64,000 nt of DNA from Pegea sp. RAD2-039 (Eukaryota > Chordata > Thaliacea > Salpida > Salpidae). The stretch is from the NCBI GenBank assembly GCA_034620365.1, contig JAQGEQ010000289.1, positions 372,001-436,000 on the forward strand, given 5' to 3'. The notes beneath the pieces were generated by a model. That model saw nothing but the letters and a program-made list of their open reading frames with translations. It ran no database searches and was not told the origin of the DNA. Position numbers and translations under genes: made by a program. The first letter of the stretch is position 1. Each line of letters starts with the position of its first letter. Positions 1 through 64,000 of the stretch are shown here, one piece after another.

Positions 1-355
1 TTTTAGAAGTCAGTGTGTTGTGATTGATTTAAAACTTTAATAGAATTCTTCTAATTGATATTTTTACTGGTTGAATTCACTCAGCGTTTTGTGTTTAAAA
101 TCATAAGAAAGATAACTTTGAAATGAACAAATAAATTCTAAGAAATTAGATTAGGAATTTTCAATCTTTGCCAAATATTTCTGTTTAATTTTGTTTAATA
201 AATCGATGAAGTTGATATTTTCTTATTTGAGGTTAAAGATTTTTTATTATTAGAACTTATTTCAGAAAATTTGATGAGTTTAGATTTTTCTGAAGAAATG
301 GAAAGATAATTGCAAAGTATGATTTTTTTAACATCAGATCAACAACCGTGTGAAG

Positions 356-3300
356 ATGACTTCAACTCTTACTCACTCTAACATCTCAATTCTTCTTGTT
401 TTAAGTGAGTCCATATTTTTGCAGAAACACATTTGAAAATTATTTTGTGAAAAATTTGAAATATCATGAGTACTTCTCAAATAAATTTTTGTAAAAATTA
501 AATTGTGAATAAATTAAATTGGAAAATTTATAAAATGAAACAATCGAATGATAAGTTGAAAGAAACCACTTGAACAGAGTACTTGTCATTTACAGGAATA
601 CCAGTTTCTCATTTCAAACTCTAAATCTATCATTTAAAATGTTTGATAAATTACAAATAACATCAACTCGTATTTTACAAATGTTAAATAATCGTTGTTT
701 TTAACAGTAAGCATCTCTCTAGCACAACCGTGTGGTGAGAAGCTACAAGAGCTCGAAGGTTTCATCTCACATCCTTCCTACCCTGAAAATTACACCTCAC
801 ATTTGAATTGTAAATGGGAAACTACAGCACGTGACCAAGACACAGTTTTCCTAACTTTTGAATTTATTGACATTGAAATGGCAAATAATGGCAGATGTAA
901 CTATGATTATTTAAGGTTAATATTTTTCACTATATCTGAAAATTTCCCTTCTAAAGTTTCTCAGCAACTTTGTTACTTAAATAACTTGTAAGTATCCTAA
1001 TATTTTGACTTGTGTGTTATCTACTTGTGTATTTACATTATTAAAGTAGATATCAAATCTTATAATTTTATCTCAAAGCTTCTTTAAAAGGTCTTTTATA
1101 AATTAATGAAAAAATTAAAGATATTTTGTAATTATCAGTTTACCAACAACAATTTGTTTCATGATAAAAACAACATATTTTGTTGGCGACAATTAAAAAA
1201 AGCTCTCTTGAAAGCCACACAACATTTTTATTATAATCTTATTTAAGAGAGACACAATATGGTTGATTACTGATGAGCAACAAGTGAGATTAAATCCTTA
1301 TTAGTTTATCTTCATCATCTAAATGTCCAGAATGGTTCAGACTTGATCCAAGAGTAACTCCCTAACCACCTAAAAATGTTAAAAAAATTTTAAGTTTTAA
1401 AATTTAGTTAAAATCAAATCTTCATCACTTTTTGCAGCATCAAATTTCCTGATGATAACCGTCCCACAAAGCTATGCGGACCACGGTCCTCTTTTGTGAC
1501 AAACGGACTACCTGAAGAAGATGGCACTGGTCCAGTAGAGATACAATTTGTGTCCGATGACAGCGTCCAGTGGTCGGGCTTCCGAATGCATTACAAAAGT
1601 AAGATTATCTCTTCGGACCTTTCTCTTCATCTGTTGACTTCAGTCACCAGATTTGACTACTGCTCATCAAACCCCTGCCTCAATTCAGCCACTTGTGAAT
1701 TGGACGATTCAGTTGACTCTGGCTTCAACTGTCACTGCCTAAGTGGCTTCACTGGTCACGTGTGTGAACTAGGTGACTGAAAGTTACACTGATGACGTCA
1801 TTACATCGCGATTTCTTGTAGATTCGGACGAATGTAGCAGTAGTCCTTGTCGAAATGGTGGTCAATGTACCACACCTGACTTTGATATGTACCGATGTGA
1901 GTGTCCAAGTGGGACAGCTGGCCACAACTGTGAAATTGGTCAGTGCTTGATTCAAAAGCCGCTCGATGTAAAACTTGTGACGTTATTTATAGATGTAGAT
2001 GAATGTGAATCAGATCCTTGTTGTAATGAAGCTGCTTGTATTGATCGAATCGATGGATTCATCTGTGTATGTCGCGACGGATTCACCGGGATCCTTTGTG
2101 ATGTTGGTGAGTAGTAAGAACTAGTCATGTGGTCTAGAACTAGTCACGTGGGTTATTTCAGACATCGACGAGTGCCAATCAGAACCATGCTTGAATGGAG
2201 CAACTTGCTGGAACGAAATTTCACGCTTCGTTTGTTCTTGTCAACCTGGTTACCATGGCGACCGTTGTGAGAAAGGTGAAAGTTGACTACTAGATGGTGT
2301 TTGACTAGCAACATAGCATTTCAAATGCAGAAATCGATGAATGTGAAAGCGAGCCATGCTTCCATGACGCTATCTGCATCGATAGTCTCAATCAATTCTC
2401 GTGCACATGCCGTCACGGTTACTATGGCAACCTGTGTGAGATCGGTGAATGACGTCACCAGCGCGAGAGCTTTTCTTACTTTGTACTTTCAGACATCGAT
2501 GAATGTTCGTCATCGCCTTGTAGCAAGAAAGGAACTTGTATCGACCTCATCAACAAGTCAGTCGCTAGTGGTTGTCATGACAACGATGACGTCATATTGT
2601 AACAGGTACGAGTGTCGATGCGAGGATGGTTACTCGGGGCAACACTGTGAGATTGAACTTGATGAGTGTGATAGTGATCCTTGTTTAAATGGAGCGTTTT
2701 GTGTCGATTTTCCATCGCGTTTTCGATGCGAATGTAATGATGGCTTTGTCGGTGATCTATGTGAAACAGGTTAGTGACATCATGATGACGTCATCATCGC
2801 TGATTTTATGATGAGTAGATGTTTGTGGATCGAATCCATGTCGGAATGGAGCAAGCTGTCGATCTAATAAAGATAGTTTTATTTGTGAATGTCAGATCGG
2901 TTTCATCGGCGATTTGTGTCAAACAGGTGAATCGCGTTGTGATGATGTCATCAGTTGATCTTGTGTCTGCAGATGTATGTCTTTCGGAGCCATGTCAAAA
3001 CGGAGGACGATGTGTTCGGGAAGAAAAAGGATATTCTTGTAAATGTACAAATCAATTTAAAGGCGCTAATTGTCAAGGTTCTCGCCCCAAAAAACATCTT
3101 TATTCCTTTTCTTCAAAATCTTTTGTTTTCAGACAAAGTGACAACAACAACAGTTGCCATGACAACCACTCACCTAGCAACCGCTAGCCCAACTACAGCG
3201 ACCAAGACGACAACTACGACAGCTACGATGACGCCGATGCAGTCGAGTCCTTGTCACTCTTACCCTTGCTCTTTCGGGGGTTTTTGCCAGGAATCTGCAT

Positions 3301-5178
3301 CTGGATTTGAATGTCTTTGTCGTGCCGGATACACTGGATCCTACTGTGAATCAGGTGCGTGATGACGTCATCAGTGTGATTATGTGACTGGTGTATTAAC
3401 AGCGATCGACTATTGTGCGTCATCACCGTGTAAAAATGGAGGTAGTTGTTTGAATGAAGTTGTTCGATTCAGTTGTATCTGTTCATCTCCTTTTACTGGT
3501 ACTCTCTGTCAAGATGGTTTGTTTCTCATTTAAGGGAGTTTCCCCCAAGCTGAGACATATTCGCAGAGAATCAACCTTCTGCTGATGATGACGATTCGAT
3601 ATCTTCACTTTTGTTTCCAATTTTAGCTTTTCTTCTTTCGGCATTCGCGACAGCTGCTTTTATCTACTGGTTTTGGCGAAAAAAGAAGCGTAAAGACGAA
3701 GTGACGTCACAAACAGGTGAGATGACGTCACAGACGGATGTGGGTCGAGTCGACGTCGATTTGCAGAGCCAGAAAGTAAAAAAGATCGAAAAGACGAATG
3801 TAAAAAACGCGGTTCGAAGCGATGTTCCGCTCGAATGCGCAAAAAGCGTCGCAACTCCGTACTTCCGGTAATGAGCGATGATGACGTCACCAGCGACGCG
3901 AGCGATTTAGTCATCGAGGAATATAGCGGCCCAAGGACACCTCGCACTTCAAGGTTAGTGACGTCAGCAACGGAAGTAGTGATGACGTCATGATCATTTG
4001 CAGAACTCCAGTGACTTACATCACCAGATTTGACCCACTTCCGGTTCGCAATCAATTTGCATATCAACATGGGGAGCTTCCTGATTTGATTCGCGGGACC
4101 ACACAATGCGATTTCCCGCAGGTTAAATATAAATCAGCTTGATGACGTCATTTGATGACTTGAACTGCTTTAGAACCTTTCATTGTGTTTTCAGAGTCCT
4201 TCGATGACGACACAGAGCGAGCAGTCATCAACAAGTTGCCCGTTGTCTTTAACAACTAAGTCAGTGACGTCATCCGGTCAGTTACTCATGTAATTGTTTG
4301 ATCGCCTAATTGAGGCATTTGACATCGGCAGGTTCAGACAAATCTGCGAAAAAAAGTGACCTAGGAGCCGGTGAAAAGAATCTGGAGCGCCCGAAGACCC
4401 ACTGGAAGATTAGAGATGACCGCAGGTTAAACAGCTTTCCCGTTCAGCACCGATTTACTGGTGACGTCATACCAGAATTGAACAAAGGGTATGAGAATGA
4501 CGTCATGAAATCGTTTTTTTTTAATAATTCAGATTTTACTTTTTGCAGCAACAAAGACGCCTCAGAAAGTAAGTTGAAAACGCCGCTAAAAAGCAATTAA
4601 AGTAATTTAAAACAGATTTAATTTGATTAATTTCTGATTAGACGATTTACAAAATTCAGAAGATAAGGAAAAGTAAGTGTTAAACTTTGAGGCGTTTATA
4701 AAAAAAAGCTACAAAAACTTTGTCATTAACAGAAATTCCGGTGAAAATATATCTAACGAAAATTCAGTTGCGCCCAAAAATACATCAACTGGTGAGAAGA
4801 CTGAAATAAATTGTTACAAAAAATGATTAGTTGTTAAGTAATGATCTAAATCTAAAAGTCATCCTTATATTGAAAGAATAATCAATCATTAAAAAAGTAA
4901 AAAAATTACAAAAAGTTCAATCAGTTCAGTTTAAATTGATTTATTGAAAATCGGTTTTAAAGTAGATAAAGATTAAATTGAAGCATTTTCGACTAATTCT
5001 AATTCTACTTATCTAGTTGTTGTTCAATTTAAATGTTATAAACAAATAAATTTCAGATGTTCAAGATATCAAATCAACAAATGGAGTATTTAAATTGATC
5101 AAGAATATAAATGCCAGCAACAATTTAAACAGGATAAATACTTTGAATCGGGAAAATGCATTTGTCAAAAATTTCTAG
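356..5178 (+). CDS. CUB + 11 EGF-repeat single-pass receptor, multi-exon
   Basis: About 20 exons. Exon 1 (356-404) joined to exon 2 (708-915) gives a signal peptide ending near SISLAQ. One CUB domain follows (exon 2 plus 1438-1598; motifs SHPSYPENY and WSGFRMHY). Next come about eleven EGF-like modules (about 1650-3515), mostly one per exon, with DIDEC-type calcium-binding starts and PCxNGGxC cores; introns between them are about 45-60 bp and mostly phase 1. A Thr-rich mucin-like linker (3135-3240) separates EGF 9 and 10. A TM helix (about 3611-3675) is followed by a stop-transfer RKKKRK. The cytoplasmic tail is basic and Ser-rich, across small exons (3767-3953, 4004-4121, 4195-4276, 4332-4482, then short exons) ending with TAG at 5176-5178. 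Polyadenylation-like AATAAA motifs follow near 5290 and 5400. The layout resembles fibropellin/Notch-ligand-type surface proteins, but there is no DSL or LNR domain, so I give no name. The last small exons are the least certain. Confidence 0.84.
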
Positions 5179-6928
5179 CAAAAACTGTCCATCGCCAGAT
5201 GGTGCTGTTGAGCGCCGTGTTTGTTTTTTGTAAATAGTTTTTTTGATGTTGACTTCTAGATACAACTTCATTAAGTTTTCTTTGTATAATAAATTAAGTT
5301 GTAAATAATACTTAAAAAGTTGAAGTACTTCTTTTAAGTTACAAATAATTTTTCTACCGTTGCTTTAGTTAAAAGTAACTTTTTGGAATTGTTACTAAAA
5401 CAATAAAAATTTGACAAATTAATTGATTTTTTGTCATTATTAGAAATATTTTAGATTTGTCAAGTTGAAAAAGTTTGCAAACACTAAAAATTATGAATCA
5501 AAAAGAAGCTATAAGCAATTAAAAGTTTTTATCAGTAATCAATATCGAAATTGAAGTATACATTTAAAAGCAATAAAATTTAATTGAGTTTTGATGGAAA
5601 TTTTCATTTGATTATCTCTAATTCAATTAATATTGCAGCAAATCAAATGTTTGCAATTTACTTGATCTTAATTTTTTGTTCATCACAAGAGATCAAACCT
5701 TCTATAGTTGACATCTAATATAACTTCAAATTATTCACAAGCAAATTGTCACCAATTCAGCAACTAACTTACAAGAGCTTTTCACCGCAACCAACCAATC
5801 ATCAATTTCAATTATTTAAAACTTTGACTCCTCTGTCTTCTGTTCATGTAATCTCTCCATCCATCAGAGCATCTTATCATGATCTTCTCCCTCAATTTTG
5901 ACAGCAGTGAACTTGAATGAATCTTTTACGAGCCAAGCTCTACAAGTGAACAAACAGCTTCTGCTTGAAGAAACTCTTCTTGTGATATCTTCCTCAAAGT
6001 CACTTTCTATTTGATCAGTTTCTAATCTAGTTTTTTAGCTCTGATCACTTTGATTTTCGGAGCCTATTATGTAAACGAGAGAAAAAGTTTGAAAAAAAAA
6101 AGAAATAAAAAGTTACAGAAGAAAATTTGAAGAGAAATTGAATCAAATCTTTTGAGCTCTTCATCAGACCTAATCATTTGCTTCTGATTGCTTTTTTATA
6201 TTTTCTAAATCTTCGAATTTATTAGAAAATTATGAAAAAATTTATAGAAGTGTTTGTAATATGATGACGTCATAAGGCCATTTGCGATGTGATGACGTCA
6301 TCGTAGATAAGTTCAAAAAGTTGACAAGTTTCTAGCTGAGAAAATTTTGATTTGACTTTAGTGATTAAGACTGTGTGACGTCATGACGCGATAGTTGTTC
6401 ACGTGATTCTTATTGTGTCGATTAGAAATTTGCAGTAAAAAGAGAAAACTTTTGCATTTCAAATTGATTATTTAAAGTTTTGACGTAAAAATAAACGTAA
6501 AAAGTTGAAGAAAAGTATTTGTAAGCAAACCGGTAGATTAGATCGATAAAATGTCTACAAAAAACTTCCAAAATCTTTTAAGAGATTTTCATCTGAAATC
6601 TTTTTATAAAAACTGAGAATTTGAAAGCGATCTGCATCCAGTCAATGTCTTTGATGATCATATTAATAAAACTTCAATTTGTTAATTTTCAACCAATTAG
6701 CTTCATTATTAAATCTTTCAATTGATGACCTATCGATCATCAGATAACTATGACGTCACCAATGGCAACCAGAAGAGCGAGTTTATCAGATTTCTTTCTA
6801 ATTTTCTTTGATAACTTTTCGACATAATCTAATTTTTAAATGATTTCTTTCAGCAGTTTTTGAATTGCGTTTTTAGATTCGTTTTTTTCTTCAGTTATTT
6901 TTAATTTCATTTTTGCGCACGTGACGTC
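5179..6928. other. intergenic, AT-rich
   Basis: I see no coding exon. Polyadenylation-like AATAAA motifs for the upstream gene lie near 5290 and 5400. TGACGTCA palindromes sit near 6265, 6293, 6376 and 6750, in the 700 bp leading to the next gene, and a CACGTG lies near 6399. Confidence 0.6.
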
Positions 6929-8867
6929 ATGGGCGCGACTTGTTGCCGATCCGTCGCTACTGACAACATCAACGATGAGTTGAAGGGTGTTGACATGGCA
7001 ACAGAGTTGTGCGAGAAGACAGGGTTTACTGTTGCCGAGCTGCGAAAACACTTCAACGAATTTATGAAAGTAAAGTTAACCGCATGCGGCTAATCTAGCT
7101 GTCAGTTTGTAACTTAATTAAATCGCCCGCTTGCATTGTGCTAAAACCATCGCAAGACTAATTACGCCGCCTGCATCAGGACTACCCGGACGGCGTGGTG
7201 AATGTAAATCAATTCGCTCAAGTCTACGGAAAGTTTTTCCCTCACGCTGGCATAGCTGGAAGCAAGAAGCGCGCAGAAGAAGTCTTCAAACAATATGATC
7301 AAAATAACGATGGTGAACTGATCACCATGGTAACATGACTTGGTTGTGATGACGTCATTGACAGGCACTATAGACTTCCGTGAGTTCACAATCGCGTTAA
7401 GCAAACTGTCACAAGGAACTATTCGTCAAAAGCTTTCGCTTGCTTTCTATCTGTATGATGAGAACTGTGATGGAGTCCTTTCATTTGATGAGGTCCTCGG
7501 GATTGTCGAGGTGATTACGTCATTACTTGCTTACGTCATCATTTGCTTGTGTGTTTTAAGCATCGAAAACTTTTTTTTTCATTTTGATTCGAGAGATTAA
7601 GTTTAAAAAGATAAAAGAAAAAATAAAACAAAAAGTTGTGAGATTGAAAATTTGAAGTTTTAGATCATTAAAAAGATTAATGGAAGTTAATCGATGTCAC
7701 GATCAGTGATTAGTAGCTCTTTCGATCTTCATTAACTAAATGTTGATGTCTGGTGACTTCCTACTCATTTCCATGACAACCACAAGACACATCATAATCA
7801 TTAGAAGAGCGTTTGAAGTTGACATGAGTTTCTAGGAGATAAAGACACTGGATGCAGATATTAGCAAGACTTTAAAAGATCAGAGACAGCTGATTATAAA
7901 TTACAACAATAAGATAACCATTTAAAACCATTTCGTGGTTTGTTACTCACCATTGCAGATTCGATGGTTTGTAAGATTGAAGTCACGTGACTTGGTAATA
8001 AATCACAAATCTGCGGATCAATGTCAAGAATCGATCCTCTTTATCTTTTTCAAAGTTATCTCTAATTTAATCTGATTCCTTTAAATTCACCAATGACGTC
8101 ATCAGTATAGACTTTTGTAGGTAAGTGACGTCATTAGCAGAATGTTAGTTAGTAGGCAGAAAAGAAAAATTGAAAAAGTCGAAAATGAATAATTGATAAA
8201 AGAACATGTTTTTGGTTGGTGTGGATGAAAACCGGGTTTGTGTGAAGAAGAGACAAAATCAATACTTCTACTCGTAGTCTTAACTCTTTCGCACCATTTC
8301 ATCGCTTTTTAGCGTAGTAGATGACGTAATCATGTAACCATGGTAACTTTCATGAAAATTTGAGTGGTTGTTGAACGTTACAACTCAATTTAACAGCTAC
8401 AAATCGCATAATATAAACACGTGCACACCAATGACATCATAATGTAAGATTCATAAAAACGCGATACGCCGCTAAAAGAAGATGTTAACTTCGGAAGAGG
8501 GGGGTTTTTACTTCTGATTTTTGTGTTGTTTAGTAAACATGTTGATACAACTAAAAGGTACAAATATTTCAGCATGATCAAAATGAATAATTTATCTGTT
8601 GTAGGCCATGTACGCCGGAGACCAAAAAGTCTTAAACAGTAAACGAAGTGAAGAACTTCCTCCTGCTCAAGTCTTTGCTAAAAAGCTCTTTGCTGAGTTG
8701 GATAAGAATGGAGATGGTGAGGATTATGTCTTTATGATCTTCATCTTTATCGTTGTTGTTATTTAGGAGAAGTAACAGAGGAAGAGTTTGTGGATGTTGG
8801 CCAGAAGAATCCAACTGTTGCAGACTTGCTCCTTGCGAATATGAATGATCCTCAGAATAGCTCCTGA
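6929..8867 (+). CDS. Neuronal calcium sensor-type EF-hand protein
   Basis: Five exons: 6929-7069, 7180-7312, 7365-7510, 8605-8716, 8767-8867, all in phase, giving 210 residues, the usual NCS length. The start MGATCC has the Gly2 of an N-myristoylated protein plus two Cys that could be palmitoylated; Cys rather than Ser/Thr at position 6 makes myristoylation uncertain. The first EF-hand (around residue 48, DYPDG) is degenerate, as in NCS-1/recoverin. Intact loops follow: DQNNDGTIDFRE (87-98), DENCDGVLSFDE (123-134), DKNGDGEVTEEE (173-184). VEAMYAGDQ after the third loop matches the family's VxAIY segment. NCS proteins are calcium-dependent membrane switches acting on kinases, receptors or channels. 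The third intron is long (about 1.1 kb). The start ATG overlaps a TGACGTCATG palindrome. The family is clear; the orthologue (NCS-1, VILIP, KChIP) is not settled. Confidence 0.88.
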
Positions 8868-11811
8868 TCTTCTTCATCATCTCGCCGCCTTCCCATCATT
8901 CTTTGCATCATTTGTTCTCTGTAAATCTTCCAAAGTTTTTTTGCTTGGCGAATTCCAAATCTCTCTAATTTTTCCTGATTTTTTTTTCATTTTATTCTTT
9001 TAATTATGAAGATAATGAAAGTAAAAATTTGAAAGTTTTTAATTAATTGGCAAAAATTCTCTTTTTTTCAAAAAACTATTTTTTTTTTTTCGATGTTTTT
9101 TGTGAAAAATAAAATTTCCTGTAAATGATTTTTCCGACAAAAAATAAAATAATTTAATTTTTTCGGTTTTAAAACCCAAATGTCATATTCACATTTATCT
9201 TTTGCAAACTCAGCTTTTAATTATCATCTATTTCAATGACATAAACACTGACGTAAAAGCTGCCTTGTCCGTTTCACAAATAGATTTGAAGCATGCAGAT
9301 AGTAGCTTAGAAATGCCTTCACTAAATATTTGTAGCAACATTTTGGACTTTATGACTTTTGGCATATTTCTTGAAATAATTGAAACAGAAGATGTCATAT
9401 TGAAATAATTTGCTTTATTACTGAAGTAAGCACATTAGGTAGGATTTTCAACAGTTTTTTAGGATAAAAAAGAAAAAATAATCTGAAATACAAACTTTTC
9501 AACGAACTATTTTCAATTTTTTTGTTTTATTTCAACTTTAATTACATGCAAATGAAGCAACCGGTATCTAATTGAGATAAAAATTAAGAAAAGTAATTGA
9601 AGTTTAAGTGGCTAATTGGAAAGCGTTGTTTACAATCTGTAAGTTTTCTTCGTTTTTATCAACAAAATTCCTAACATCAAATATTTACGAGAACTCAATT
9701 GAAACCAGTTAGCAAAACCATGAAATAGGGGTTTTAACAAGTCACGTGATTCTCTAGACGAAGTTCCGCTTGGCGTTTCTCGCTACTAGAAACAGAAAAT
9801 TGGCGATGAAGTGTTTTCAAATATAAAATAGAAACTTTCAAAGTAAGTAGGTGAAATTACAAGAAGTAATTTATTGCTGTAAATAATATTGATTTATCGT
9901 AAAGTGTTAATTTAACCAGATGAAAATATTTTGTACTTTATGTATTAATCACTTCAATCAAGTCTTTGGCTTGCTTAAACTTGACATCATTAAGTTCTTT
10001 CAATCACACTGTGTCTGTCTTTACCTGTTACTTTGCTTTGCGATGGTTTTATTTCTTTTTTAGTATTTAATTTAACTGACAGTTTTCCAATTTAGAAACA
10101 TACCAATGAAACAAACGAAAAAGTGACAAGCAATCCTGAATATAATTGAATGAAAATTACATGTCAAATGTAAAATATGAATTTCAGTCATAAAACTTTA
10201 GTTACAGCCATGAATTGGACTTTTTTTGAATAATATTTGTTATTTGATCTGTGGTTTATTTAAATATTAAATTCATTTGTCTCATTTTTTTGTTTTAAAT
10301 TTAAAAAATGAAAATTCTTTTTATTCAGTTAAGAATCATGAAAGTTTAAAATAAAGTCATTGAAAGCTACAAAACGAACTACTAACAACCAACTAATTAT
10401 TGTTCGATAAATAATTAAATATAAGTTCATAGTTTTGATACAAATATTACTCATTACTTCTGTGTTCTTATTATAAATAATTTACCATTTTTCGTTATAG
10501 ATTAGTATCTAACCTTAAACCAAGAACTAATTATTAGTTTTTACTTGTTTAACGCATTTCTTAAATAGAATCAAAATGTGATGGTTAAAAATAAAAGTGA
10601 AATTACCAGCATGTTGTTTGCACATGTTTATAAGTTATTCCAAACCACTTTATATTGATTTACTGTACCACTAAATTATTACTATTTAAACGTGAACAAA
10701 AAACTCTTTTTTAATAATCAGCATAACAAGTTTATAAAGTTTAATCATCAACGTTTGTTGCCGCTGCTTATGGGTCATGCTTTAGTAAGCAAGAATTATT
10801 TCAAAGTATTGATTTTAGTAAAAGTTTGAAGTGGAAGGAATATTTAAACAAACAATTAAAATATTAATAAAATCATTTGATAGTGTAGAAGGCTTTGATT
10901 TCATCAATAATCTTCTTGAAGATTACTTCACAGAATAGTTATTCGAAAAGATCTGAAATAAAAATCAAATTTTTAGAATTGCTGTAAAAAATTGTAAAAG
11001 AGTAATACATAAGAATAAATATTTGTGATTTCTTAAAACAAAACAGGTCGTTGACTTGTGGTGGAGTTTTTCAAGTTTGTGTAAACCCTGGTTTGTGGAA
11101 ATCAAACAATTAGTTGAGAATATTGAGTTCAAGTACATCTTTCAAGCTCTTCATTAAAAGTTTGATCTTCTTATAGAAGTTCACTCTTGTGCATCAAAAA
11201 CTTCTCTTTTTATTTATTTTGAAGCCAATTTGTTCACTTAGATATCCACTGTGTTACACTTTGTGATATAATTTCAATTTCTTTTTTGTATCTTTTACTT
11301 GATCTACTACGTTAATAGTAGAGACAGCTTTAGTTCTTTTTCTATAAACTTCATAATTTTTTCAACTTGAAAGTTCAAAGTTTTCTTGTTGGTTATTTGA
11401 ATAATTTAAAAAGATTTTAATCTGAAGAAAGAGCCTTTTATCAAATTTGTTGTTTGAAAAAATCATATGTATACACTCAAGCTAAAATCTTTATGGCAAG
11501 ATTTCTACAACTTCATGGACTGAATGAATAGAATTTACAAACTACAAATTCATCTTTAGTCTGAATCTGTGGTTTAAATGAAAACAATTAAAAATGTTTT
11601 CATCCAAGGAATTGATTTCTTTTATTTTTATTCAAAAACCCAAAAAAAAACAAAAACTCTAAGAACTTTATCCACTTAAGCTATTTCGAAAACTATTTTA
11701 AGCTAAAAAGTATTTACTAACTAAACTATCGAAGTTTTAAAACGAATTTAAGTAAGCGTCTTGTGGTGAAGTTTATAAATAAATACAAATAGTTCAGTCA
11801 GCTGAACACAA
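8868..11811. other. intergenic, very AT-rich
   Basis: No supported gene. Homopolymer A/T runs near 9060-9090 and an AATAAA-type signal near 9107 probably serve the upstream NCS gene. A 68-codon open frame at 9202-9408 resembles nothing I recognise and has AT-rich codon use. One CACGTG lies near 9741. No TGACGTCA is seen here. Confidence 0.55.
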
Positions 11812-11883
11812 GCGTCGATGGTGTAACGGTTAGCATTGGTGCCTTCCAAGCACTAGTTCCGGGTTCGACTCCCGGTCGACGCA
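11812..11883 (+). tRNA. tRNA-Gly (anticodon TCC)
   Basis: A 72-nt cloverleaf. The acceptor stem GCGTCGA pairs with TCGACGC plus discriminator A. The anticodon loop CTTCCAA has TCC at 11845-11847. The T arm is CCGGGTTCGACTCCCGG and the internal A and B boxes are intact. It is identical to the minus-strand copy at 42316-42387. No intron. Confidence 0.95.
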
Positions 11884-11906
11884 TAATTTTTTCAATTTTA
11901 AATTAG

Positions 11907-12072
11907 CAACTTAGAAATAACGATAAAAGTTGATGATTTAGATGAAGAGATCGCGAAGCTTCTATTGGAGAAGCGACAACTAACCGGTGATTTGGAGCAA
12001 TGTAAAGCCGATAAAGATTTTGTTTGGTCGCTATGGGAAAAACTACAACAAGAATCGCCCGATCTTACGCAA
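11907..12072 (+). CDS. Coiled-coil exon resembling centlein
   Basis: An internal exon with an acceptor (either 11906 or 11914) and donor AA|GTGTGT at 12073. It encodes an acidic/leucine-rich helix with the motif CKADKDFVWSLWEKLQ and the end ESPDLTQ. From memory this resembles the N-terminal conserved helix of centlein (CNTLN), a centrosome-linker protein; I could not align it. I see no matching upstream or downstream exon. A possible later exon on this strand lies at 14066-14231, but its frame does not join directly. The exon is antisense to the region where the CIB 3' end might extend. It could be a fragment of a larger gene or an exon relic. Confidence 0.45.
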
Positions 12073-12157
12073 GTGTGTTGTTCGCTTGTTACTTGTTGCT
12101 ATCATTATGTCGTGCTGTTGGTTGCTAGGCAATCAGTTTGGTACAAGATAACAGAAC

Positions 12158-12917
12158 TCACTCAAGGAAGTCTGGAGTCTTCTGAAGCATATGAACGAAT
12201 TCAGATTCTCCAAGTTTACCATCTTTGTCAAGATCAGCTTCTTTAAGAACCTGAAAAAAGTGATCGCTAGGTGGAGTAAGATTCAAATGAGTAACTGACC
12301 GCGTTTGTAAGATAATCAACTTCTTCATCTTCTAATTTACGATTTTCATTTACTGCAATTAATTCCAAAATATTTCTGATATCTTCAGCTGCAATAAACT
12401 GATCTTCATCAAAGTCTGTGGAGAATATCGGATCAAAGTCCGCAGAAGAAAAATAGATGAAGCTCACCAAACAATCTAAACGCGTAATGAGCCTTCAAAT
12501 CGAACGGAGAGCGATAGTTGAGGAAGTTCATCATATCTAAAAAGTCTTCAAATCCAAGCATTCCATCAGATGAAGTGGAAAAAATGTCAATTAAACGCTC
12601 CAAAAAGGGATTTTGCTAAAAAAGGCCCAACAAATAAAACCCGATAAAAAAGAAAGAAATTGTTTTGATCAGCTGACTTGTAATTCGGGCATTTTTTGAA
12701 GCTGTCGATGAGTAATCCGAACTTCATTTACATTTGCTGATGTAATCCGTTTATCCAATGTTTTAAAACTTTCAAAAAGTCTACAAATAATTCAACAAAA
12801 ATAAAAACAAATTACAGAACTTTTCTCTAACTTGATAATTTCTTTTTTATTGAAGTAAGTCAACTCTGTCAGCTCTTCTATGAGATCAGAATCAAGTTTT
12901 GATGATGTGGAACCCAT
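12158..12917 (-). CDS. CIB: Calcium and integrin-binding (CIB) family protein
   Basis: Five exons on the minus strand: 12917-12832, 12780-12678, 12615-12468, 12415-12300, 12250-12158, phases consistent, about 181 residues (human CIB1 has 191). It starts MGSTSSKL, with a myristoylation-type Gly2. The conserved NPFLERL...FSTS, FEDFLDMMN and HYAFRLFDFD segments are present. EF-hand loops: DFDEDQFIAAED (113-124; Gln replaces the usual Gly at loop position 6) and DLDKDGKLGESE (157-168). It ends TPDFLE then TGA at 12158-12160. Family members continue 6-10 residues with an SFKI-type tail, and a GTGAGT donor overlaps this stop (exon could end at 12162), so a missed last exon is possible. CIBs bind calcium and integrin alpha tails; an integrin alpha gene lies 31 kb away, without implied co-regulation. 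Introns are 50-52 bp apart from one of 49. Confidence 0.88.
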
Positions 12918-14065
12918 TTTTAGAAGAAAAACGTTTTGTCAAAATAAATGTATTTGCTAGACAATACTCAATTTATCAAAGTCTGGATTACTTGATGATC
13001 AGAACTTATTTAATCCAATTATTTTTTACTAAGTAAAAAATCTCTGATTAAATTTCTGTCAAAAGTTTTTCCTCTGGGACTGAATTAGTGAAATACAATT
13101 TTTAATTTCGACTATGAAGTTGTTCTAAAACTTTAATTTCCAATTTTATTAACTTCAACTCAGTTTAATTAAAAACAAAACTTGTCAACTATCATTAAAG
13201 TCTCATTCATAACTTCTTAAAATTTGTAAAAGTTGTTTTCTTGAAAAAATATTAAAACAAATTTACTTTAGGTTTCAGGAAATTAAATGTGAAGGTGGGA
13301 AATTGGTGAGTTTTTTTGTGTTCTGAGCCTTTTTCATGGTTCTTTTGTTGTTAAACATTAACTTCTACTTGAACAACTTTATTTAAACTTTTAAAAACGT
13401 CATCAGAAGCTAGAAACAGTAAAAAGAACAAATCAGATGACGTCATCAAATCGGTGGCTATGTTTGAACAAGAAAGCGAAAGTTCAAAAACAAATTTGTT
13501 TAAAATGATTTTCTAGTGAGAATTGTGAATGTGAGAAGATCTGATGAAGTTATTAGACTTACTCATCAATCCAGTTCATCAAATTCCGGATTATCCTTGT
13601 CTATAATCTTGAAACTTGATACTTCATTTGCATAATTGCGTCTTATGCCACTATTAAGTGCTTTAATTTTTATTCTTCATTAATATGACTCTAGTACCAT
13701 ACACAAGTTCTTTATAGATTGAAAATCAGTTATTTGAAATGTGATCTTCATGCAGTTCTTTAATCTTTAGCGAAAACCCTTTTCGATAATCTCTTCTAAA
13801 AGCTTTTTAGCGCCACCTACCGGCTTTTGGTGTTCCCTCTTACGTCTAATTTTGTAGTTTTTTTGGAAATTGTTGTCAGCATAAGCTTAGATTTAAAAAA
13901 TTGAATTAATTTTTACGCATCAATTTAAGAGTTGGATTTTATGAAACTGATAACTTGTAACATTATTTAGAAAATAACTTTCAGTTGCTACTAAAGTTTT
14001 AGTTGCTATGCAAACTGTTAAGTTTATTCTCTACTTGTTGCAGCTATCCGTTGAGATTAAAGATT
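12918..14065. other. intergenic or intronic, AT-rich
   Basis: Upstream side of the CIB gene. Nothing coding is visible. One TGACGTCA lies near 13439, in a slightly GC-richer patch. Confidence 0.5.
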
Positions 14066-14231
14066 GAATTTAGAGCTTCAAGCTACAACAGGAAGCAAAG
14101 GAGATGACGTCACGATTGCCTCTTGTCTGCAAGAAAGTTTAAAAGTACAAAAAAAACATCCGCACTATGGCGTGATTCAATTTTATTCCAAAGATGAAAA
14201 GTTTCAATCTAGAATGATTACTCATATACTT
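14066..14231 (+). CDS. possible orphan exon, unrecognised
   Basis: An open stretch with an acceptor candidate (TTTAG at about 14072) and donor GAG|GTAGGA at 14231/14232. Its composition is more codon-like than its surroundings and the translation includes HPHYGVIQFYSKDEKFQ. It contains an in-frame TGACGTCA read as DDVT, as several real exons here do. I do not recognise the family, and it does not join in frame to the exon at 11907-12072. Confidence 0.25.
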
Positions 14232-15316
14232 GAGGTAGGAGAATAAAAAAATAGATAAAAATGAAATTATTTGTGTCTTAAAGTAAGTTAAATTGAAAAA
14301 ATCGTACTTGGAACAAATTTTTAACAGTTTTTTTAGTTAGTTTCAAACCCAAGATCTGTTTTAAGTAATCAAAAAACGAATTTAATTTATTGTTGAAATT
14401 GTTTGTTTCAGTTTCGATAAATAATAAATAAGTTGAAGCTGTCATTGTTGAAATTGTAATATTCAAATAATTTACTTCAAAATATGTTGACGTCTGCACT
14501 AATGAGAAAGTCAAACTGAATTCAATCAAAAAACGAAAAAAAAGTTATCTGAAAATAGCTTCAAAACTTTTATAAACAACAAATAAATGAGAAAAAAATT
14601 GAAACAACTCTCAGATCTCAACTAAAAGTCTCTCAATCACGTTTGACTTTATTTTAAGAAGTCATAAAACAATTAAAGTCTTAAAGAATGGTTGCCTGGT
14701 TACGAAAAAAGCAGAAAGTCACGATGATACCAAAGAAGCACATTGTGGTTCACAAAAAGAATTGAAATAAAAGAATAAGAAAAAAAAAATGAAATTTTTA
14801 GTTAAAAATTTACTATTGTGTTGAAGGCTGTGAAAAGTTCAGATTAAAAACGAAAATGTTTCAATCATAAGTTTTAGCATTCGATGGTTTGAAATAATGC
14901 ATCGGTTTAGGTGATGTCGACATATAAGCGTGATGTGTACATGGATTAAAAGGTCTAATTAATCAGATGATTGAGATTTCAACATCTAATCGGAAATTTT
15001 AGAAATCACAAATTGACCTTTTGTATCTCAACAAAACACCAAATAACCCCCAAAAAAAAAAAAAATTTCGACAAATAAACAAAAAAGATTGAAAGAAAGT
15101 GATAAGCAAGAATTGAAAACAAGTGAGCTAGCACAGCATCAGATGATGAAGTGGGGAGGATGAAGACCTTTCAATTCATGAATGAAATGCATTTCCTCTC
15201 ATTCAATCCAGATCTTAACTAAACCATCATCATCATCCTTCATATCCGTTCATCAATGTCATTTTCAAGTAAGTTTTCGATAGCAACTACCAAACATCAT
15301 CTAACTTACTGCTCCA
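14232..15316. other. non-coding, AT-rich
   Basis: No exon can be supported. A/T-rich tracts include a long A run at about 15052-15064. An X-box-like GTTGCCTGGTTAC occurs near 14691. Confidence 0.5.
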
Positions 15317-15317
15317 T

Positions 15318-15475
15318 GACGTCATCACTTTGCTCTTCCTCTCTTAGACTTGATCGATGTAAATTGCAACCCCTGATTTTAATTACGCGATCTATTTGTT
15401 GCCGCGATTGAACCTTAACAGCACTGACATCACCTTCTTGGTCATCGTGTTTTGACCATATTCGTGAAAATAATG
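15318..15475 (-). CDS. possible orphan exon, unrecognised
   Basis: Read on the minus strand, this is open over about 50 codons with hydrophilic, codon-like content (for example VQSRQQIDRVIKIRG and REEEQSDDV) and ends in a good GTAAGT donor near 15311. The acceptor is unclear: a stop lies just upstream in the same frame, and only a weak internal AG (TGTTAAG) would rescue it. A second coding-like stretch lies at about 15590-15722 on the same strand. This may be the start of a small gene, family unknown. Confidence 0.25.
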
Positions 15476-15799
15476 TTTTAGTCGAAGAGTAGCGTCATTA
15501 CTTCGAAATGACGTCATTACTGAGTAAGAAAACATCTGAGTAAATTTGAAAAATGTTTCACCCACAATGTATTCATAACAGCTACCTCCATGTTGCCTAG
15601 TAACATGATCGCGAACAAACTCAATTTCCTGTCAAGCACGCTGCTATAATAGATGGAAATTTTCGTTTTTAAGATCCGCCTTCGTAATAAAAGAATGCTG
15701 CCTAAAATGGCGTCCTCATCAAAAGTCTTCACTCGACAGGATATGACGTAGTTCGACGTAAAGCTTCTCTTCTTATTCTTTTTATCACGATGACGATGT

Positions 15800-16858
15800 C
15801 TATCTTGTAGGTCATATCTTCTTTTCTAATTTATTTTATGAAAATAATTAGAAATTGAAAAAGTCTGATCGGGTATTTTCGCATTTAATTCACGAAATAA
15901 TCAATTTTTGTTTTTATTTTAATCTTTATAATTTTATAAGTTTTGAAATTTTGAGAAGTTTTTTGAACTAATTTTTCTACGAGTTGCGAAATTGTAAAAC
16001 TATTTTGATTGAAACAACTATTGACTTTTACTTTGATAGAACTTTGATTAAACTGAAATCGAATCTCTTTTAATCATAAAGTTTCTCAAGTTTCTTGGTA
16101 ATGTTTAGTCTGATTTTCTAACAATAGATTTAACAAAGTTTATATTTGGATTAACAACGAGTAAAACAATATCAAATTCTATTTATCAAAATGTGTCGAA
16201 ACAACTTTTCTAACTTGTGTTTCGTAAACGAAACATAATCTCAATTACCACTCCGATGTCCTGCCTCTTAATATGCAACAAATATTTTCATTAATCAAAA
16301 ACGGTTTTCTAATAACCACTTGAACAAGCAAATGGCTACAAATGAAATAAACAACCACATCTTCATCATCTATATCTGATTTTAATCAAAACGAAACAAA
16401 AAGGCAAAGAACAAGAGCGTGGAGTTGCACTGAAGAGTTGCATGCTCGAATCATTTGAACACTTGACAGACAAGGGACTTTGACGAGACGATATGACAAA
16501 GTGTTATTAAGGTCAAGTTACAAGTTAATAATCAAAACATTTAAAGATTTTGAAAAGTTGTGACAAGTATAAGAGGTGACAATTTGATAGCTTTATTAGA
16601 AGTTTTATTATGTTGCAATACAAGCCGCTATTAAAAGAAAGGCAAATAAAAGAATGAAATTTATCGGTGGTGCAATTGATGCAAGTCGCCTCTTGGTTAC
16701 ATGATTGCCAATGTGAAAGCAAGACTTATTTTTTGTCAAATCAGTTGTTGATATATTGAAGAACGATGAAAATTGTTTACATTTAAAATCAGGCGCCGAA
16801 AACGGTGTTTAGATTTAGCTGTACAAGATATTTGCTACAAATGAAATGTCTCAAAGTC
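15800..16858. other. non-coding, AT-rich, downstream of SoxF
   Basis: No gene seen. It holds the 3' flank of SoxF. No TGACGTCA occurs in this stretch. Confidence 0.5.
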
Positions 16859-19762
16859 TTAGATCTCTACATTCATGATCAGATCTGAATCTTGTGTTTC
16901 CTCACTCTGAGTCCCCATAATTGACTGAATGTTGGAAGAAACTGAGTATTCTGGTTTTACTATTAATGCCTCTTGATCCACAGCAGTCGAAATCTGATCT
17001 TTAGAGGAAGAGCTATTCTCATAATAAGATGAAGAAGTTGGGATGATGCCTGGATTGTATGAAGGAAGAAGAGATTGCTTAGGAACAAACAGGTTCGGTT
17101 GTTCCCCTGAATAGAGATCAAATTGTTCTATTTCATATGATTGTGACGTAGAAGGACTTGGTTGATAACTTTCACTGGATGAAGGAAAAGCGCGATGATA
17201 ATCAGCAAGATCTGAGCTACATGCTCCTCGATAGTAAGATTCGTAGCTGGTAGGTGTCGGGATACTTTGTGGCTGGCTATAAGGATCATTCAGGTAATGA
17301 TAATCCAATTTATTTTCAGTTAAATTGTAACTAGATGATTGGTCATTATAAGAACCATAAGTGAGATGTTGTGAGGTTGAATGGTTGATGACGTTCTTCT
17401 CGGCTCGAAATGGATAAATTGGTGAGCTGTAGTTGTTGGATACTACTGTTTGTTCACTGACATCTCCTAACATATGCTGGTTAACTGATCTATACGTTAC
17501 TGACTTGCTTGTTGACGGAGTGTTTTCCAGAGATGTGTATCTTTGATAGAGATGACTACTATCTATTTGAGAGAGTTTTTGTTGAGAGTTTGGTTGAGAT
17601 GAGCTCCAAGGAGTAAAGTAACTGAACGAAGAAGTTGGGTTTCCTTGGATGCGAGATCTCATGCCGGTACTTGCTCTGAAAGATTTACTGATTGATATTT
17701 GATAAATTATTAGGATTGAATTTTGTTGAAAATTATTTAGAAATGAAGTCAGTTTGGAAGTAACTTACAAGTCAACACATCTCCTTTTATCTTCTATTGA
17801 TGATGGAGAAGTCAACTTACGCCTCCGGGACTTTGGTTCCTGTAAAAAGATGATTAATAAAAAAGTACCTTGAAACACTAAAATGCAAACAATGGAAAAA
17901 ATAGATTTTTAATTAAAAACAAAATAGTAACACTATTTCAGCACCTTAGGCTTACGGCGTGGTCGGTACTTATAATCTGGATGCTCTTTCATATGATTCA
18001 GACGCAATTTATCAGCCTCCTTATTGAAAGGCAGCTTTTCTTCTGCAGACATTTCCTTCCATTTCTTTCCTAGAAAGAAAAAAAAGTTCAGAAATTGAAA
18101 ACAGGATTAGTTAATTGAGTTAAAACTGAATCAATTTCAATGTAGCATCTTATCAACTCTACTTGAATTAATTTTGATACTTTTTTTGAGATCTTTTTTT
18201 GTGAGATAAATAAAAACTTCCAAATCTGTTGCTGAAGATGACTAAGGAAGTAATTAATCAAAAATCAGAAATGGAATCAAGAAACAAACAGCTTTGAATG
18301 CATTCTGGAAAATCAAGCCAATAAAAGGAAAAAAGCTCAAGTTTCAGTCGGTTACTGAATGTTACTTGCATTAAAACGATGAAGGTTTGGATATAACTCA
18401 TGTTAATACAACAAAAATTAAAATAACCGAAATCTGAGCCACTGCTCAAGTAAAATCTAATTTATCATAATGAATTTGACTGGCCTGTAATTTGTATTGT
18501 AGGATACTCACGATTTTCTAATTACTTTTTAGTATTAGTTACTAGTTGAAGTACATCAAAATAGAAAGAGTTTTATTAGAAGCTTTACATATTCATGATA
18601 TCTATTAAAATCTCATAGAGGTTTATTCAAGTTACGTTTCCTTTTCATTTAAATGTCAATTTACAATTTTATTTTCCACTTTTTACATTTCATTGAAATT
18701 CAATCAAACATTAACATCTTTATTTGACAGCCTCTATTACTCTACATTCAGATTTTGCTATTATATAAACTATTGACAAAAAGCTTAAAATAACTGGAAG
18801 AAGTAACAGAAGTTTTTCTTCCTTTTCTACATCATTCGCAAAAGGAAGAAAGATGTTTATTTTCCGCCTTGCCAAAATATCACTAGCGATATTTTTAATT
18901 TCTACTTTTTTAAATTTCACATCAACTTACAATTTGCATTGTTACTTAGCAACAAGCTTCACTTTCGATTTGCCATTCTTTAACGCCCACCCTCGAAGTG
19001 ATACGTCACAACACTCACCTAGCATTTTACTGAGCTCGGCGTTATGTAGGTCAGGGTTGTCCTGGGCCATTCTCTTTCTTTCATGCTTTGCCCAGCACAT
19101 GAAAGCGTTCATGGGTCTCCGAATCCGTTCATCGTCGTTCTATTTGATCAACAGCGTCAATGACGTAAGAACGCTATTTCGTTACCAACCTTTTTATTAT
19201 TCTTTGAAATGTTCTCGACTCGTGAAGCTCTTGGCTTCGGTTGAAGGTCGTCATGAGCGCGCGACGCGTACAGTTGATGAGATAAGTCGGTAGTTGGTTG
19301 TGATCCTGTTGAGGTGCTTGCCACATATGTTGGACAAATCTGGTAGGGGTAGTTGTAGCGATAATAACTAGGGTCCGGGGCAGTAGCTCCTAGCATGTTG
19401 CTAGGCAACCAATTAGTGGTCGGTTGTTGATAGGGAAGCATTGTGGAGCCTCCTGTGTCATAAGCGGAGGGGCAAATAAGGGGGGTTGATGATGTGAGGT
19501 TATAGGTGGAGGCAGTGATGTCAGTGCTGTCTAATGACGTCATTTGCGCGGTTTGTTGCGCAATTGGGAAGGAAGAAGTTTCCAGGTAGCTTTTATGGGT
19601 TTGGAAGCCGGTTGAAGGGTTTGTTGGAGCAGCTAATTGGTCCATCATTGCCGGAAAGGGACGCGTAAAATCTTCAGTGACTGGAGTATTTGGGTAAGGC
19701 AAAATACTGTTGACGCAAGTTGGCGGGTTAGTTTGTGAAAAATGAATAATTCCGCTGGCCAT
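16859..19762 (-). CDS. SoxF: SoxF-group HMG-box transcription factor
   Basis: Five exons: 19762-19190, 19139-19019, 18069-17945, 17839-17769, 17675-16859, in phase, 568 residues. The ATG at 19762 is chosen because the open frame upstream has only a TTG. The HMG box covers about residues 196-270 and contains [24 protein letters not shown] and [14 protein letters not shown]. The [12 protein letters not shown] block and RIRR start are typical of SoxF (Sox7/17/18) rather than SoxB, C or E. Unusually, the MNAFMVW position is Cys (MNAFMCW). A basic RRRK segment (exon 4) could be a second nuclear signal. The long Ser/Tyr/Pro-rich C-terminus is a likely activation domain; its EIEQFDLY may correspond to the SoxF beta-catenin-contacting motif. 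The box is interrupted at the G of KMLG|K by an intron of about 950 bp. SoxF factors control endoderm, endothelial or epithelial programmes in other animals. Confidence 0.93.
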
Positions 19763-22700
19763 TGTCGAAAAGTTCAAGTTTCTATTTCAACTAATCTGAA
19801 AAATAAATTGATTACTGACATTAAAAATAAAAAATAAAAACAGCTTCAATTAACTGAAAAGCAACTAGTAATAGCTGACACAAAAAGTTGTTATTTGATA
19901 GCTTATCGGAGTTACTTAGTGTGTTGAGCAGCTTATAGTTTATAAAACAGTAAAAGGAAATTGTTAGTTACTGGCGATAGAATGGGTATCGTATCATCTA
20001 CAACTTTCTTCCACCTTATACTCGAACCTCATCTTTAATTAAAAAGCATCTCAACAACAACTTCTAACTTAAACCTTTTTTCAATTATTCTTGTAATTAA
20101 AATCGTTGATGAAAAGTCCAGCTTCAGGACCAGTGTTGTTGAGTGCAAGCTATTCAACTGTTGCAATCTTTTTAATAACGTTTAATTCCGTCTAAATCTC
20201 TCATCTTATCAATACTTCTATTTCTTATATTAACCCTCTTTTTTTTCCGTTCTCTTTTTCATATGTTCGCCTTCTATTTCAGTGGGGCTTGTTTCTTTGT
20301 TGCTACTGACGTCACTATGACATCATCAAAACTGACTGCCTATATAACAATAGAAAACCCGTATCTCACACAAATTTCTTCTGATTAATTTGTGAATCAA
20401 AAGAAGATTGATTAATTAACAACTTTAAATTACTTCAACTTCAAATTTTTAAAATAATTTCTCAGCTAGTTAGCTAAACGAGCTAGTTAGCCATAAGCTG
20501 CTGATCGATGTCTAGGTTGTCAACTCGCGAACACTTTTACTGTATATAGAGCTTGTCATTTATGTTATTCACTGAAAGCCCCATGAATAAGTGGTTTTAA
20601 AAATTGTTTCGACATTTCCTCTCCTTTTTATAATATCTATTTGATTGGTATTTTGATTTTTAATTTAAAAAACTATAATAATAAATATTGGATTTGCATC
20701 ACCTAGAAAAGATGAGGAGACCTAAAAATAAATCAAATTTTCTTTTTAATCATTTAAAATAATCATTTTTTGTATTTTAATACTTATCATTATATATATT
20801 TATTGTCATCAAATAGTTTTGTGATTAACTTGAAACAGTTTAGTAAATGACAAATATGCTTATGAGGAAATTGTTTTGTTCATTTTATATTTTTTTTTTA
20901 ATTTACTTCAATTTGGTTCTGAAAAGTTTTTCATGAATATGTGAATAACAATTATTAAATAGTTTCAATTTAGAATCTTCTAAATGACAAGTTTTTTTTT
21001 TCTATTTCTATAATCGGAAACTGAATTTAAAAGTGGGAAATTGCTTGCTAATTGCGTACTAGATGTTTTTCAATTAAATATTACTGAAAACACTTTTTAA
21101 AAATTAGAAATTTTTTGACAGAAATACCAAATTAAAAAGTAGATTTAATAAAATTTTCCAATAATTCGAAATTAAGAACTTTTCAAAATAGAAATAATTA
21201 AAATATCAATTATTAGAAACATTAAAAAGTTTTAATTTAACTCTTCTTTTGAAATAAATTCAACAGAAATTATTAAATAAAATAAATAATAATTCTCATC
21301 GTAAAGTTTGATTCTAATCTGGATTTAATTCAATTTTCGATCTTGATAAAATGCTTTAAGTAGAATATTAGTTTATGATAATTAATTAAAAAGTTTTAAA
21401 CCTGTTAATATATGTACTTGAATCGTTATTTTGAAACTTCTTATTAAAAAGTATTTAACAATTTAAAATATTCAGAGTCAAAATTGAAATCATGATTTCA
21501 TCAGTTTATAGATAATCAATTTGAAGAACAACTTCTCAGAAACTAGTTACAACAGTTTGGTTTCGATTGAAATTAGGAACCAATAGCGTTTTCTAGCGGA
21601 AATATTATTAATCAATCGCTTAATCTATAATTTGAGATTTAAAACTCAGCTAACCAATACTAGTATTGACATTTAATATTATTTTTCAAACTTTTCTCAG
21701 ATTTCTATTACTCTAATTTTTCCCAATTACTCAACTGTCCTCAAACTCATTTCTTGTTGTCAAACTATTCTAACATTTTTTCACGATTGTTTTGATTATA
21801 GATAAATCATCTACGTTTATATGTTCAATTAGTGCATGATTAATATCAGTCTCTTTATTATTTTACTAATTATTTTAAAGTAATGCTAAAGGTGAAGTAA
21901 AGCGAAAGTTTTCAAGATTCAAGTGCTTGAAGGTCTATGTGAAGTAGCGCATACCTAACACACGGAAGACTTCGGGTTCAAGCTCGACACATATTAGTAA
22001 CAAGAAAATTTTTATAAAAACTCGGGTACCTTGTTAGTCTACTTTACGACAAATTCTACGGAAAAATTTACTTAGTTAAAATTAACAAAAAATATTCTTT
22101 ATTACTTTATTAAAATAAGAATATTTTACAAAAGTTAGAATAATTTTGTTAAACTATTTGATTTAGATGTAATTGTTGCAGTAGTAAGTATACTAAAGTT
22201 GGAAACAAGACTAATTTGCTACTCTAAGCTTAACGATAGTATAAACTTCTAACTTTTAAAAGCATCAAACGAAATTGTATAAAAATTTTCTGCAAAACAA
22301 GAAAGTGGTTATTAAGATGAAAAAGTACAACTTTTCAGTATTCCCCTTTCTTGTGAAATAATATCGAGTTCAAGAGTTTTTAAAACATTTCTAACTTCAA
22401 TTTGATGATTAAATTAAAACTGAAAGCATATTTTAAATATTCCAATACATGATAAAAAGTTGTACAAATATCAACTTGTTGAGATCTCTGCCAATAATTT
22501 ATCTTATTTGAGTTTTTAAATTGATAAAAAGTTAGAAATGAAAATCAAACTAAATTAATTAACTAATTACTAGTGCAATCCACATATTGGAAAGTTTCTG
22601 TATATCTTAAATTTGATTTTAGATATTTACGAAACTAAACAGTTTAAAAGCTTTAAAAAATCTCCAAATTGTAAAGAAAAATTTTGACAGACTTTCTCGC

Positions 22701-22875
22701 TTAGTTGAAAGACTCGAAGAGATACTTGAAGATTCTGATCTGTGATTCTTTGATCCGCCAGAAAACTATTTGTTTTTATTTAGTTTATGACAAATGTGAA
22801 AAATTTATATTAAAATAAAAAAAATATTTTGAAAGTTTCCAAGTAAAAGAGTATCGCTTTGCAACCAAGTGGATC
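19763..22875. other. upstream region of SoxF and AT-rich desert
   Basis: No coding exon found. A compact patch at 20280-20350 holds TGACGTCA, a TATATAA-type box and a CATCATCA run; it could be a promoter, but I cannot assign the strand. The rest is very AT-rich, apart from the tRNA-like element near 21.93 kb. Confidence 0.45.
21932..21991 (+). repeat. tRNA-Val-like pseudogene or SINE head
   Basis: A GC-richer island in AT-rich DNA contains ACCTAACACACGG, which matches the anticodon arm of tRNA-Val(AAC), followed by a B-box-like GGGTTCAAGCTC. The acceptor stem does not pair and the D arm is degraded, so it is not a functional tRNA. It is probably a tRNA-derived repeat or dead copy. Confidence 0.45.
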
Positions 22876-23357
22876 ACACGTGACAATCCCAAATCTACCA
22901 CGTGACAATCCCAATCTACCACGTGACAATCCCAAATCTACCACGTGACAATTCCAATCTACCACGTGACAATCCCAAATCTACCACGTGACAATCCCAA
23001 ATCTACCACGTGACAATCCCAAATCTACCACGTGACAATCCCAATCTACCACGTGACAATTCCAATCTACCACGTGACAATCCCAATCTACCACGTGACA
23101 ATCCCAAATCTACCACGTGACAATCCCAATCTACCACGTGACAATCTCAAATCTACCACGTCACAATCCCAAATCTACCACGTGACAATCCCAATCTACC
23201 ACGTGACAATTCCAATCTACCACGTGACAATCCCAATCTACCACGTGACAATCCCAATCTACCACGTGACAATTCCAATCTACCACGTGACAATCCCAAA
23301 TCTGCCACGTCACAATCCCAAATCTACCACGTGACAATTCCAATCTACCACGTGACT
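22876..23357. repeat. 19/20-bp minisatellite, each unit carrying CACGTG
   Basis: About 24 tandem copies of a unit like CACGTGACAATCCCAATCTA, alternating 19 and 20 bp (CCCAATC or CCCAAATC). Nearly every unit keeps the E-box palindrome CACGTG; two have CACGTCAC. Open frames through it are by-products of the unit lengths. The array ends cleanly at a CACGTGACTACA junction. Confidence 0.95.
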
Positions 23358-23676
23358 ACATACATGATCATAATGACTACTTTCAAAAACTTATAAATAA
23401 TCTTAAAACTTGTTGATGATAATTTTGATAAAAATGTTCATGATGAAAATGTCAGGTGAAAGCACCTCCGCTAGTGCTTGATTGGTGAACAAAATGCAAG
23501 AAGTGATTGCTTGATTGCTTCAAGAACAAAATAGAAATGTTTGAAGAAAGCGATCAAGATAAAGTTGATTAGCTCGCAGAACATTTCATAAATGGCTTCA
23601 CATCGAATGAAGGCGACAAAGTATTTGAAGACTCCAGTGACGTCACCAGGCATCAAAGAGAAAAGGCAATAATTGT
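23358..23676. other. flank between minisatellite and SWAP-70-like gene
   Basis: No gene supported; one TGACGTCA near 23640. It contains the 3' flank of the minus-strand gene. Confidence 0.5.
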
Positions 23677-26204
23677 CTAAACAGTACTTCCTAATCTGAA
23701 AATATTTGAGGATTGGGGCAAGAGGGATGCATCTAAAGAGGATAATGACAAGTTATCAGATGATGACGTCGTTCGTGTATCATAGCAACTGTCGACGTCT
23801 CGTAATGAGAAAGGTGATTTAGAAGATTCCACATTTTGAATTGAGATCTTTAACTCCTAAAAGAATTAAAAATAAGATACTGATGAAGACACAAATTAAA
23901 AAGAAGATCAGATGAAGAAGATCAGATGAAGAAGATCAGATGAAAGGGATCAGATGAAGGGGATCAGATGAAGGTGATGAAGATGATGAAGATGAAGAAG
24001 ATCAGATGAAGAAGATCAGATGAAGAAGATCAGATGAAGGTGATGAAGAAGATCAGATGAAGGGGATCAGATTAGATGATGAAGATACTGACTTCAATTT
24101 GTTGTTTGATAGATCTTCTTTCTTGAGCATCGTCTTCTGCTGAGTCAGCAGTTTGTGATTGGATGAGACGACAAATACTTGTGACGTCATCACTATGACT
24201 TGATTGAAACCTATCAGAAGTGAGATGTGAAAAAGATGAGAAAAAAAGATGTAGAAACCTCAGAAGAAGCTCTTCATTTTTAATCTTCTTTTCTTCTCTA
24301 TGTTTACAAGAGATCTGGTGAAGACGATCAAACATCTGATCCATCTTCTTCAACATCTGTGTCCTGATCTTCCTCCTCATCTCACAAGCCTCAATCAGCT
24401 CCCTGATTTCTTCACGCTCCTGAAATTTATCATATATGCAAATGAGCACAAGGATCACAAAGATCACTTGTCGGATTGAAATCAGTGTCTGATGAGCTCT
24501 TTGAGCTTCGCGTCGTTTTCTCTCAACTTCTCGTGAACTCGATCGACGTCGAAATCGCTCTAATCGACGCTCGACCACTTCTGAGGACTTTGGCGTCATG
24601 CCTGAGTGATTTTCAAACGTCACAACCGATCATGGATGCGGGGAATCACCTGTTCGAAGCAGCTTGAGCGTGATGTCGATGATATTCACCCAAGTGTAAC
24701 ATTCGCGTTCACACAGCACCAGAAGGTCAAGTTCACGCGTAATTTTCAAATCGCCGTCTTTCTCCACTAACCGGAAGTGATACTTGCGCTCGTGGGTGGC
24801 CGGAAGTGACTGAAAGACGAGCAGAGGTTGATTCGAGAAGCGGAAGTGACGTCATAGACACACTTCGACATTCATCGATTGTTTCAGCTCAATTTGATCT
24901 TTGATCACAGAAAGATGACTTGAAGTGAAGAAGATCAGTTTATTGCGTCTCAGGACACACCATCGACGCTTCCACATCTCACCACGTTTTCTCACTTCCA
25001 CATATCCCTGCGATGACGTCATAAAGTCGCGATATTGCCGACGGATCTTATTACCGTCTTCGGAACATCACAGAATTCCATCAAACACAAACACTTGATG
25101 GCGCGATGGAATCGACGGGATTGGATCACGTGACTTCCAACCATATCGGTGGTGATGGAGAGAAGTTGTTGGAATGAAACCTAGAAATCGCGATGTGATT
25201 ACGTCATCGACTACCATGCTCACTTGATACTAACTAGTAGTAGACTACTAGAGGTGTAATCTTCAGCACATGTTGAGCTACTATCATCAGTTGATTGGTC
25301 GGAATGACTCCACGCTACTCCTAGACATGCCATCAGTTTACGCATGAGTAGTTCCGCCTGTAAACAAGCTCGGTCACGCTTCACTGGTTTCCGACTTTGA
25401 CTCACTTCTTCATAGTCAATTGATGGAGGATAGAAGGATGGAACCATAAGGCGACAAAAAATACAAAATAACCAAAAAATTGGTTCAATTTTCACCACTG
25501 GAACCACCGCTTCACATTCATCAATAAAAGGTGGCGCGAGATATTGTGATTTACAAAGTTGCCAGCAAGTGAAAACTATTTCCTCATAATTGATTGGCTC
25601 TTTGCTCAAAGTTTTCTGAAAGAATGATGAGAGGCTTGGAAAGTGAGATTAGTCGTTACCAGGACATGTTGTTGGAAGTGTTGGAAATTGAGGCAATTGT
25701 GATTGGTCGATATACTAGAAGATGAACTACTGAATTTATCTAATGCAACTAATAGTCTCTGAAAGTAAATGAGAAGCTGAAAGCTAGAAATTCAACTTCA
25801 ATTTCTTCACCGTGATCAACACTGAGCTATTTCGTTCATTCCTGCCTCGTTGTAGTGAATGATATGCAAGCCAGACAGGATTAAGAGTCGCGTCTCTATA
25901 GCAACGATGAAGTAGTTGACTTTTATCTGACGTCACACAGTTGGTCAACACGTCAATCACTGATAACTGGCTGACTGTTTTAAATTCAATAAAAAATTAA
26001 CAATTTTGTGAAACCATCCAAATGAAACTGACCGAGACCATCTTCAAGTTCAATATCAGTTAGGGGAAGTTCAACTTGAAAACTTCCTGATTTACGAAAC
26101 TTCTTTCTGTGGTCTTTTGGTGAGTTTGGAACCTTTTTATCTGATCCTTTTTTTCTCAAGGTATCATTTTCTAATGAAGTCAGATTATCTTTGTTGTTGG
26201 GCAT
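23677..26204 (-). CDS. SWAP-70/DEF6-like protein (PH domain and coiled coil)
   Basis: Eleven exons whose phases all close: 26204-26033, 25893-25811, 25758-25660, 25615-25235, 25180-25055, 25007-24864, 24809-24650, 24601-24468, 24419-24259, 24210-24093, 23856-23677; 585 residues, the length of human SWAP-70. Residues 1-57 are Lys-rich. Residues 58-287 follow the SWAP-70 N-terminal region (PVWLAYHSLQ; FTCWQLCKSQ; LLMRKLMACLG). The PH domain is residues 288-388 (GYVEVRKRGEMWKRRWCVL; NVESLP matches SWAP-70 CVESLP; the C-terminal helix WVNIIDITLKLL has the invariant Trp). Residues 389-540 form a charged coiled coil, then a Ser-rich tail (SSSDNLSLSSLDASLL). SWAP-70 and DEF6 bind PIP3 and activate Rac-type GTPases or bundle actin. 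The first 57 residues look unlike the vertebrate start. Assignment rests on order and motifs read by eye. Confidence 0.85.
23890..24075. repeat. GA-rich GATCAGATGAAG microsatellite in an intron
   Basis: Imperfect tandem copies of AGATCAGATGAAG with GATGAAGAT variants, inside the last intron (23857-24092) of the SWAP-70-like gene. The purine strand is the plus strand. Confidence 0.85.
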
Positions 26205-28304
26205 CTGATAAAAAGAAGTTAATTATCAGCTAAATTATACTTGCCAGTTACTCATAACTGATTAATCATTAAGTAATAAAGTTATAAATAAAACTAATAT
26301 TTTAAATCGAAGACATTTAAAAATATATCTAAACTATTTAACAAATATCTAAAAATATAATAAAAAAGAAAAAAATATTCGATTACAAAATTAAACTTTG
26401 AATTTGTTAATGACATCAGCATCATAAGATCTGTGTCATAAGAATGATAAATACAAATTTCAAATGTTTGTTCACTAAAATCAAGTAATCGTTAAAAAGA
26501 AAAAAAGATAAAAGTTACAAAGATAAAAGCTAATTCCAAACTGCTTTCAAAATCAAATTGATTTTTCTTATACATAAATAAAAACTTTAAAAACTTATTA
26601 GGGATTCTCTTGAACACTTTAGATCAATTTAAAATTACATCAGAGTTTTTACATCAAATTTATAAAAAATAAAAGAACTATGATAGATTTCAAATCTCTA
26701 ATGTAAAAGTTGCTCAAATAAATTGATGATAAAAATCTTTGAAAAACATAACTTAAGCAAATATACCTTGTTTACTATTTCATCAGGCAAATGTATCAGT
26801 GTAGACACTAACTTTCATTCTGAAAAAAATTTTGATAAAATTTATTGAAAAACTAGAAAATAGTAAAAACATCTTAATTACTTTTAATAAACAAAAATAG
26901 TTCAAATATTTTTAATCACAAAATGATAATAAAACTAAAGTTAGATAAAAAAAAGTAAATTGCTGAATGAAAAGAATTTTAAATGTAAGTTATTAAAAAT
27001 TCATTTGAAATTTTTAATGGAATAATTTAGGGAAATCAATACAAATAAAAAGTCAAAGTGTCGCCATCATTGTTATAACTTTTAAAATATCCAAAATTGA
27101 AAAAGACACTTATTTCAAAAATATTTAAAAATTAAATAAATACTTTTTATGAATCAGGCAAAAGTTGTATACATTTTCAAAATCTTTTAATTAACATTAA
27201 ACTAGAAATTGATAATAAAATAATTTTTTAAATTTTTAAGTTTATATAAACAAACAAAATGAACAAATTTTATTCACAAAATTCAATAAATCATCAGAAT
27301 TAATTTTTTAAATTGCTCAAAATTTAAATGAAGAAAAGATAATGCACAAAAAAAACTATTCTAATATTTCAAAAAATTTCGATTAAAATATTTTCTATTA
27401 ACAAATTTAGTTTGCTAAAAAATTGCTTGTTGATAATAATTATCGGTTGATAATTAATGATATCCAAACTTTAAAAATATAGTTTATATATATATATATA
27501 AAAGTTATAAAAACATATTTTCTTCTATTGGTACTTTTATTTATTTTTCAATGCATGGCTGCAGATGACAAATTATACAACTAATATAAGCTTCTAGCTA
27601 AAAATGGCTAACAGCAAAAAACAAAGTATAATAAATAGGAGTAAGTTGCAATCTTATCAGTTACAAAATAAAATTTATTTCTAATTAGGAAAGCTTATAT
27701 CAACTATTTAATTTTAATTGTTATAATTCAAAATATTTTCAAATTATTTAATGTTAGTAACTTTACAAGAATTTTTTATTAAATATTTCAGCATTATATC
27801 CAAACGAACCATTAAAAGAAAATTTATCAAAATTTTAAAATAGAGAATTAAATTAAGTATTTATGAAATAAATTATAAAATAGTCAACTAACCAATTTTG
27901 TTGATAGTAATTTTGTAGACAAATCTCTCTATAATAGAGCTTGCATAAGTAGATTACATCAATATACTTTACAATTGCTTAAAATTTTGACCTGGCTATG
28001 CAAGAAACTATTAATTTATATATAAAACACCTACTTTGCTATTACAGGAAATTATCAGCCTATACGAAACTATAAGATCAACTAAGGGTAAGTCCCAGTT
28101 TAGCGAGTACAAACTTTATTTTGAAAATGTTTTGATTTTGAACTGAAATTGTCTGCGAAAACTACGACATTTTTAAACAATTTTTTTTAATATTTAAAAA
28201 TATTTTATTAATTAAAGTAAAACAGCTCATGAAAATTTTTGCTAAGACCATCACGTTTTGAAAATAAATACTTAAATATAGAAAATATCTTATAAATGTA
28301 TAAA
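26205..28304. other. AT-rich desert
   Basis: About 2.1 kb of extremely AT-rich DNA with no coding signal, no TGACGTCA and a (TA)n run near 27486-27500. Confidence 0.6.
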
Positions 28305-28758
28305 TCCACAATTTAGTTGACCTTAAATTCGATGATTTCTTTTCCATTAGTCCTTCCCTCAAGTTATATCAACTCAGAGGACACACATTATACCTTAATA
28401 AGCCCATACCACCTGGTACGTTAATCAGAGCAATTTTTTCTCATGCTGCACAATTAGTACATGGAACCATCTACCATCAGACATTGTCAGGTCGGGATCA
28501 CTCGCGTTGTTCAAGCAGAAGTTGAACCGTTATAATATTGACAACATTGTCATTTCTAAACTATGATTTTTTTCTCTTTTTATATATTATTAACATTCTA
28601 TGTAATTGTTCACTGTTATATACTTTGAGTGATATCAAAATACCATGTGTTACATCTTTTACTTTCTATATTTCTAACTAAATATATATTATTTGTGGGA
28701 ATGTATGTTCTTTTCAGGCACCCTCCTTCACATTTATTGAAATAAATGAATGAATAAA
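28305..28758 (+). mobile_element. 5'-truncated LINE, 3' end
   Basis: Encodes a non-LTR retrotransposon ORF2 C-terminus (CTISTWNHLPSDIVRSGSLA ... LFKQKL, stop near 28566), followed by a 3' UTR ending in AATGAATGAATAAATA repeats. It is the same family as the minus-strand copy at 34.4-36.5 kb. Similarity to that copy begins abruptly near 28305, as expected for 5' truncation by target-primed insertion. Confidence 0.8.
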
Positions 28759-28852
28759 TACTGGCAGTACTTTAATGTCCGAAGATAGAAAAGGAAATGG
28801 AAATGGTAGTATAGAAGTTTATTAAGAAGTGACAGAAAGAAGAATAGCAGGA

Positions 28853-29143
28853 TTGGTCAATATGATGTGAAGACCTTCCCATAAGCTTCCTCGTGACTAG
28901 ACAAGTCAAAGTAAAAAGTATAGGTTAAAGTGGTGAACTTTACACAGAGGTGAATACAATTCCTTGGGACAGTGGCACCCTTTCCTTCCTTACGCTTTCT
29001 CCCTTTTTCACAAAAGATGTTGACGCACTGCTGGAAGACTTCTCCATACTGCTGCAAGTTAAAACAGTTGAGTAGACGAGAATTTTCTAAGTCTTTGTAC
29101 TCTTTTTTGGACTTTTTCTGCAGCCAGATGAGAGTTCGCCACG
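28853..29143 (-). CDS. unrecognised terminal exon or coding relic
   Basis: On the minus strand an acceptor TTATATAG at about 29144 leads into about 95 open codons ending in TGA near 28854. Codon content is coherent and cysteine/lysine-rich (for example WLQKKSKKEYKDLENSRLL and CVNIFCEKGRKRKEGKG), unlike the AT-rich surroundings. No upstream exon could be found. It could be the last exon of a gene with distant exons, or a processed fragment. I do not recognise the family. Confidence 0.4.
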
Positions 29144-29409
29144 CTATATAATTATTATAAGAAACTTTTTAAAGCGTAATTAAAATCAGTATAAATTTTT
29201 CAAAAGCGCTGATTAAGATATTATAAGTCACTGTAAGACTGCAAAGTTTTTAGCTAAGACTTCGTAAAATGCTTCTTAGATGTAAAAAAATGCTGAATTG
29301 TTAGAGATAATTTTGAAAATACTTTGATATGCGATTACTTTATTCACGTATAAAACAATTACTGAAAGCTTATCTTAGTAAATTTTGCATGTCAAAATAA
29401 AATTATTTT

Positions 29410-29860
29410 ATCATAAGTCAGGTGCGGCTGTGGTCTCTGCGTGTCAAAGGTAACTCTAACCATGGGCTGTCTATAAGCTAAATTGTGTCTGTGGCCATAT
29501 ATAGATGCCATTTTCCGCCGTCAACGTTGTAAGACTGCTCAAGGTATATATTGCCTAACATATTGGCTTCGATTATAGCGGAGAGTAGCGTGCATTGACT
29601 CACCCCCACTATTTAGATCCAATGTTCAGTTACCTGACTCAGTGACTTGAGACAGTGACATTGAGGTACAAATTACAAAGTTTTTAGTCGGGGTTCATTC
29701 CCATAGCCCTTGCTTTTCAAACCGCAAGGCAGGGAGCACTATTTATTCATAGTTGGGGAAACACTTTCTATACCTGATTGCTAGTGAGAAGGAATCTTTG
29801 ACGATAATAGGGTTTGAATCCACGCTCAATGGATTAGTAGCTTATTGACTTAAGTCCATC
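29410..29860. repeat. possible tRNA-derived interspersed repeat
   Basis: A sharply bounded, GC-richer block in AT-rich DNA. It has B-box-like segments on both strands (GGGGTTCATTCCC near 29692 on +, GGATTCAAACCC near 29812 on -), as in tRNA-derived SINEs. No target-site duplication was recognised and no second copy is in the window. Confidence 0.35.
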
Positions 29861-30797
29861 TTATGTTATAATCACGTATTTATAAAAGGAAATAAACAAA
29901 CTATTTGGAAGTTTATATGTATGCAGTGATTTACAGTTTAAAAATAATTTTTTTAAATTATATTTAAGGAAGGTTATAAACATTTTAATTCACTATTTAA
30001 TTCTTTGCATTTATTGAAACAAATAAATAATGAGCTCCCTACTATCTGATTTAATAACTTTAGAAATTAAAAAAATGTTTTATGCCTATTGTACTATTTT
30101 TTTCAATCCACTAAAAAACTAAATTTTGTTCGAATTTCTTGATATTTAAAATAAAATTATTACTTGTAAATTTTTAAAAATTACTTGTTAAGCCGATACT
30201 TTTGTCATCAAAGGTACTTTTAGGAAAATAAATAAAATCGTGTTTGTTTTTTATAGTGTAACTATAGTAACAATCACATTTTTTAATAATTGAGTTATTT
30301 GCAATTCTTTTAGAAAACTAATTAATGTGATTATTATTAATGTTGTAATTCAATAAATTTATTTTATAAATGATGAAATGATGGTCAAATAAATTGTTTA
30401 AAACCACGTTCATTTTTATATTAAGTATTAAATTATTTTTCAAACTTACACATCTAAAAAAACTTAAAGGGTTTTTGATTTCTTATATTTCTGAAAAGTG
30501 TGACATATTTAAATTATTATTTTTAAAAATTTGTTTCTTAGATCTCTTTTATTAAGTGTTAAACAATAAAGATATATCAAAATAATTGTAATTGTTAGAG
30601 TATAAAGAAGTATTATTATATTTATATAAAAGTAATTTGATTAATAGTAATTCACAGTTAAAGATTGATTTAAACTGGTTGGTGTATCTTCTTAATCAAT
30701 ACTTTTTGTAACATCTAGTTTTAATGAAATTTTTGGATTTAGCATTCTGCTGTTGTTTGTTAAGAAATACAATTAAAAAAGTAAAACAAAATCAGTT
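29861..30797. other. AT-rich intergenic
   Basis: No gene or recognisable repeat seen before the PGAM5-like frame. Confidence 0.5.
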
Positions 30798-31580
30798 ATG
30801 AGTTCATTTTTAGCAAGTCTCAAACACTTTAGTGGTGTTTGTGTTGCTGTCAACTTGATGAATCATAAATGGATAAACCATCAAACTATTACAGCAAAAT
30901 GTGAAACAGAAGTTTCTGAATGGGACTATAACTGGGATAAATGTGATGAGCTTAGAACTTATAGTAGAAAGTATAACTATTTGTTTTTAATTCGTTCAGG
31001 ACAGCGCAAAATTTGCAAATGTGCAGATAATGACAGACCTCTTACTGATTTAGGCAAACATCAACTGAAGAAGCTATCGAGGCATTTACATTCACTTTAT
31101 GGAAACACTTTTTTAAACCGTGAAATAAAATATGCCACAGGAAGAGCTGAAATGGATACAGTTGATTATTTTCGAAATTTTAACCCCACTAGATTAGCAA
31201 TTCCTCGTTTAGAAGAAATGGTACCAGTTACACCTAATCCAGATACTTTTCCATGGCCAAATACAGTTTCAAATGAAGAAGAGGCTGATGCATTTATAGA
31301 ATACTTATCTAAAAATATGACTAGACAATGTCCTGATTCCTTTGAAAATCGAAATAGGAACCAAAATTTAGATTCGAAAATGATTTTTCTTGTCTTACCA
31401 GCTAATTTGATTCGTTACATAGTCTGTAAGCTTATGCAATGGCCAACATCTGCGTGGTCCAGGTTTAGTATCCCTCATGCAAGCTTTACAAAATTAAAAA
31501 TTGCTGAAAAAGGTAATGTTCAATTTTATGGATTGGGGGATGTTGGTCATCTTGATAAGGAGGAAATCACTTTCGAATAA
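30798..31580 (+). CDS. Intronless PGAM5-like protein lacking catalytic histidines
   Basis: A single uninterrupted frame of 260 residues. The family's WDxNWD multimerisation motif is at 42-47 (WDYNWD). The phosphoglycerate-mutase fold is recognisable: FLIR at 63-66, PLTDLGKHQ, GRAEMDT near 116, and ANLIRYIVC at 202-210, as in PGAM5. In active PGAM5 the FLIRHSQ and CHANVIRYIVC segments carry the phosphorylated and second histidine; here they read FLIRSGQ (Ser67) and LPANLIRYIVC (Pro201). The enzyme is therefore predicted inactive as a phosphatase. PGAM5 is a mitochondrial Ser/Thr/His phosphatase; the N-terminus here is only weakly hydrophobic (10-22), so membrane anchoring is unsure. The lack of introns amid intron-rich neighbours suggests a retrocopy, but the frame has no stop or frameshift and may be a maintained pseudoenzyme. 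Confidence 0.85.
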   Translation: MSSFLASLKHFSGVCVAVNLMNHKWINHQTITAKCETEVSEWDYNWDKCDELRTYSRKYNYLFLIRSGQRKICKCADNDRPLTDLGKHQLKKLSRHLHSLYGNTFLNREIKYATGRAEMDTVDYFRNFNPTRLAIPRLEEMVPVTPNPDTFPWPNTVSNEEEADAFIEYLSKNMTRQCPDSFENRNRNQNLDSKMIFLVLPANLIRYIVCKLMQWPTSAWSRFSIPHASFTKLKIAEKGNVQFYGLGDVGHLDKEEITFE

Positions 31581-33541
31581 AGTCTTTAATTTACTTATTT
31601 CATTAAGTTGTTGATAACTTACATCTAAAATATAACGCAATTAGAATGGAATATTTAAATCAGTATTTTATTTGCATATTTTTTTTAAATTAAAAAGCTG
31701 TTTGATAAATTTGGATAATAAAAGCAAAATATTAATGTTTAAAACACTTTTGTAAGCAACGAACCGAATTAAAGCTGTTTTTGTAAACTCATGCAAATGT
31801 GGTTTTTCAATTATATGTAATACAAAATGCTTTTAATTTTACAATTATTCTTTATACATTTGGAGTAAAAAACTTTCTCAATCTTATAATTGATTTAAAT
31901 TTTACAAATGTCTGATATAATTTTAGTAGTTTTAACATTATGTTTAAACAACCAAAAATACATCAAATACTAAGTCATAAAAGTTACAACCAAAATCGAT
32001 AGTAAAATGATTTAGTTGGATTTCAATTTATTTCTTTAACGAAATGAATAAAGTCAGAAGAAGTAAATCTTTTTAGATATCTTTTAGATTTTTTACAAAT
32101 ATAAAAAGTCAGTTTTACTTAAATAAATTGACAGTATCATACATTCATATTACAGTTTGATACAATTATTTTGCTTTTAAAAAGTTTTAAGTTAACTTAA
32201 TTTAACAGTTTTACACTAAGAGAGAATTCCGAGTAATTATAAATATGCTCTTTTTCTGATAATGCAATTCATTCTGACAATTCAAGTAAATGCATTTACA
32301 TATGAAAAATATTTTGTATACCTAAATATAGGCAAAGTAAGGTCTATCTGGTCAAAATAAAAGGATTACCTTATTTAGAATGTCATTTTAATCTTGTTAT
32401 AGCTTTCACAATTTAAGTTTTATTAAATAAATTACTACAAATAAGTAAACATTAAGTTTCACAGTAAATAATGTTTGATAATTAATTTCCAATTGAAAAA
32501 TATTAAAAACAGAATATAAACGCATAATCATAAAAAAAATAAAGTATTTTCAAATTAATTGAAATGATAGAAAACAATAATTGGTTAAAATATAAGGTGA
32601 ACGCTATTTGTAAAATCATTTGAACTTAATGAAAATGAATAATTTTAGAATTAAATCAATAACTGAATTCGATTTTCTCAACTCTCATATGTCTTCTGTA
32701 GCTTTATTTCATTGTACATCATAAGATCATTATCTCATTTTTACCTACTTTGTTAAGATGACAAATCTGTTCAACAGACATCAGTATCGCTTTTAACCTC
32801 TATTAAAGATAAACCAGCTTTTAATCGTCCACGAATGTTATTTAAGTGTATGTTGACAGTACCAAGGATTTTTAACAGGATTTTTATCTTTACAGTTTCG
32901 CACTTAAGCTAATTAATCATTCTTCTATTTACTACAAAACTTCTTGAAAACTTTTATTTCCACCTGATTACCTCACACTTATTTAACACAAGTAATTTCA
33001 TAAAAGTCTCGACCTCTTTGAAGTTTTTAAGCCCAGATAAAAGTTCACAAAACTAGAAGAAACAACTGAAGAAAAAAACATTTTGTTCATAAGTTCACAA
33101 CTCAATCATCTTATGATAATTTCAAATGTTGGTGATAGTTTATTAATAATTAATGAGAAGAAGAAAAGTTATTAGCCAGATTGTCACCAATCAATTTGGA
33201 GTTTGCTGATTATGCAACTAGAACAAGATTTACTTCAAGACTTTATTTTCAACTTTATTTGATCTTTTGAAATTCCTTAAAAATTTTTTTTAGATTAGCT
33301 CTGATTATAAATCTATTTTTCCTATTAACTAAATTTAGTCTTCAACTGTAATAACTTCCCCTTCTTCATCGTGACGTCATCAATCATTATGGCGTAACCA
33401 GGCAGCGAAACTTCTCACTAATTACCCGGATGTAGCTTCAGTGCGTCTCTACATTTAGGCCCAAAACGGATTTACAACTTTGGTCTTCGGCCAATTATAG
33501 GTTCAAACAAATTCGCTACTTCTGGTCCTTCTACTTGGTTA
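31581..33541. other. AT-rich intergenic
   Basis: No gene supported. Composition rises in GC from about 33360 (a TGACGTCA at 33371) towards the minus-strand gene ending at 33542. Confidence 0.5.
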
Positions 33542-34129
33542 CTATGGCAACTGTTGACATCGCGCTTTTACAAGGTCTGCTGCAGTCGGTAAGTCTATAA
33601 TTTCTGCCATCGTGATTGGTTTAAAGCGTTTATGACGTAGAAGAAAGTAAGTGAATGACGTAATAAAGCAAATGATAACAATTCCTAGCATTTGAACAAG
33701 ATGACAGTCACGTGACGCGTCGCGACAGATGACGTAGATGAGTGCGGACATAAAAAGAGCGAGAAACAAAGCTACTTGCTTGATTTGCATCCGATGTTGC
33801 TTTCTAACTAATGCTGCTGTATATCGCGCTTGTGACGTCACACTGCGTGGTGCTTCCATAGAAGTGGTGGATAGTGACGTATCTATGACATCACACAAAG
33901 GAATCGACTTCTGCGTTGATGTCATCTCAACTTCCGTCACTTTCTATGTAAAATAATGCAATGACGTCATCAAATCTTACACGATGACGTCACAAACCTT
34001 TGGCGTGGACGGTAGTGATTTGCAGCAACTGAAGATCGCACTTTGAGATGAACATCGTGTCGTTGTGACGTCATCACCACAGCAACACTTGGCAGTGACG
34101 TCACCACTACCACAACATTTAGTTGGCAT
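33542..34129 (-). CDS. Cys-rich, two-TM small membrane protein, unknown family
   Basis: Two exons: 34129-33998 (44 codons from ATG, ending phase 0 at AAG|GTTTGT) and 33943-33542 (acceptor ACATAG, stop TAG), 177 residues. Exon 1 is cysteine-rich (MPTKCCG, KCCCGDD, FSCCKS), a pattern compatible with palmitoylation or metal binding. Exon 2 has two hydrophobic helices, VALFLALFMSALIYVI and MLGIVIICFITSFTYFLL, separated by a short loop, then a basic segment LLRHKRFK. TGACGTCA sequences inside the exons are read as DVT. I do not recognise the family. The frame and phase agree, but without homology the model is moderate; extra exons on either side are possible. Confidence 0.5.
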
Positions 34130-34329
34130 CTTTGTCTGCTTCTCATATCACAGCGTGTTGTTTCTTATATGTGTCGTGACGTCATCACTTTTTTCTCAAA
34201 CTCGCTTTTTTGTCCATCACAGTTACTTGCAAAATCATTGGAGCGGAACGACCACTAACCACTAAAGTTTGAAATTAAAAAAAGTTTAAGAGTCATTTTT
34301 TATAAATCCTTGATGTTATGCTTAATTAT

Positions 34330-34412
34330 ACTTAAAAGATGTTTTTTGTGAGAATGTGTGTTAGCTCTTTTCAGGCACCCTTCTTCGCATCTATTGAAAT
34401 AAATAAATAAGT
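34330..34412 (+). mobile_element. LINE 3'-end module in opposite orientation
   Basis: The segment CTTTTCAGGCACCCTTCTTC followed by ATTGAAATAAATAAATAAG is a plus-strand match to the tail of the LINE copy at 28.7 kb (CTTTTCAGGCACCCTCCTTC then AAATGAATGAATAAATA). It abuts the minus-strand LINE body that starts at about 34420. Confidence 0.7.
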
Positions 34413-34419
34413 ATAATCA

Positions 34420-36480
34420 AGGATAGATAGAAAAATATGAGTTAGAAATACAGAAAGCAAAAGATGCAACAACTAACAATGTAACACATGGTATTTCAGT
34501 TGTCCTCAAAGCATATAACAGTGAACAATTACAGAGAATGTTAATAATATAAAAAAGGAAAAATCATAGTTTAGAAATGGCAATATTATAACTTCTGCTT
34601 GAACAACGCGAGTGACTTCGACATGGCAATGTCTGATGGCAGCTGGTTCCATGTACTAATTGTACGGTACGAGAAAAATTTGCTATGACCAATGTACTAG
34701 GTGATAGAGGCTTATTAAGATGTAATGTGTGTCGTCTGAGCTGATATAACTTGAGGGAAGGACTAATAGAAAAGAAATCATCAAACTGAATGTCAATTAA
34801 ATTGTAGATAATTTAAAAAATAAGAATTAAGTCGTATTTAATCCGTCGAATTTCCAAAGTATCTAAATTGAAGAAACTGAGACGATTATGATGATTTATA
34901 ATTATCATATTTAATATTAAGTTTCCTGCATACTAATCTTGTAAATGTTGTCTGAATAGATTCGATTTTTTGATATCACTAACTTGATATGGCATCCATG
35001 TACTGACATTGTATTCAAGAATTGGACTTACGTACAATTTGAAGGGATTAAAAAGAAGCATGGATCCTTAAAATTAAAGGTCTTTATACTAAGGTAGACA
35101 AGATTTACAGATTTTCCAAAGATTTTGGAAACATAATTGCGCCATTTAAAGTCAGATGATAGAGTAATGCAAAGGTCTAGGACCGAAGATACTCGTTGAA
35201 TAATAAATCTATTGATGGAATATTGGTTCAAGCAATTTACAGCTGGTTTACGAGAAAAAGTTATAAGTTCAGACTTTGTGGGCTGGATTCTGAGCTGCCA
35301 ATTCGTAGACCAGTTTTCTACAGTGTGTAGTGCAGTTTGAAGTTTTGAAAGATTACAAGATAATAGCTTGATATCATCTGCATATACAAACACACTGACA
35401 TCATCTACTGCTACTAATCTTCTGATGAGGTCTTTGATGAAAATTAAAAAGAGAAGGGGACCCAGAACAGAACCCTGAGGAACACCACTAGTGATTTGAC
35501 TAGGAGTAGATAAAGATCTTTCTACAAGAGTTTGTTGGATTCTACCTGATAAGTAATCTTCAATCCACTGTAAGATAAAGATGTTGATTTTTAAGCAAGG
35601 GAGGTATTTGAGATCTCGCCTTAAGCTTGTGATTTATGAAACCAAAAAATATTTTCTTGCTAGGTGAAGATAAAACTGCACTTTCTCTTCCTAAATAGAA
35701 ATTAGAAATAGATTTCTTGTAAACTATTCAAAGAATTTTGCACAGAGATTTGATGGAAGGGTCTGCTTTAATTTGCTTGATTTTTTAAATGTTGTAAATT
35801 ACTCAAATATTTGAATGAATCAAATTAGCGTTTTAACGTTCATGAAAAAGTTTGAATTCAATCATGTTGTAATTGTTAAAACTAGAGGTTACTTTCGATC
35901 AACACATATCAAGTTATCAGGTTTTGATGTGATAAGAAGATCCAAAGTATTACCACTAACTTGGCTAGGAAAAGTAACACTCTGAGATAGATTATTGGCA
36001 TTGAGGAAGTTTACAAAGGCATGACTTAGAGTAGCTTATAGGATTGTTGCTATCCAATGATTTTCTCATAAATGTTGAATTTGGGTTATTCCAATCAATT
36101 TTATTAAAATTTAAATCCTCAAAAATATATAACTCAGGACACACAACATTCTTCAAAATGATCAATAAGGCCTTAATAGTAACCTCATCATTAATTTTAC
36201 TGGGTAGCTAGATAAAAAGCGAAAAAATTTGAGCTTCCAGTAATGAAAATTGAAAGCGATAATCCCTAATCTGAATTTTATGGGTCATTATAAGTCCTGA
36301 GAGATCAAAAGAGCTTTCAATCTGAAAACTTTGTTGATAACCGACTGCGTGTTGAAGAACATACCTGATGTAAAAGAAGAATTGTCTTTTAGACGCTTGT
36401 GAGATTTGGTGATAAGCTTCAGTGAATTGATATATTTAGTTGAAAGAATTATATTCTCAATTATGTGCGGAGAGAAACTG
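34420..36480 (-). mobile_element. Decayed LINE (endonuclease and reverse transcriptase)
   Basis: A minus-strand non-LTR retrotransposon. From high to low coordinates: endonuclease-like remnants (NTQSVINKVFRLK near 36330; EDLNFNKIDWNNP near 36090), then reverse transcriptase with SGVPQGSVLGPLLFLIFI (about 35450), VYADDIKLL (about 35380) and the C-terminal STWNQLPSDIAMSKS (about 34650). Stops and frameshifts break the frame, and the span is short for EN plus RT, so it is internally deleted. The clade looks CR1/L2/Jockey-like; I cannot choose. Confidence 0.8.
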
Positions 36481-36489
36481 AAAAAATTT

Positions 36490-37537
36490 AGATGTGGTTA
36501 TTTACTACTTCTGTTTTTTCAAAAAAAACCTTGACAATTCTCAAACCCAAGGTGAACCTCAAACTTTACATTGAAATCAGTTCCTTCTGATTTCGATTAT
36601 ATGCCTCTTTTAGAAGACGCTTATTTTCTTCGAAACCTTCATTTACGTTTATGATAAATAAATAAAAAACAAAAAAAAATGTCGCCGCTAAGTGGCAGTA
36701 GAGATTACTTGTTTAATATCGTTGTTTATTTATCTTAAATTTTATATCTTTTAAATCAACGATGTTTGAAACAACTTCTATCTACTAAGTGACGTCACAA
36801 ATCTTTCGAAGACATTCTCTTCTATAAACTGATCAGGATGCATCCATTGATGTGTGGTGACGTCATCAATAGTTAATTACACAAACACAAAATGACAAAC
36901 AAATTGGTATTACAGCTAATCAAAGTTTAAATTTAGTAACTTGTATCATTCAAGTAATTGGGTAAATGACATCATTCTTCTGACGTCATCAAGTATCTTG
37001 AAACTTACTGATTAGAGATATGAAATTTGTCAGATTTCACTTTTCGGTGTTTTATTTGAAAAAATGGATTTTCAAACTTTTATATCCAACAAAATTCCAA
37101 GATTCAATTGACTGAGAATCGCGTTTTATGACGTCAAGAACGCGCGAAAAAGAGAAAAAGCTGAAGATAAGCGCGATGTCTTCTCGTTTATTATCTTCTT
37201 TGCTCTCTCTTATCAATTACATCAACTAGAATATGAAGAAATCAGTTTTTATGCTTTTCTCGCCATTTCTTTGATTTTTATTTTTACTTCAGTCGATCAT
37301 TAACTTTTATGAAAGTTTTTTTTCATTTTCAGAAAATCGTTTTTTTTTTATTGGCGGAATTTTTCAAACTTAAAGAAATCTTTTTTTAACTTGATTCAGA
37401 AAATTGTTTTTTTTTTGTTATGTAAACACTGAAAATCGCTGCTCATGAACAAATCTCAATGAAGCATAGGAAGTTGCAGATGTAATTAAAACTTATTCTT
37501 TCAAAGTTCTAATCTTTAATCTGATCTTTCGCTCTAG
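36490..37537. other. intergenic, upstream of the four-TM gene
   Basis: TGACGTCA palindromes lie near 36790, 36860 and 36980. A short ATG frame at about 37128 could be a 5' exon, but I could not join it in frame to the gene at 37538. T-runs at 37320-37420. Confidence 0.45.
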
Positions 37538-38408
37538 ATGCGGAATCGGGCAGCTACTAGCCGCTCTTCCGACTTTTGTTCTTGGATTAATCAATCTAAT
37601 TACAAATACAACAGCCACTGACCCTCAATCAGCAGGTTTACTGGCCACACCAGTATGGGCCGCACTTCTGGTAAACTGTTTGCTACTTTGTCACGGTTCA
37701 TTGCACATGAGCTTATGTGCAGCGAAGCATGACGACTGTTTTTGTTGTCAGATGTCAATTTGTGGAAGTGTTGGGACTTTCATTAGAAAAACATCGAAAA
37801 GATGTTGCCCAGTTTCAACACAAATTCAAACCTTCGCGCTCGGCTCGCTTGTCACCGGACTACTGACCATCGCGACGATGACGTCATCAATCATCAGCCT
37901 CTGTCAGCTATCGTATAATGAAGGAGCAGCATCTGTAGAGCTGAACTTTTCGGTAATTTTGTGGATCTAAGAGCAATTTTCAAAACAATAAATTTCGTTC
38001 CAGATCACTGCACATGGCAACCGAATAAGAAATTTTACAGAAACATACCAAATCGAAGAAGTCGAGTTACAACGACGAAAAGCGTGTGATATCGCGATAC
38101 TCATCATCAACTTCATCGCAATTTTTCTTTGTCAACTCGCGATTTTCTTCTCGTGGTCAGCTATTCACGGGAAATCCCCAGATATGAGTCCAGCTGCTGA
38201 CGTCACGATCGCGACTGTTTCGTCAAACAACATTCACCCCAACATTTCCGTCGCTGAATACTTTGAAGACTTTGACGGTAGCCATGGTTACGTACGTAAT
38301 GGTTGTGACGTCATCAACCACTCGATATACGATCGTGACGTCATTGACAAATCTGTTTATGACGATTTTCCTGACTTCGACCAGTTCCGTGATAATATCG
38401 AGCGTTGA
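37538..38408 (+). CDS. Four-TM membrane protein, partial (first exon unresolved)
   Basis: Two exons read cleanly: 37538-37952 (acceptor GCTCTAG, donor TCG|GTAATT) and 38004-38408 (acceptor TTCCAG, stop TGA). The translation has four hydrophobic helices: LLAALPTFVLGLINLI, PVWAALLVNCLLLC, LGSLVTGLLTIATM, and IAILIINFIAIFLCQLAIFF. A Cys-rich loop (CFCCQMSICGS) lies between TM2 and TM3, and TM4 is preceded by a glycosylation-type NFT. The C-terminal tail is acidic and Tyr-rich (AEYFEDFDGS, DKSVYDDFPDFD), with NPxY-free tyrosines. Topology is compatible with MS4A, TMEM or other tetraspan families; no CCG motif of true tetraspanins is seen. The starting Met must lie in an upstream exon. Three tail TGACGTCA sites are coding (ADVT, CDVI, RDVI). 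Confidence 0.6.
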
Positions 38409-41400
38409 TGACGTCACACGTTCTTCCGTGTACATCTTTTTTAATTTTCTATGCAAATAAAACAATCGTGACGTCATACGCGCGAATTTGTAGGATGTCA
38501 GCTGCTAACAAGTAAGCTTGGCCTAAAAGGACCAGACTTTAACTAAATTGGCCCTCTGAGTTGGACACGTCGAAGTTCAACTTTCAGAAGTTCATTAAAA
38601 AGATCATCAGAAGATCTGTTTGTGGATTAAGTAGAAGACTCATTGATTCGTTAGAACAACATTCAGAGTATTTTGAGCAAATTCTTGCAGCAAAATAAAC
38701 TGTTCAATTTCGTTTAGGGTTTGAACAGCTTGCAAATAAAATGTGCAACTTGTTGAAGATGTTTGTGTTTAATAATCAATCAATTGATTTCTTTGAAAGC
38801 AGTTTTCAATCTCATCTTTTCATCTTTTATTTACTTTGTGAAATAAGTCAAGATATATTTAAAAATATTCTTTTTCTTTTTATAAAAAACTTTTTAAAGA
38901 TAGATGTTTGCACTTTGCAAAATATACATTAAAAATTTGCGGATTTTTTATCTTTTTGTGAATTGTTCTGTGATAAAACTTATTTCAGTCTCATTTTAAG
39001 ATCCAAATTTAAAACCTTGAAAATATTTTAGGTCCTTGAAACTCGAATTTATTTCCTTCATGAAAGTTGTTTATTCTACAAATTGAACAATAAACCTCTG
39101 AGTGAATTAATTGAAAATTACAAAAATATTCTTTAGCTTTATTTAGAAAGCTATCTTGAAAAACAACATTTGATTTAATGAAGTTGATAGAGAGATGACA
39201 ATAAATAAAACCAACTTGTTTATCAACTAACTTTCATCTTCTACATTTTTAAAGATAATTTAATTGAATAAAAACTCTCAACAACTATTCTCATTAATTT
39301 TCCTGAAAGTTGAACTTTTATGGATTCTGTCTATTAATTTATCAATTTCTCTTAATTTCATTTCAACTTTTTTATTCATTTTAGTGTCTGCAGTATTAGA
39401 AAACTGTATAAAAAACAAATTTGAAAGTAGTTGTTGGAATAATATTTCACTAAAATTTCATTTAAATTTCAATTGAACAATTTAAGAAAATAATCTATTA
39501 TTTTCAAATACCGTCTTTAACATAAAACTTGAAGTTGCCAGACGAGATTTAATTATCTAAAAACAAAAACTTAGACCTTTTGCTGATTAAAAGTTTTATT
39601 AAGCACATTCTTTAACCGCTTTGGTTTTTTAAATGAGCAAATGTACTATCGTTGAAACATTATATGTTTTTCAAGTAATTTTTTAGTTATTTGAAAATAA
39701 TTTTAAATTACTAGAACAATAGGTTGTAAATGTGTAGAATATTAACCTGTCAGATATTGATGTGTTATTTTAACTTGTAAATATTTTCTTATTAAAGTAA
39801 CTAGCAAAATTTCACCAAAATATTTATAGCTAAGAGCTATTTGAAGCTGTTACCAAAATATTCACAAATTTACTTGTGTATGCGATAATATCTACAAAGT
39901 TCTATAAATATTCTTTAAACAAGTTCGTCTAGTTGATACTGGTGACTTATGTACAAACTATTTCAATTTTTAACATAAATGTTCCTATTTTGGGTTTATT
40001 AATAACACCTTTGAAACTTACAGATTAAAAAATATCATTTATTTACAGTAACACCAATATACAAGAAATAAGTTGATTGGTGTTAAATCGAAAAAAGTTT
40101 TTCTAATATAATTTCTGTTAAAATACTTTCTCATGTAGCACAAGAATATGATTTACGTAAGAGAGGTTATTTTTTAGTTTTTATTCGTTCTTTTAAATAA
40201 ACACGTGTAAATAAAACATGAAAAAGAAGTACATGACTAATTTATAAAAGATTTCTTTTCATTAAACCATTTGATGAAACACTGCTACCTAGCGGATATT
40301 TTATTTAGTATTTAGTATAAAAAAATACTTAAAGCTTTTTTGCACGGTTGGTTTAAATAAAAATATCTCCTTCAAAATTAAAACATAACATTGAAATAAA
40401 AGCTTGCTTATTATATAAATAGTTTAGTGTCTACTAAATCTAATCTGACAAAATCAGATGAGGCTTTAAGATTTCGGTTGAGTTGCAATCAGTTTTATTC
40501 ACTGAGTCAGTTTAAAGACTTCTGAAAATTAAAGGGAAAATAATATAGGAAAGTATGATGTAGATAAATTGAGTTTGCAGAATTTATTGAAGATGATTAT
40601 AACTTATTAATTTCAACTAAATATTGCAACTGTTTATCAAACAGATTCAAGTAATTTAAATGTTTTTAAACTAAATGAAAAATCATAATCAAGCTCTTTA
40701 AAGTTCACGAAAACAACTTGTTTTTGGCGGCCAAAGGCTATTATTATTATATGATTTAAAAAACAAAATATTGTGATATTTTTAGGAGTTATAGAAATGG
40801 ATAAATTTGATTTATAAAGTTTATAATTTTACTAAGACTAAAGTTGAGCTTGCATTTAACTATCAAATAAATCTTCTTATGTAAATAGATTCATTTAGCT
40901 TTTACAAACTGTTTCTTTTTGAAATTCTGGAATAAAAATGATAAAATTAAATTAGTAGAGTTTGTGAAGTTTTGAATATGTTGTATAATCTTATGTTTCA
41001 TCTACTTTTGTAGATTAATCAAATTCGCTTTAGTATCTTTATTATTCTTTATTGATTATATTTTATCATAAATCAGCTGATCGCTCTTGAATAATCAACA
41101 TTCTGAATGTAGCAATAATTGCGCAATATTCTCGATATAAAAGAAGTTCGAATTTTCATAACTTGTTTACATCAATTTGAACTCAAAGATGAACTATCTT
41201 TAGAGTAGATGTCAATCAGGTGATATATTGGTTTTCTATTTGATAAACTCATGATTATATCTTAATTATCAAACTATATAAAGTGTTGATTCATTTAGTA
41301 TTTTATATTTATGAAATTACTGAAAGTCATATCTAAAATTGAAAAGATGATTTTTTAAATTGTTTGAAGAGATGAGGACTAAATAGCTGATAAAAGGGAA

Positions 41401-41623
41401 GAATTTACAAAGATTTAAACTTACTGTGTGAAGATGAAGATCTTGTAGAATCAAGAACTTCATCTTCATACAAAGAGTTGTTATCTACAACCACCAGGCG
41501 TCCTCTTCTTTATTTTAAAAAGTCAGATCAACAGCTTGGTATGCCGCCAGACACTTTTTGGAATCAACAATTTATTTGGTGTTTTTTTCTTCTACAGAAA
41601 TTTAGTTTTGGGTTTGGGCATCA

Positions 41624-41659
41624 TATCCGGCGGCTTTAACTACCCGATATGATGGTCAG
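41624..41659. other. 9-bp perfect inverted repeat in a GC-richer island
   Basis: CATCATATC and GATATGATG flank an 18-nt loop (CGGCGGCTTTAACTACCC). The surrounding 150 bp is richer in GC than its neighbours. It could be part of a non-coding RNA or a transposon end; nothing else supports either. Confidence 0.4.
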
Positions 41660-41820
41660 AACTAAAAACTAATTTTCTACGGGCTTCAAATGTTTACAAT
41701 CTAACTTAGAAACCTGCTAACATCTTTAACTAATTTGTTTAAAAATTAAAAGTTTATTTATTATCAAGGAAATGGTTCAATTTTTGTTTAAATAAAAAGT
41801 AATCTATTGAAAATACCTCT

Positions 41821-41891
41821 CTCTGGCGGTTTAGTGGTTAAAATTTTCGTGCCCCGCCCCAGAGATCCGGGTTCAAACCTCGCGAACTGCA
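41821..41891 (+). pseudogene. tRNA-Gly-like pseudogene or SINE head
   Basis: An A-box-like TGGCGGTTTAGTGGTTA and a B-box-like GGGTTCAAACC lie at tRNA spacing, and the anticodon-arm region TTTTCGTGCCCCGCC resembles tRNA-Gly. The 5' and 3' ends (CTCTGGC.. and ..GCGAACTGCA) cannot pair as an acceptor stem, so it is not a working tRNA. Confidence 0.5.
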
Positions 41892-42315
41892 TTTTTTGAA
41901 ATTCAATCCCTATCTTTTCTGATTTTAATATTTGCGTTTCAAACAACTTTTACTTTTTTGCAACCAACAAATCTTTTATTTCTAAAAATATTTTTAAACT
42001 AATTATTTTAGTTGAAGTGTCAATCTAAATTCAGAGCAAGCTAATTGATGCAAATAAAGAATTTCAACTAAAACAAGAAAAAAAACTTAAGTTTGATTGA
42101 GTTTATAGTTTGAGGTTGTTTTTCAATAAATCTTGTAGGACACAAAACTAAAGTTTTAATGCAAACTGACATTTTGAAACTATCAATCTGAACGAGAAAC
42201 AGCTCTGTGATTGGCTGATTGAAAACTTTTCATAAAAATTTCTTTTTTATTGAAGTCATGCTAATATTATAAACAAAAGTTCTGTGTATCATCGATTTCA
42301 AAATTAAAAAATTTA

Positions 42316-42387
42316 TGCGTCGACCGGGAGTCGAACCCGGAACTAGTGCTTGGAAGGCACCAATGCTAACCGTTACACCATCGACGC
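42316..42387 (-). tRNA. tRNA-Gly (anticodon TCC)
   Basis: The reverse complement is base-for-base the same 72-nt gene as 11812-11883: acceptor GCGTCGA/TCGACGC, anticodon TCC in CTTCCAA, T arm CCGGGTTCGACTCCCGG. Flanking sequence is unrelated. Confidence 0.95.
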
Positions 42388-43709
42388 TGATGCTACAATC
42401 TTAAAAAGATTTATATTATAATTATTTTATTAATTATTAAATTTTGATTTTAACTTTTCGGTTTTTTTAAATTATTACCAAAGTTTACAGATGATATTGA
42501 GGTTATTGAGATTAATAATAAATTTTGTTTTGTAGCACCTACTGAAATATATTTAATAAAACTCTTATCTTTTCTGCATGACATTTTTATAGTGCTAAAA
42601 AACAATATTTTGAACAAAATATTTTATGAAAATAATAAAAAATATTTTCAAATTTCAGTGGTAGATTTTTTTCATAATAAATTCAAAATAGAAAAAATGA
42701 AATTTATTTCAAAGTTTTAATTTAAAGCATTCAAATTGTAAAAAAGAAAATTGGTTCAAAAAAGTTTGTTGAGAATGACCTTTATGTTATTAAAATTTTT
42801 TTATATAATTAGAAATATCTGAAATCTATTGAAGTATATTTTAACTATTGAAATTTTTACTAAATTTTGAGTTTATGGAATTGAATTAGATAAGTAGTAA
42901 ATATCTACAAAAGAAAACAAGGAATAAAATCAAGATTGGTTTAAAATGTCATAATTCTTGTGTATAAGGTTTAACCAATTAAAGTTTCTAATAAACTGTT
43001 AATTTGTTTTAATACTACAAAAAATCTTAATAAAATTGATAAAAAATAATATAAAATCGATTAAATGTAAAGTATTTGCTTAATTTATGAATAGTAAAAC
43101 CTAAGGCGGTTACCAAGCTTACCAAAACGAAATTTTCTTTGCGAAATTACAAGGCTTACCGCTGTATTTCATAAATTATTAACGAAAAATATTTGGAAAC
43201 ATCGTTGAAGCATTCTGTGCGCATTCAAGTGTGACCGACTGACAACTACAATGACGCCCAGAAAGATGAAGAACAGTTGAAAAAGATAGAAGTAGCGGCT
43301 AGTAGACAGAATATCTCACGATTTTATTTCTTCTCAAATACTTGCTGCTGGTTTTTCAGTCTTTTAATTTCACTTTTGATTATTTTTATTTATTTTATTT
43401 TCATTTGAAACACTTTTTGAACAAGTTTTCAATTTGTATTCGTTTATCAACAAAATACTTTCAAAGTTTTATCACTGAAGACAGCTGTGTTTTGATGACG
43501 TCACTCAGACTAGCTAGTTTTATTTCATGATGATGACGCAGTCAGATCAGAATGTGACGTCACGTAAGAGTTAGAAGAAAATTGTAGTTGATGAAAATGT
43601 TTGTCGAAACGTTTTTAGTTTGCGGCGAGAAAAATATTTGAAAAATTTCAGCAAATTTCAATTTTTCAGATTTTGTTTTTAGTATGTTCTAAAACGCACC
43701 AATCAAACG
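42388..43709. other. AT-rich flank, then upstream region of integrin alpha
   Basis: AT-rich to about 43190, then more mixed. TGACGTCA occurs near 43496 and 43556 within 220 bp of the integrin start, so this may hold its promoter. A coding-like stretch at 43.25-43.41 kb is discussed under rejected items. Confidence 0.45.
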
Positions 43710-46700
43710 ATGGAATCTCTCATTTGCATACTGTTGTTAGTTGTGACGTCATTGTGTCCTGATGTGCACGCGTATAGTTTTGAAGAACGTCTACCACTGT
43801 TTAAATTTGGTGGACCGAGGTCCACTTTTGGGTACAGCGTTGCTATGCATCGTTACTTAAACGGTTAGTTGCATAACAACGGCAGGAGAAGGTGTAACCA
43901 ATGATGACGTCACAGATACAAACAGCGATTCAAGTATGTTAATAATCGGCGCCCCGACAGAAGTAGCTACGTTATCACAACCAAACACTGAGCGCCCAGG
44001 AGCTATTTATTCCTGTCCATTCTCAAGTAACACAGACGATTGTACACGTGTCAATCTGGACCAAGGTCAGAATCAATTTGTTGTCACGTGACCTACCATT
44101 TGACCCATAAATATGGTCCAGACTCTAGATTTGTAGCTTTAATTTAAAAAACTTTTTCATGCATGACTAAATATGCAAATTCGAAATTCTTCGTTCCGCT
44201 TCACTGATCACGTCATTTGTTACGTCATACAGGTGGCTCGTCGATGTTATCGAACAAAAGTGACCAATGGTTGGGAGTAACATTAAAGAGTAAAGGTCAG
44301 AGGTCAGATTAATATGACGTCACAACGCCTGATGTTCCGATCACGTGACAGGTCCTGGGAAGATGGTGGTGGCGTGTGCACACCGGAATCATGGATTCAA
44401 GAATATTGGTTTGCGTTCAGAAAGAATACAAATGTGTGGAAGGTGCTTTCCCTTAGATGGTAAACTTCACTCATTTGCATATGAGCTGTAATGACGTCAC
44501 TTTTGTTTGTAGGATCAAGTCCTGAATTGAAAGAGGTTGAAGACACACAACTAAAAAGTGAGATGTTTGTGATTGGTTGATGGTAGTCACGTGGTTTTGT
44601 TTTCAGTCAACTTCTGTGACATCGACTTTAATAATGATAAAGCATTTTGGACTAAGAGAAGATTTGGTTTGACTCAAGCTGGAGTTTCAATTGATGTCGG
44701 CGGTGAAGATTACGAAATTTCAGTTGGTCAGTTCATCTATAGAGCCTCATCTTCATCTTTAAACTTATTATCTTCTTCCAGGAGGTCCAGGTGCTTATGA
44801 GTGGCGAGGAATCATGTTCAATATCGTCGAATCACGTACAGAGTTATCTTCTGATATGTACATGTATCGAAGCCCTGTCAGTGAAGATCCAGATGATATT
44901 GGGTTTAGTACCATGAATGGATTTTCAGTTGCTCGTAGCAACAATCTATTAGATGGAAACCAAAAAGTCTTTCTATCAGGAGCTCCAAGTCTCAAGAATA
45001 CTGGAGGAGTTTTTTTTTATGTCAGAGGTAATGATGTAATGTTGAGATTATTGTCAGATGTTTAATAATCATAAAATATTATTTTCATTTTATTCTTATT
45101 GAATAATAAACAGGAAATGAAAGTTTAAGCTTAGGAAAAGGAGAATCAGGTATGTGAAGACAAACTAACAGGGTTTGAAAGCAATTAACAAGTTGTAGAT
45201 TACATGATGATACTTACTTCCTTCTTTATATCAATTCTTCAACCTCTTCCAACTTTCAAACTTGATCTCTTTTAACAAAATGTTTTTACTTTTTACAGCT
45301 AGCTTTACTTACAAACCTTTCTACTAACAACAAAACTTTCATTTCAACATCACAATTGCTGTTTTGTAGACAAATATTTGGATTATCAGTTGGTTCAAAA
45401 AGATTTGTTGATGGGGAAGCAACTTGGATCTAGTTTTGGTTATACTATGTTAGTAACTGATATAAACAAAGATGGTTTGGATGACTTGTTAGTTAGTGCA
45501 CCTCAATTTTATCAACGTACGGTCGAAGGGAAATATGGAGGAGCAGTTTATGTATATGTGAGGAAAGCAGGAGTTGCAATCACGTGTGTATTTAACGATT
45601 TTTATTTTATCAAAATGTGAAGAAGTTTTATTATTTCATTGATTTAAAGCTTTCATCTTTCCAAAAGATTTACTTCCAAATTGTCCTGGGACATTTATAT
45701 TTACTTCCAAATTGTCCTAGGACATTTATATTTACTTCCAAGGTGTCCTAGGACATTTATATTTACTTCCAAATTGTCCTAGGACATTTATATTTACTTC
45801 CAAATTGTCCTAGGACATTTATATTTACTTCCAAGGTGTCCTAGGACATTTACATTTACTTCCAAATTGTCCTAGGACATTTTATAGTTGTTTTTATACT
45901 CAGGGAAACACAGCCACAAATGTTGTACGGTGAACTTGGTTCATCATTTGGTCAAACACTTGCTGATTTGGGAGATTTTGACCAAGACTCTTTCAATGAT
46001 GTAGCAATAGCTGCTCCTCTTGGGGGCGAAGGAGGAGTTGTATACATCTATAGAGGTGAAGAGGATAGTTGTAAGAAGATTTATCTAATGAATCTTCATC
46101 ACTAGGTGGTGCTGATGGAGTCTTGAAGCTATCTCAAATATTAGATGGTCACAAATTTAAATCTGATTCTGAAGAGTTTGGAATTTCAATCTCAGGGAAT
46201 GTTGATTTAGATCAGAACGGATATCCGGATCTCCTCATCGGATCCAAATCCGACTTTGCTTTACAATTGAGGTTTCTCCTTCGTCAAAAACACATTCACT
46301 TGCTGATCACGTGACTTCAACAGATCGCGACCTATTGTCACTGTGACGTCAACTTTCTCGACTCTTCCCGAACAAGTTGATCTGAAATCACCTGAATGTC
46401 AAGAAGATGGTGGTGGATGCTTCCAGATGGTCATCTGCTTCACGTTAGCTTTTGATGACGTCATCACTTTGTCTTCTCATCATCAGTTGCTATAGTTACG
46501 GCTCACGTCACGACGAGTATGAACGCGATTTCGTGGTTCGCTACACGCTGCATCTCGATACTGAGTTCGAAACTCCGCGTGTCGTCGCTGCTTCCGGTGA
46601 CCACGTGATCAGTGGTGACATCACACTAGCGCGCGCAAACGAGCAATTCTGTCTATCTGATCCACCGACTGTTTACTTCAAGAGCGCCGCTCGTGACCGC

Positions 46701-48649
46701 TTCACTCCTGTTCAATTCCGACTTGGTGACGTCATCACGCGCTTACTGATGACGTCATTGATAAAAATTTCATGTAGACTACGAGCCGGCAAGTTACGCG
46801 AATGAGGTGACAATTGAGCGACCAGGAAGTCCCTTAACCAAGATGATCGGCGTTCCAGTGATGGATGAGGACTTCCCATCACCACACGAGCTTGTTTTGT
46901 TGCTTAGCAACGACTGTAAGGACCCACAAGTGTGTGAAAGCGATCTGAAGGTAGAAGGGACAGTCCCGAAAGAAATCAACATCGGTAAGTCGGAATTGAA
47001 AAGGTGATGACGTCACGAGCGCGATTGTAGGCGAGAAGAAGTTCATGATGATGAAGTTGAACGTGACAAACGAAGGTGAAGAAGCTCACCAGGCTCGCCT
47101 AGTGGTGAAGCTTCCTTCAAAAAGCGTCTTCTATAGAAGTTTCGAGACCACCGGCGATTTCAATCTGACGTGTATTCCATCTGTAGTCAGTGAGTGACGT
47201 CAGTTAATGTGTGATGTCATCAAATGTGTTTGTTGAACAGATGGCGCAACACAGTTGGTTTGTGAACTGGGTAATCCGTTTGTGAATGGACGTAATGAAG
47301 AAATTAATATCAAATTTGATGTCTCAACTGTTCAACCTGCTTCTGAACAAGTCACATTCGAGTCTTACGTCACAACAAGCAGTAGAAACAAAAAGCGCGA
47401 AGCTTTGACGCTAAGAACTAAAGTGGTGGTTGAAATTAAGATGGAAGTCACACCTGTCTCACATCCTGCTCAAGTACGATGACGTCACTAGTACGTCACT
47501 AGATGATGACTTATGACGTTTCAGGTTCGTTACTATGACAACCCTGTTATTGGTGAGTCAGGAATTAAGCAAGTTGAACAAATCGGACCTCGTCTTCAGT
47601 ATACATATAATGTGAAAAACCTCGGTTAGTATCTTCTTTTCTCTGTCCCTTTGTGACGTCATATATTTAGGACCGGGGACCACTATGGCTGAGGGACTGG
47701 AGTTAGTTGTAAACTATCCGATGGAATTGTATAATGGTAAATGGCTGTTGTATTTGATCTCAGCCACTGTTGAAAAAGGAGTCACCAAATTTGGTGAATG
47801 TAGCACCAATTACACAAACTTACTGATGAAAGGTCTCGGTAATGCTGCTGCTAACGCTGTTTCACTCGTTCGCAACAAGCGTCAGGTGACGTCATCACTT
47901 TGTGAAATGTGACGTCATAACAGTGAGTTGTACAGGTGACGCTTGGTGAAGATGGTAAGTTGGGAAGAGGTCCCAGTATCGTCCAATCACAGACAAGAGA
48001 AGGGCAGGAAGCAATTATCAGATGTGGTAAAGGAGCCGGTTGTGTTGAGTTAAGATGCTCTATTGAAGGTCTTGTCAAGTTTGCTAGTGCGTCGGTAGTG
48101 CTACAGGTGAGAACAATCACTTCCTGACCACTTCCTGGTCATCTAATGACCACTTGCTGGTCCGCAGTCTCATATGTGGAACGGAACTTTTATCGAAGAG
48201 TTTTTGAAATTTGAAAAAGTTTTCTTCGAGACAACAGCAACAATCACGACCAGACAGAAAGGACTTCGACTCATCGGGAAGACACAAGCAACTGTTAGTC
48301 GTTTCTAGTCACGTGCTTCTCAAGTGTGACGTCATCATCATTTGCATAGATTCATACAGAGGTAGATCACGCGCTACTACAACAAGCAGAATCTTCCCAA
48401 TTCCCCTGGTGGTATATACTAATCGCGTTGTTGATCGCGCTTATTGTCTACGTCATCATCATCTTGCTTCTCATCCAATGTGGATTCTTCAAGAGGAAGA
48501 AGTGAGTGACGTCATTACTACGTCACACTCGCTTCATTTTCTTGTTGTAAAGGTTTGATGAGAAACCTGAGAACGCTGATCATGACGTCATAGAAGAAGA
48601 CCGAACTGGAGACCGCGAACCTCTGCGAAGACCTGATACGACGGTTTGA
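43710..48649 (+). CDS. Integrin alpha subunit (no I domain)
   Basis: About 20 exons from ATG 43710 to TGA 48647-48649. A signal peptide ([13 protein letters not shown]) is followed by a seven-blade propeller starting [14 protein letters not shown]. Also present are [20 protein letters not shown] and FG-GAP calcium sites [15 protein letters not shown] (about 45470), [15 protein letters not shown] (about 45975) and [14 protein letters not shown] (about 46205). No inserted I domain. Thigh and calf regions follow (46.3-48.2 kb). RNKRQ at about 47870-47885 is a furin-type site for heavy/light-chain cleavage, its last codon abutting an intron. A TM helix ([20 protein letters not shown]) leads to the hallmark CGFFKRKK, split by an intron after KK, and a short acidic tail ending RRPDTTV. 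Alpha subunits pair with beta integrins to bind matrix. The ligand class (laminin or RGD type) cannot be fixed. Introns hold many TGACGTCA palindromes; one holds a 31-bp tandem repeat. Confidence 0.95.
45668..45890. repeat. 31-bp intronic tandem repeat with TGTCCTAGGACA palindrome
   Basis: Seven copies of a unit like TTTACTTCCAAATTGTCCTA then GGACATTTATA, in an integrin alpha intron. Copies 3 and 6 share AAGGTG in place of AAATTG, giving a 93-bp higher-order period. Confidence 0.95.
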
Positions 48650-49258
48650 GAAGCAAACAGGTCACGTGGTCTGCTGGAAGCCTCGTGACAAACTAGAAAC
48701 TTTGACTTTATGTAAATTGCTTGTGTGCCAAAAATTAAGTTGCTCTAAAACTTGTCAACACCAAAATATACTTCAACATATGCAAATTATCCTGAGCCCT
48801 CCACAAAACTGCTGCATGACGTCATCACCTAACACATGATGAGATTTCTTTGCAATTTTCTTTTTGTAAAAATTTCTCGTCAATTATTGCACTATATTTG
48901 CATATTGGGATTACAAAACAAACTGACAATTTGTGTTTAGTTTTCTGATCAAAAGTTGAAAAACTTTAGTTCCAAACTTTTCAGTTCATTTCATCTGTTA
49001 ATAAAAAGTATCGAACTCAGCAGCTATTCTCCTTTCGACAATTCATCAGAAATATTTTAGGAATGTAAAAGAAAAGCTGACCGAAACATTCCTTTATTTA
49101 GAATACAAAAATTTAAATTAAAAGTTACTTACAAATAAAATAAAAATCAGTAAAAAAAGCAGTTTTCAAATTTCAATGATTTCATTTTTATCAAGATGTC
49201 ATCTGCAAACGATAAGAAGTTTCTACTGAGTCTTGTCATAACTCGAAGTAGTTGATTC
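48650..49258. other. 3' flank of integrin alpha
   Basis: No gene seen. TGACGTCA near 48817, then AT-rich sequence up to the minisatellite. Confidence 0.5.
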
Positions 49259-50815
49259 ATTCAACTTCAAATCTTCAACTAACTTCAAATCTTCAACTAA
49301 CTTCAAATCTTCATCTAACTTCAAATCTTCAACTAACTTCAAATCTTCAACTAACTTCAAACCTTCATCTAACTTCAAATCTTCAACTAACTTCAAATCT
49401 TCAACTAACTTCAAATCTTCAACTAACTTCAAATCTTCATCTAACTTCAAATCTTCAACTAACTTCAAACCTTCATCTAACTTCAAATCTTCATCTAACT
49501 TCAAATCTTCAACTAACTTCAAACTTTCAACTAACTTCAAATCTTCAACTAACTTCAAATCTTCATCTAACTTCAAATCTTCAACTAACTTCAAATCTTC
49601 AACTAACTTCAAATCTTCATCTAACTTCAAATCTTCATCTAACTTCAAATCTTCAACTAACTTCAAACTTTCAACTAACTTCAAACCTTCAACTAACTTC
49701 AAATCTTCAACTAACTTCAAATCTTCAACTAACTTCAAATCTTCAACTAACTTCAAATCTTCAACTAACTTCAAATCTTCATCTAACTTCAAATCTTCAA
49801 CTAACTTCAAACTTTCAACTAACTTCAAACCTTCATCTAACTTCAAATCTTCAACTAACTTCAAATCTTCATCTAACTTCAAATCTTCAACTAACTTCAA
49901 ATCTTCAACTAACTTCAAATCTTCAACTAACTTCAAATCTTCAACTAACTTCAAATCTTCAACTAACTTCAAATCTTCAACTAACTTCAAATCTTCATCT
50001 AACTTCAAATCTTCAACTAACTTCAAACTTTCAACTAACTTCAAACCTTCAACTAACTTCAAATCTTCAACTAACTTCAAATCTTCAACTAACTTCAAAT
50101 CTTCAACTAACTTCAAATCTTCATCTAACTTCAAATCTTCAACTAACTTCAAATTTCAACTAACTTCAAATCTTCAACTAACTTCAAATCTTCAACTAAC
50201 TTCAAATCTTCAACTAACTTCAAATCTTCAACTAACTTCAAATCTTCAACTAACTTCAAATCTTCAACTAACTTCAAATCTTCAACTAACTTCAATTCTT
50301 CAACTAACTTCAAATCTTCAACTAACTTCAAATCTTCAACTAACTTCAAACTTCAACTAACTTCAAATCTTCAACTAACTTCAAATCTTCAACTAACTTC
50401 AAATCTTCAACTAACTTCAAATCTTCAACTAACTTCAAATCTTCAACTAACTTCAAATCTTCAACTAACTTCAAATCTTCAACTAACTTCAAACCTTCAA
50501 CTAACTTCAAATCTTCAACTAACTTCAAATCTTCAACTAACTTCAAATCTTCAACTAACTTCAAATCTTCAACTAACTTCAAATCTTCAACTAACTTCAA
50601 ATCTTCAACTAACTTCAAATCTTCAACTAACTTCAAATCTTCAACTAACTTCAAATCTTCAACTAACTTCAAATCTTCAACTAACTTCAAATCTTCAACT
50701 AACTTCAAATCTTCAACTAACTTCAAATCTTCAACTAACTTCAAATCTTCAACTAACTTCAAATCTTCAACTAACTTCAAACCTTCAACTAACTTCAAAT
50801 CTTCATCTAACTTTA
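49259..50815. repeat. 18-bp minisatellite (AACTTCAAATCTTCAACT)n
   Basis: About 86 tandem units of 18 bp with point variants (CAACT/CATCT, AAATC/AAACC/AAACT). Because 18 is a multiple of three, both strands are open over hundreds of codons: (TSNLQL)n on + and (KLVEDL)n on -. Single-base deletions near 50152 and 50348 break both frames, and I find no splice signals or start context, so I treat it as satellite DNA. Blocks of variants recur, showing higher-order duplication in the first kilobase; the last 650 bp is nearly homogeneous. Confidence 0.95.
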
Positions 50816-51081
50816 AATCTTGTTCTCAATTTCAGCAAATAAATTTTATTCTTAGTTTATTTGGAAATCGATTTCTCTAATGTGTTACATGAATTAAAAA
50901 TGAATTATTTTTTCAAATCAACTTGAGTAAGCATTTTATGAAAATTTAAAAGAAAAATTTAAAGTTTTTGGAAGTTGTGAAGACTTAGTTTCTTTTGTTG
51001 CATCATCAAATGAGCCACTTGACGGCAAACGCCATATTGTCTCTGAAACTATTAATCAAGAATTTTGTTGAATATCGAACT
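50816..51081. other. spacer between minisatellite and RPTP gene
   Basis: Short AT-rich spacer containing the 3' flank of the minus-strand receptor gene; nothing else seen. Confidence 0.5.
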
Positions 51082-54000
51082 TCAACTCACAAAACTTCCG
51101 ATGAAATCTTTTTTCCAACTTCTTAAAGACCTCACCACTTCAAATGCATTTACATCTTCTTCATGTTGGATTTTCATCCAAATGATCATACCAGCACAGA
51201 TCACTCCTGGCCATCCTGATAAGTCCCTGCATCCCGAAGATGAAATGATACTTTATCAGTTGTTTGATTTTTATCACCTGCAATGAATCATCAGAGTCGA
51301 CTCTGCTTTCAGCAAACTCCCAATTTTCTCAATGGTTTTTAAGACATCTTCCGGGAAGATTTGATCTTTTGGATCATTAGCTTCCAGTAGAGTTTGAAAA
51401 ACTTGCTTCTAAAAGTCAATTGAAGTATAATAAAGTAAAATAAAAATAAAACAAACCTCAGAAGATTGAGATGAGATGAAGAAGATGGAATCTTTATTTT
51501 GATCACTGATTCTTCTCACTTTCACCTCCTTATACTTAATACAACCTTCTTGAGGCCACATCTTCATCGACTGCTTCTAAAAGATGATTTCAAAGCAGCT
51601 GGCTCCTAATAAGCTACTTACATCAGACGTAAACATAATCACGTGGTCAACAGAAGCATCCAGAAGTTGCTGAAAGAAATCCGTAGCTCGAGCAGATGAT
51701 GAAGATAAAATCAGTCGTCGTCGCTTTGATGTCGACCAATCAGTAGTCAGATACAACCAGCTCACGTCATCATCTGTTACCAAGCAACTAATCAGATGTT
51801 GATCAGATGCAAGTTACCCTACGTGATAAGATGATGACTTCACATTGATCACGGTTCAATGACATTTGCCGAGGCATTAAATTCAAGCTTTCAAATTCCG
51901 TTCGTATCTCATCTTCAAATCTTCAAGAAAGACATAGATGAAAGTCATGATGATGTCACTGCCTAGCAACTTACTTGATGGAAGACTTCATCACCATCTC
52001 AATAACGAGCTGATGAAGTAGTTGAAACTGTTGCTGTTGACAACAACATCTTATTCACGCTACATCTTTTCACTACTTACATAAGTATCACAGAAGTCGA
52101 ATCCTTGTGTCTTCAGTTGGGAGATGACTTGATGAAAGTCGACAGCAGCTTCTTCCTTCAACATCCAACGTAGTTGATCAAGAGCGATCAATAGTCCCAC
52201 TCCGGTAGTATCACTAAACTCATCTTTGTCATAACTTCTAGTAAACAGTCCTATCTTCCTCACTTGTAGTATATTCCGATTGGATGTTGATCCGTGATCT
52301 TCATCATCCATTCATGAATCTTCATCAGATGGAAACCTGTGATTTTATCCGATCTTTTCCACTGAAACTCTTTGATTTTTTTAATCTGTTGAAATTTGTA
52401 TCATTTGATTCAACCAATCAGCAGCCAGTTATACTTGTTGATGAGAAGATATCAAAGAGTATGTCCTGAAAATGAAAATATGATCTTCAACTTCATCATC
52501 TAATCTCATCTGTCCGGATGAAATCGCTTCTTCAATCTACAACGACCACTCAACCAACATTTATCAGATGAAGACTCACAAACCAGTTGGTCTTCATCGC
52601 GACCGGTTACCATCACAACCAATCTACAACCAGCTGCATCCGTGATCTTCCACCAATCATCAGATGATGCTTTCGGTAAAATGAAGAATTTGGAGTCCTT
52701 TAAATGTTTGATTGTTGAAGTTTGTAGAAATCAATTCTGAATCACCTGAATCCTGGGAGCAATTGAGACCTTGAAAAGAGCTGTTGATTCATCTGATTGA
52801 AATAATTTGAAGAAAAAATCAAGAAAGAAATTTCACAATTACTAAATCAAATCTCACCTAATCTCTGATCTTCATCCGGATTTCTTCCTTCTAATTCATC
52901 CATTTTTTCTCGAAGGATCTAAAAATTTTATTTTTTAATTTCACAGAAATTTGAAATTTGCACAATTGACAAATCGCGAAGTGACTTTTGTGACGTCATC
53001 ACCTGAAATTGTTGCTTTAAATCCTTGAAGTCATCTTTGCTTAACTCTTGACAAACTTTGATGAAATCTTTCTTCAGAATACGATTAGAGAATTGGATCT
53101 CTTCACTTTTAAAGTCTTTCAAAAATCACAAAACTATTTTAACATTTAAAGACCTTAAGATTGTTACAACCTCGTGCCCCATCATCAGCGTAAAAGATGC
53201 TTGTTGGGGATTCAATCTTCCTGAGAACATTTCAAGATGATCAGAAGATTTTACAAAGTAGTTTTGACAACTTACTTCAGTTTTTTATACATCGCCCCGA
53301 CAACAAACGCAACAACCAATAAGAAGCCGATGATCATATGAAGCAGGAACTGCTGGTTGTTATGGAGAAGATGATTTGATGAAGATGATGTAGGTTTAAG
53401 AGCTGGAAATAAATGATTAATTCGGAATTGTGGAAGAGTGCTTGTTATACTTCCACAGTGGAGTGGTGATGTGAATTCGCCTGTGATATTTCCACAACTC
53501 AATAAAGCGAATGAGAGTTTGTAGATCAGATTTGAGTTGGTTTTGTTGAACACAAACCATCCACTATTACCAGTTTTGTGAAAAGAGACTATTAGGGAAC
53601 TATTCGAGATAATTTGATGAATCTAGAATTTGAAATCATCCCGACTAAGATTATCATCTTTAAAAGTAATTGATTAAACTAACTTTGAGATATTTGATGG
53701 AATATCTGTTGACATCGTGAGGTAAACTGAAGTTAATGATACAGTTTCCCTGTTCAGTCTGATTAATATCTGTTACGTTGACAGCTTCAAGTGATTCTCC
53801 TTTTGTTTGAAAGATACTTTTAACTTCAACTTCTCTTCGCCAATACTTTGGTGTATATGTCAACTAAATTACAATGAAACTTTTGCTGATATTCAATCTT
53901 TACTTCTTACTTGAACAGTATAAACTGAAGAAGGTCTTAGATGTTGTAATCTGATAGAAGTTTGGTTTGATGAGAAAGGACCAATCACTAAATTATTTCG

Positions 54001-57000
54001 ATTATCAAACACATTGATGACGTAATCAGATGATGAGTAGGTAAAGTCATCAAAGTTAACATCTAATTCTGTTTCTTCACAAACTTCTTCATCCACTTGA
54101 GATTGCTCTAGTGCTCCAGCTGATGAAAATGAGATTACTGATGGTGATGAATATTTAAATCGTTTTAGCCAACCAATGAAATGACAAGATGAAGATAGTC
54201 TGTCAATCCTCCCTCCTATCACTTCACATCTTTCAAGATCTTCCATTTCAAATCCAAGATTCGAATGGAAATCATCTTCAGATATCTCTACAAACACACA
54301 TCTTCAACTTGTAGATAAAAACGATCTTTGAAAATTGATTTCAGATTACCTGAATCCAGTATAAAAGATTGAATTGTTTTCTGGTAGCTCTCAGCGATGC
54401 AGGACACATTTGCTCTCCATCCCAAAGATATAAGATTGTTGAAAGAGATAGAACTAGTTGAAGTTAGCTGAGATGTAGCTGTTTGGATTTCAAAGATTCT
54501 TTGATCTTTGTCAACTGATCTGTTATTGATCATCCAATGGATAGAAGGAAGGGGACGCCCTCTAACAAAACACGTGATATTAGCTTCTACTGCATCCACT
54601 ATTTCGCTCTTTCTCGATTCGATCTTGGCTAGAAAGGGAACCGCTGTAAAACGATTTTATTGAAATTTTCAGTTTGGAAAGAAAGGTGAAAAGAGATTTT
54701 CTAAACTTCAAAAGATCTAAAAGAGATCATTTAAAAACGGTTTGGAATTTCCAACCAATTCTTTGATAGATAATAGATTTGTTTGTGTTTGAAATGGAGC
54801 TAATATCAGAGATTTATACAAACTTTTAAGAGATGTTTCTAAAGTTCTCAGTATAGTTGAAAATCCTGAAGCAGATAGTTGAGAAAAGACACAAAAATAT
54901 TTGCCATCATCATCTTTGGAAGGATTAATAAAATGAAGAGTTGATAATCTGTATGTCTTATGCTCTTCATATTGCTGATACAATGCTTGATTGATGTTCG
55001 ATGTAACTGAGGATCCATTCCTTGTAAATGTTGACAGTTAATTACAAAAACTTCAATGAAATTTGTTATTTAGCTTTAAACAGTAATAATGAAGTTGCTA
55101 CTGCAAACAAATTAACTCTTCAATAAATCTTTTCTCAGTTTAATAATCACCTCATCCAAGCAGCTGTGAAAGAAGAATTTCCAAGAACAACACAATTCAC
55201 CTTTTCAGTTTTGCTTCTAACAATCACATGAGACTTTGATATTAAACCAATACCAGCTTCTGCAAAAACACATTTTTGTTTGAATTATGTTTAATTGAAG
55301 TCTTTCGCTGACTCCGACAATGATTTATTTTTGAGATGAATTTTTATAAGATTAATAAAACAGTTTATAAAACTTATAAAAATTTTTACAAAATTCATTA
55401 CATAATCAAAACCAATCTACAATAAATTATATTTAAAGTAAACTGTTATTGCAACGTAACAAAAAACTTAAACGAAGTTTTATGATACATGAAACGAACG
55501 TAATTTCAGTTTGAAATCTGTACTTTTTATGTTTTAAACTTCGATAAAACCTTCTTACTTCTTCTACACTCAAGCTGTTTCGTTTCGATTCCAGTCAAGT
55601 TTCCACAACTTACTAAAGCAACTGTGAATTTGTAACTGCAGTTGATGTGAGGTGTTTGTAGTTCAAATACATTCTCATCAATACTGCTCAGTGGAATCAG
55701 TTCAAAACCACTCGTTGAATAATCATGATCAAGCAAATGCTGCTCAAAAAGACGAACCTTGAAAAGTAGCGAAAATATTTGAGCATTTATTAGATCTCAA
55801 ATTTGAAGTTTCTAGAAATATTTAAATGATTATTTTACAAGTTCAAGCAATGTTAGTATGGCCAGTTTCAGCCGAGAACGATTATGCATATATTTGCCGG
55901 GGCAGAAGATATGAAGATCCAGTTGTCGCCCATGCAGCAGGATTCCACGCCAACAAGGAAATGTAGCGGAACAGAAGGACTGATGCAGCTACACCCAACT
56001 GACGTCACAGGAGCTTCTAGAAAGACACTGAGTACAACGACGAGCTGCCTACGAGGTTCCAACTCCGGTTTTAAATTCGGAGTTTTGCTTCTCCTAGAAA
56101 TGTTGTCATGAAACTGACCAACAAGGTCCTTCTACTCTGGTTTTTATGAAATTTTCTTGTCGCAAATATGTGTCGCCCGGGCCACAAGCTCAATAAGCTT
56201 TGAAATATTATCAACTTTCGTTTAAAACTTCAAGCATTTAAAAATAGAATGAATATTACAAACAACTAGTTGAAATTGTATTAAACTAACTTTGAGATAT
56301 TTGATGGAATATCTGTTGATATCGTGAGGTAAACTGAAGTTAATGATACAGTTTCCCTGTTCAGTCTGATTAATATCTGTTACGTTGACAGCTTCAAGTG
56401 ATTCTCCTTTTGTTTGAAAGATACTTTTAACTTCAACTTCTCTTCGCCAATACTTTGGTGTATATGTCAACTGAATTGCAATGAAACTTTTGCTGATATT
56501 CAATCTTTACTTCTTACTTGAACAGTATAAACTGAAGAAGGTCTTAGATGTTGTAATCTGATAGAAGTTTGGTTTGATGAGAAGGGTCCAATCACTAAAT
56601 TATTTCGATTATCAAACACATTGATGACGTAATCAGATGATGAGTAGGTAAAGTCATCAAAGTTAACATCTAATTCTGTTTCTTCACAAACTTCTTCATC
56701 CACTTGAGATTGCTCTAGTGCTCCAGCTGATGAAGATCAAAGAATTAAATGTGATGAACACGAACATAAAAAATTTACCAACCTATAAATGTACAACGTT
56801 GGCGAGAAGGACTTGCTAAGGGAACAAAAGCTATTATTAAATTGTGGTTTGATATTTTGCTACATTTTGTTTAAAGTGATTAAAATGTTTTTTTTATATT
56901 TGTTGAAATACGATTGATCAATCTGCAAATTACTTCTTAGGATATATCCGTGCTTCTCTAAGCATCTTTGCCGAGATTTCTCTTGGTTTCTGGGTAGGTC

Positions 57001-57693
57001 GATGACAAAACTTCTTGGAGGTAGATATGAAACATCTTTAAAGAGAATATTCAAATAAAAATCCAAATAAAAGATGTCGCAGATCATTAGAAAGTCTGAT
57101 ATTTTCTGTTTTAATTTCTCAAATTTTATTCTAAACCTGAATTCAAGACAAAGTCAATTCTTTTCAACATTTGTTGTCCTCTTGCTGCACACGAAAGTTT
57201 TATTCCTTTTCCAAATGATATCGGATTATGGATGACAAAGACACTTTCTTCAAACTTCTTATCACTTGTTCGATGAATTGTAAAGATGTTATCATTTCTC
57301 TCAATCACTTGCCCATTTATCATCCAAGATATCTTAGGATGAAGTGTACCTCGTGTTGAGCATGAAATATTGTCTGATTTCCACATTTGAATATATTTGC
57401 CATTTTTGGATTGAAGTTGATTGGAATTAACTGAAAATAATTAGATGAGATCAAGTAGAAGATTTAAGATTTATTTTCATTGAATTGAAATAAAAGTTTT
57501 CAATTTTTGTTGAAATAATCTAATCATAATAGCTTTATAGTTTATACGGATTTATATAAACTTTCAATGTTGATAATTTACTTTAAACTAATTATTTTTA
57601 TTTATTAAATTTATTTACAAATATCAAGTTATGAAACTCACCAATTAATTGTAAGTTAAAAAAGCAAATAACGATTTTTATAAGTTTCTTCAT
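51082..57693 (-). CDS. Receptor protein-tyrosine-phosphatase-like, two degenerate PTP domains
   Basis: Minus-strand multi-exon gene. Start ATG 57693 with signal peptide (MKKLIKIVICFFNLQLI). Ectodomain: Ig (about 57430-57130, ISWMINGQ), FN3-like exons 56726-56518 and 56470-56291, a third FN3-like exon (about 55740-55530), Ig segments (about 55260-54720 and 54640-54300), then FN3-like exons 54287-54174, 54119-53911, 53863-53684 and about 53620-53272. TM helix (MIIGFLLVVAFVVGAMY) near 53290-53340. Cytoplasm has D1 (about 53090-51960) and D2 (about 51950-51082). D1 motifs: DDWWKITDAAGCRLVVMVT, FIFRTYSLISS, IALDQLRWML. D2 motifs: ATDFFQQLLDASVDHVIMF, MKMWPQEGCIKYKEV, AFEVVRSLRSWKKDF. In D1 the WPD site reads WKR and HCSAGVGRTG is replaced by a YYNDTTGVG-type loop without Cys or Arg. 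D2 keeps HC, but the loop is HCRDLSGWPG with the Arg replaced by Trp. Predicted pseudophosphatase receptor. Upstream FN3 exon borders between 56.8 and 57.1 kb are uncertain. Confidence 0.82.
53676..54128 (-). repeat. FN3 exon pair, copy B of a near-identical duplication
   Basis: Exons of 209 and 180 bp plus their 47-bp intron are almost identical to 56283-56735. Similarity starts at the acceptor of the first exon and stops just beyond the donor of the second. Confidence 0.9.
55860..56180. other. GC-richer insertion inside an RPTP intron
   Basis: A block of balanced base composition inside an AT-rich intron. It contains one TGACGTCA and a 75-codon open frame on + (55884-56111) with no family I recognise, and ends near GTCGCCCGGGCCACAAGC. 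It may be a mobile element, a relic of another gene, or an old exon. Confidence 0.4.
56283..56735 (-). repeat. FN3 exon pair, copy A of a near-identical duplication
   Basis: Partner of 53676-54128; same exon lengths (209, 180). I see only a few differences, including the substitution read as HDINRYS here and HDVNRYS in copy B. Confidence 0.9.
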
Positions 57694-59562
57694 TCTGTAA
57701 TGACTGCAATTACTGCAAAACTGATTTCTTTTTAAAACACTTTTAGTAAAATCTTTTATAACCTTTCTACATTTTACAAACTTTATCTTTTGTTGAATAT
57801 AAATTCCCTGAAAATAAAATAATTATCGATATATTTAATAGTCAAAATTCCAATTGACTTTAATACTTCTTTAGTAATAAAACTTTAGTGTCAAGCAACT
57901 AAATATTCAAACTTGCTTCTTATCTAGATAGCTTACATCATTTTATATTTAAACCGTTTTCAGTTTATTTACATATTCTTCAAAATAAGAACAGACTTGG
58001 GAAACCTTTATTTCTTTATGTCAATGAGTTCTCTCTAACACCGGAAGGAAGCGAATCTCTACATCAATTGAGAATGTTTATCATTGAAGATGTCGTTTGT
58101 GGTTAAAAAGTTTACAAACATCTTCAAAATGTTTGCAATTATTTGCAGATTCAATATTATCTATATATTTATTCTCAAATAATAGAAAATTAAAAAAAAG
58201 AGATTTAAATTGTTTAATAGCAACAAATAAAACAGAAATTTTGTGCGACTCTACAAAGAGAAATATTTCAAATATGAATCATAGAAATTTGCCTGTTGAC
58301 TTATTATAAAATTTATCTTTGAACATTTTATAAATAATCAAGAATTTGACTAATAATTTTAGTGGAATATTTTTGGCTGTAAGAATTTGAAAATATTTTT
58401 GATTATTTCTAAGTTAACAATAATTTTTAACTGAGAATTATTTGCTGAATTTTTAGAAGATGAAGAAATGTTGAAAGCTAATAATTGCATTGAACGAATA
58501 TTTTCTATTCGTTTTATGATACATTGAATTAACATTTAAGACATAACTGGAGAGAGTATCCCATAACTTTCAAAACATTTTTTGATTCAATCTTTTTCAC
58601 GGAGATAATGACTTTTTCAGTATCAATTTTGGTGAAAATTTTGTTGAGTGAGTACTTCAAATTGGGTCAAACCGGTTTTCAATGAACTTTCTGATTCTCA
58701 AAATTCAAATTCACGCCACCGATATCACAAACTGCAGTTTCTATAACACTACCGACAAAACACAAATGTTTTAAGGAAATGAAGTTCTCGAGAATTATGT
58801 TTTATGAAATATTTGTTACAACAACAGACTCCTCAACAACCAGAGGTGGTAAAGAAGTTGAAACAAGTGAACTGTTCATCAACACTTTGAACTAAAAGGA
58901 AATTTTATCATTTATGACAGATCTTTGAGGTTAAAAGTTCCAATGTTTTGAAGTTTATGAAATACTGTAGAGGAAAATAATTATAGTTTTGAATATTTCC
59001 TTTCAATTCCGTATCTATTATCAAAATACATTTTTACTTCTGTCTGAATCAGTTGATAATCGGTAGGTGTGTCTTGGAGGTTTCTGTATCTTATTTGAAG
59101 AAATCTCAACTACTTAAAAATCAAATCATTTTATTCACAAATTTTATAAACTTTTAAAACTTATTTAAATGAAGTTAAATTGAAGCAAAGGTCTGCTGTT
59201 TATAAAGAAATTTTTCTTAACTTTGAATAAACAACTTTTATCTGATTAAGATGTTTAGAGACTAAATCTAGCAATAAGTGAAATATTACAGCAAATTTGG
59301 TTTCCTCATTGTATTTTACTTTATTATATTTAGCAGATGTTTTTCCAAACAACAATAATGATAATAAATAACGTAATAGCTACATCTTGTAACATACAAG
59401 TTTGAAAACTCAACTGTAAGTTGTTTGCTGATTAAAAGATCAGTTTTTTGTCATGTTTGGTAAGTTATTATAATAAGTGTTATTTAACTATTGAATAAAA
59501 TCTATAAAATATTTCAAAGTCTAATTCTACAAAATTCAAAAACATAACTATCACAATTAAAT
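57694..59562. other. intergenic, AT-rich
   Basis: No gene supported; short open frames (for example 58097-58309) have AT-driven codons. No TGACGTCA seen, unlike the gene blocks. Confidence 0.5.
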
Positions 59563-59565
59563 TCA

Positions 59566-59893
59566 GATGCCAAGGTCTAGGACCGAAGATACTCGTTGAA
59601 TAATAAATCTATTGATGGAGTATTGGTTCAAGCAATTTACAGCTGGTTTACGAGAAAAAGTTATAAGTTCAAACTTTGTGAGCTGGATTCTGAGCTGCCA
59701 ATTCGTAGACCAGTTTTCTACAGTGTGTAGTGCAGTTTGAAGTTTTGAAGGATTACAAGATAATAGCTTGATATCATCTGCATACACAAACACTCTGACA
59801 TCATCTACTGCTACTAATCTTCTGATGAGGTCTTCAATGAAAATTAAAAAGAGAAGGGGACCCAGAACGGAACTCTGAGGAGCACCACTTCGG
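59566..59893 (-). mobile_element. LINE reverse-transcriptase fragment
   Basis: A minus-strand piece encoding VYADDIKLLSCNPSKLQTAL and flanking RT sequence, close to 95% identical by eye to 35166-35500 of the larger LINE. Truncated at both ends, with AT-rich flanks. Confidence 0.85.
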
Positions 59894-60560
59894 GGTTATT
59901 TAGCTTTAAATAAAACATTTAAATCATTTTCAAAATCTAATTATGATAGTTATAATCTATCTTTAGCCTGTGTTCTTTCTTACAAATATCTTTTATAATA
60001 TTCCTTCGATCTTTATTTATGTGATTTAACCTAGCTCTATTTTACAAGTAAGTAATATCATCGAGTATTCGTACTTCTCTAATGAGACTGCTAATAAACT
60101 TGTTAAGTTTACAAGATATCTTAAAAAGGTCTCTGATTTTATCTTTTTGAGATTTTTTCACTTTAATTTCATAGTTTTCATTTAAGACACTAAATACATA
60201 ATTCTTTAGTATCATGAAACTATTTCAACACAACTAGTTTCGTTTCATCTCTTATAGGGAGCACAGAGCAATCTGCATGCGGATTGAGAATGAAAAGGTC
60301 TTAAGAATCACTTATATCTCTTCCAAAACGAGGACTCCATCCGGAAGAGTTGGACTCTAATTTAGGACGGATAAATAGGTCAACATGTGATCCATAAATT
60401 AATTATGAAAACTTATTTATTCTGATTAGATCAAATAAGGGATCAGATGTCGACTTTATGCAAACATCAATTTTCTGATATTAAGTAGAAAGTATACGCA
60501 GATAGTCAAGTATTGAATTTTAGTTTGATGTCTTTTCAATTGATTAATTTATGTTGCTAG
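59894..60560. other. AT-rich spacer
   Basis: No gene seen. A GC-richer patch at 60250-60370 may be an older part of the element that ends at 60772. Confidence 0.4.
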
Positions 60561-60775
60561 CTCTCTGAGGAACTATCAAAAGGCAAATGAACATCGATCG
60601 TTCCTGTCTTCGCTTCAAGGATACATGTAAGCGCGATATGAAGTTGCTTAGTAACGATACCAATAATTGGGAGGTTATCGCAGAGGATCACTCCAAATGG
60701 CGATCTCTACTCCGCGTGCAATTAAAGGAGAGAGAAAACAAACCAGCTTCAAAGAAAAGAAAGAAACCCTAAAAA
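60561..60775 (+). mobile_element. non-LTR retrotransposon ORF2 C-terminal fragment
   Basis: The frame at 60587-60772 encodes FKDTCKRDMKLL and NWEVIAEDHSKWRSLL, the typical C-terminal segment of retrotransposon polyproteins (R.KDCVKRDL...W..LA.DR..WR). It belongs to a different family from the YADD fragment nearby. Only the end of the protein is present. Confidence 0.7.
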
Positions 60776-61049
60776 CTGATTAGCTCCTTTGCATTTCACT
60801 GCTTTTTGCTTTGCTTTTGACAACACCTCTTGAGCACAACCTGTAATCCTTCTCGGCCGAAATATACTAAATATTATTATATCGCTAAATTATTAAAACT
60901 CTCACTAAGAATGCTAATAGCAAAATCAAATAAGTTTAAAAACTTTCGACTAACAAAACGTATTCAGTTCATCACTCAAATGCCCTTCATTTAGTAAGTT
61001 GAAGGGTTTAATTTAAAATTTAATTAAAATAATTCGACTTATTAAACAG

Positions 61050-61121
61050 GGGGATATAGCTCAGTGGTAGAGCATTCGACTGCAGATCGAGAGGTCCCTG
61101 GTTCAAATCCGGGTGTCCCCT
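61050..61121 (+). tRNA. tRNA-Cys (GCA), copy 1
   Basis: Acceptor GGGGATA/TGTCCCC, anticodon loop CTGCAGA with GCA, T arm CCTGGTTCAAATCCGGG. Followed by a T7 run, a good Pol III stop. Intact. Confidence 0.95.
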
Positions 61122-61245
61122 TTTTTTAATTTTCTTTAAAGATTTGTAATTCTCTCACATAATTATTTGAATAAAGAAATAAATTTGATTTATCACCAAA
61201 AACAGCTGATTGAAAATTAATTTCAAAAAATTGAAGTTGAAACAT

Positions 61246-61317
61246 GGGGATATAGCTCAGTGGTAGAGCATTCGACTGCAGATCGAGAGGTCCCTGGTTC
61301 AAATCCGGGTGTCCCCT
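61246..61317 (+). tRNA. tRNA-Cys (GCA), copy 2
   Basis: Identical to copy 1 over 72 nt, followed by T6. The spacer after it repeats that of copy 1, so the unit (about 196 bp) is tandemly duplicated. Confidence 0.95.
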
Positions 61318-61425
61318 TTTTTCATTTTCTTTTAAAGATTTGTAATTCTCTCACATAATTATTTGAATAAAAAAATAAATTTGATTTATCACCAAAAACA
61401 GCTTGAAAATTGAAGTTGAAACATC

Positions 61426-61472
61426 GGGGATATAGCTCAGTGGTAGAGCATTCGACTGCAGAAGATTGAAGG
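61426..61472 (+). pseudogene. tRNA-Cys 5' fragment
   Basis: Identical to copy 1 from the acceptor stem to the anticodon loop (..GACTGCAGA), then breaks off into AGATTGAAGGGTGTGAAACA and runs straight into the next copy. Confidence 0.9.
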
Positions 61473-61483
61473 GTGTGAAACAT

Positions 61484-61555
61484 GGGGATATCAGCCAGTG
61501 GTAGAGCATTCGACTGCAGATCGAGAGGTCCCTGGTTCAAATCCGGGTGTCCCCT
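61484..61555 (+). tRNA. tRNA-Cys (GCA), copy with altered D arm
   Basis: 72 nt with an intact acceptor, anticodon and T arm, but the D-arm start TATAGCTCAGTGG has become TATCAGCCAGTGG, which breaks the D stem (and A box) pairing with GAGC. Probably weak or inactive. Confidence 0.7.
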
Positions 61556-61677
61556 TTTTTCATTTTCTTTTAAAGATTTGTAATTCTCTCACATAATTAT
61601 TTGAATAAAAAAATAAATTTGATTTATCACCAAAAACAGCATTGAAAATTAATTTCAAAAAATTGAAGTTGAAACAT

Positions 61678-61744
61678 GGGGATATAGCTCAGTGGTAGAG
61701 CATTCGACTGCAGATCGAGAGGTCCCTGGTTCAAATCCGGGTGT
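61678..61744 (+). pseudogene. tRNA-Cys truncated at the 3' acceptor strand
   Basis: Matches copy 1 up to CCGGGTGT, then continues GAAACATGGGG instead of CCCCT, so the acceptor stem cannot close and no T-run terminator follows. Confidence 0.9.
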
Positions 61745-61751
61745 GAAACAT

Positions 61752-61819
61752 GGGGACTCTTTTGGTAGAGCATTCGACTGCAGATCGAGAGGTCCCTGGT
61801 TCAAATCCGGGTGTCCCCT
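61752..61819 (+). pseudogene. tRNA-Cys with shortened D arm
   Basis: 68 nt: starts GGGGACTCTTTTGGTAGAGC, having lost four bases and the D-stem 5' strand; the rest is intact, including the 3' acceptor and T-run. Likely non-functional. Confidence 0.8.
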
Positions 61820-62629
61820 TTTTTAAATTTTTTTTCATAAAATCTACTCTTTTAGAAAATATCATTAATCAGAAATCTTCCCCGAGAAGCTATCTTACTA
61901 GTAGATGTTTCGCAAACCAGTTAGTTATTTGTATTAAATGAGCTCACAGTTCAGTGATATGGGTTTGAAAGCCAAACTTCGTTAGTGTTTTATATTTTTA
62001 TCACGATTTCAGATATTCATGATTGAAGCTAATTGAACTAATAATATATTTGAAATAACACGAGTTTAGATGAGCTTTTGAACAAATAGGAACTGCATCA
62101 GCTTTGTAGCTCAGTTTTCAACTTCAAAAGTTTGTTCTAAAAGTCGGTTTCAGACAAACCACGAAAAATCGATAACCAGTTGCCACTAGCAACCACTAAA
62201 CGTCGAGAAGTTGACAGATGAGCTATTAATTTTTATTTGACGCATATGCTCGAAAACATGAAGATGATTAAACATTAAACTGAAATATCATTGCACCGGA
62301 ACCACCTCTTCATCTCACATCCATATGACACACAAATCGATGACGTCACATGTTGCTGTGGAAACTAACGCGGCGATAAGTAAAGTTGGAATGACTTCAG
62401 ACTAACAATCAAAGGTGGAAATCGATTTCAGGCGCGGTGGTGGATCATCATAACAGCGCAACCATGCAACAGTCGAGAAGAAGAAGAGCTTTTACAAGAG
62501 AAGCGGACATCAAATCAAAGAGAATTACGTCATTGAAACAGATAGTGACGTCATCATGCGGAAATATCTACACCGGGGATTTAGTCTAAGATTTCTGCAA
62601 CTGAGATGGAAAGAACGATGACGTCATAA
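61820..62629. other. spacer between tRNA array and GDI
   Basis: 3' side of the GDI gene. TGACGTCA occurs near 62341, 62547 and 62620. An AATAAA-type signal for the minus strand was not identified with confidence. Confidence 0.45.
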
Positions 62630-63952
62630 CTACTCGTCACCGCATTGGTTGATTTCTTTCTCGGTGAACTCGAAAGGACGGCCCATGACGCGATCGTAGA
62701 TATCCAAGATGTCGTCACAAGTGGTCTCAAAGTGGGTGGACGCATCATAACTCTTCGAGATGAAGACTTTATCTTCGCGACCATCACTGATTGGTTCGTA
62801 TAGGTCATCAACACTGACAAACGAATCAAGAATTGGTTCGAGAAGATTCATAGCTGGTCTGATTTCATCTTCTGGTTTATCTGTTTCCACTGTGGTACTG
62901 ACAATAGCCAAGTACTTGCCCTTAGCTGCTACGTTATGTGCGAAGGACACACAACCAACATAGATGTCGTGTTTCCGGCCCAATTGGCTCTGGGGCAAGA
63001 TAATTTGGCATGACAACGAGTTGTTGGTGTTTTGGATTGAGTGTTCCAGGATACAAATGGCCCGGACCACCTTGCCAACCAACTTTACTCGATCTGGAAA
63101 GTAAGAGGGGTCACCTACCACCATCTTGCCTTTCACTGTCTCGCCCTCTGACGTCACGTGCACCATTCCGCCGTCGACTTTGATGTTATCGATGGGTTTG
63201 TTGAGCATGTAGGTACCACCGTAGATGGCACTGAGCCGGGCAAACCCTTGTGGAAGTTCACCAAGACCATATAGAGGATAGAGGTAAGGACTGACTCCAT
63301 ATTGATTAATAGATTTCTGGTAGAGTTGAATCTTGGAGAATGTCTCAGTGCAATCCTTATTAACGTAATCATCGGTGGTGTAAAGAGCAATTGAGTGACC
63401 TGTGACTTCTTGGATGTTTTTACCCAGATTGAACTCCTTGTATACATTTGCCATGGTCATACCGGGCTTAACAGTTTTGTGAGTCTTGGGGTCTTCTTTG
63501 TTGAAGGTCACAGCAGCTTCTAACATGTTTTTAAACCTACGTTTCTCAAAGAAAGTCATCAAAGCACTTGATAGCACCTCATTAACATTTGCTGGTATCT
63601 TGTGTAGTTTGTTGTTAACAAACACATAACTACCTTCAACAGATTTGAATTCTAGATATCTAGTCACATTGGTATGAACCAGTAACTTTACCAATTTGCC
63701 TTGTGCCATTAAAAACTTGGGAATTAAATCAACATTCCAATCACGAAGTGCACCCATTTTATCTTCATTTTTAAAGTCTTTACCAAACTTCTTATAAAGA
63801 TTAGTCAAGGGTGTCATTGATGTTGAAGCCCCTCCATAATAATCATTTCTATCCATATGAAGGACTTTTAACTTTTCAACTGAAAATAAACCACTTAGAA
63901 TACATTCAGTTAGACCAGTTCCTAACACAATCACATCATATTCCTCATCCAT
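62630..63952 (-). CDS. GDI: Rab GDP-dissociation inhibitor, intronless
   Basis: A single uninterrupted frame of 440 residues from ATG 63952 ([19 protein letters not shown]); the frame runs 10 codons further upstream only from a TTG, so the canonical Met is used. GDI landmarks: the FAD-like dinucleotide fold [19 protein letters not shown], the Rab-binding platform [26 protein letters not shown], and [21 protein letters not shown]. Length matches the family (about 445). GDI extracts geranylgeranylated GDP-Rab from membranes and keeps it soluble for recycling. Codon use is mixed and less AT-rich than the flanks. The coding region has no introns, unlike most neighbouring genes; either introns were lost or this is a functional retrocopy. 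One TGACGTCA lies inside the coding sequence near 63150. Confidence 0.97.
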
Positions 63953-64000
63953 TATTACAGGTGTTGTGGTTGAATGTAACAAGTAAACAAACTTTTAAAA

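Follow-up and report, generated by a model that had tools for sequence, protein, structure and literature searches.

The palindrome TGACGTCA is present in very high copy in the genome of the salp Pegea sp. RAD2-039. Its occurrences are probably binding sites for CREB/ATF-class bZIP dimers, a prediction in which selection maintains the sites across the gene bodies of a compact genome. The pattern is dense in the window, the stretch of 64,000 nucleotides analysed here (contig JAQGEQ010000289.1, positions 372,001 to 436,000), where 76 exact copies were counted; an earlier note had estimated about 75 by eye. Markov models of orders 1–3, with the sites masked, predict 0.72, 0.57 and 1.29 copies. 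The enrichment is about 59- to 133-fold, in line with the roughly 100-fold excess claimed before. Of 23 further palindromes that match it in composition and in the central CG, none has more than 8 copies. The genome-wide count that the earlier note had proposed is also far above expectation: 27,792 copies occur in 105,744,746 bases, against 366–882 extrapolated from Markov models of 16 stretches of 10 kb chosen regardless of the motif. The reversed control word occurs 969 times. Tandem arrays, for example at C1:5276–5279 kb, supply part of the genome-wide total. Density is ~1,190 per Mb in the window and 263 per Mb as the genome mean, making the window ~4.5 times denser. The 16 unselected stretches have a GC content of 27.6%. 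The 12-mer GATGACGTCATC had been described as the usual form of the site; this does not hold, as only 6 of the 76 window copies have it exactly and 66 of the 76 fit RTGACGTCAY. Genome-wide, the 12-mer occurs 3,824 times and its reverse 4 times.

Sites in the window follow genes. Their absence from three deserts, reported earlier, is borne out: no site lies in the 17.4 kb at 8200..13400, which includes gene J (EF-hand/CIB-like by eye, without a site), at 26000..33300, which is mostly AT-rich, and at the AT-rich 38500..43400. Confinement to six gene blocks is largely, though not wholly, correct, as 61 of the 76 sites fall in these blocks (17.0 kb) and 15 lie outside both blocks and deserts. Block and desert densities are unequal, at 61 sites in 17.0 kb versus none in 17.4 kb. 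When the window is split by sequence class, as had been suggested, density is 8.06 per kb in short introns, 2.2 per kb in flanks, 1.24 per kb in coding sequence (CDS) and 0.21 per kb elsewhere. The short-intron density is as unusual as first thought: 28 sites lie in 3,472 bp of introns of 43–111 bp. Class-specific Markov models expect 0.09–0.62 there, and GC content alone is therefore no explanation. Long introns hold 2 sites in 3,940 bp, a density ~16-fold lower. A site is carried by 24 of the 62 short introns. Sites are no scarcer in far introns and 3′ flanks than on the start-site side. Introns of the window gene models are mostly 43–73 bp long.

These gene models come from a small self-written predictor, trained on window sequence and trimmed by hand. 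Two of its 12 predictions were dropped as shadows (60587–63151 on the + strand and 1801–7358 on the − strand). Six models were trimmed before sites were counted (the last exons of A, the first of C and D, and extra ones of E, F and H). The EF-hand, HMG-box, PH, integrin alpha and FG-GAP families were matched over 72 open frames taken together, with no frame given per family, and were assigned to genes by eye. Gene A, CUB–EGF receptor-like (model 356–4425, + strand; EGF in open frames 2280–2771 and 1773–2111, CUB by eye), has 14 sites in and around it (1793..4505). Nine are in eight short introns, three in coding exons and two downstream, the last two being placed in a 123-bp intron by the untrimmed model. 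Gene B, an EF-hand protein by eye (6929–8867, + strand), has eight sites (6265..8133): five upstream, 7350 in a 52-bp intron, and 8094 and 8126 in a 1,094-bp intron. Ten sites (36790..38476) lie in and around gene C, a membrane protein by eye (37538–38408, + strand), with four coding, three upstream, two downstream and one just past. Gene D, an integrin alpha assigned by eye from integrin alpha and FG-GAP families (43683–48649, + strand), has 20 sites (43496..48824), of which 14 are in 12 of its 17 short introns, three are coding, two upstream and one downstream. Two sites share one 52-bp intron at 46727..46757, the first overlapping the donor (GTGACGTCA...). On the − strand, gene G (33542–34129) has seven sites in and around it (33372..34184): two in its sole intron of 54 bp, three coding and one in each flank. 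Gene H, a PH-domain protein by eye (24093–26204, − strand), has four (24182..25935), two in short introns and two in coding exons. The single-exon gene E, Rab GDI (62630–63952, − strand), also has four (62341..63156), three downstream and one coding at 63149, where the protein reads VTSEGE and PDB chain 1gnd reads VKSEGE. Gene I, SOX/HMG-box by eye (16859–19762, − strand), has two on its 5′ side (19535..20314), 19535 coding and 20307 upstream, with none in introns. Short introns carrying a site number 0 of 9 in gene F and 0 of 3 in each of genes I and J.

Genome-wide, order tests reveal an intron-side bias at the donor word GTGAGT (1,081 versus 469) and at TTTCAG (1,045 versus 727). Automatic classification of 23 fetched loci placed 9 sites in short introns (3.7 kb), 10 in long introns (29.8 kb) and 8 in CDS (18.8 kb). 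This pattern is weaker than that of the window, partly because a wrong-strand model (L011) was counted as is. Coding exons of the window contain 17 sites, compared with 1.54 ± 1.16 (at most 5) after synonymous shuffling, repeated 500 times.

The conserved unit is TGRTGACGTCAYCA, a 14-bp symmetrical site with a sharply favoured 8-bp core. Flank preference is A/G 0.92 at −1, G 0.44 at −2 and T 0.56 at −3. It then stops abruptly: at distances of 4 to 20 bp from the core, no base is preferred in the 114 pooled sites. Locus L023, a near copy of L022 (5 of 3,180 positions differ), was excluded from the pooled consensus, flank and loci counts. An extent of ±3 beyond the core is the size of one bZIP dimer footprint, and the symmetrical flank preference (RTGACGTCAY and beyond) matches known bZIP motifs. 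Variants are in short supply in the window, where 12 classes of one-letter change total 51 (17.5–28.4 expected) beside the 76 exact copies. Their surplus is mainly TGACATCA and TGACGTAA, most others being near chance. The 16 unselected stretches have a less sharply defined core: there the 12 classes total 57 (26–39.5 expected), exact sites number 21 (0.6–1.3 expected), and the variant surplus (18–31) about equals the exact-site surplus. The CG-decay product TGACATCA is 2.4- to 4-fold up (window, 16 versus 3.9–6.2; 16 stretches, 21 versus 6.1–8.6). Because of this rise and the near equality of the two surpluses, many sites in the 16 stretches may be decaying. The AP-1 word TGACTCA shows no enrichment within the window (7 versus 7.3–11.7 expected) and the preference is therefore for the CRE, the site of CREB/ATF bZIP dimers; the 16 stretches have a slight rise only (24 versus 14.8–18.1). 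Helical phasing of neighbouring sites was suggestive at 20 spacings and vanished at 44.

Several words accompany the palindrome. Tandem repeats were masked before these were counted, including, for the E-box, an array at 22877..23356 with a 21/43-bp unit carrying the E-box CACGTGAC. Expected 0.4–0.7 times in the window, GTCACGTG occurs 18 times; TACGTCAT occurs 14 times (0.8–1.2 expected), the octamer ATTTGCAT 17 times (4.0–4.7) and TGATTGGT 16 times (3.0–3.8). Words enriched beside TGACGTCA in the window are of E-box, ATF/C-EBP-like and octamer type. The bare CCAAT pentamer ATTGG has no clear enrichment in the window (126 versus 96–121). The 16 unselected stretches show no excess of the octamer (10 versus 13.3–13.7 expected) and only a weak one of ACGT-type words. 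A CREB bZIP is encoded in the genome: the best matches of the bZIP exon of locus L026 are the CREB1 chains 5zko (E 2.2e-18) and 1dh3 (E 7.7e-16). Since most animals are expected to have a CREB gene, its presence says little on why this genome differs. A genome search for innexin returned zero matches, a result that does not demonstrate absence. The 14-bp symmetrical unit, the activator words beside window sites and the encoded CREB bZIP together support the CREB/ATF identity proposed for the core in the earlier note.

Likeness to the known CRE lies in the identical core, the symmetrical flank preference and the presence of a CREB bZIP in the genome. Known CREs are described mainly for promoters; here, by contrast, 106 Mb contain ~28,000 sites, which reach their highest density in ~50-bp introns and occur in coding exons too. 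A comparative study of worms, flies and mammals, in the portion available, gives TGACGTCA an upstream-to-coding over-representation of 2.36 and 4.24 (two tables), places the CRE and the octamer ATTTGCAT with the most conserved promoter 8-mers, and finds TGACGTCA, CACGTGAC and CCAAT-type words together with Sp1 sites (Genome Biol 2005, PMC551538). The CRE, the octamer, CACGTGAC and CCAAT-type words form the set that stands out in the window; however, that portion of the study deals with upstream regions and names introns only for future exploration. The Chlamydomonas ZYRE element was considered and set aside: in the part of its description available, TGACGTCA is only a putative CRE and not essential for the effect (PMC4889651).

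Under the favoured reading, CREB/ATF sites in a compact genome with ~50-bp introns would extend, in a subset of genes, beyond promoters into introns, gene margins and those coding positions that tolerate them. The gene body may then act as a distributed promoter or enhancer. Bound dimers would recruit activators and keep the locus open, with a dose perhaps set by site number. The enrichment, the consensus, the placement of the sites, the excess in coding sequence, the scarcity of most one-letter variants in the window and the CREB gene are observed, whereas binding, activation, open chromatin, dose and the identity of the responsible bZIP are inferred; the layout of the sites suggests that some genes carry regulatory switches along their full length. 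Several observations count against this reading. A purely transcriptional CRE set would be expected to cluster near the start site, and far introns and 3′ flanks are equally rich. Genes with few or no sites (F, the SOX gene and J) also weigh against it, as do the blunter core and the missing octamer excess of the 16 stretches, the lack of clear ATTGG enrichment and the weaker class pattern of the 23 loci.

A possible but clearly less probable explanation is that the palindromes serve chromatin architecture or locus licensing. A protein on gene-body palindromes would keep genes together in hubs or flag them as permitted for expression, for example against silencing, with little promoter activation. 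The spread of sites over whole genes and their concentration in a gene subset are consistent with this role. So is the CpG ratio outside sites, which is higher in genes A, B, C, D, G and H (0.88–1.32) than in F, I and J (0.61–0.87), the Rab GDI gene with its four sites being an exception at 0.64. Placozoans, an early animal lineage, offer a parallel in a reported promoter-hub loop-anchor motif, which is also repeated and linked to gene regions (Kim et al. 2025, PMC12221973). In the part of that report available, however, the motif sits at promoters, in Mutator terminal repeats, and not in introns, and its letters are not given; the sites described here share no flank. The string TGACG is absent from its main text. 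Also against this role stand the extended consensus, typical of a bZIP dimer, and the other activator words that co-occur in the window. More tentative still is a code spanning the genome: a single symmetrical word bound by protein, which the methyltransferases of this genome may read or write via CG methylation, would be kept along the bodies of chosen genes, even in coding sequence, and would mark open or permitted chromatin independently of promoter position. Such a code would be a eukaryotic counterpart of highly iterated palindromes.

Methylation-linked upkeep is improbable. Here TGACGTCA or GACGTC would be the target of a DNA methyltransferase, and the sites would arise and persist through methylation combined with repair or with a protein that reads the methylation. 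The model is cyanobacterial HIP1 (GCGATCGC), also a short palindrome in very high copy, whose abundance, in the part of the source available, follows the presence of cognate methyltransferases (PMC4390886). The short CG palindrome, its copy number and the few one-letter variants in the window agree with this, although variants are not few in the 16 stretches. The genome also has 11 DNA_methylase matches, of which seven lie in single open frames of 832–873 aa (four contigs). Unlike HIP1, paired with its cognate methyltransferase, the present sites belong to a eukaryote, occupy a gene subset and have bZIP-like extended flanks. Flank preference and intron bias are unexpected of a simple methylase target, and the raised TGACATCA fits some methylation but means loss, not upkeep.

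An RNA-level splicing aid, in which UGACGUCA would help recognition of introns too tiny for ordinary definition, is very unlikely. The ~16-fold contrast between short and long introns and the genome-wide intron-side bias would suit the splicing signal raised earlier. Yet 38 of the 62 short introns lack a site, and there is no fixed position relative to splice sites, the 28 intron sites lying uniformly 1–41 nt from the donor (KS p 0.31). Sites also occur in coding exons, upstream and downstream, and an RNA signal, being strand-specific, would not require a palindrome. Just as doubtful are the spread element and the mutation or conversion bias that the earlier note had entertained: high copy number, the tandem copies on C1 and repeated introns in L037 would fit a mobile, introner-like element or a mutational or gene-conversion bias, but the flanks of the 114 sites show no common base preference at 4 to 20 bp out, 29 of the first 30 similar context pairs listed are overlapping neighbours and the other is a 17-bp match, and a bias would have raised other CG palindromes too (maximum 8 versus 76) and does not fit the excess over synonymous shuffles in CDS.

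An intron- and CDS-rich CRE pattern of this kind was not found described in the open-licence literature, among the matches listed. If the CREB/ATF sites are bound, much regulatory code would lie inside ~50-bp introns and coding exons, and a compact genome could manage with few separate enhancers. A transcription-factor site could then constrain coding sequence. The genome would also offer a natural test of how gene activity is set by the number of sites, as opposed to their position.

The excess of the palindrome TGACGTCA is genomic, as genome-wide counts and 16 unselected stretches show. The earlier note had estimated about 75 copies in the window against roughly one by chance. The window contains 76 exact copies, and Markov models of order 1, 2 and 3, with sites masked, predict 0.72, 0.57 and 1.29. 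In the 105.7 Mb examined (387 contigs, the window being C19:372001-436000), there are 27,792 copies of the palindrome versus 969 of a reversed control word, and 3,824 copies of the 12-mer form GATGACGTCATC versus four of its reverse. Sixteen 10-kb stretches chosen without regard to the site hold 21 (range 0–5 per stretch) versus 0.55–1.33 under Markov models, so that the comparison with a Markov-type expectation proposed in that note yields a large excess outside the window as well. Site density in the window is approximately 4.5 times the genome mean. Among 24 eight-base palindromes with a central CG and four G/C, the runner-up has eight copies in the window. Part of the genome-wide count is supplied by arrays, since tandem units containing TTTCAGTGACGTCA occupy C1:5276802-5279007 on another contig.

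The element extends beyond its core. In 114 pooled sites, with both arms averaged, the adjacent base is A or G in 92%, G is commonest at the second position (44%) and T at the third (56%); no base preference was found 4 to 20 bp beyond the core. The element is thus a symmetrical 14-bp sequence, TGRTGACGTCAYCA. The core is sharp in the window: beside the 76 exact sites, the 12 classes of one-letter variant total 51 versus 17.5–28.4 expected, and only TGACATCA (16 versus 3.9–6.2) and TGACGTAA (13 versus 1.2–2.0) are clearly raised. It is less sharp in the 16 unselected stretches, where the classes total 57 versus 26–39.5 beside 21 exact sites, and TGACATCA alone reaches 21 versus 6.1–8.6. Some of these sites look decayed.

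Sites in the window are concentrated in and around genes. Gene models came from a purpose-written small predictor that scored the site as neutral and allowed GT-AG or GC-AG introns only; ten of 12 predictions were retained, six of them trimmed. Rab GDI (62630-63952, minus strand) and one EGF frame were matched directly. EF-hand, PH, HMG box, FG-GAP and integrin alpha families were present among 72 open frames scanned together, and were assigned to genes by eye. Predicted introns are tiny: 62 of 70 measure 43–111 bp, and 58 of those 62 are at most 73 bp. Short introns (130 bp or less) carry 28 sites in 3,472 bp, the 700 bp upstream of genes 13 in 6,003 bp, the 400 bp downstream nine in 4,000 bp, coding sequence 17 in 13,665 bp, long introns two in 3,940 bp and the rest of the window seven in 32,920 bp. 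At least one site occurs in 24 of the 62 short introns, including 12 of 17 in the integrin alpha gene (43683-48649, plus strand) and eight of 16 in the CUB-EGF gene (356-4425, plus strand); those of the SOX (16859-19762, minus strand), CIB-like and PTP-like genes (the last named by eye) have none. Position inside introns is uniform (28 sites, KS p 0.31), and the 44 spacings of neighbouring sites show no helical phase. The expectation that AT-rich deserts lack sites was borne out, with none in the 17.4 kb of named deserts. Strict confinement to gene blocks was not: 61 of the 76 lie in the named blocks (17.0 kb) and 15 lie outside blocks and deserts alike.

An intronic bias is detectable genome-wide. 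With a palindromic core, a comparison of the two possible orders of site and splice signal carries an internal control. GTGAGT is followed by a site within 30 bp 1,081 times and preceded by one 469 times (binomial p 9e-56), where the terminal T of GTGAGT is the favoured -3 base when signal and site almost touch, and one GTGAGT with two sites after it counts twice. A site precedes TTTCAG 1,045 times and follows it 727 times (p 4e-14), the tandem array at C1:5276-5279 kb entering both orders. With the predictor left automatic, 36 sites in 23 fetched loci fell into short introns (nine), long introns (ten), coding sequence (eight), flanks (three) and other sequence (six), a tally that includes a wrong-strand model of locus L011, picked over a plus-strand alternative that puts all five sites into short introns. 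In L037, an additional stretch picked for high density, one frame matches tankyrase-1, and a by-eye reading places four of its seven sites in introns and two in coding sequence, with one unplaced.

Coding sites in the window bear signs of selection. All 17 use the two stop-free frames, encoding (V/M)TS or DV, and 500 synonymous-codon shuffles within genes gave 1.54±1.16 sites (maximum 5). Rab GDI reads VTSEGE at its site versus VKSEGE in PDB chain 1gnd; the tankyrase frame reads DVT and DVI versus DLA and EII in the PDB tankyrase-1 chain. Coding sequence thus favours the word at positions where the protein tolerates it.

Other features of the window include an 18-bp tandem array (49263-50821; about 87 copies, 96% match) with strong GC skew and long open frames on both strands. 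A 21/43-bp array (22877-23356), whose unit contains the E-box CACGTGAC, overlaps what was predicted as a final exon for the PH-domain gene; that exon is probably not real. A 31-bp array containing the palindrome GTCCTAGGAC lies inside an integrin alpha intron (45668-45882). Four tRNA-Cys genes stand in tandem (61049-61819), and single tRNA-Gly genes occur at 11812-11883 (plus strand) and 42316-42387 (minus strand). Dispersed repeat copies (34331-36629, 28304-28763 and 59567-59889), one with a reverse-transcriptase frame, are shared at 72–92% identity with the fetched loci L005, L006, L017, L018 and L020. Two further loci, L022 (contig C192) and L023 (C193), differ at five positions in 3,180 bp and are probably alleles retained as separate contigs.

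The CREB/ATF identity proposed for the core is supported: TGACGTCA is the textbook CRE, and one exon among 12 bZIP matches in the genome resembles CREB1 bZIP chains (E 2.2e-18). The remaining matches, named by eye, are presumably JUN, FOS/ATF3, C/EBP, PAR-type, XBP1, CREB3, ATF6 and NFE2-like. Once sites and tandem repeats are masked, GTCACGTG, TACGTCAT/TGACGTAA, ATTTGCAT and TGATTGGT rank among the top words left in gene blocks; we take these to be E-box, ATF/C-EBP-like, octamer and CCAAT-type words. Across the 16 stretches, GTCACGTG occurs five times versus 0.4–0.5 expected and TGATTGGT 19 times versus 8.1–9.6, about two-fold; the octamer ATTTGCAT is not raised (10 versus 13.3–13.7). Counts of the AP-1 word TGACTCA exceed expectation only slightly in the 16 stretches and not at all in the window, and the bare pentamer ATTGG shows no clear enrichment in either.

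Two main rival readings were weighed. That the palindrome is an architectural or licensing mark seems unlikely. The nearest report on genome organisation concerns a placozoan promoter-hub motif, which differs in being tied to transposon ends; no motif letters appear in the available text of PMC12221973. A methylation-linked iterated palindrome, a reading prompted by 11 DNA_methylase matches in the genome, seven of them in large single open frames, is very improbable. These seven C5 DNA methyltransferase frames (832–873 aa, on contigs C57, C249, C32 and C52; two inverted on C57, three clustered on C32) are apparently intronless and multi-copy, and perhaps mobile.

Binding by a CREB/ATF-class dimer along gene bodies and edges is the most likely reading. 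What the analysis establishes directly is the excess, the consensus, the placement and, within the window, signs of selection; both binding and its effect are inferred. The weaker core sharpness in the unselected stretches counts against it. In its favour, the available portion of PMC551538 counts the CRE and ATTTGCAT among the 8-mers that worms, flies and mammals all conserve in the regions upstream of their genes. The core itself is known; among the matches listed, the open-licence literature yielded no description of a CRE packed so densely into tiny introns and coding exons. Together with E-box and related factors, such a dimer would turn each whole gene into its own regulatory element.
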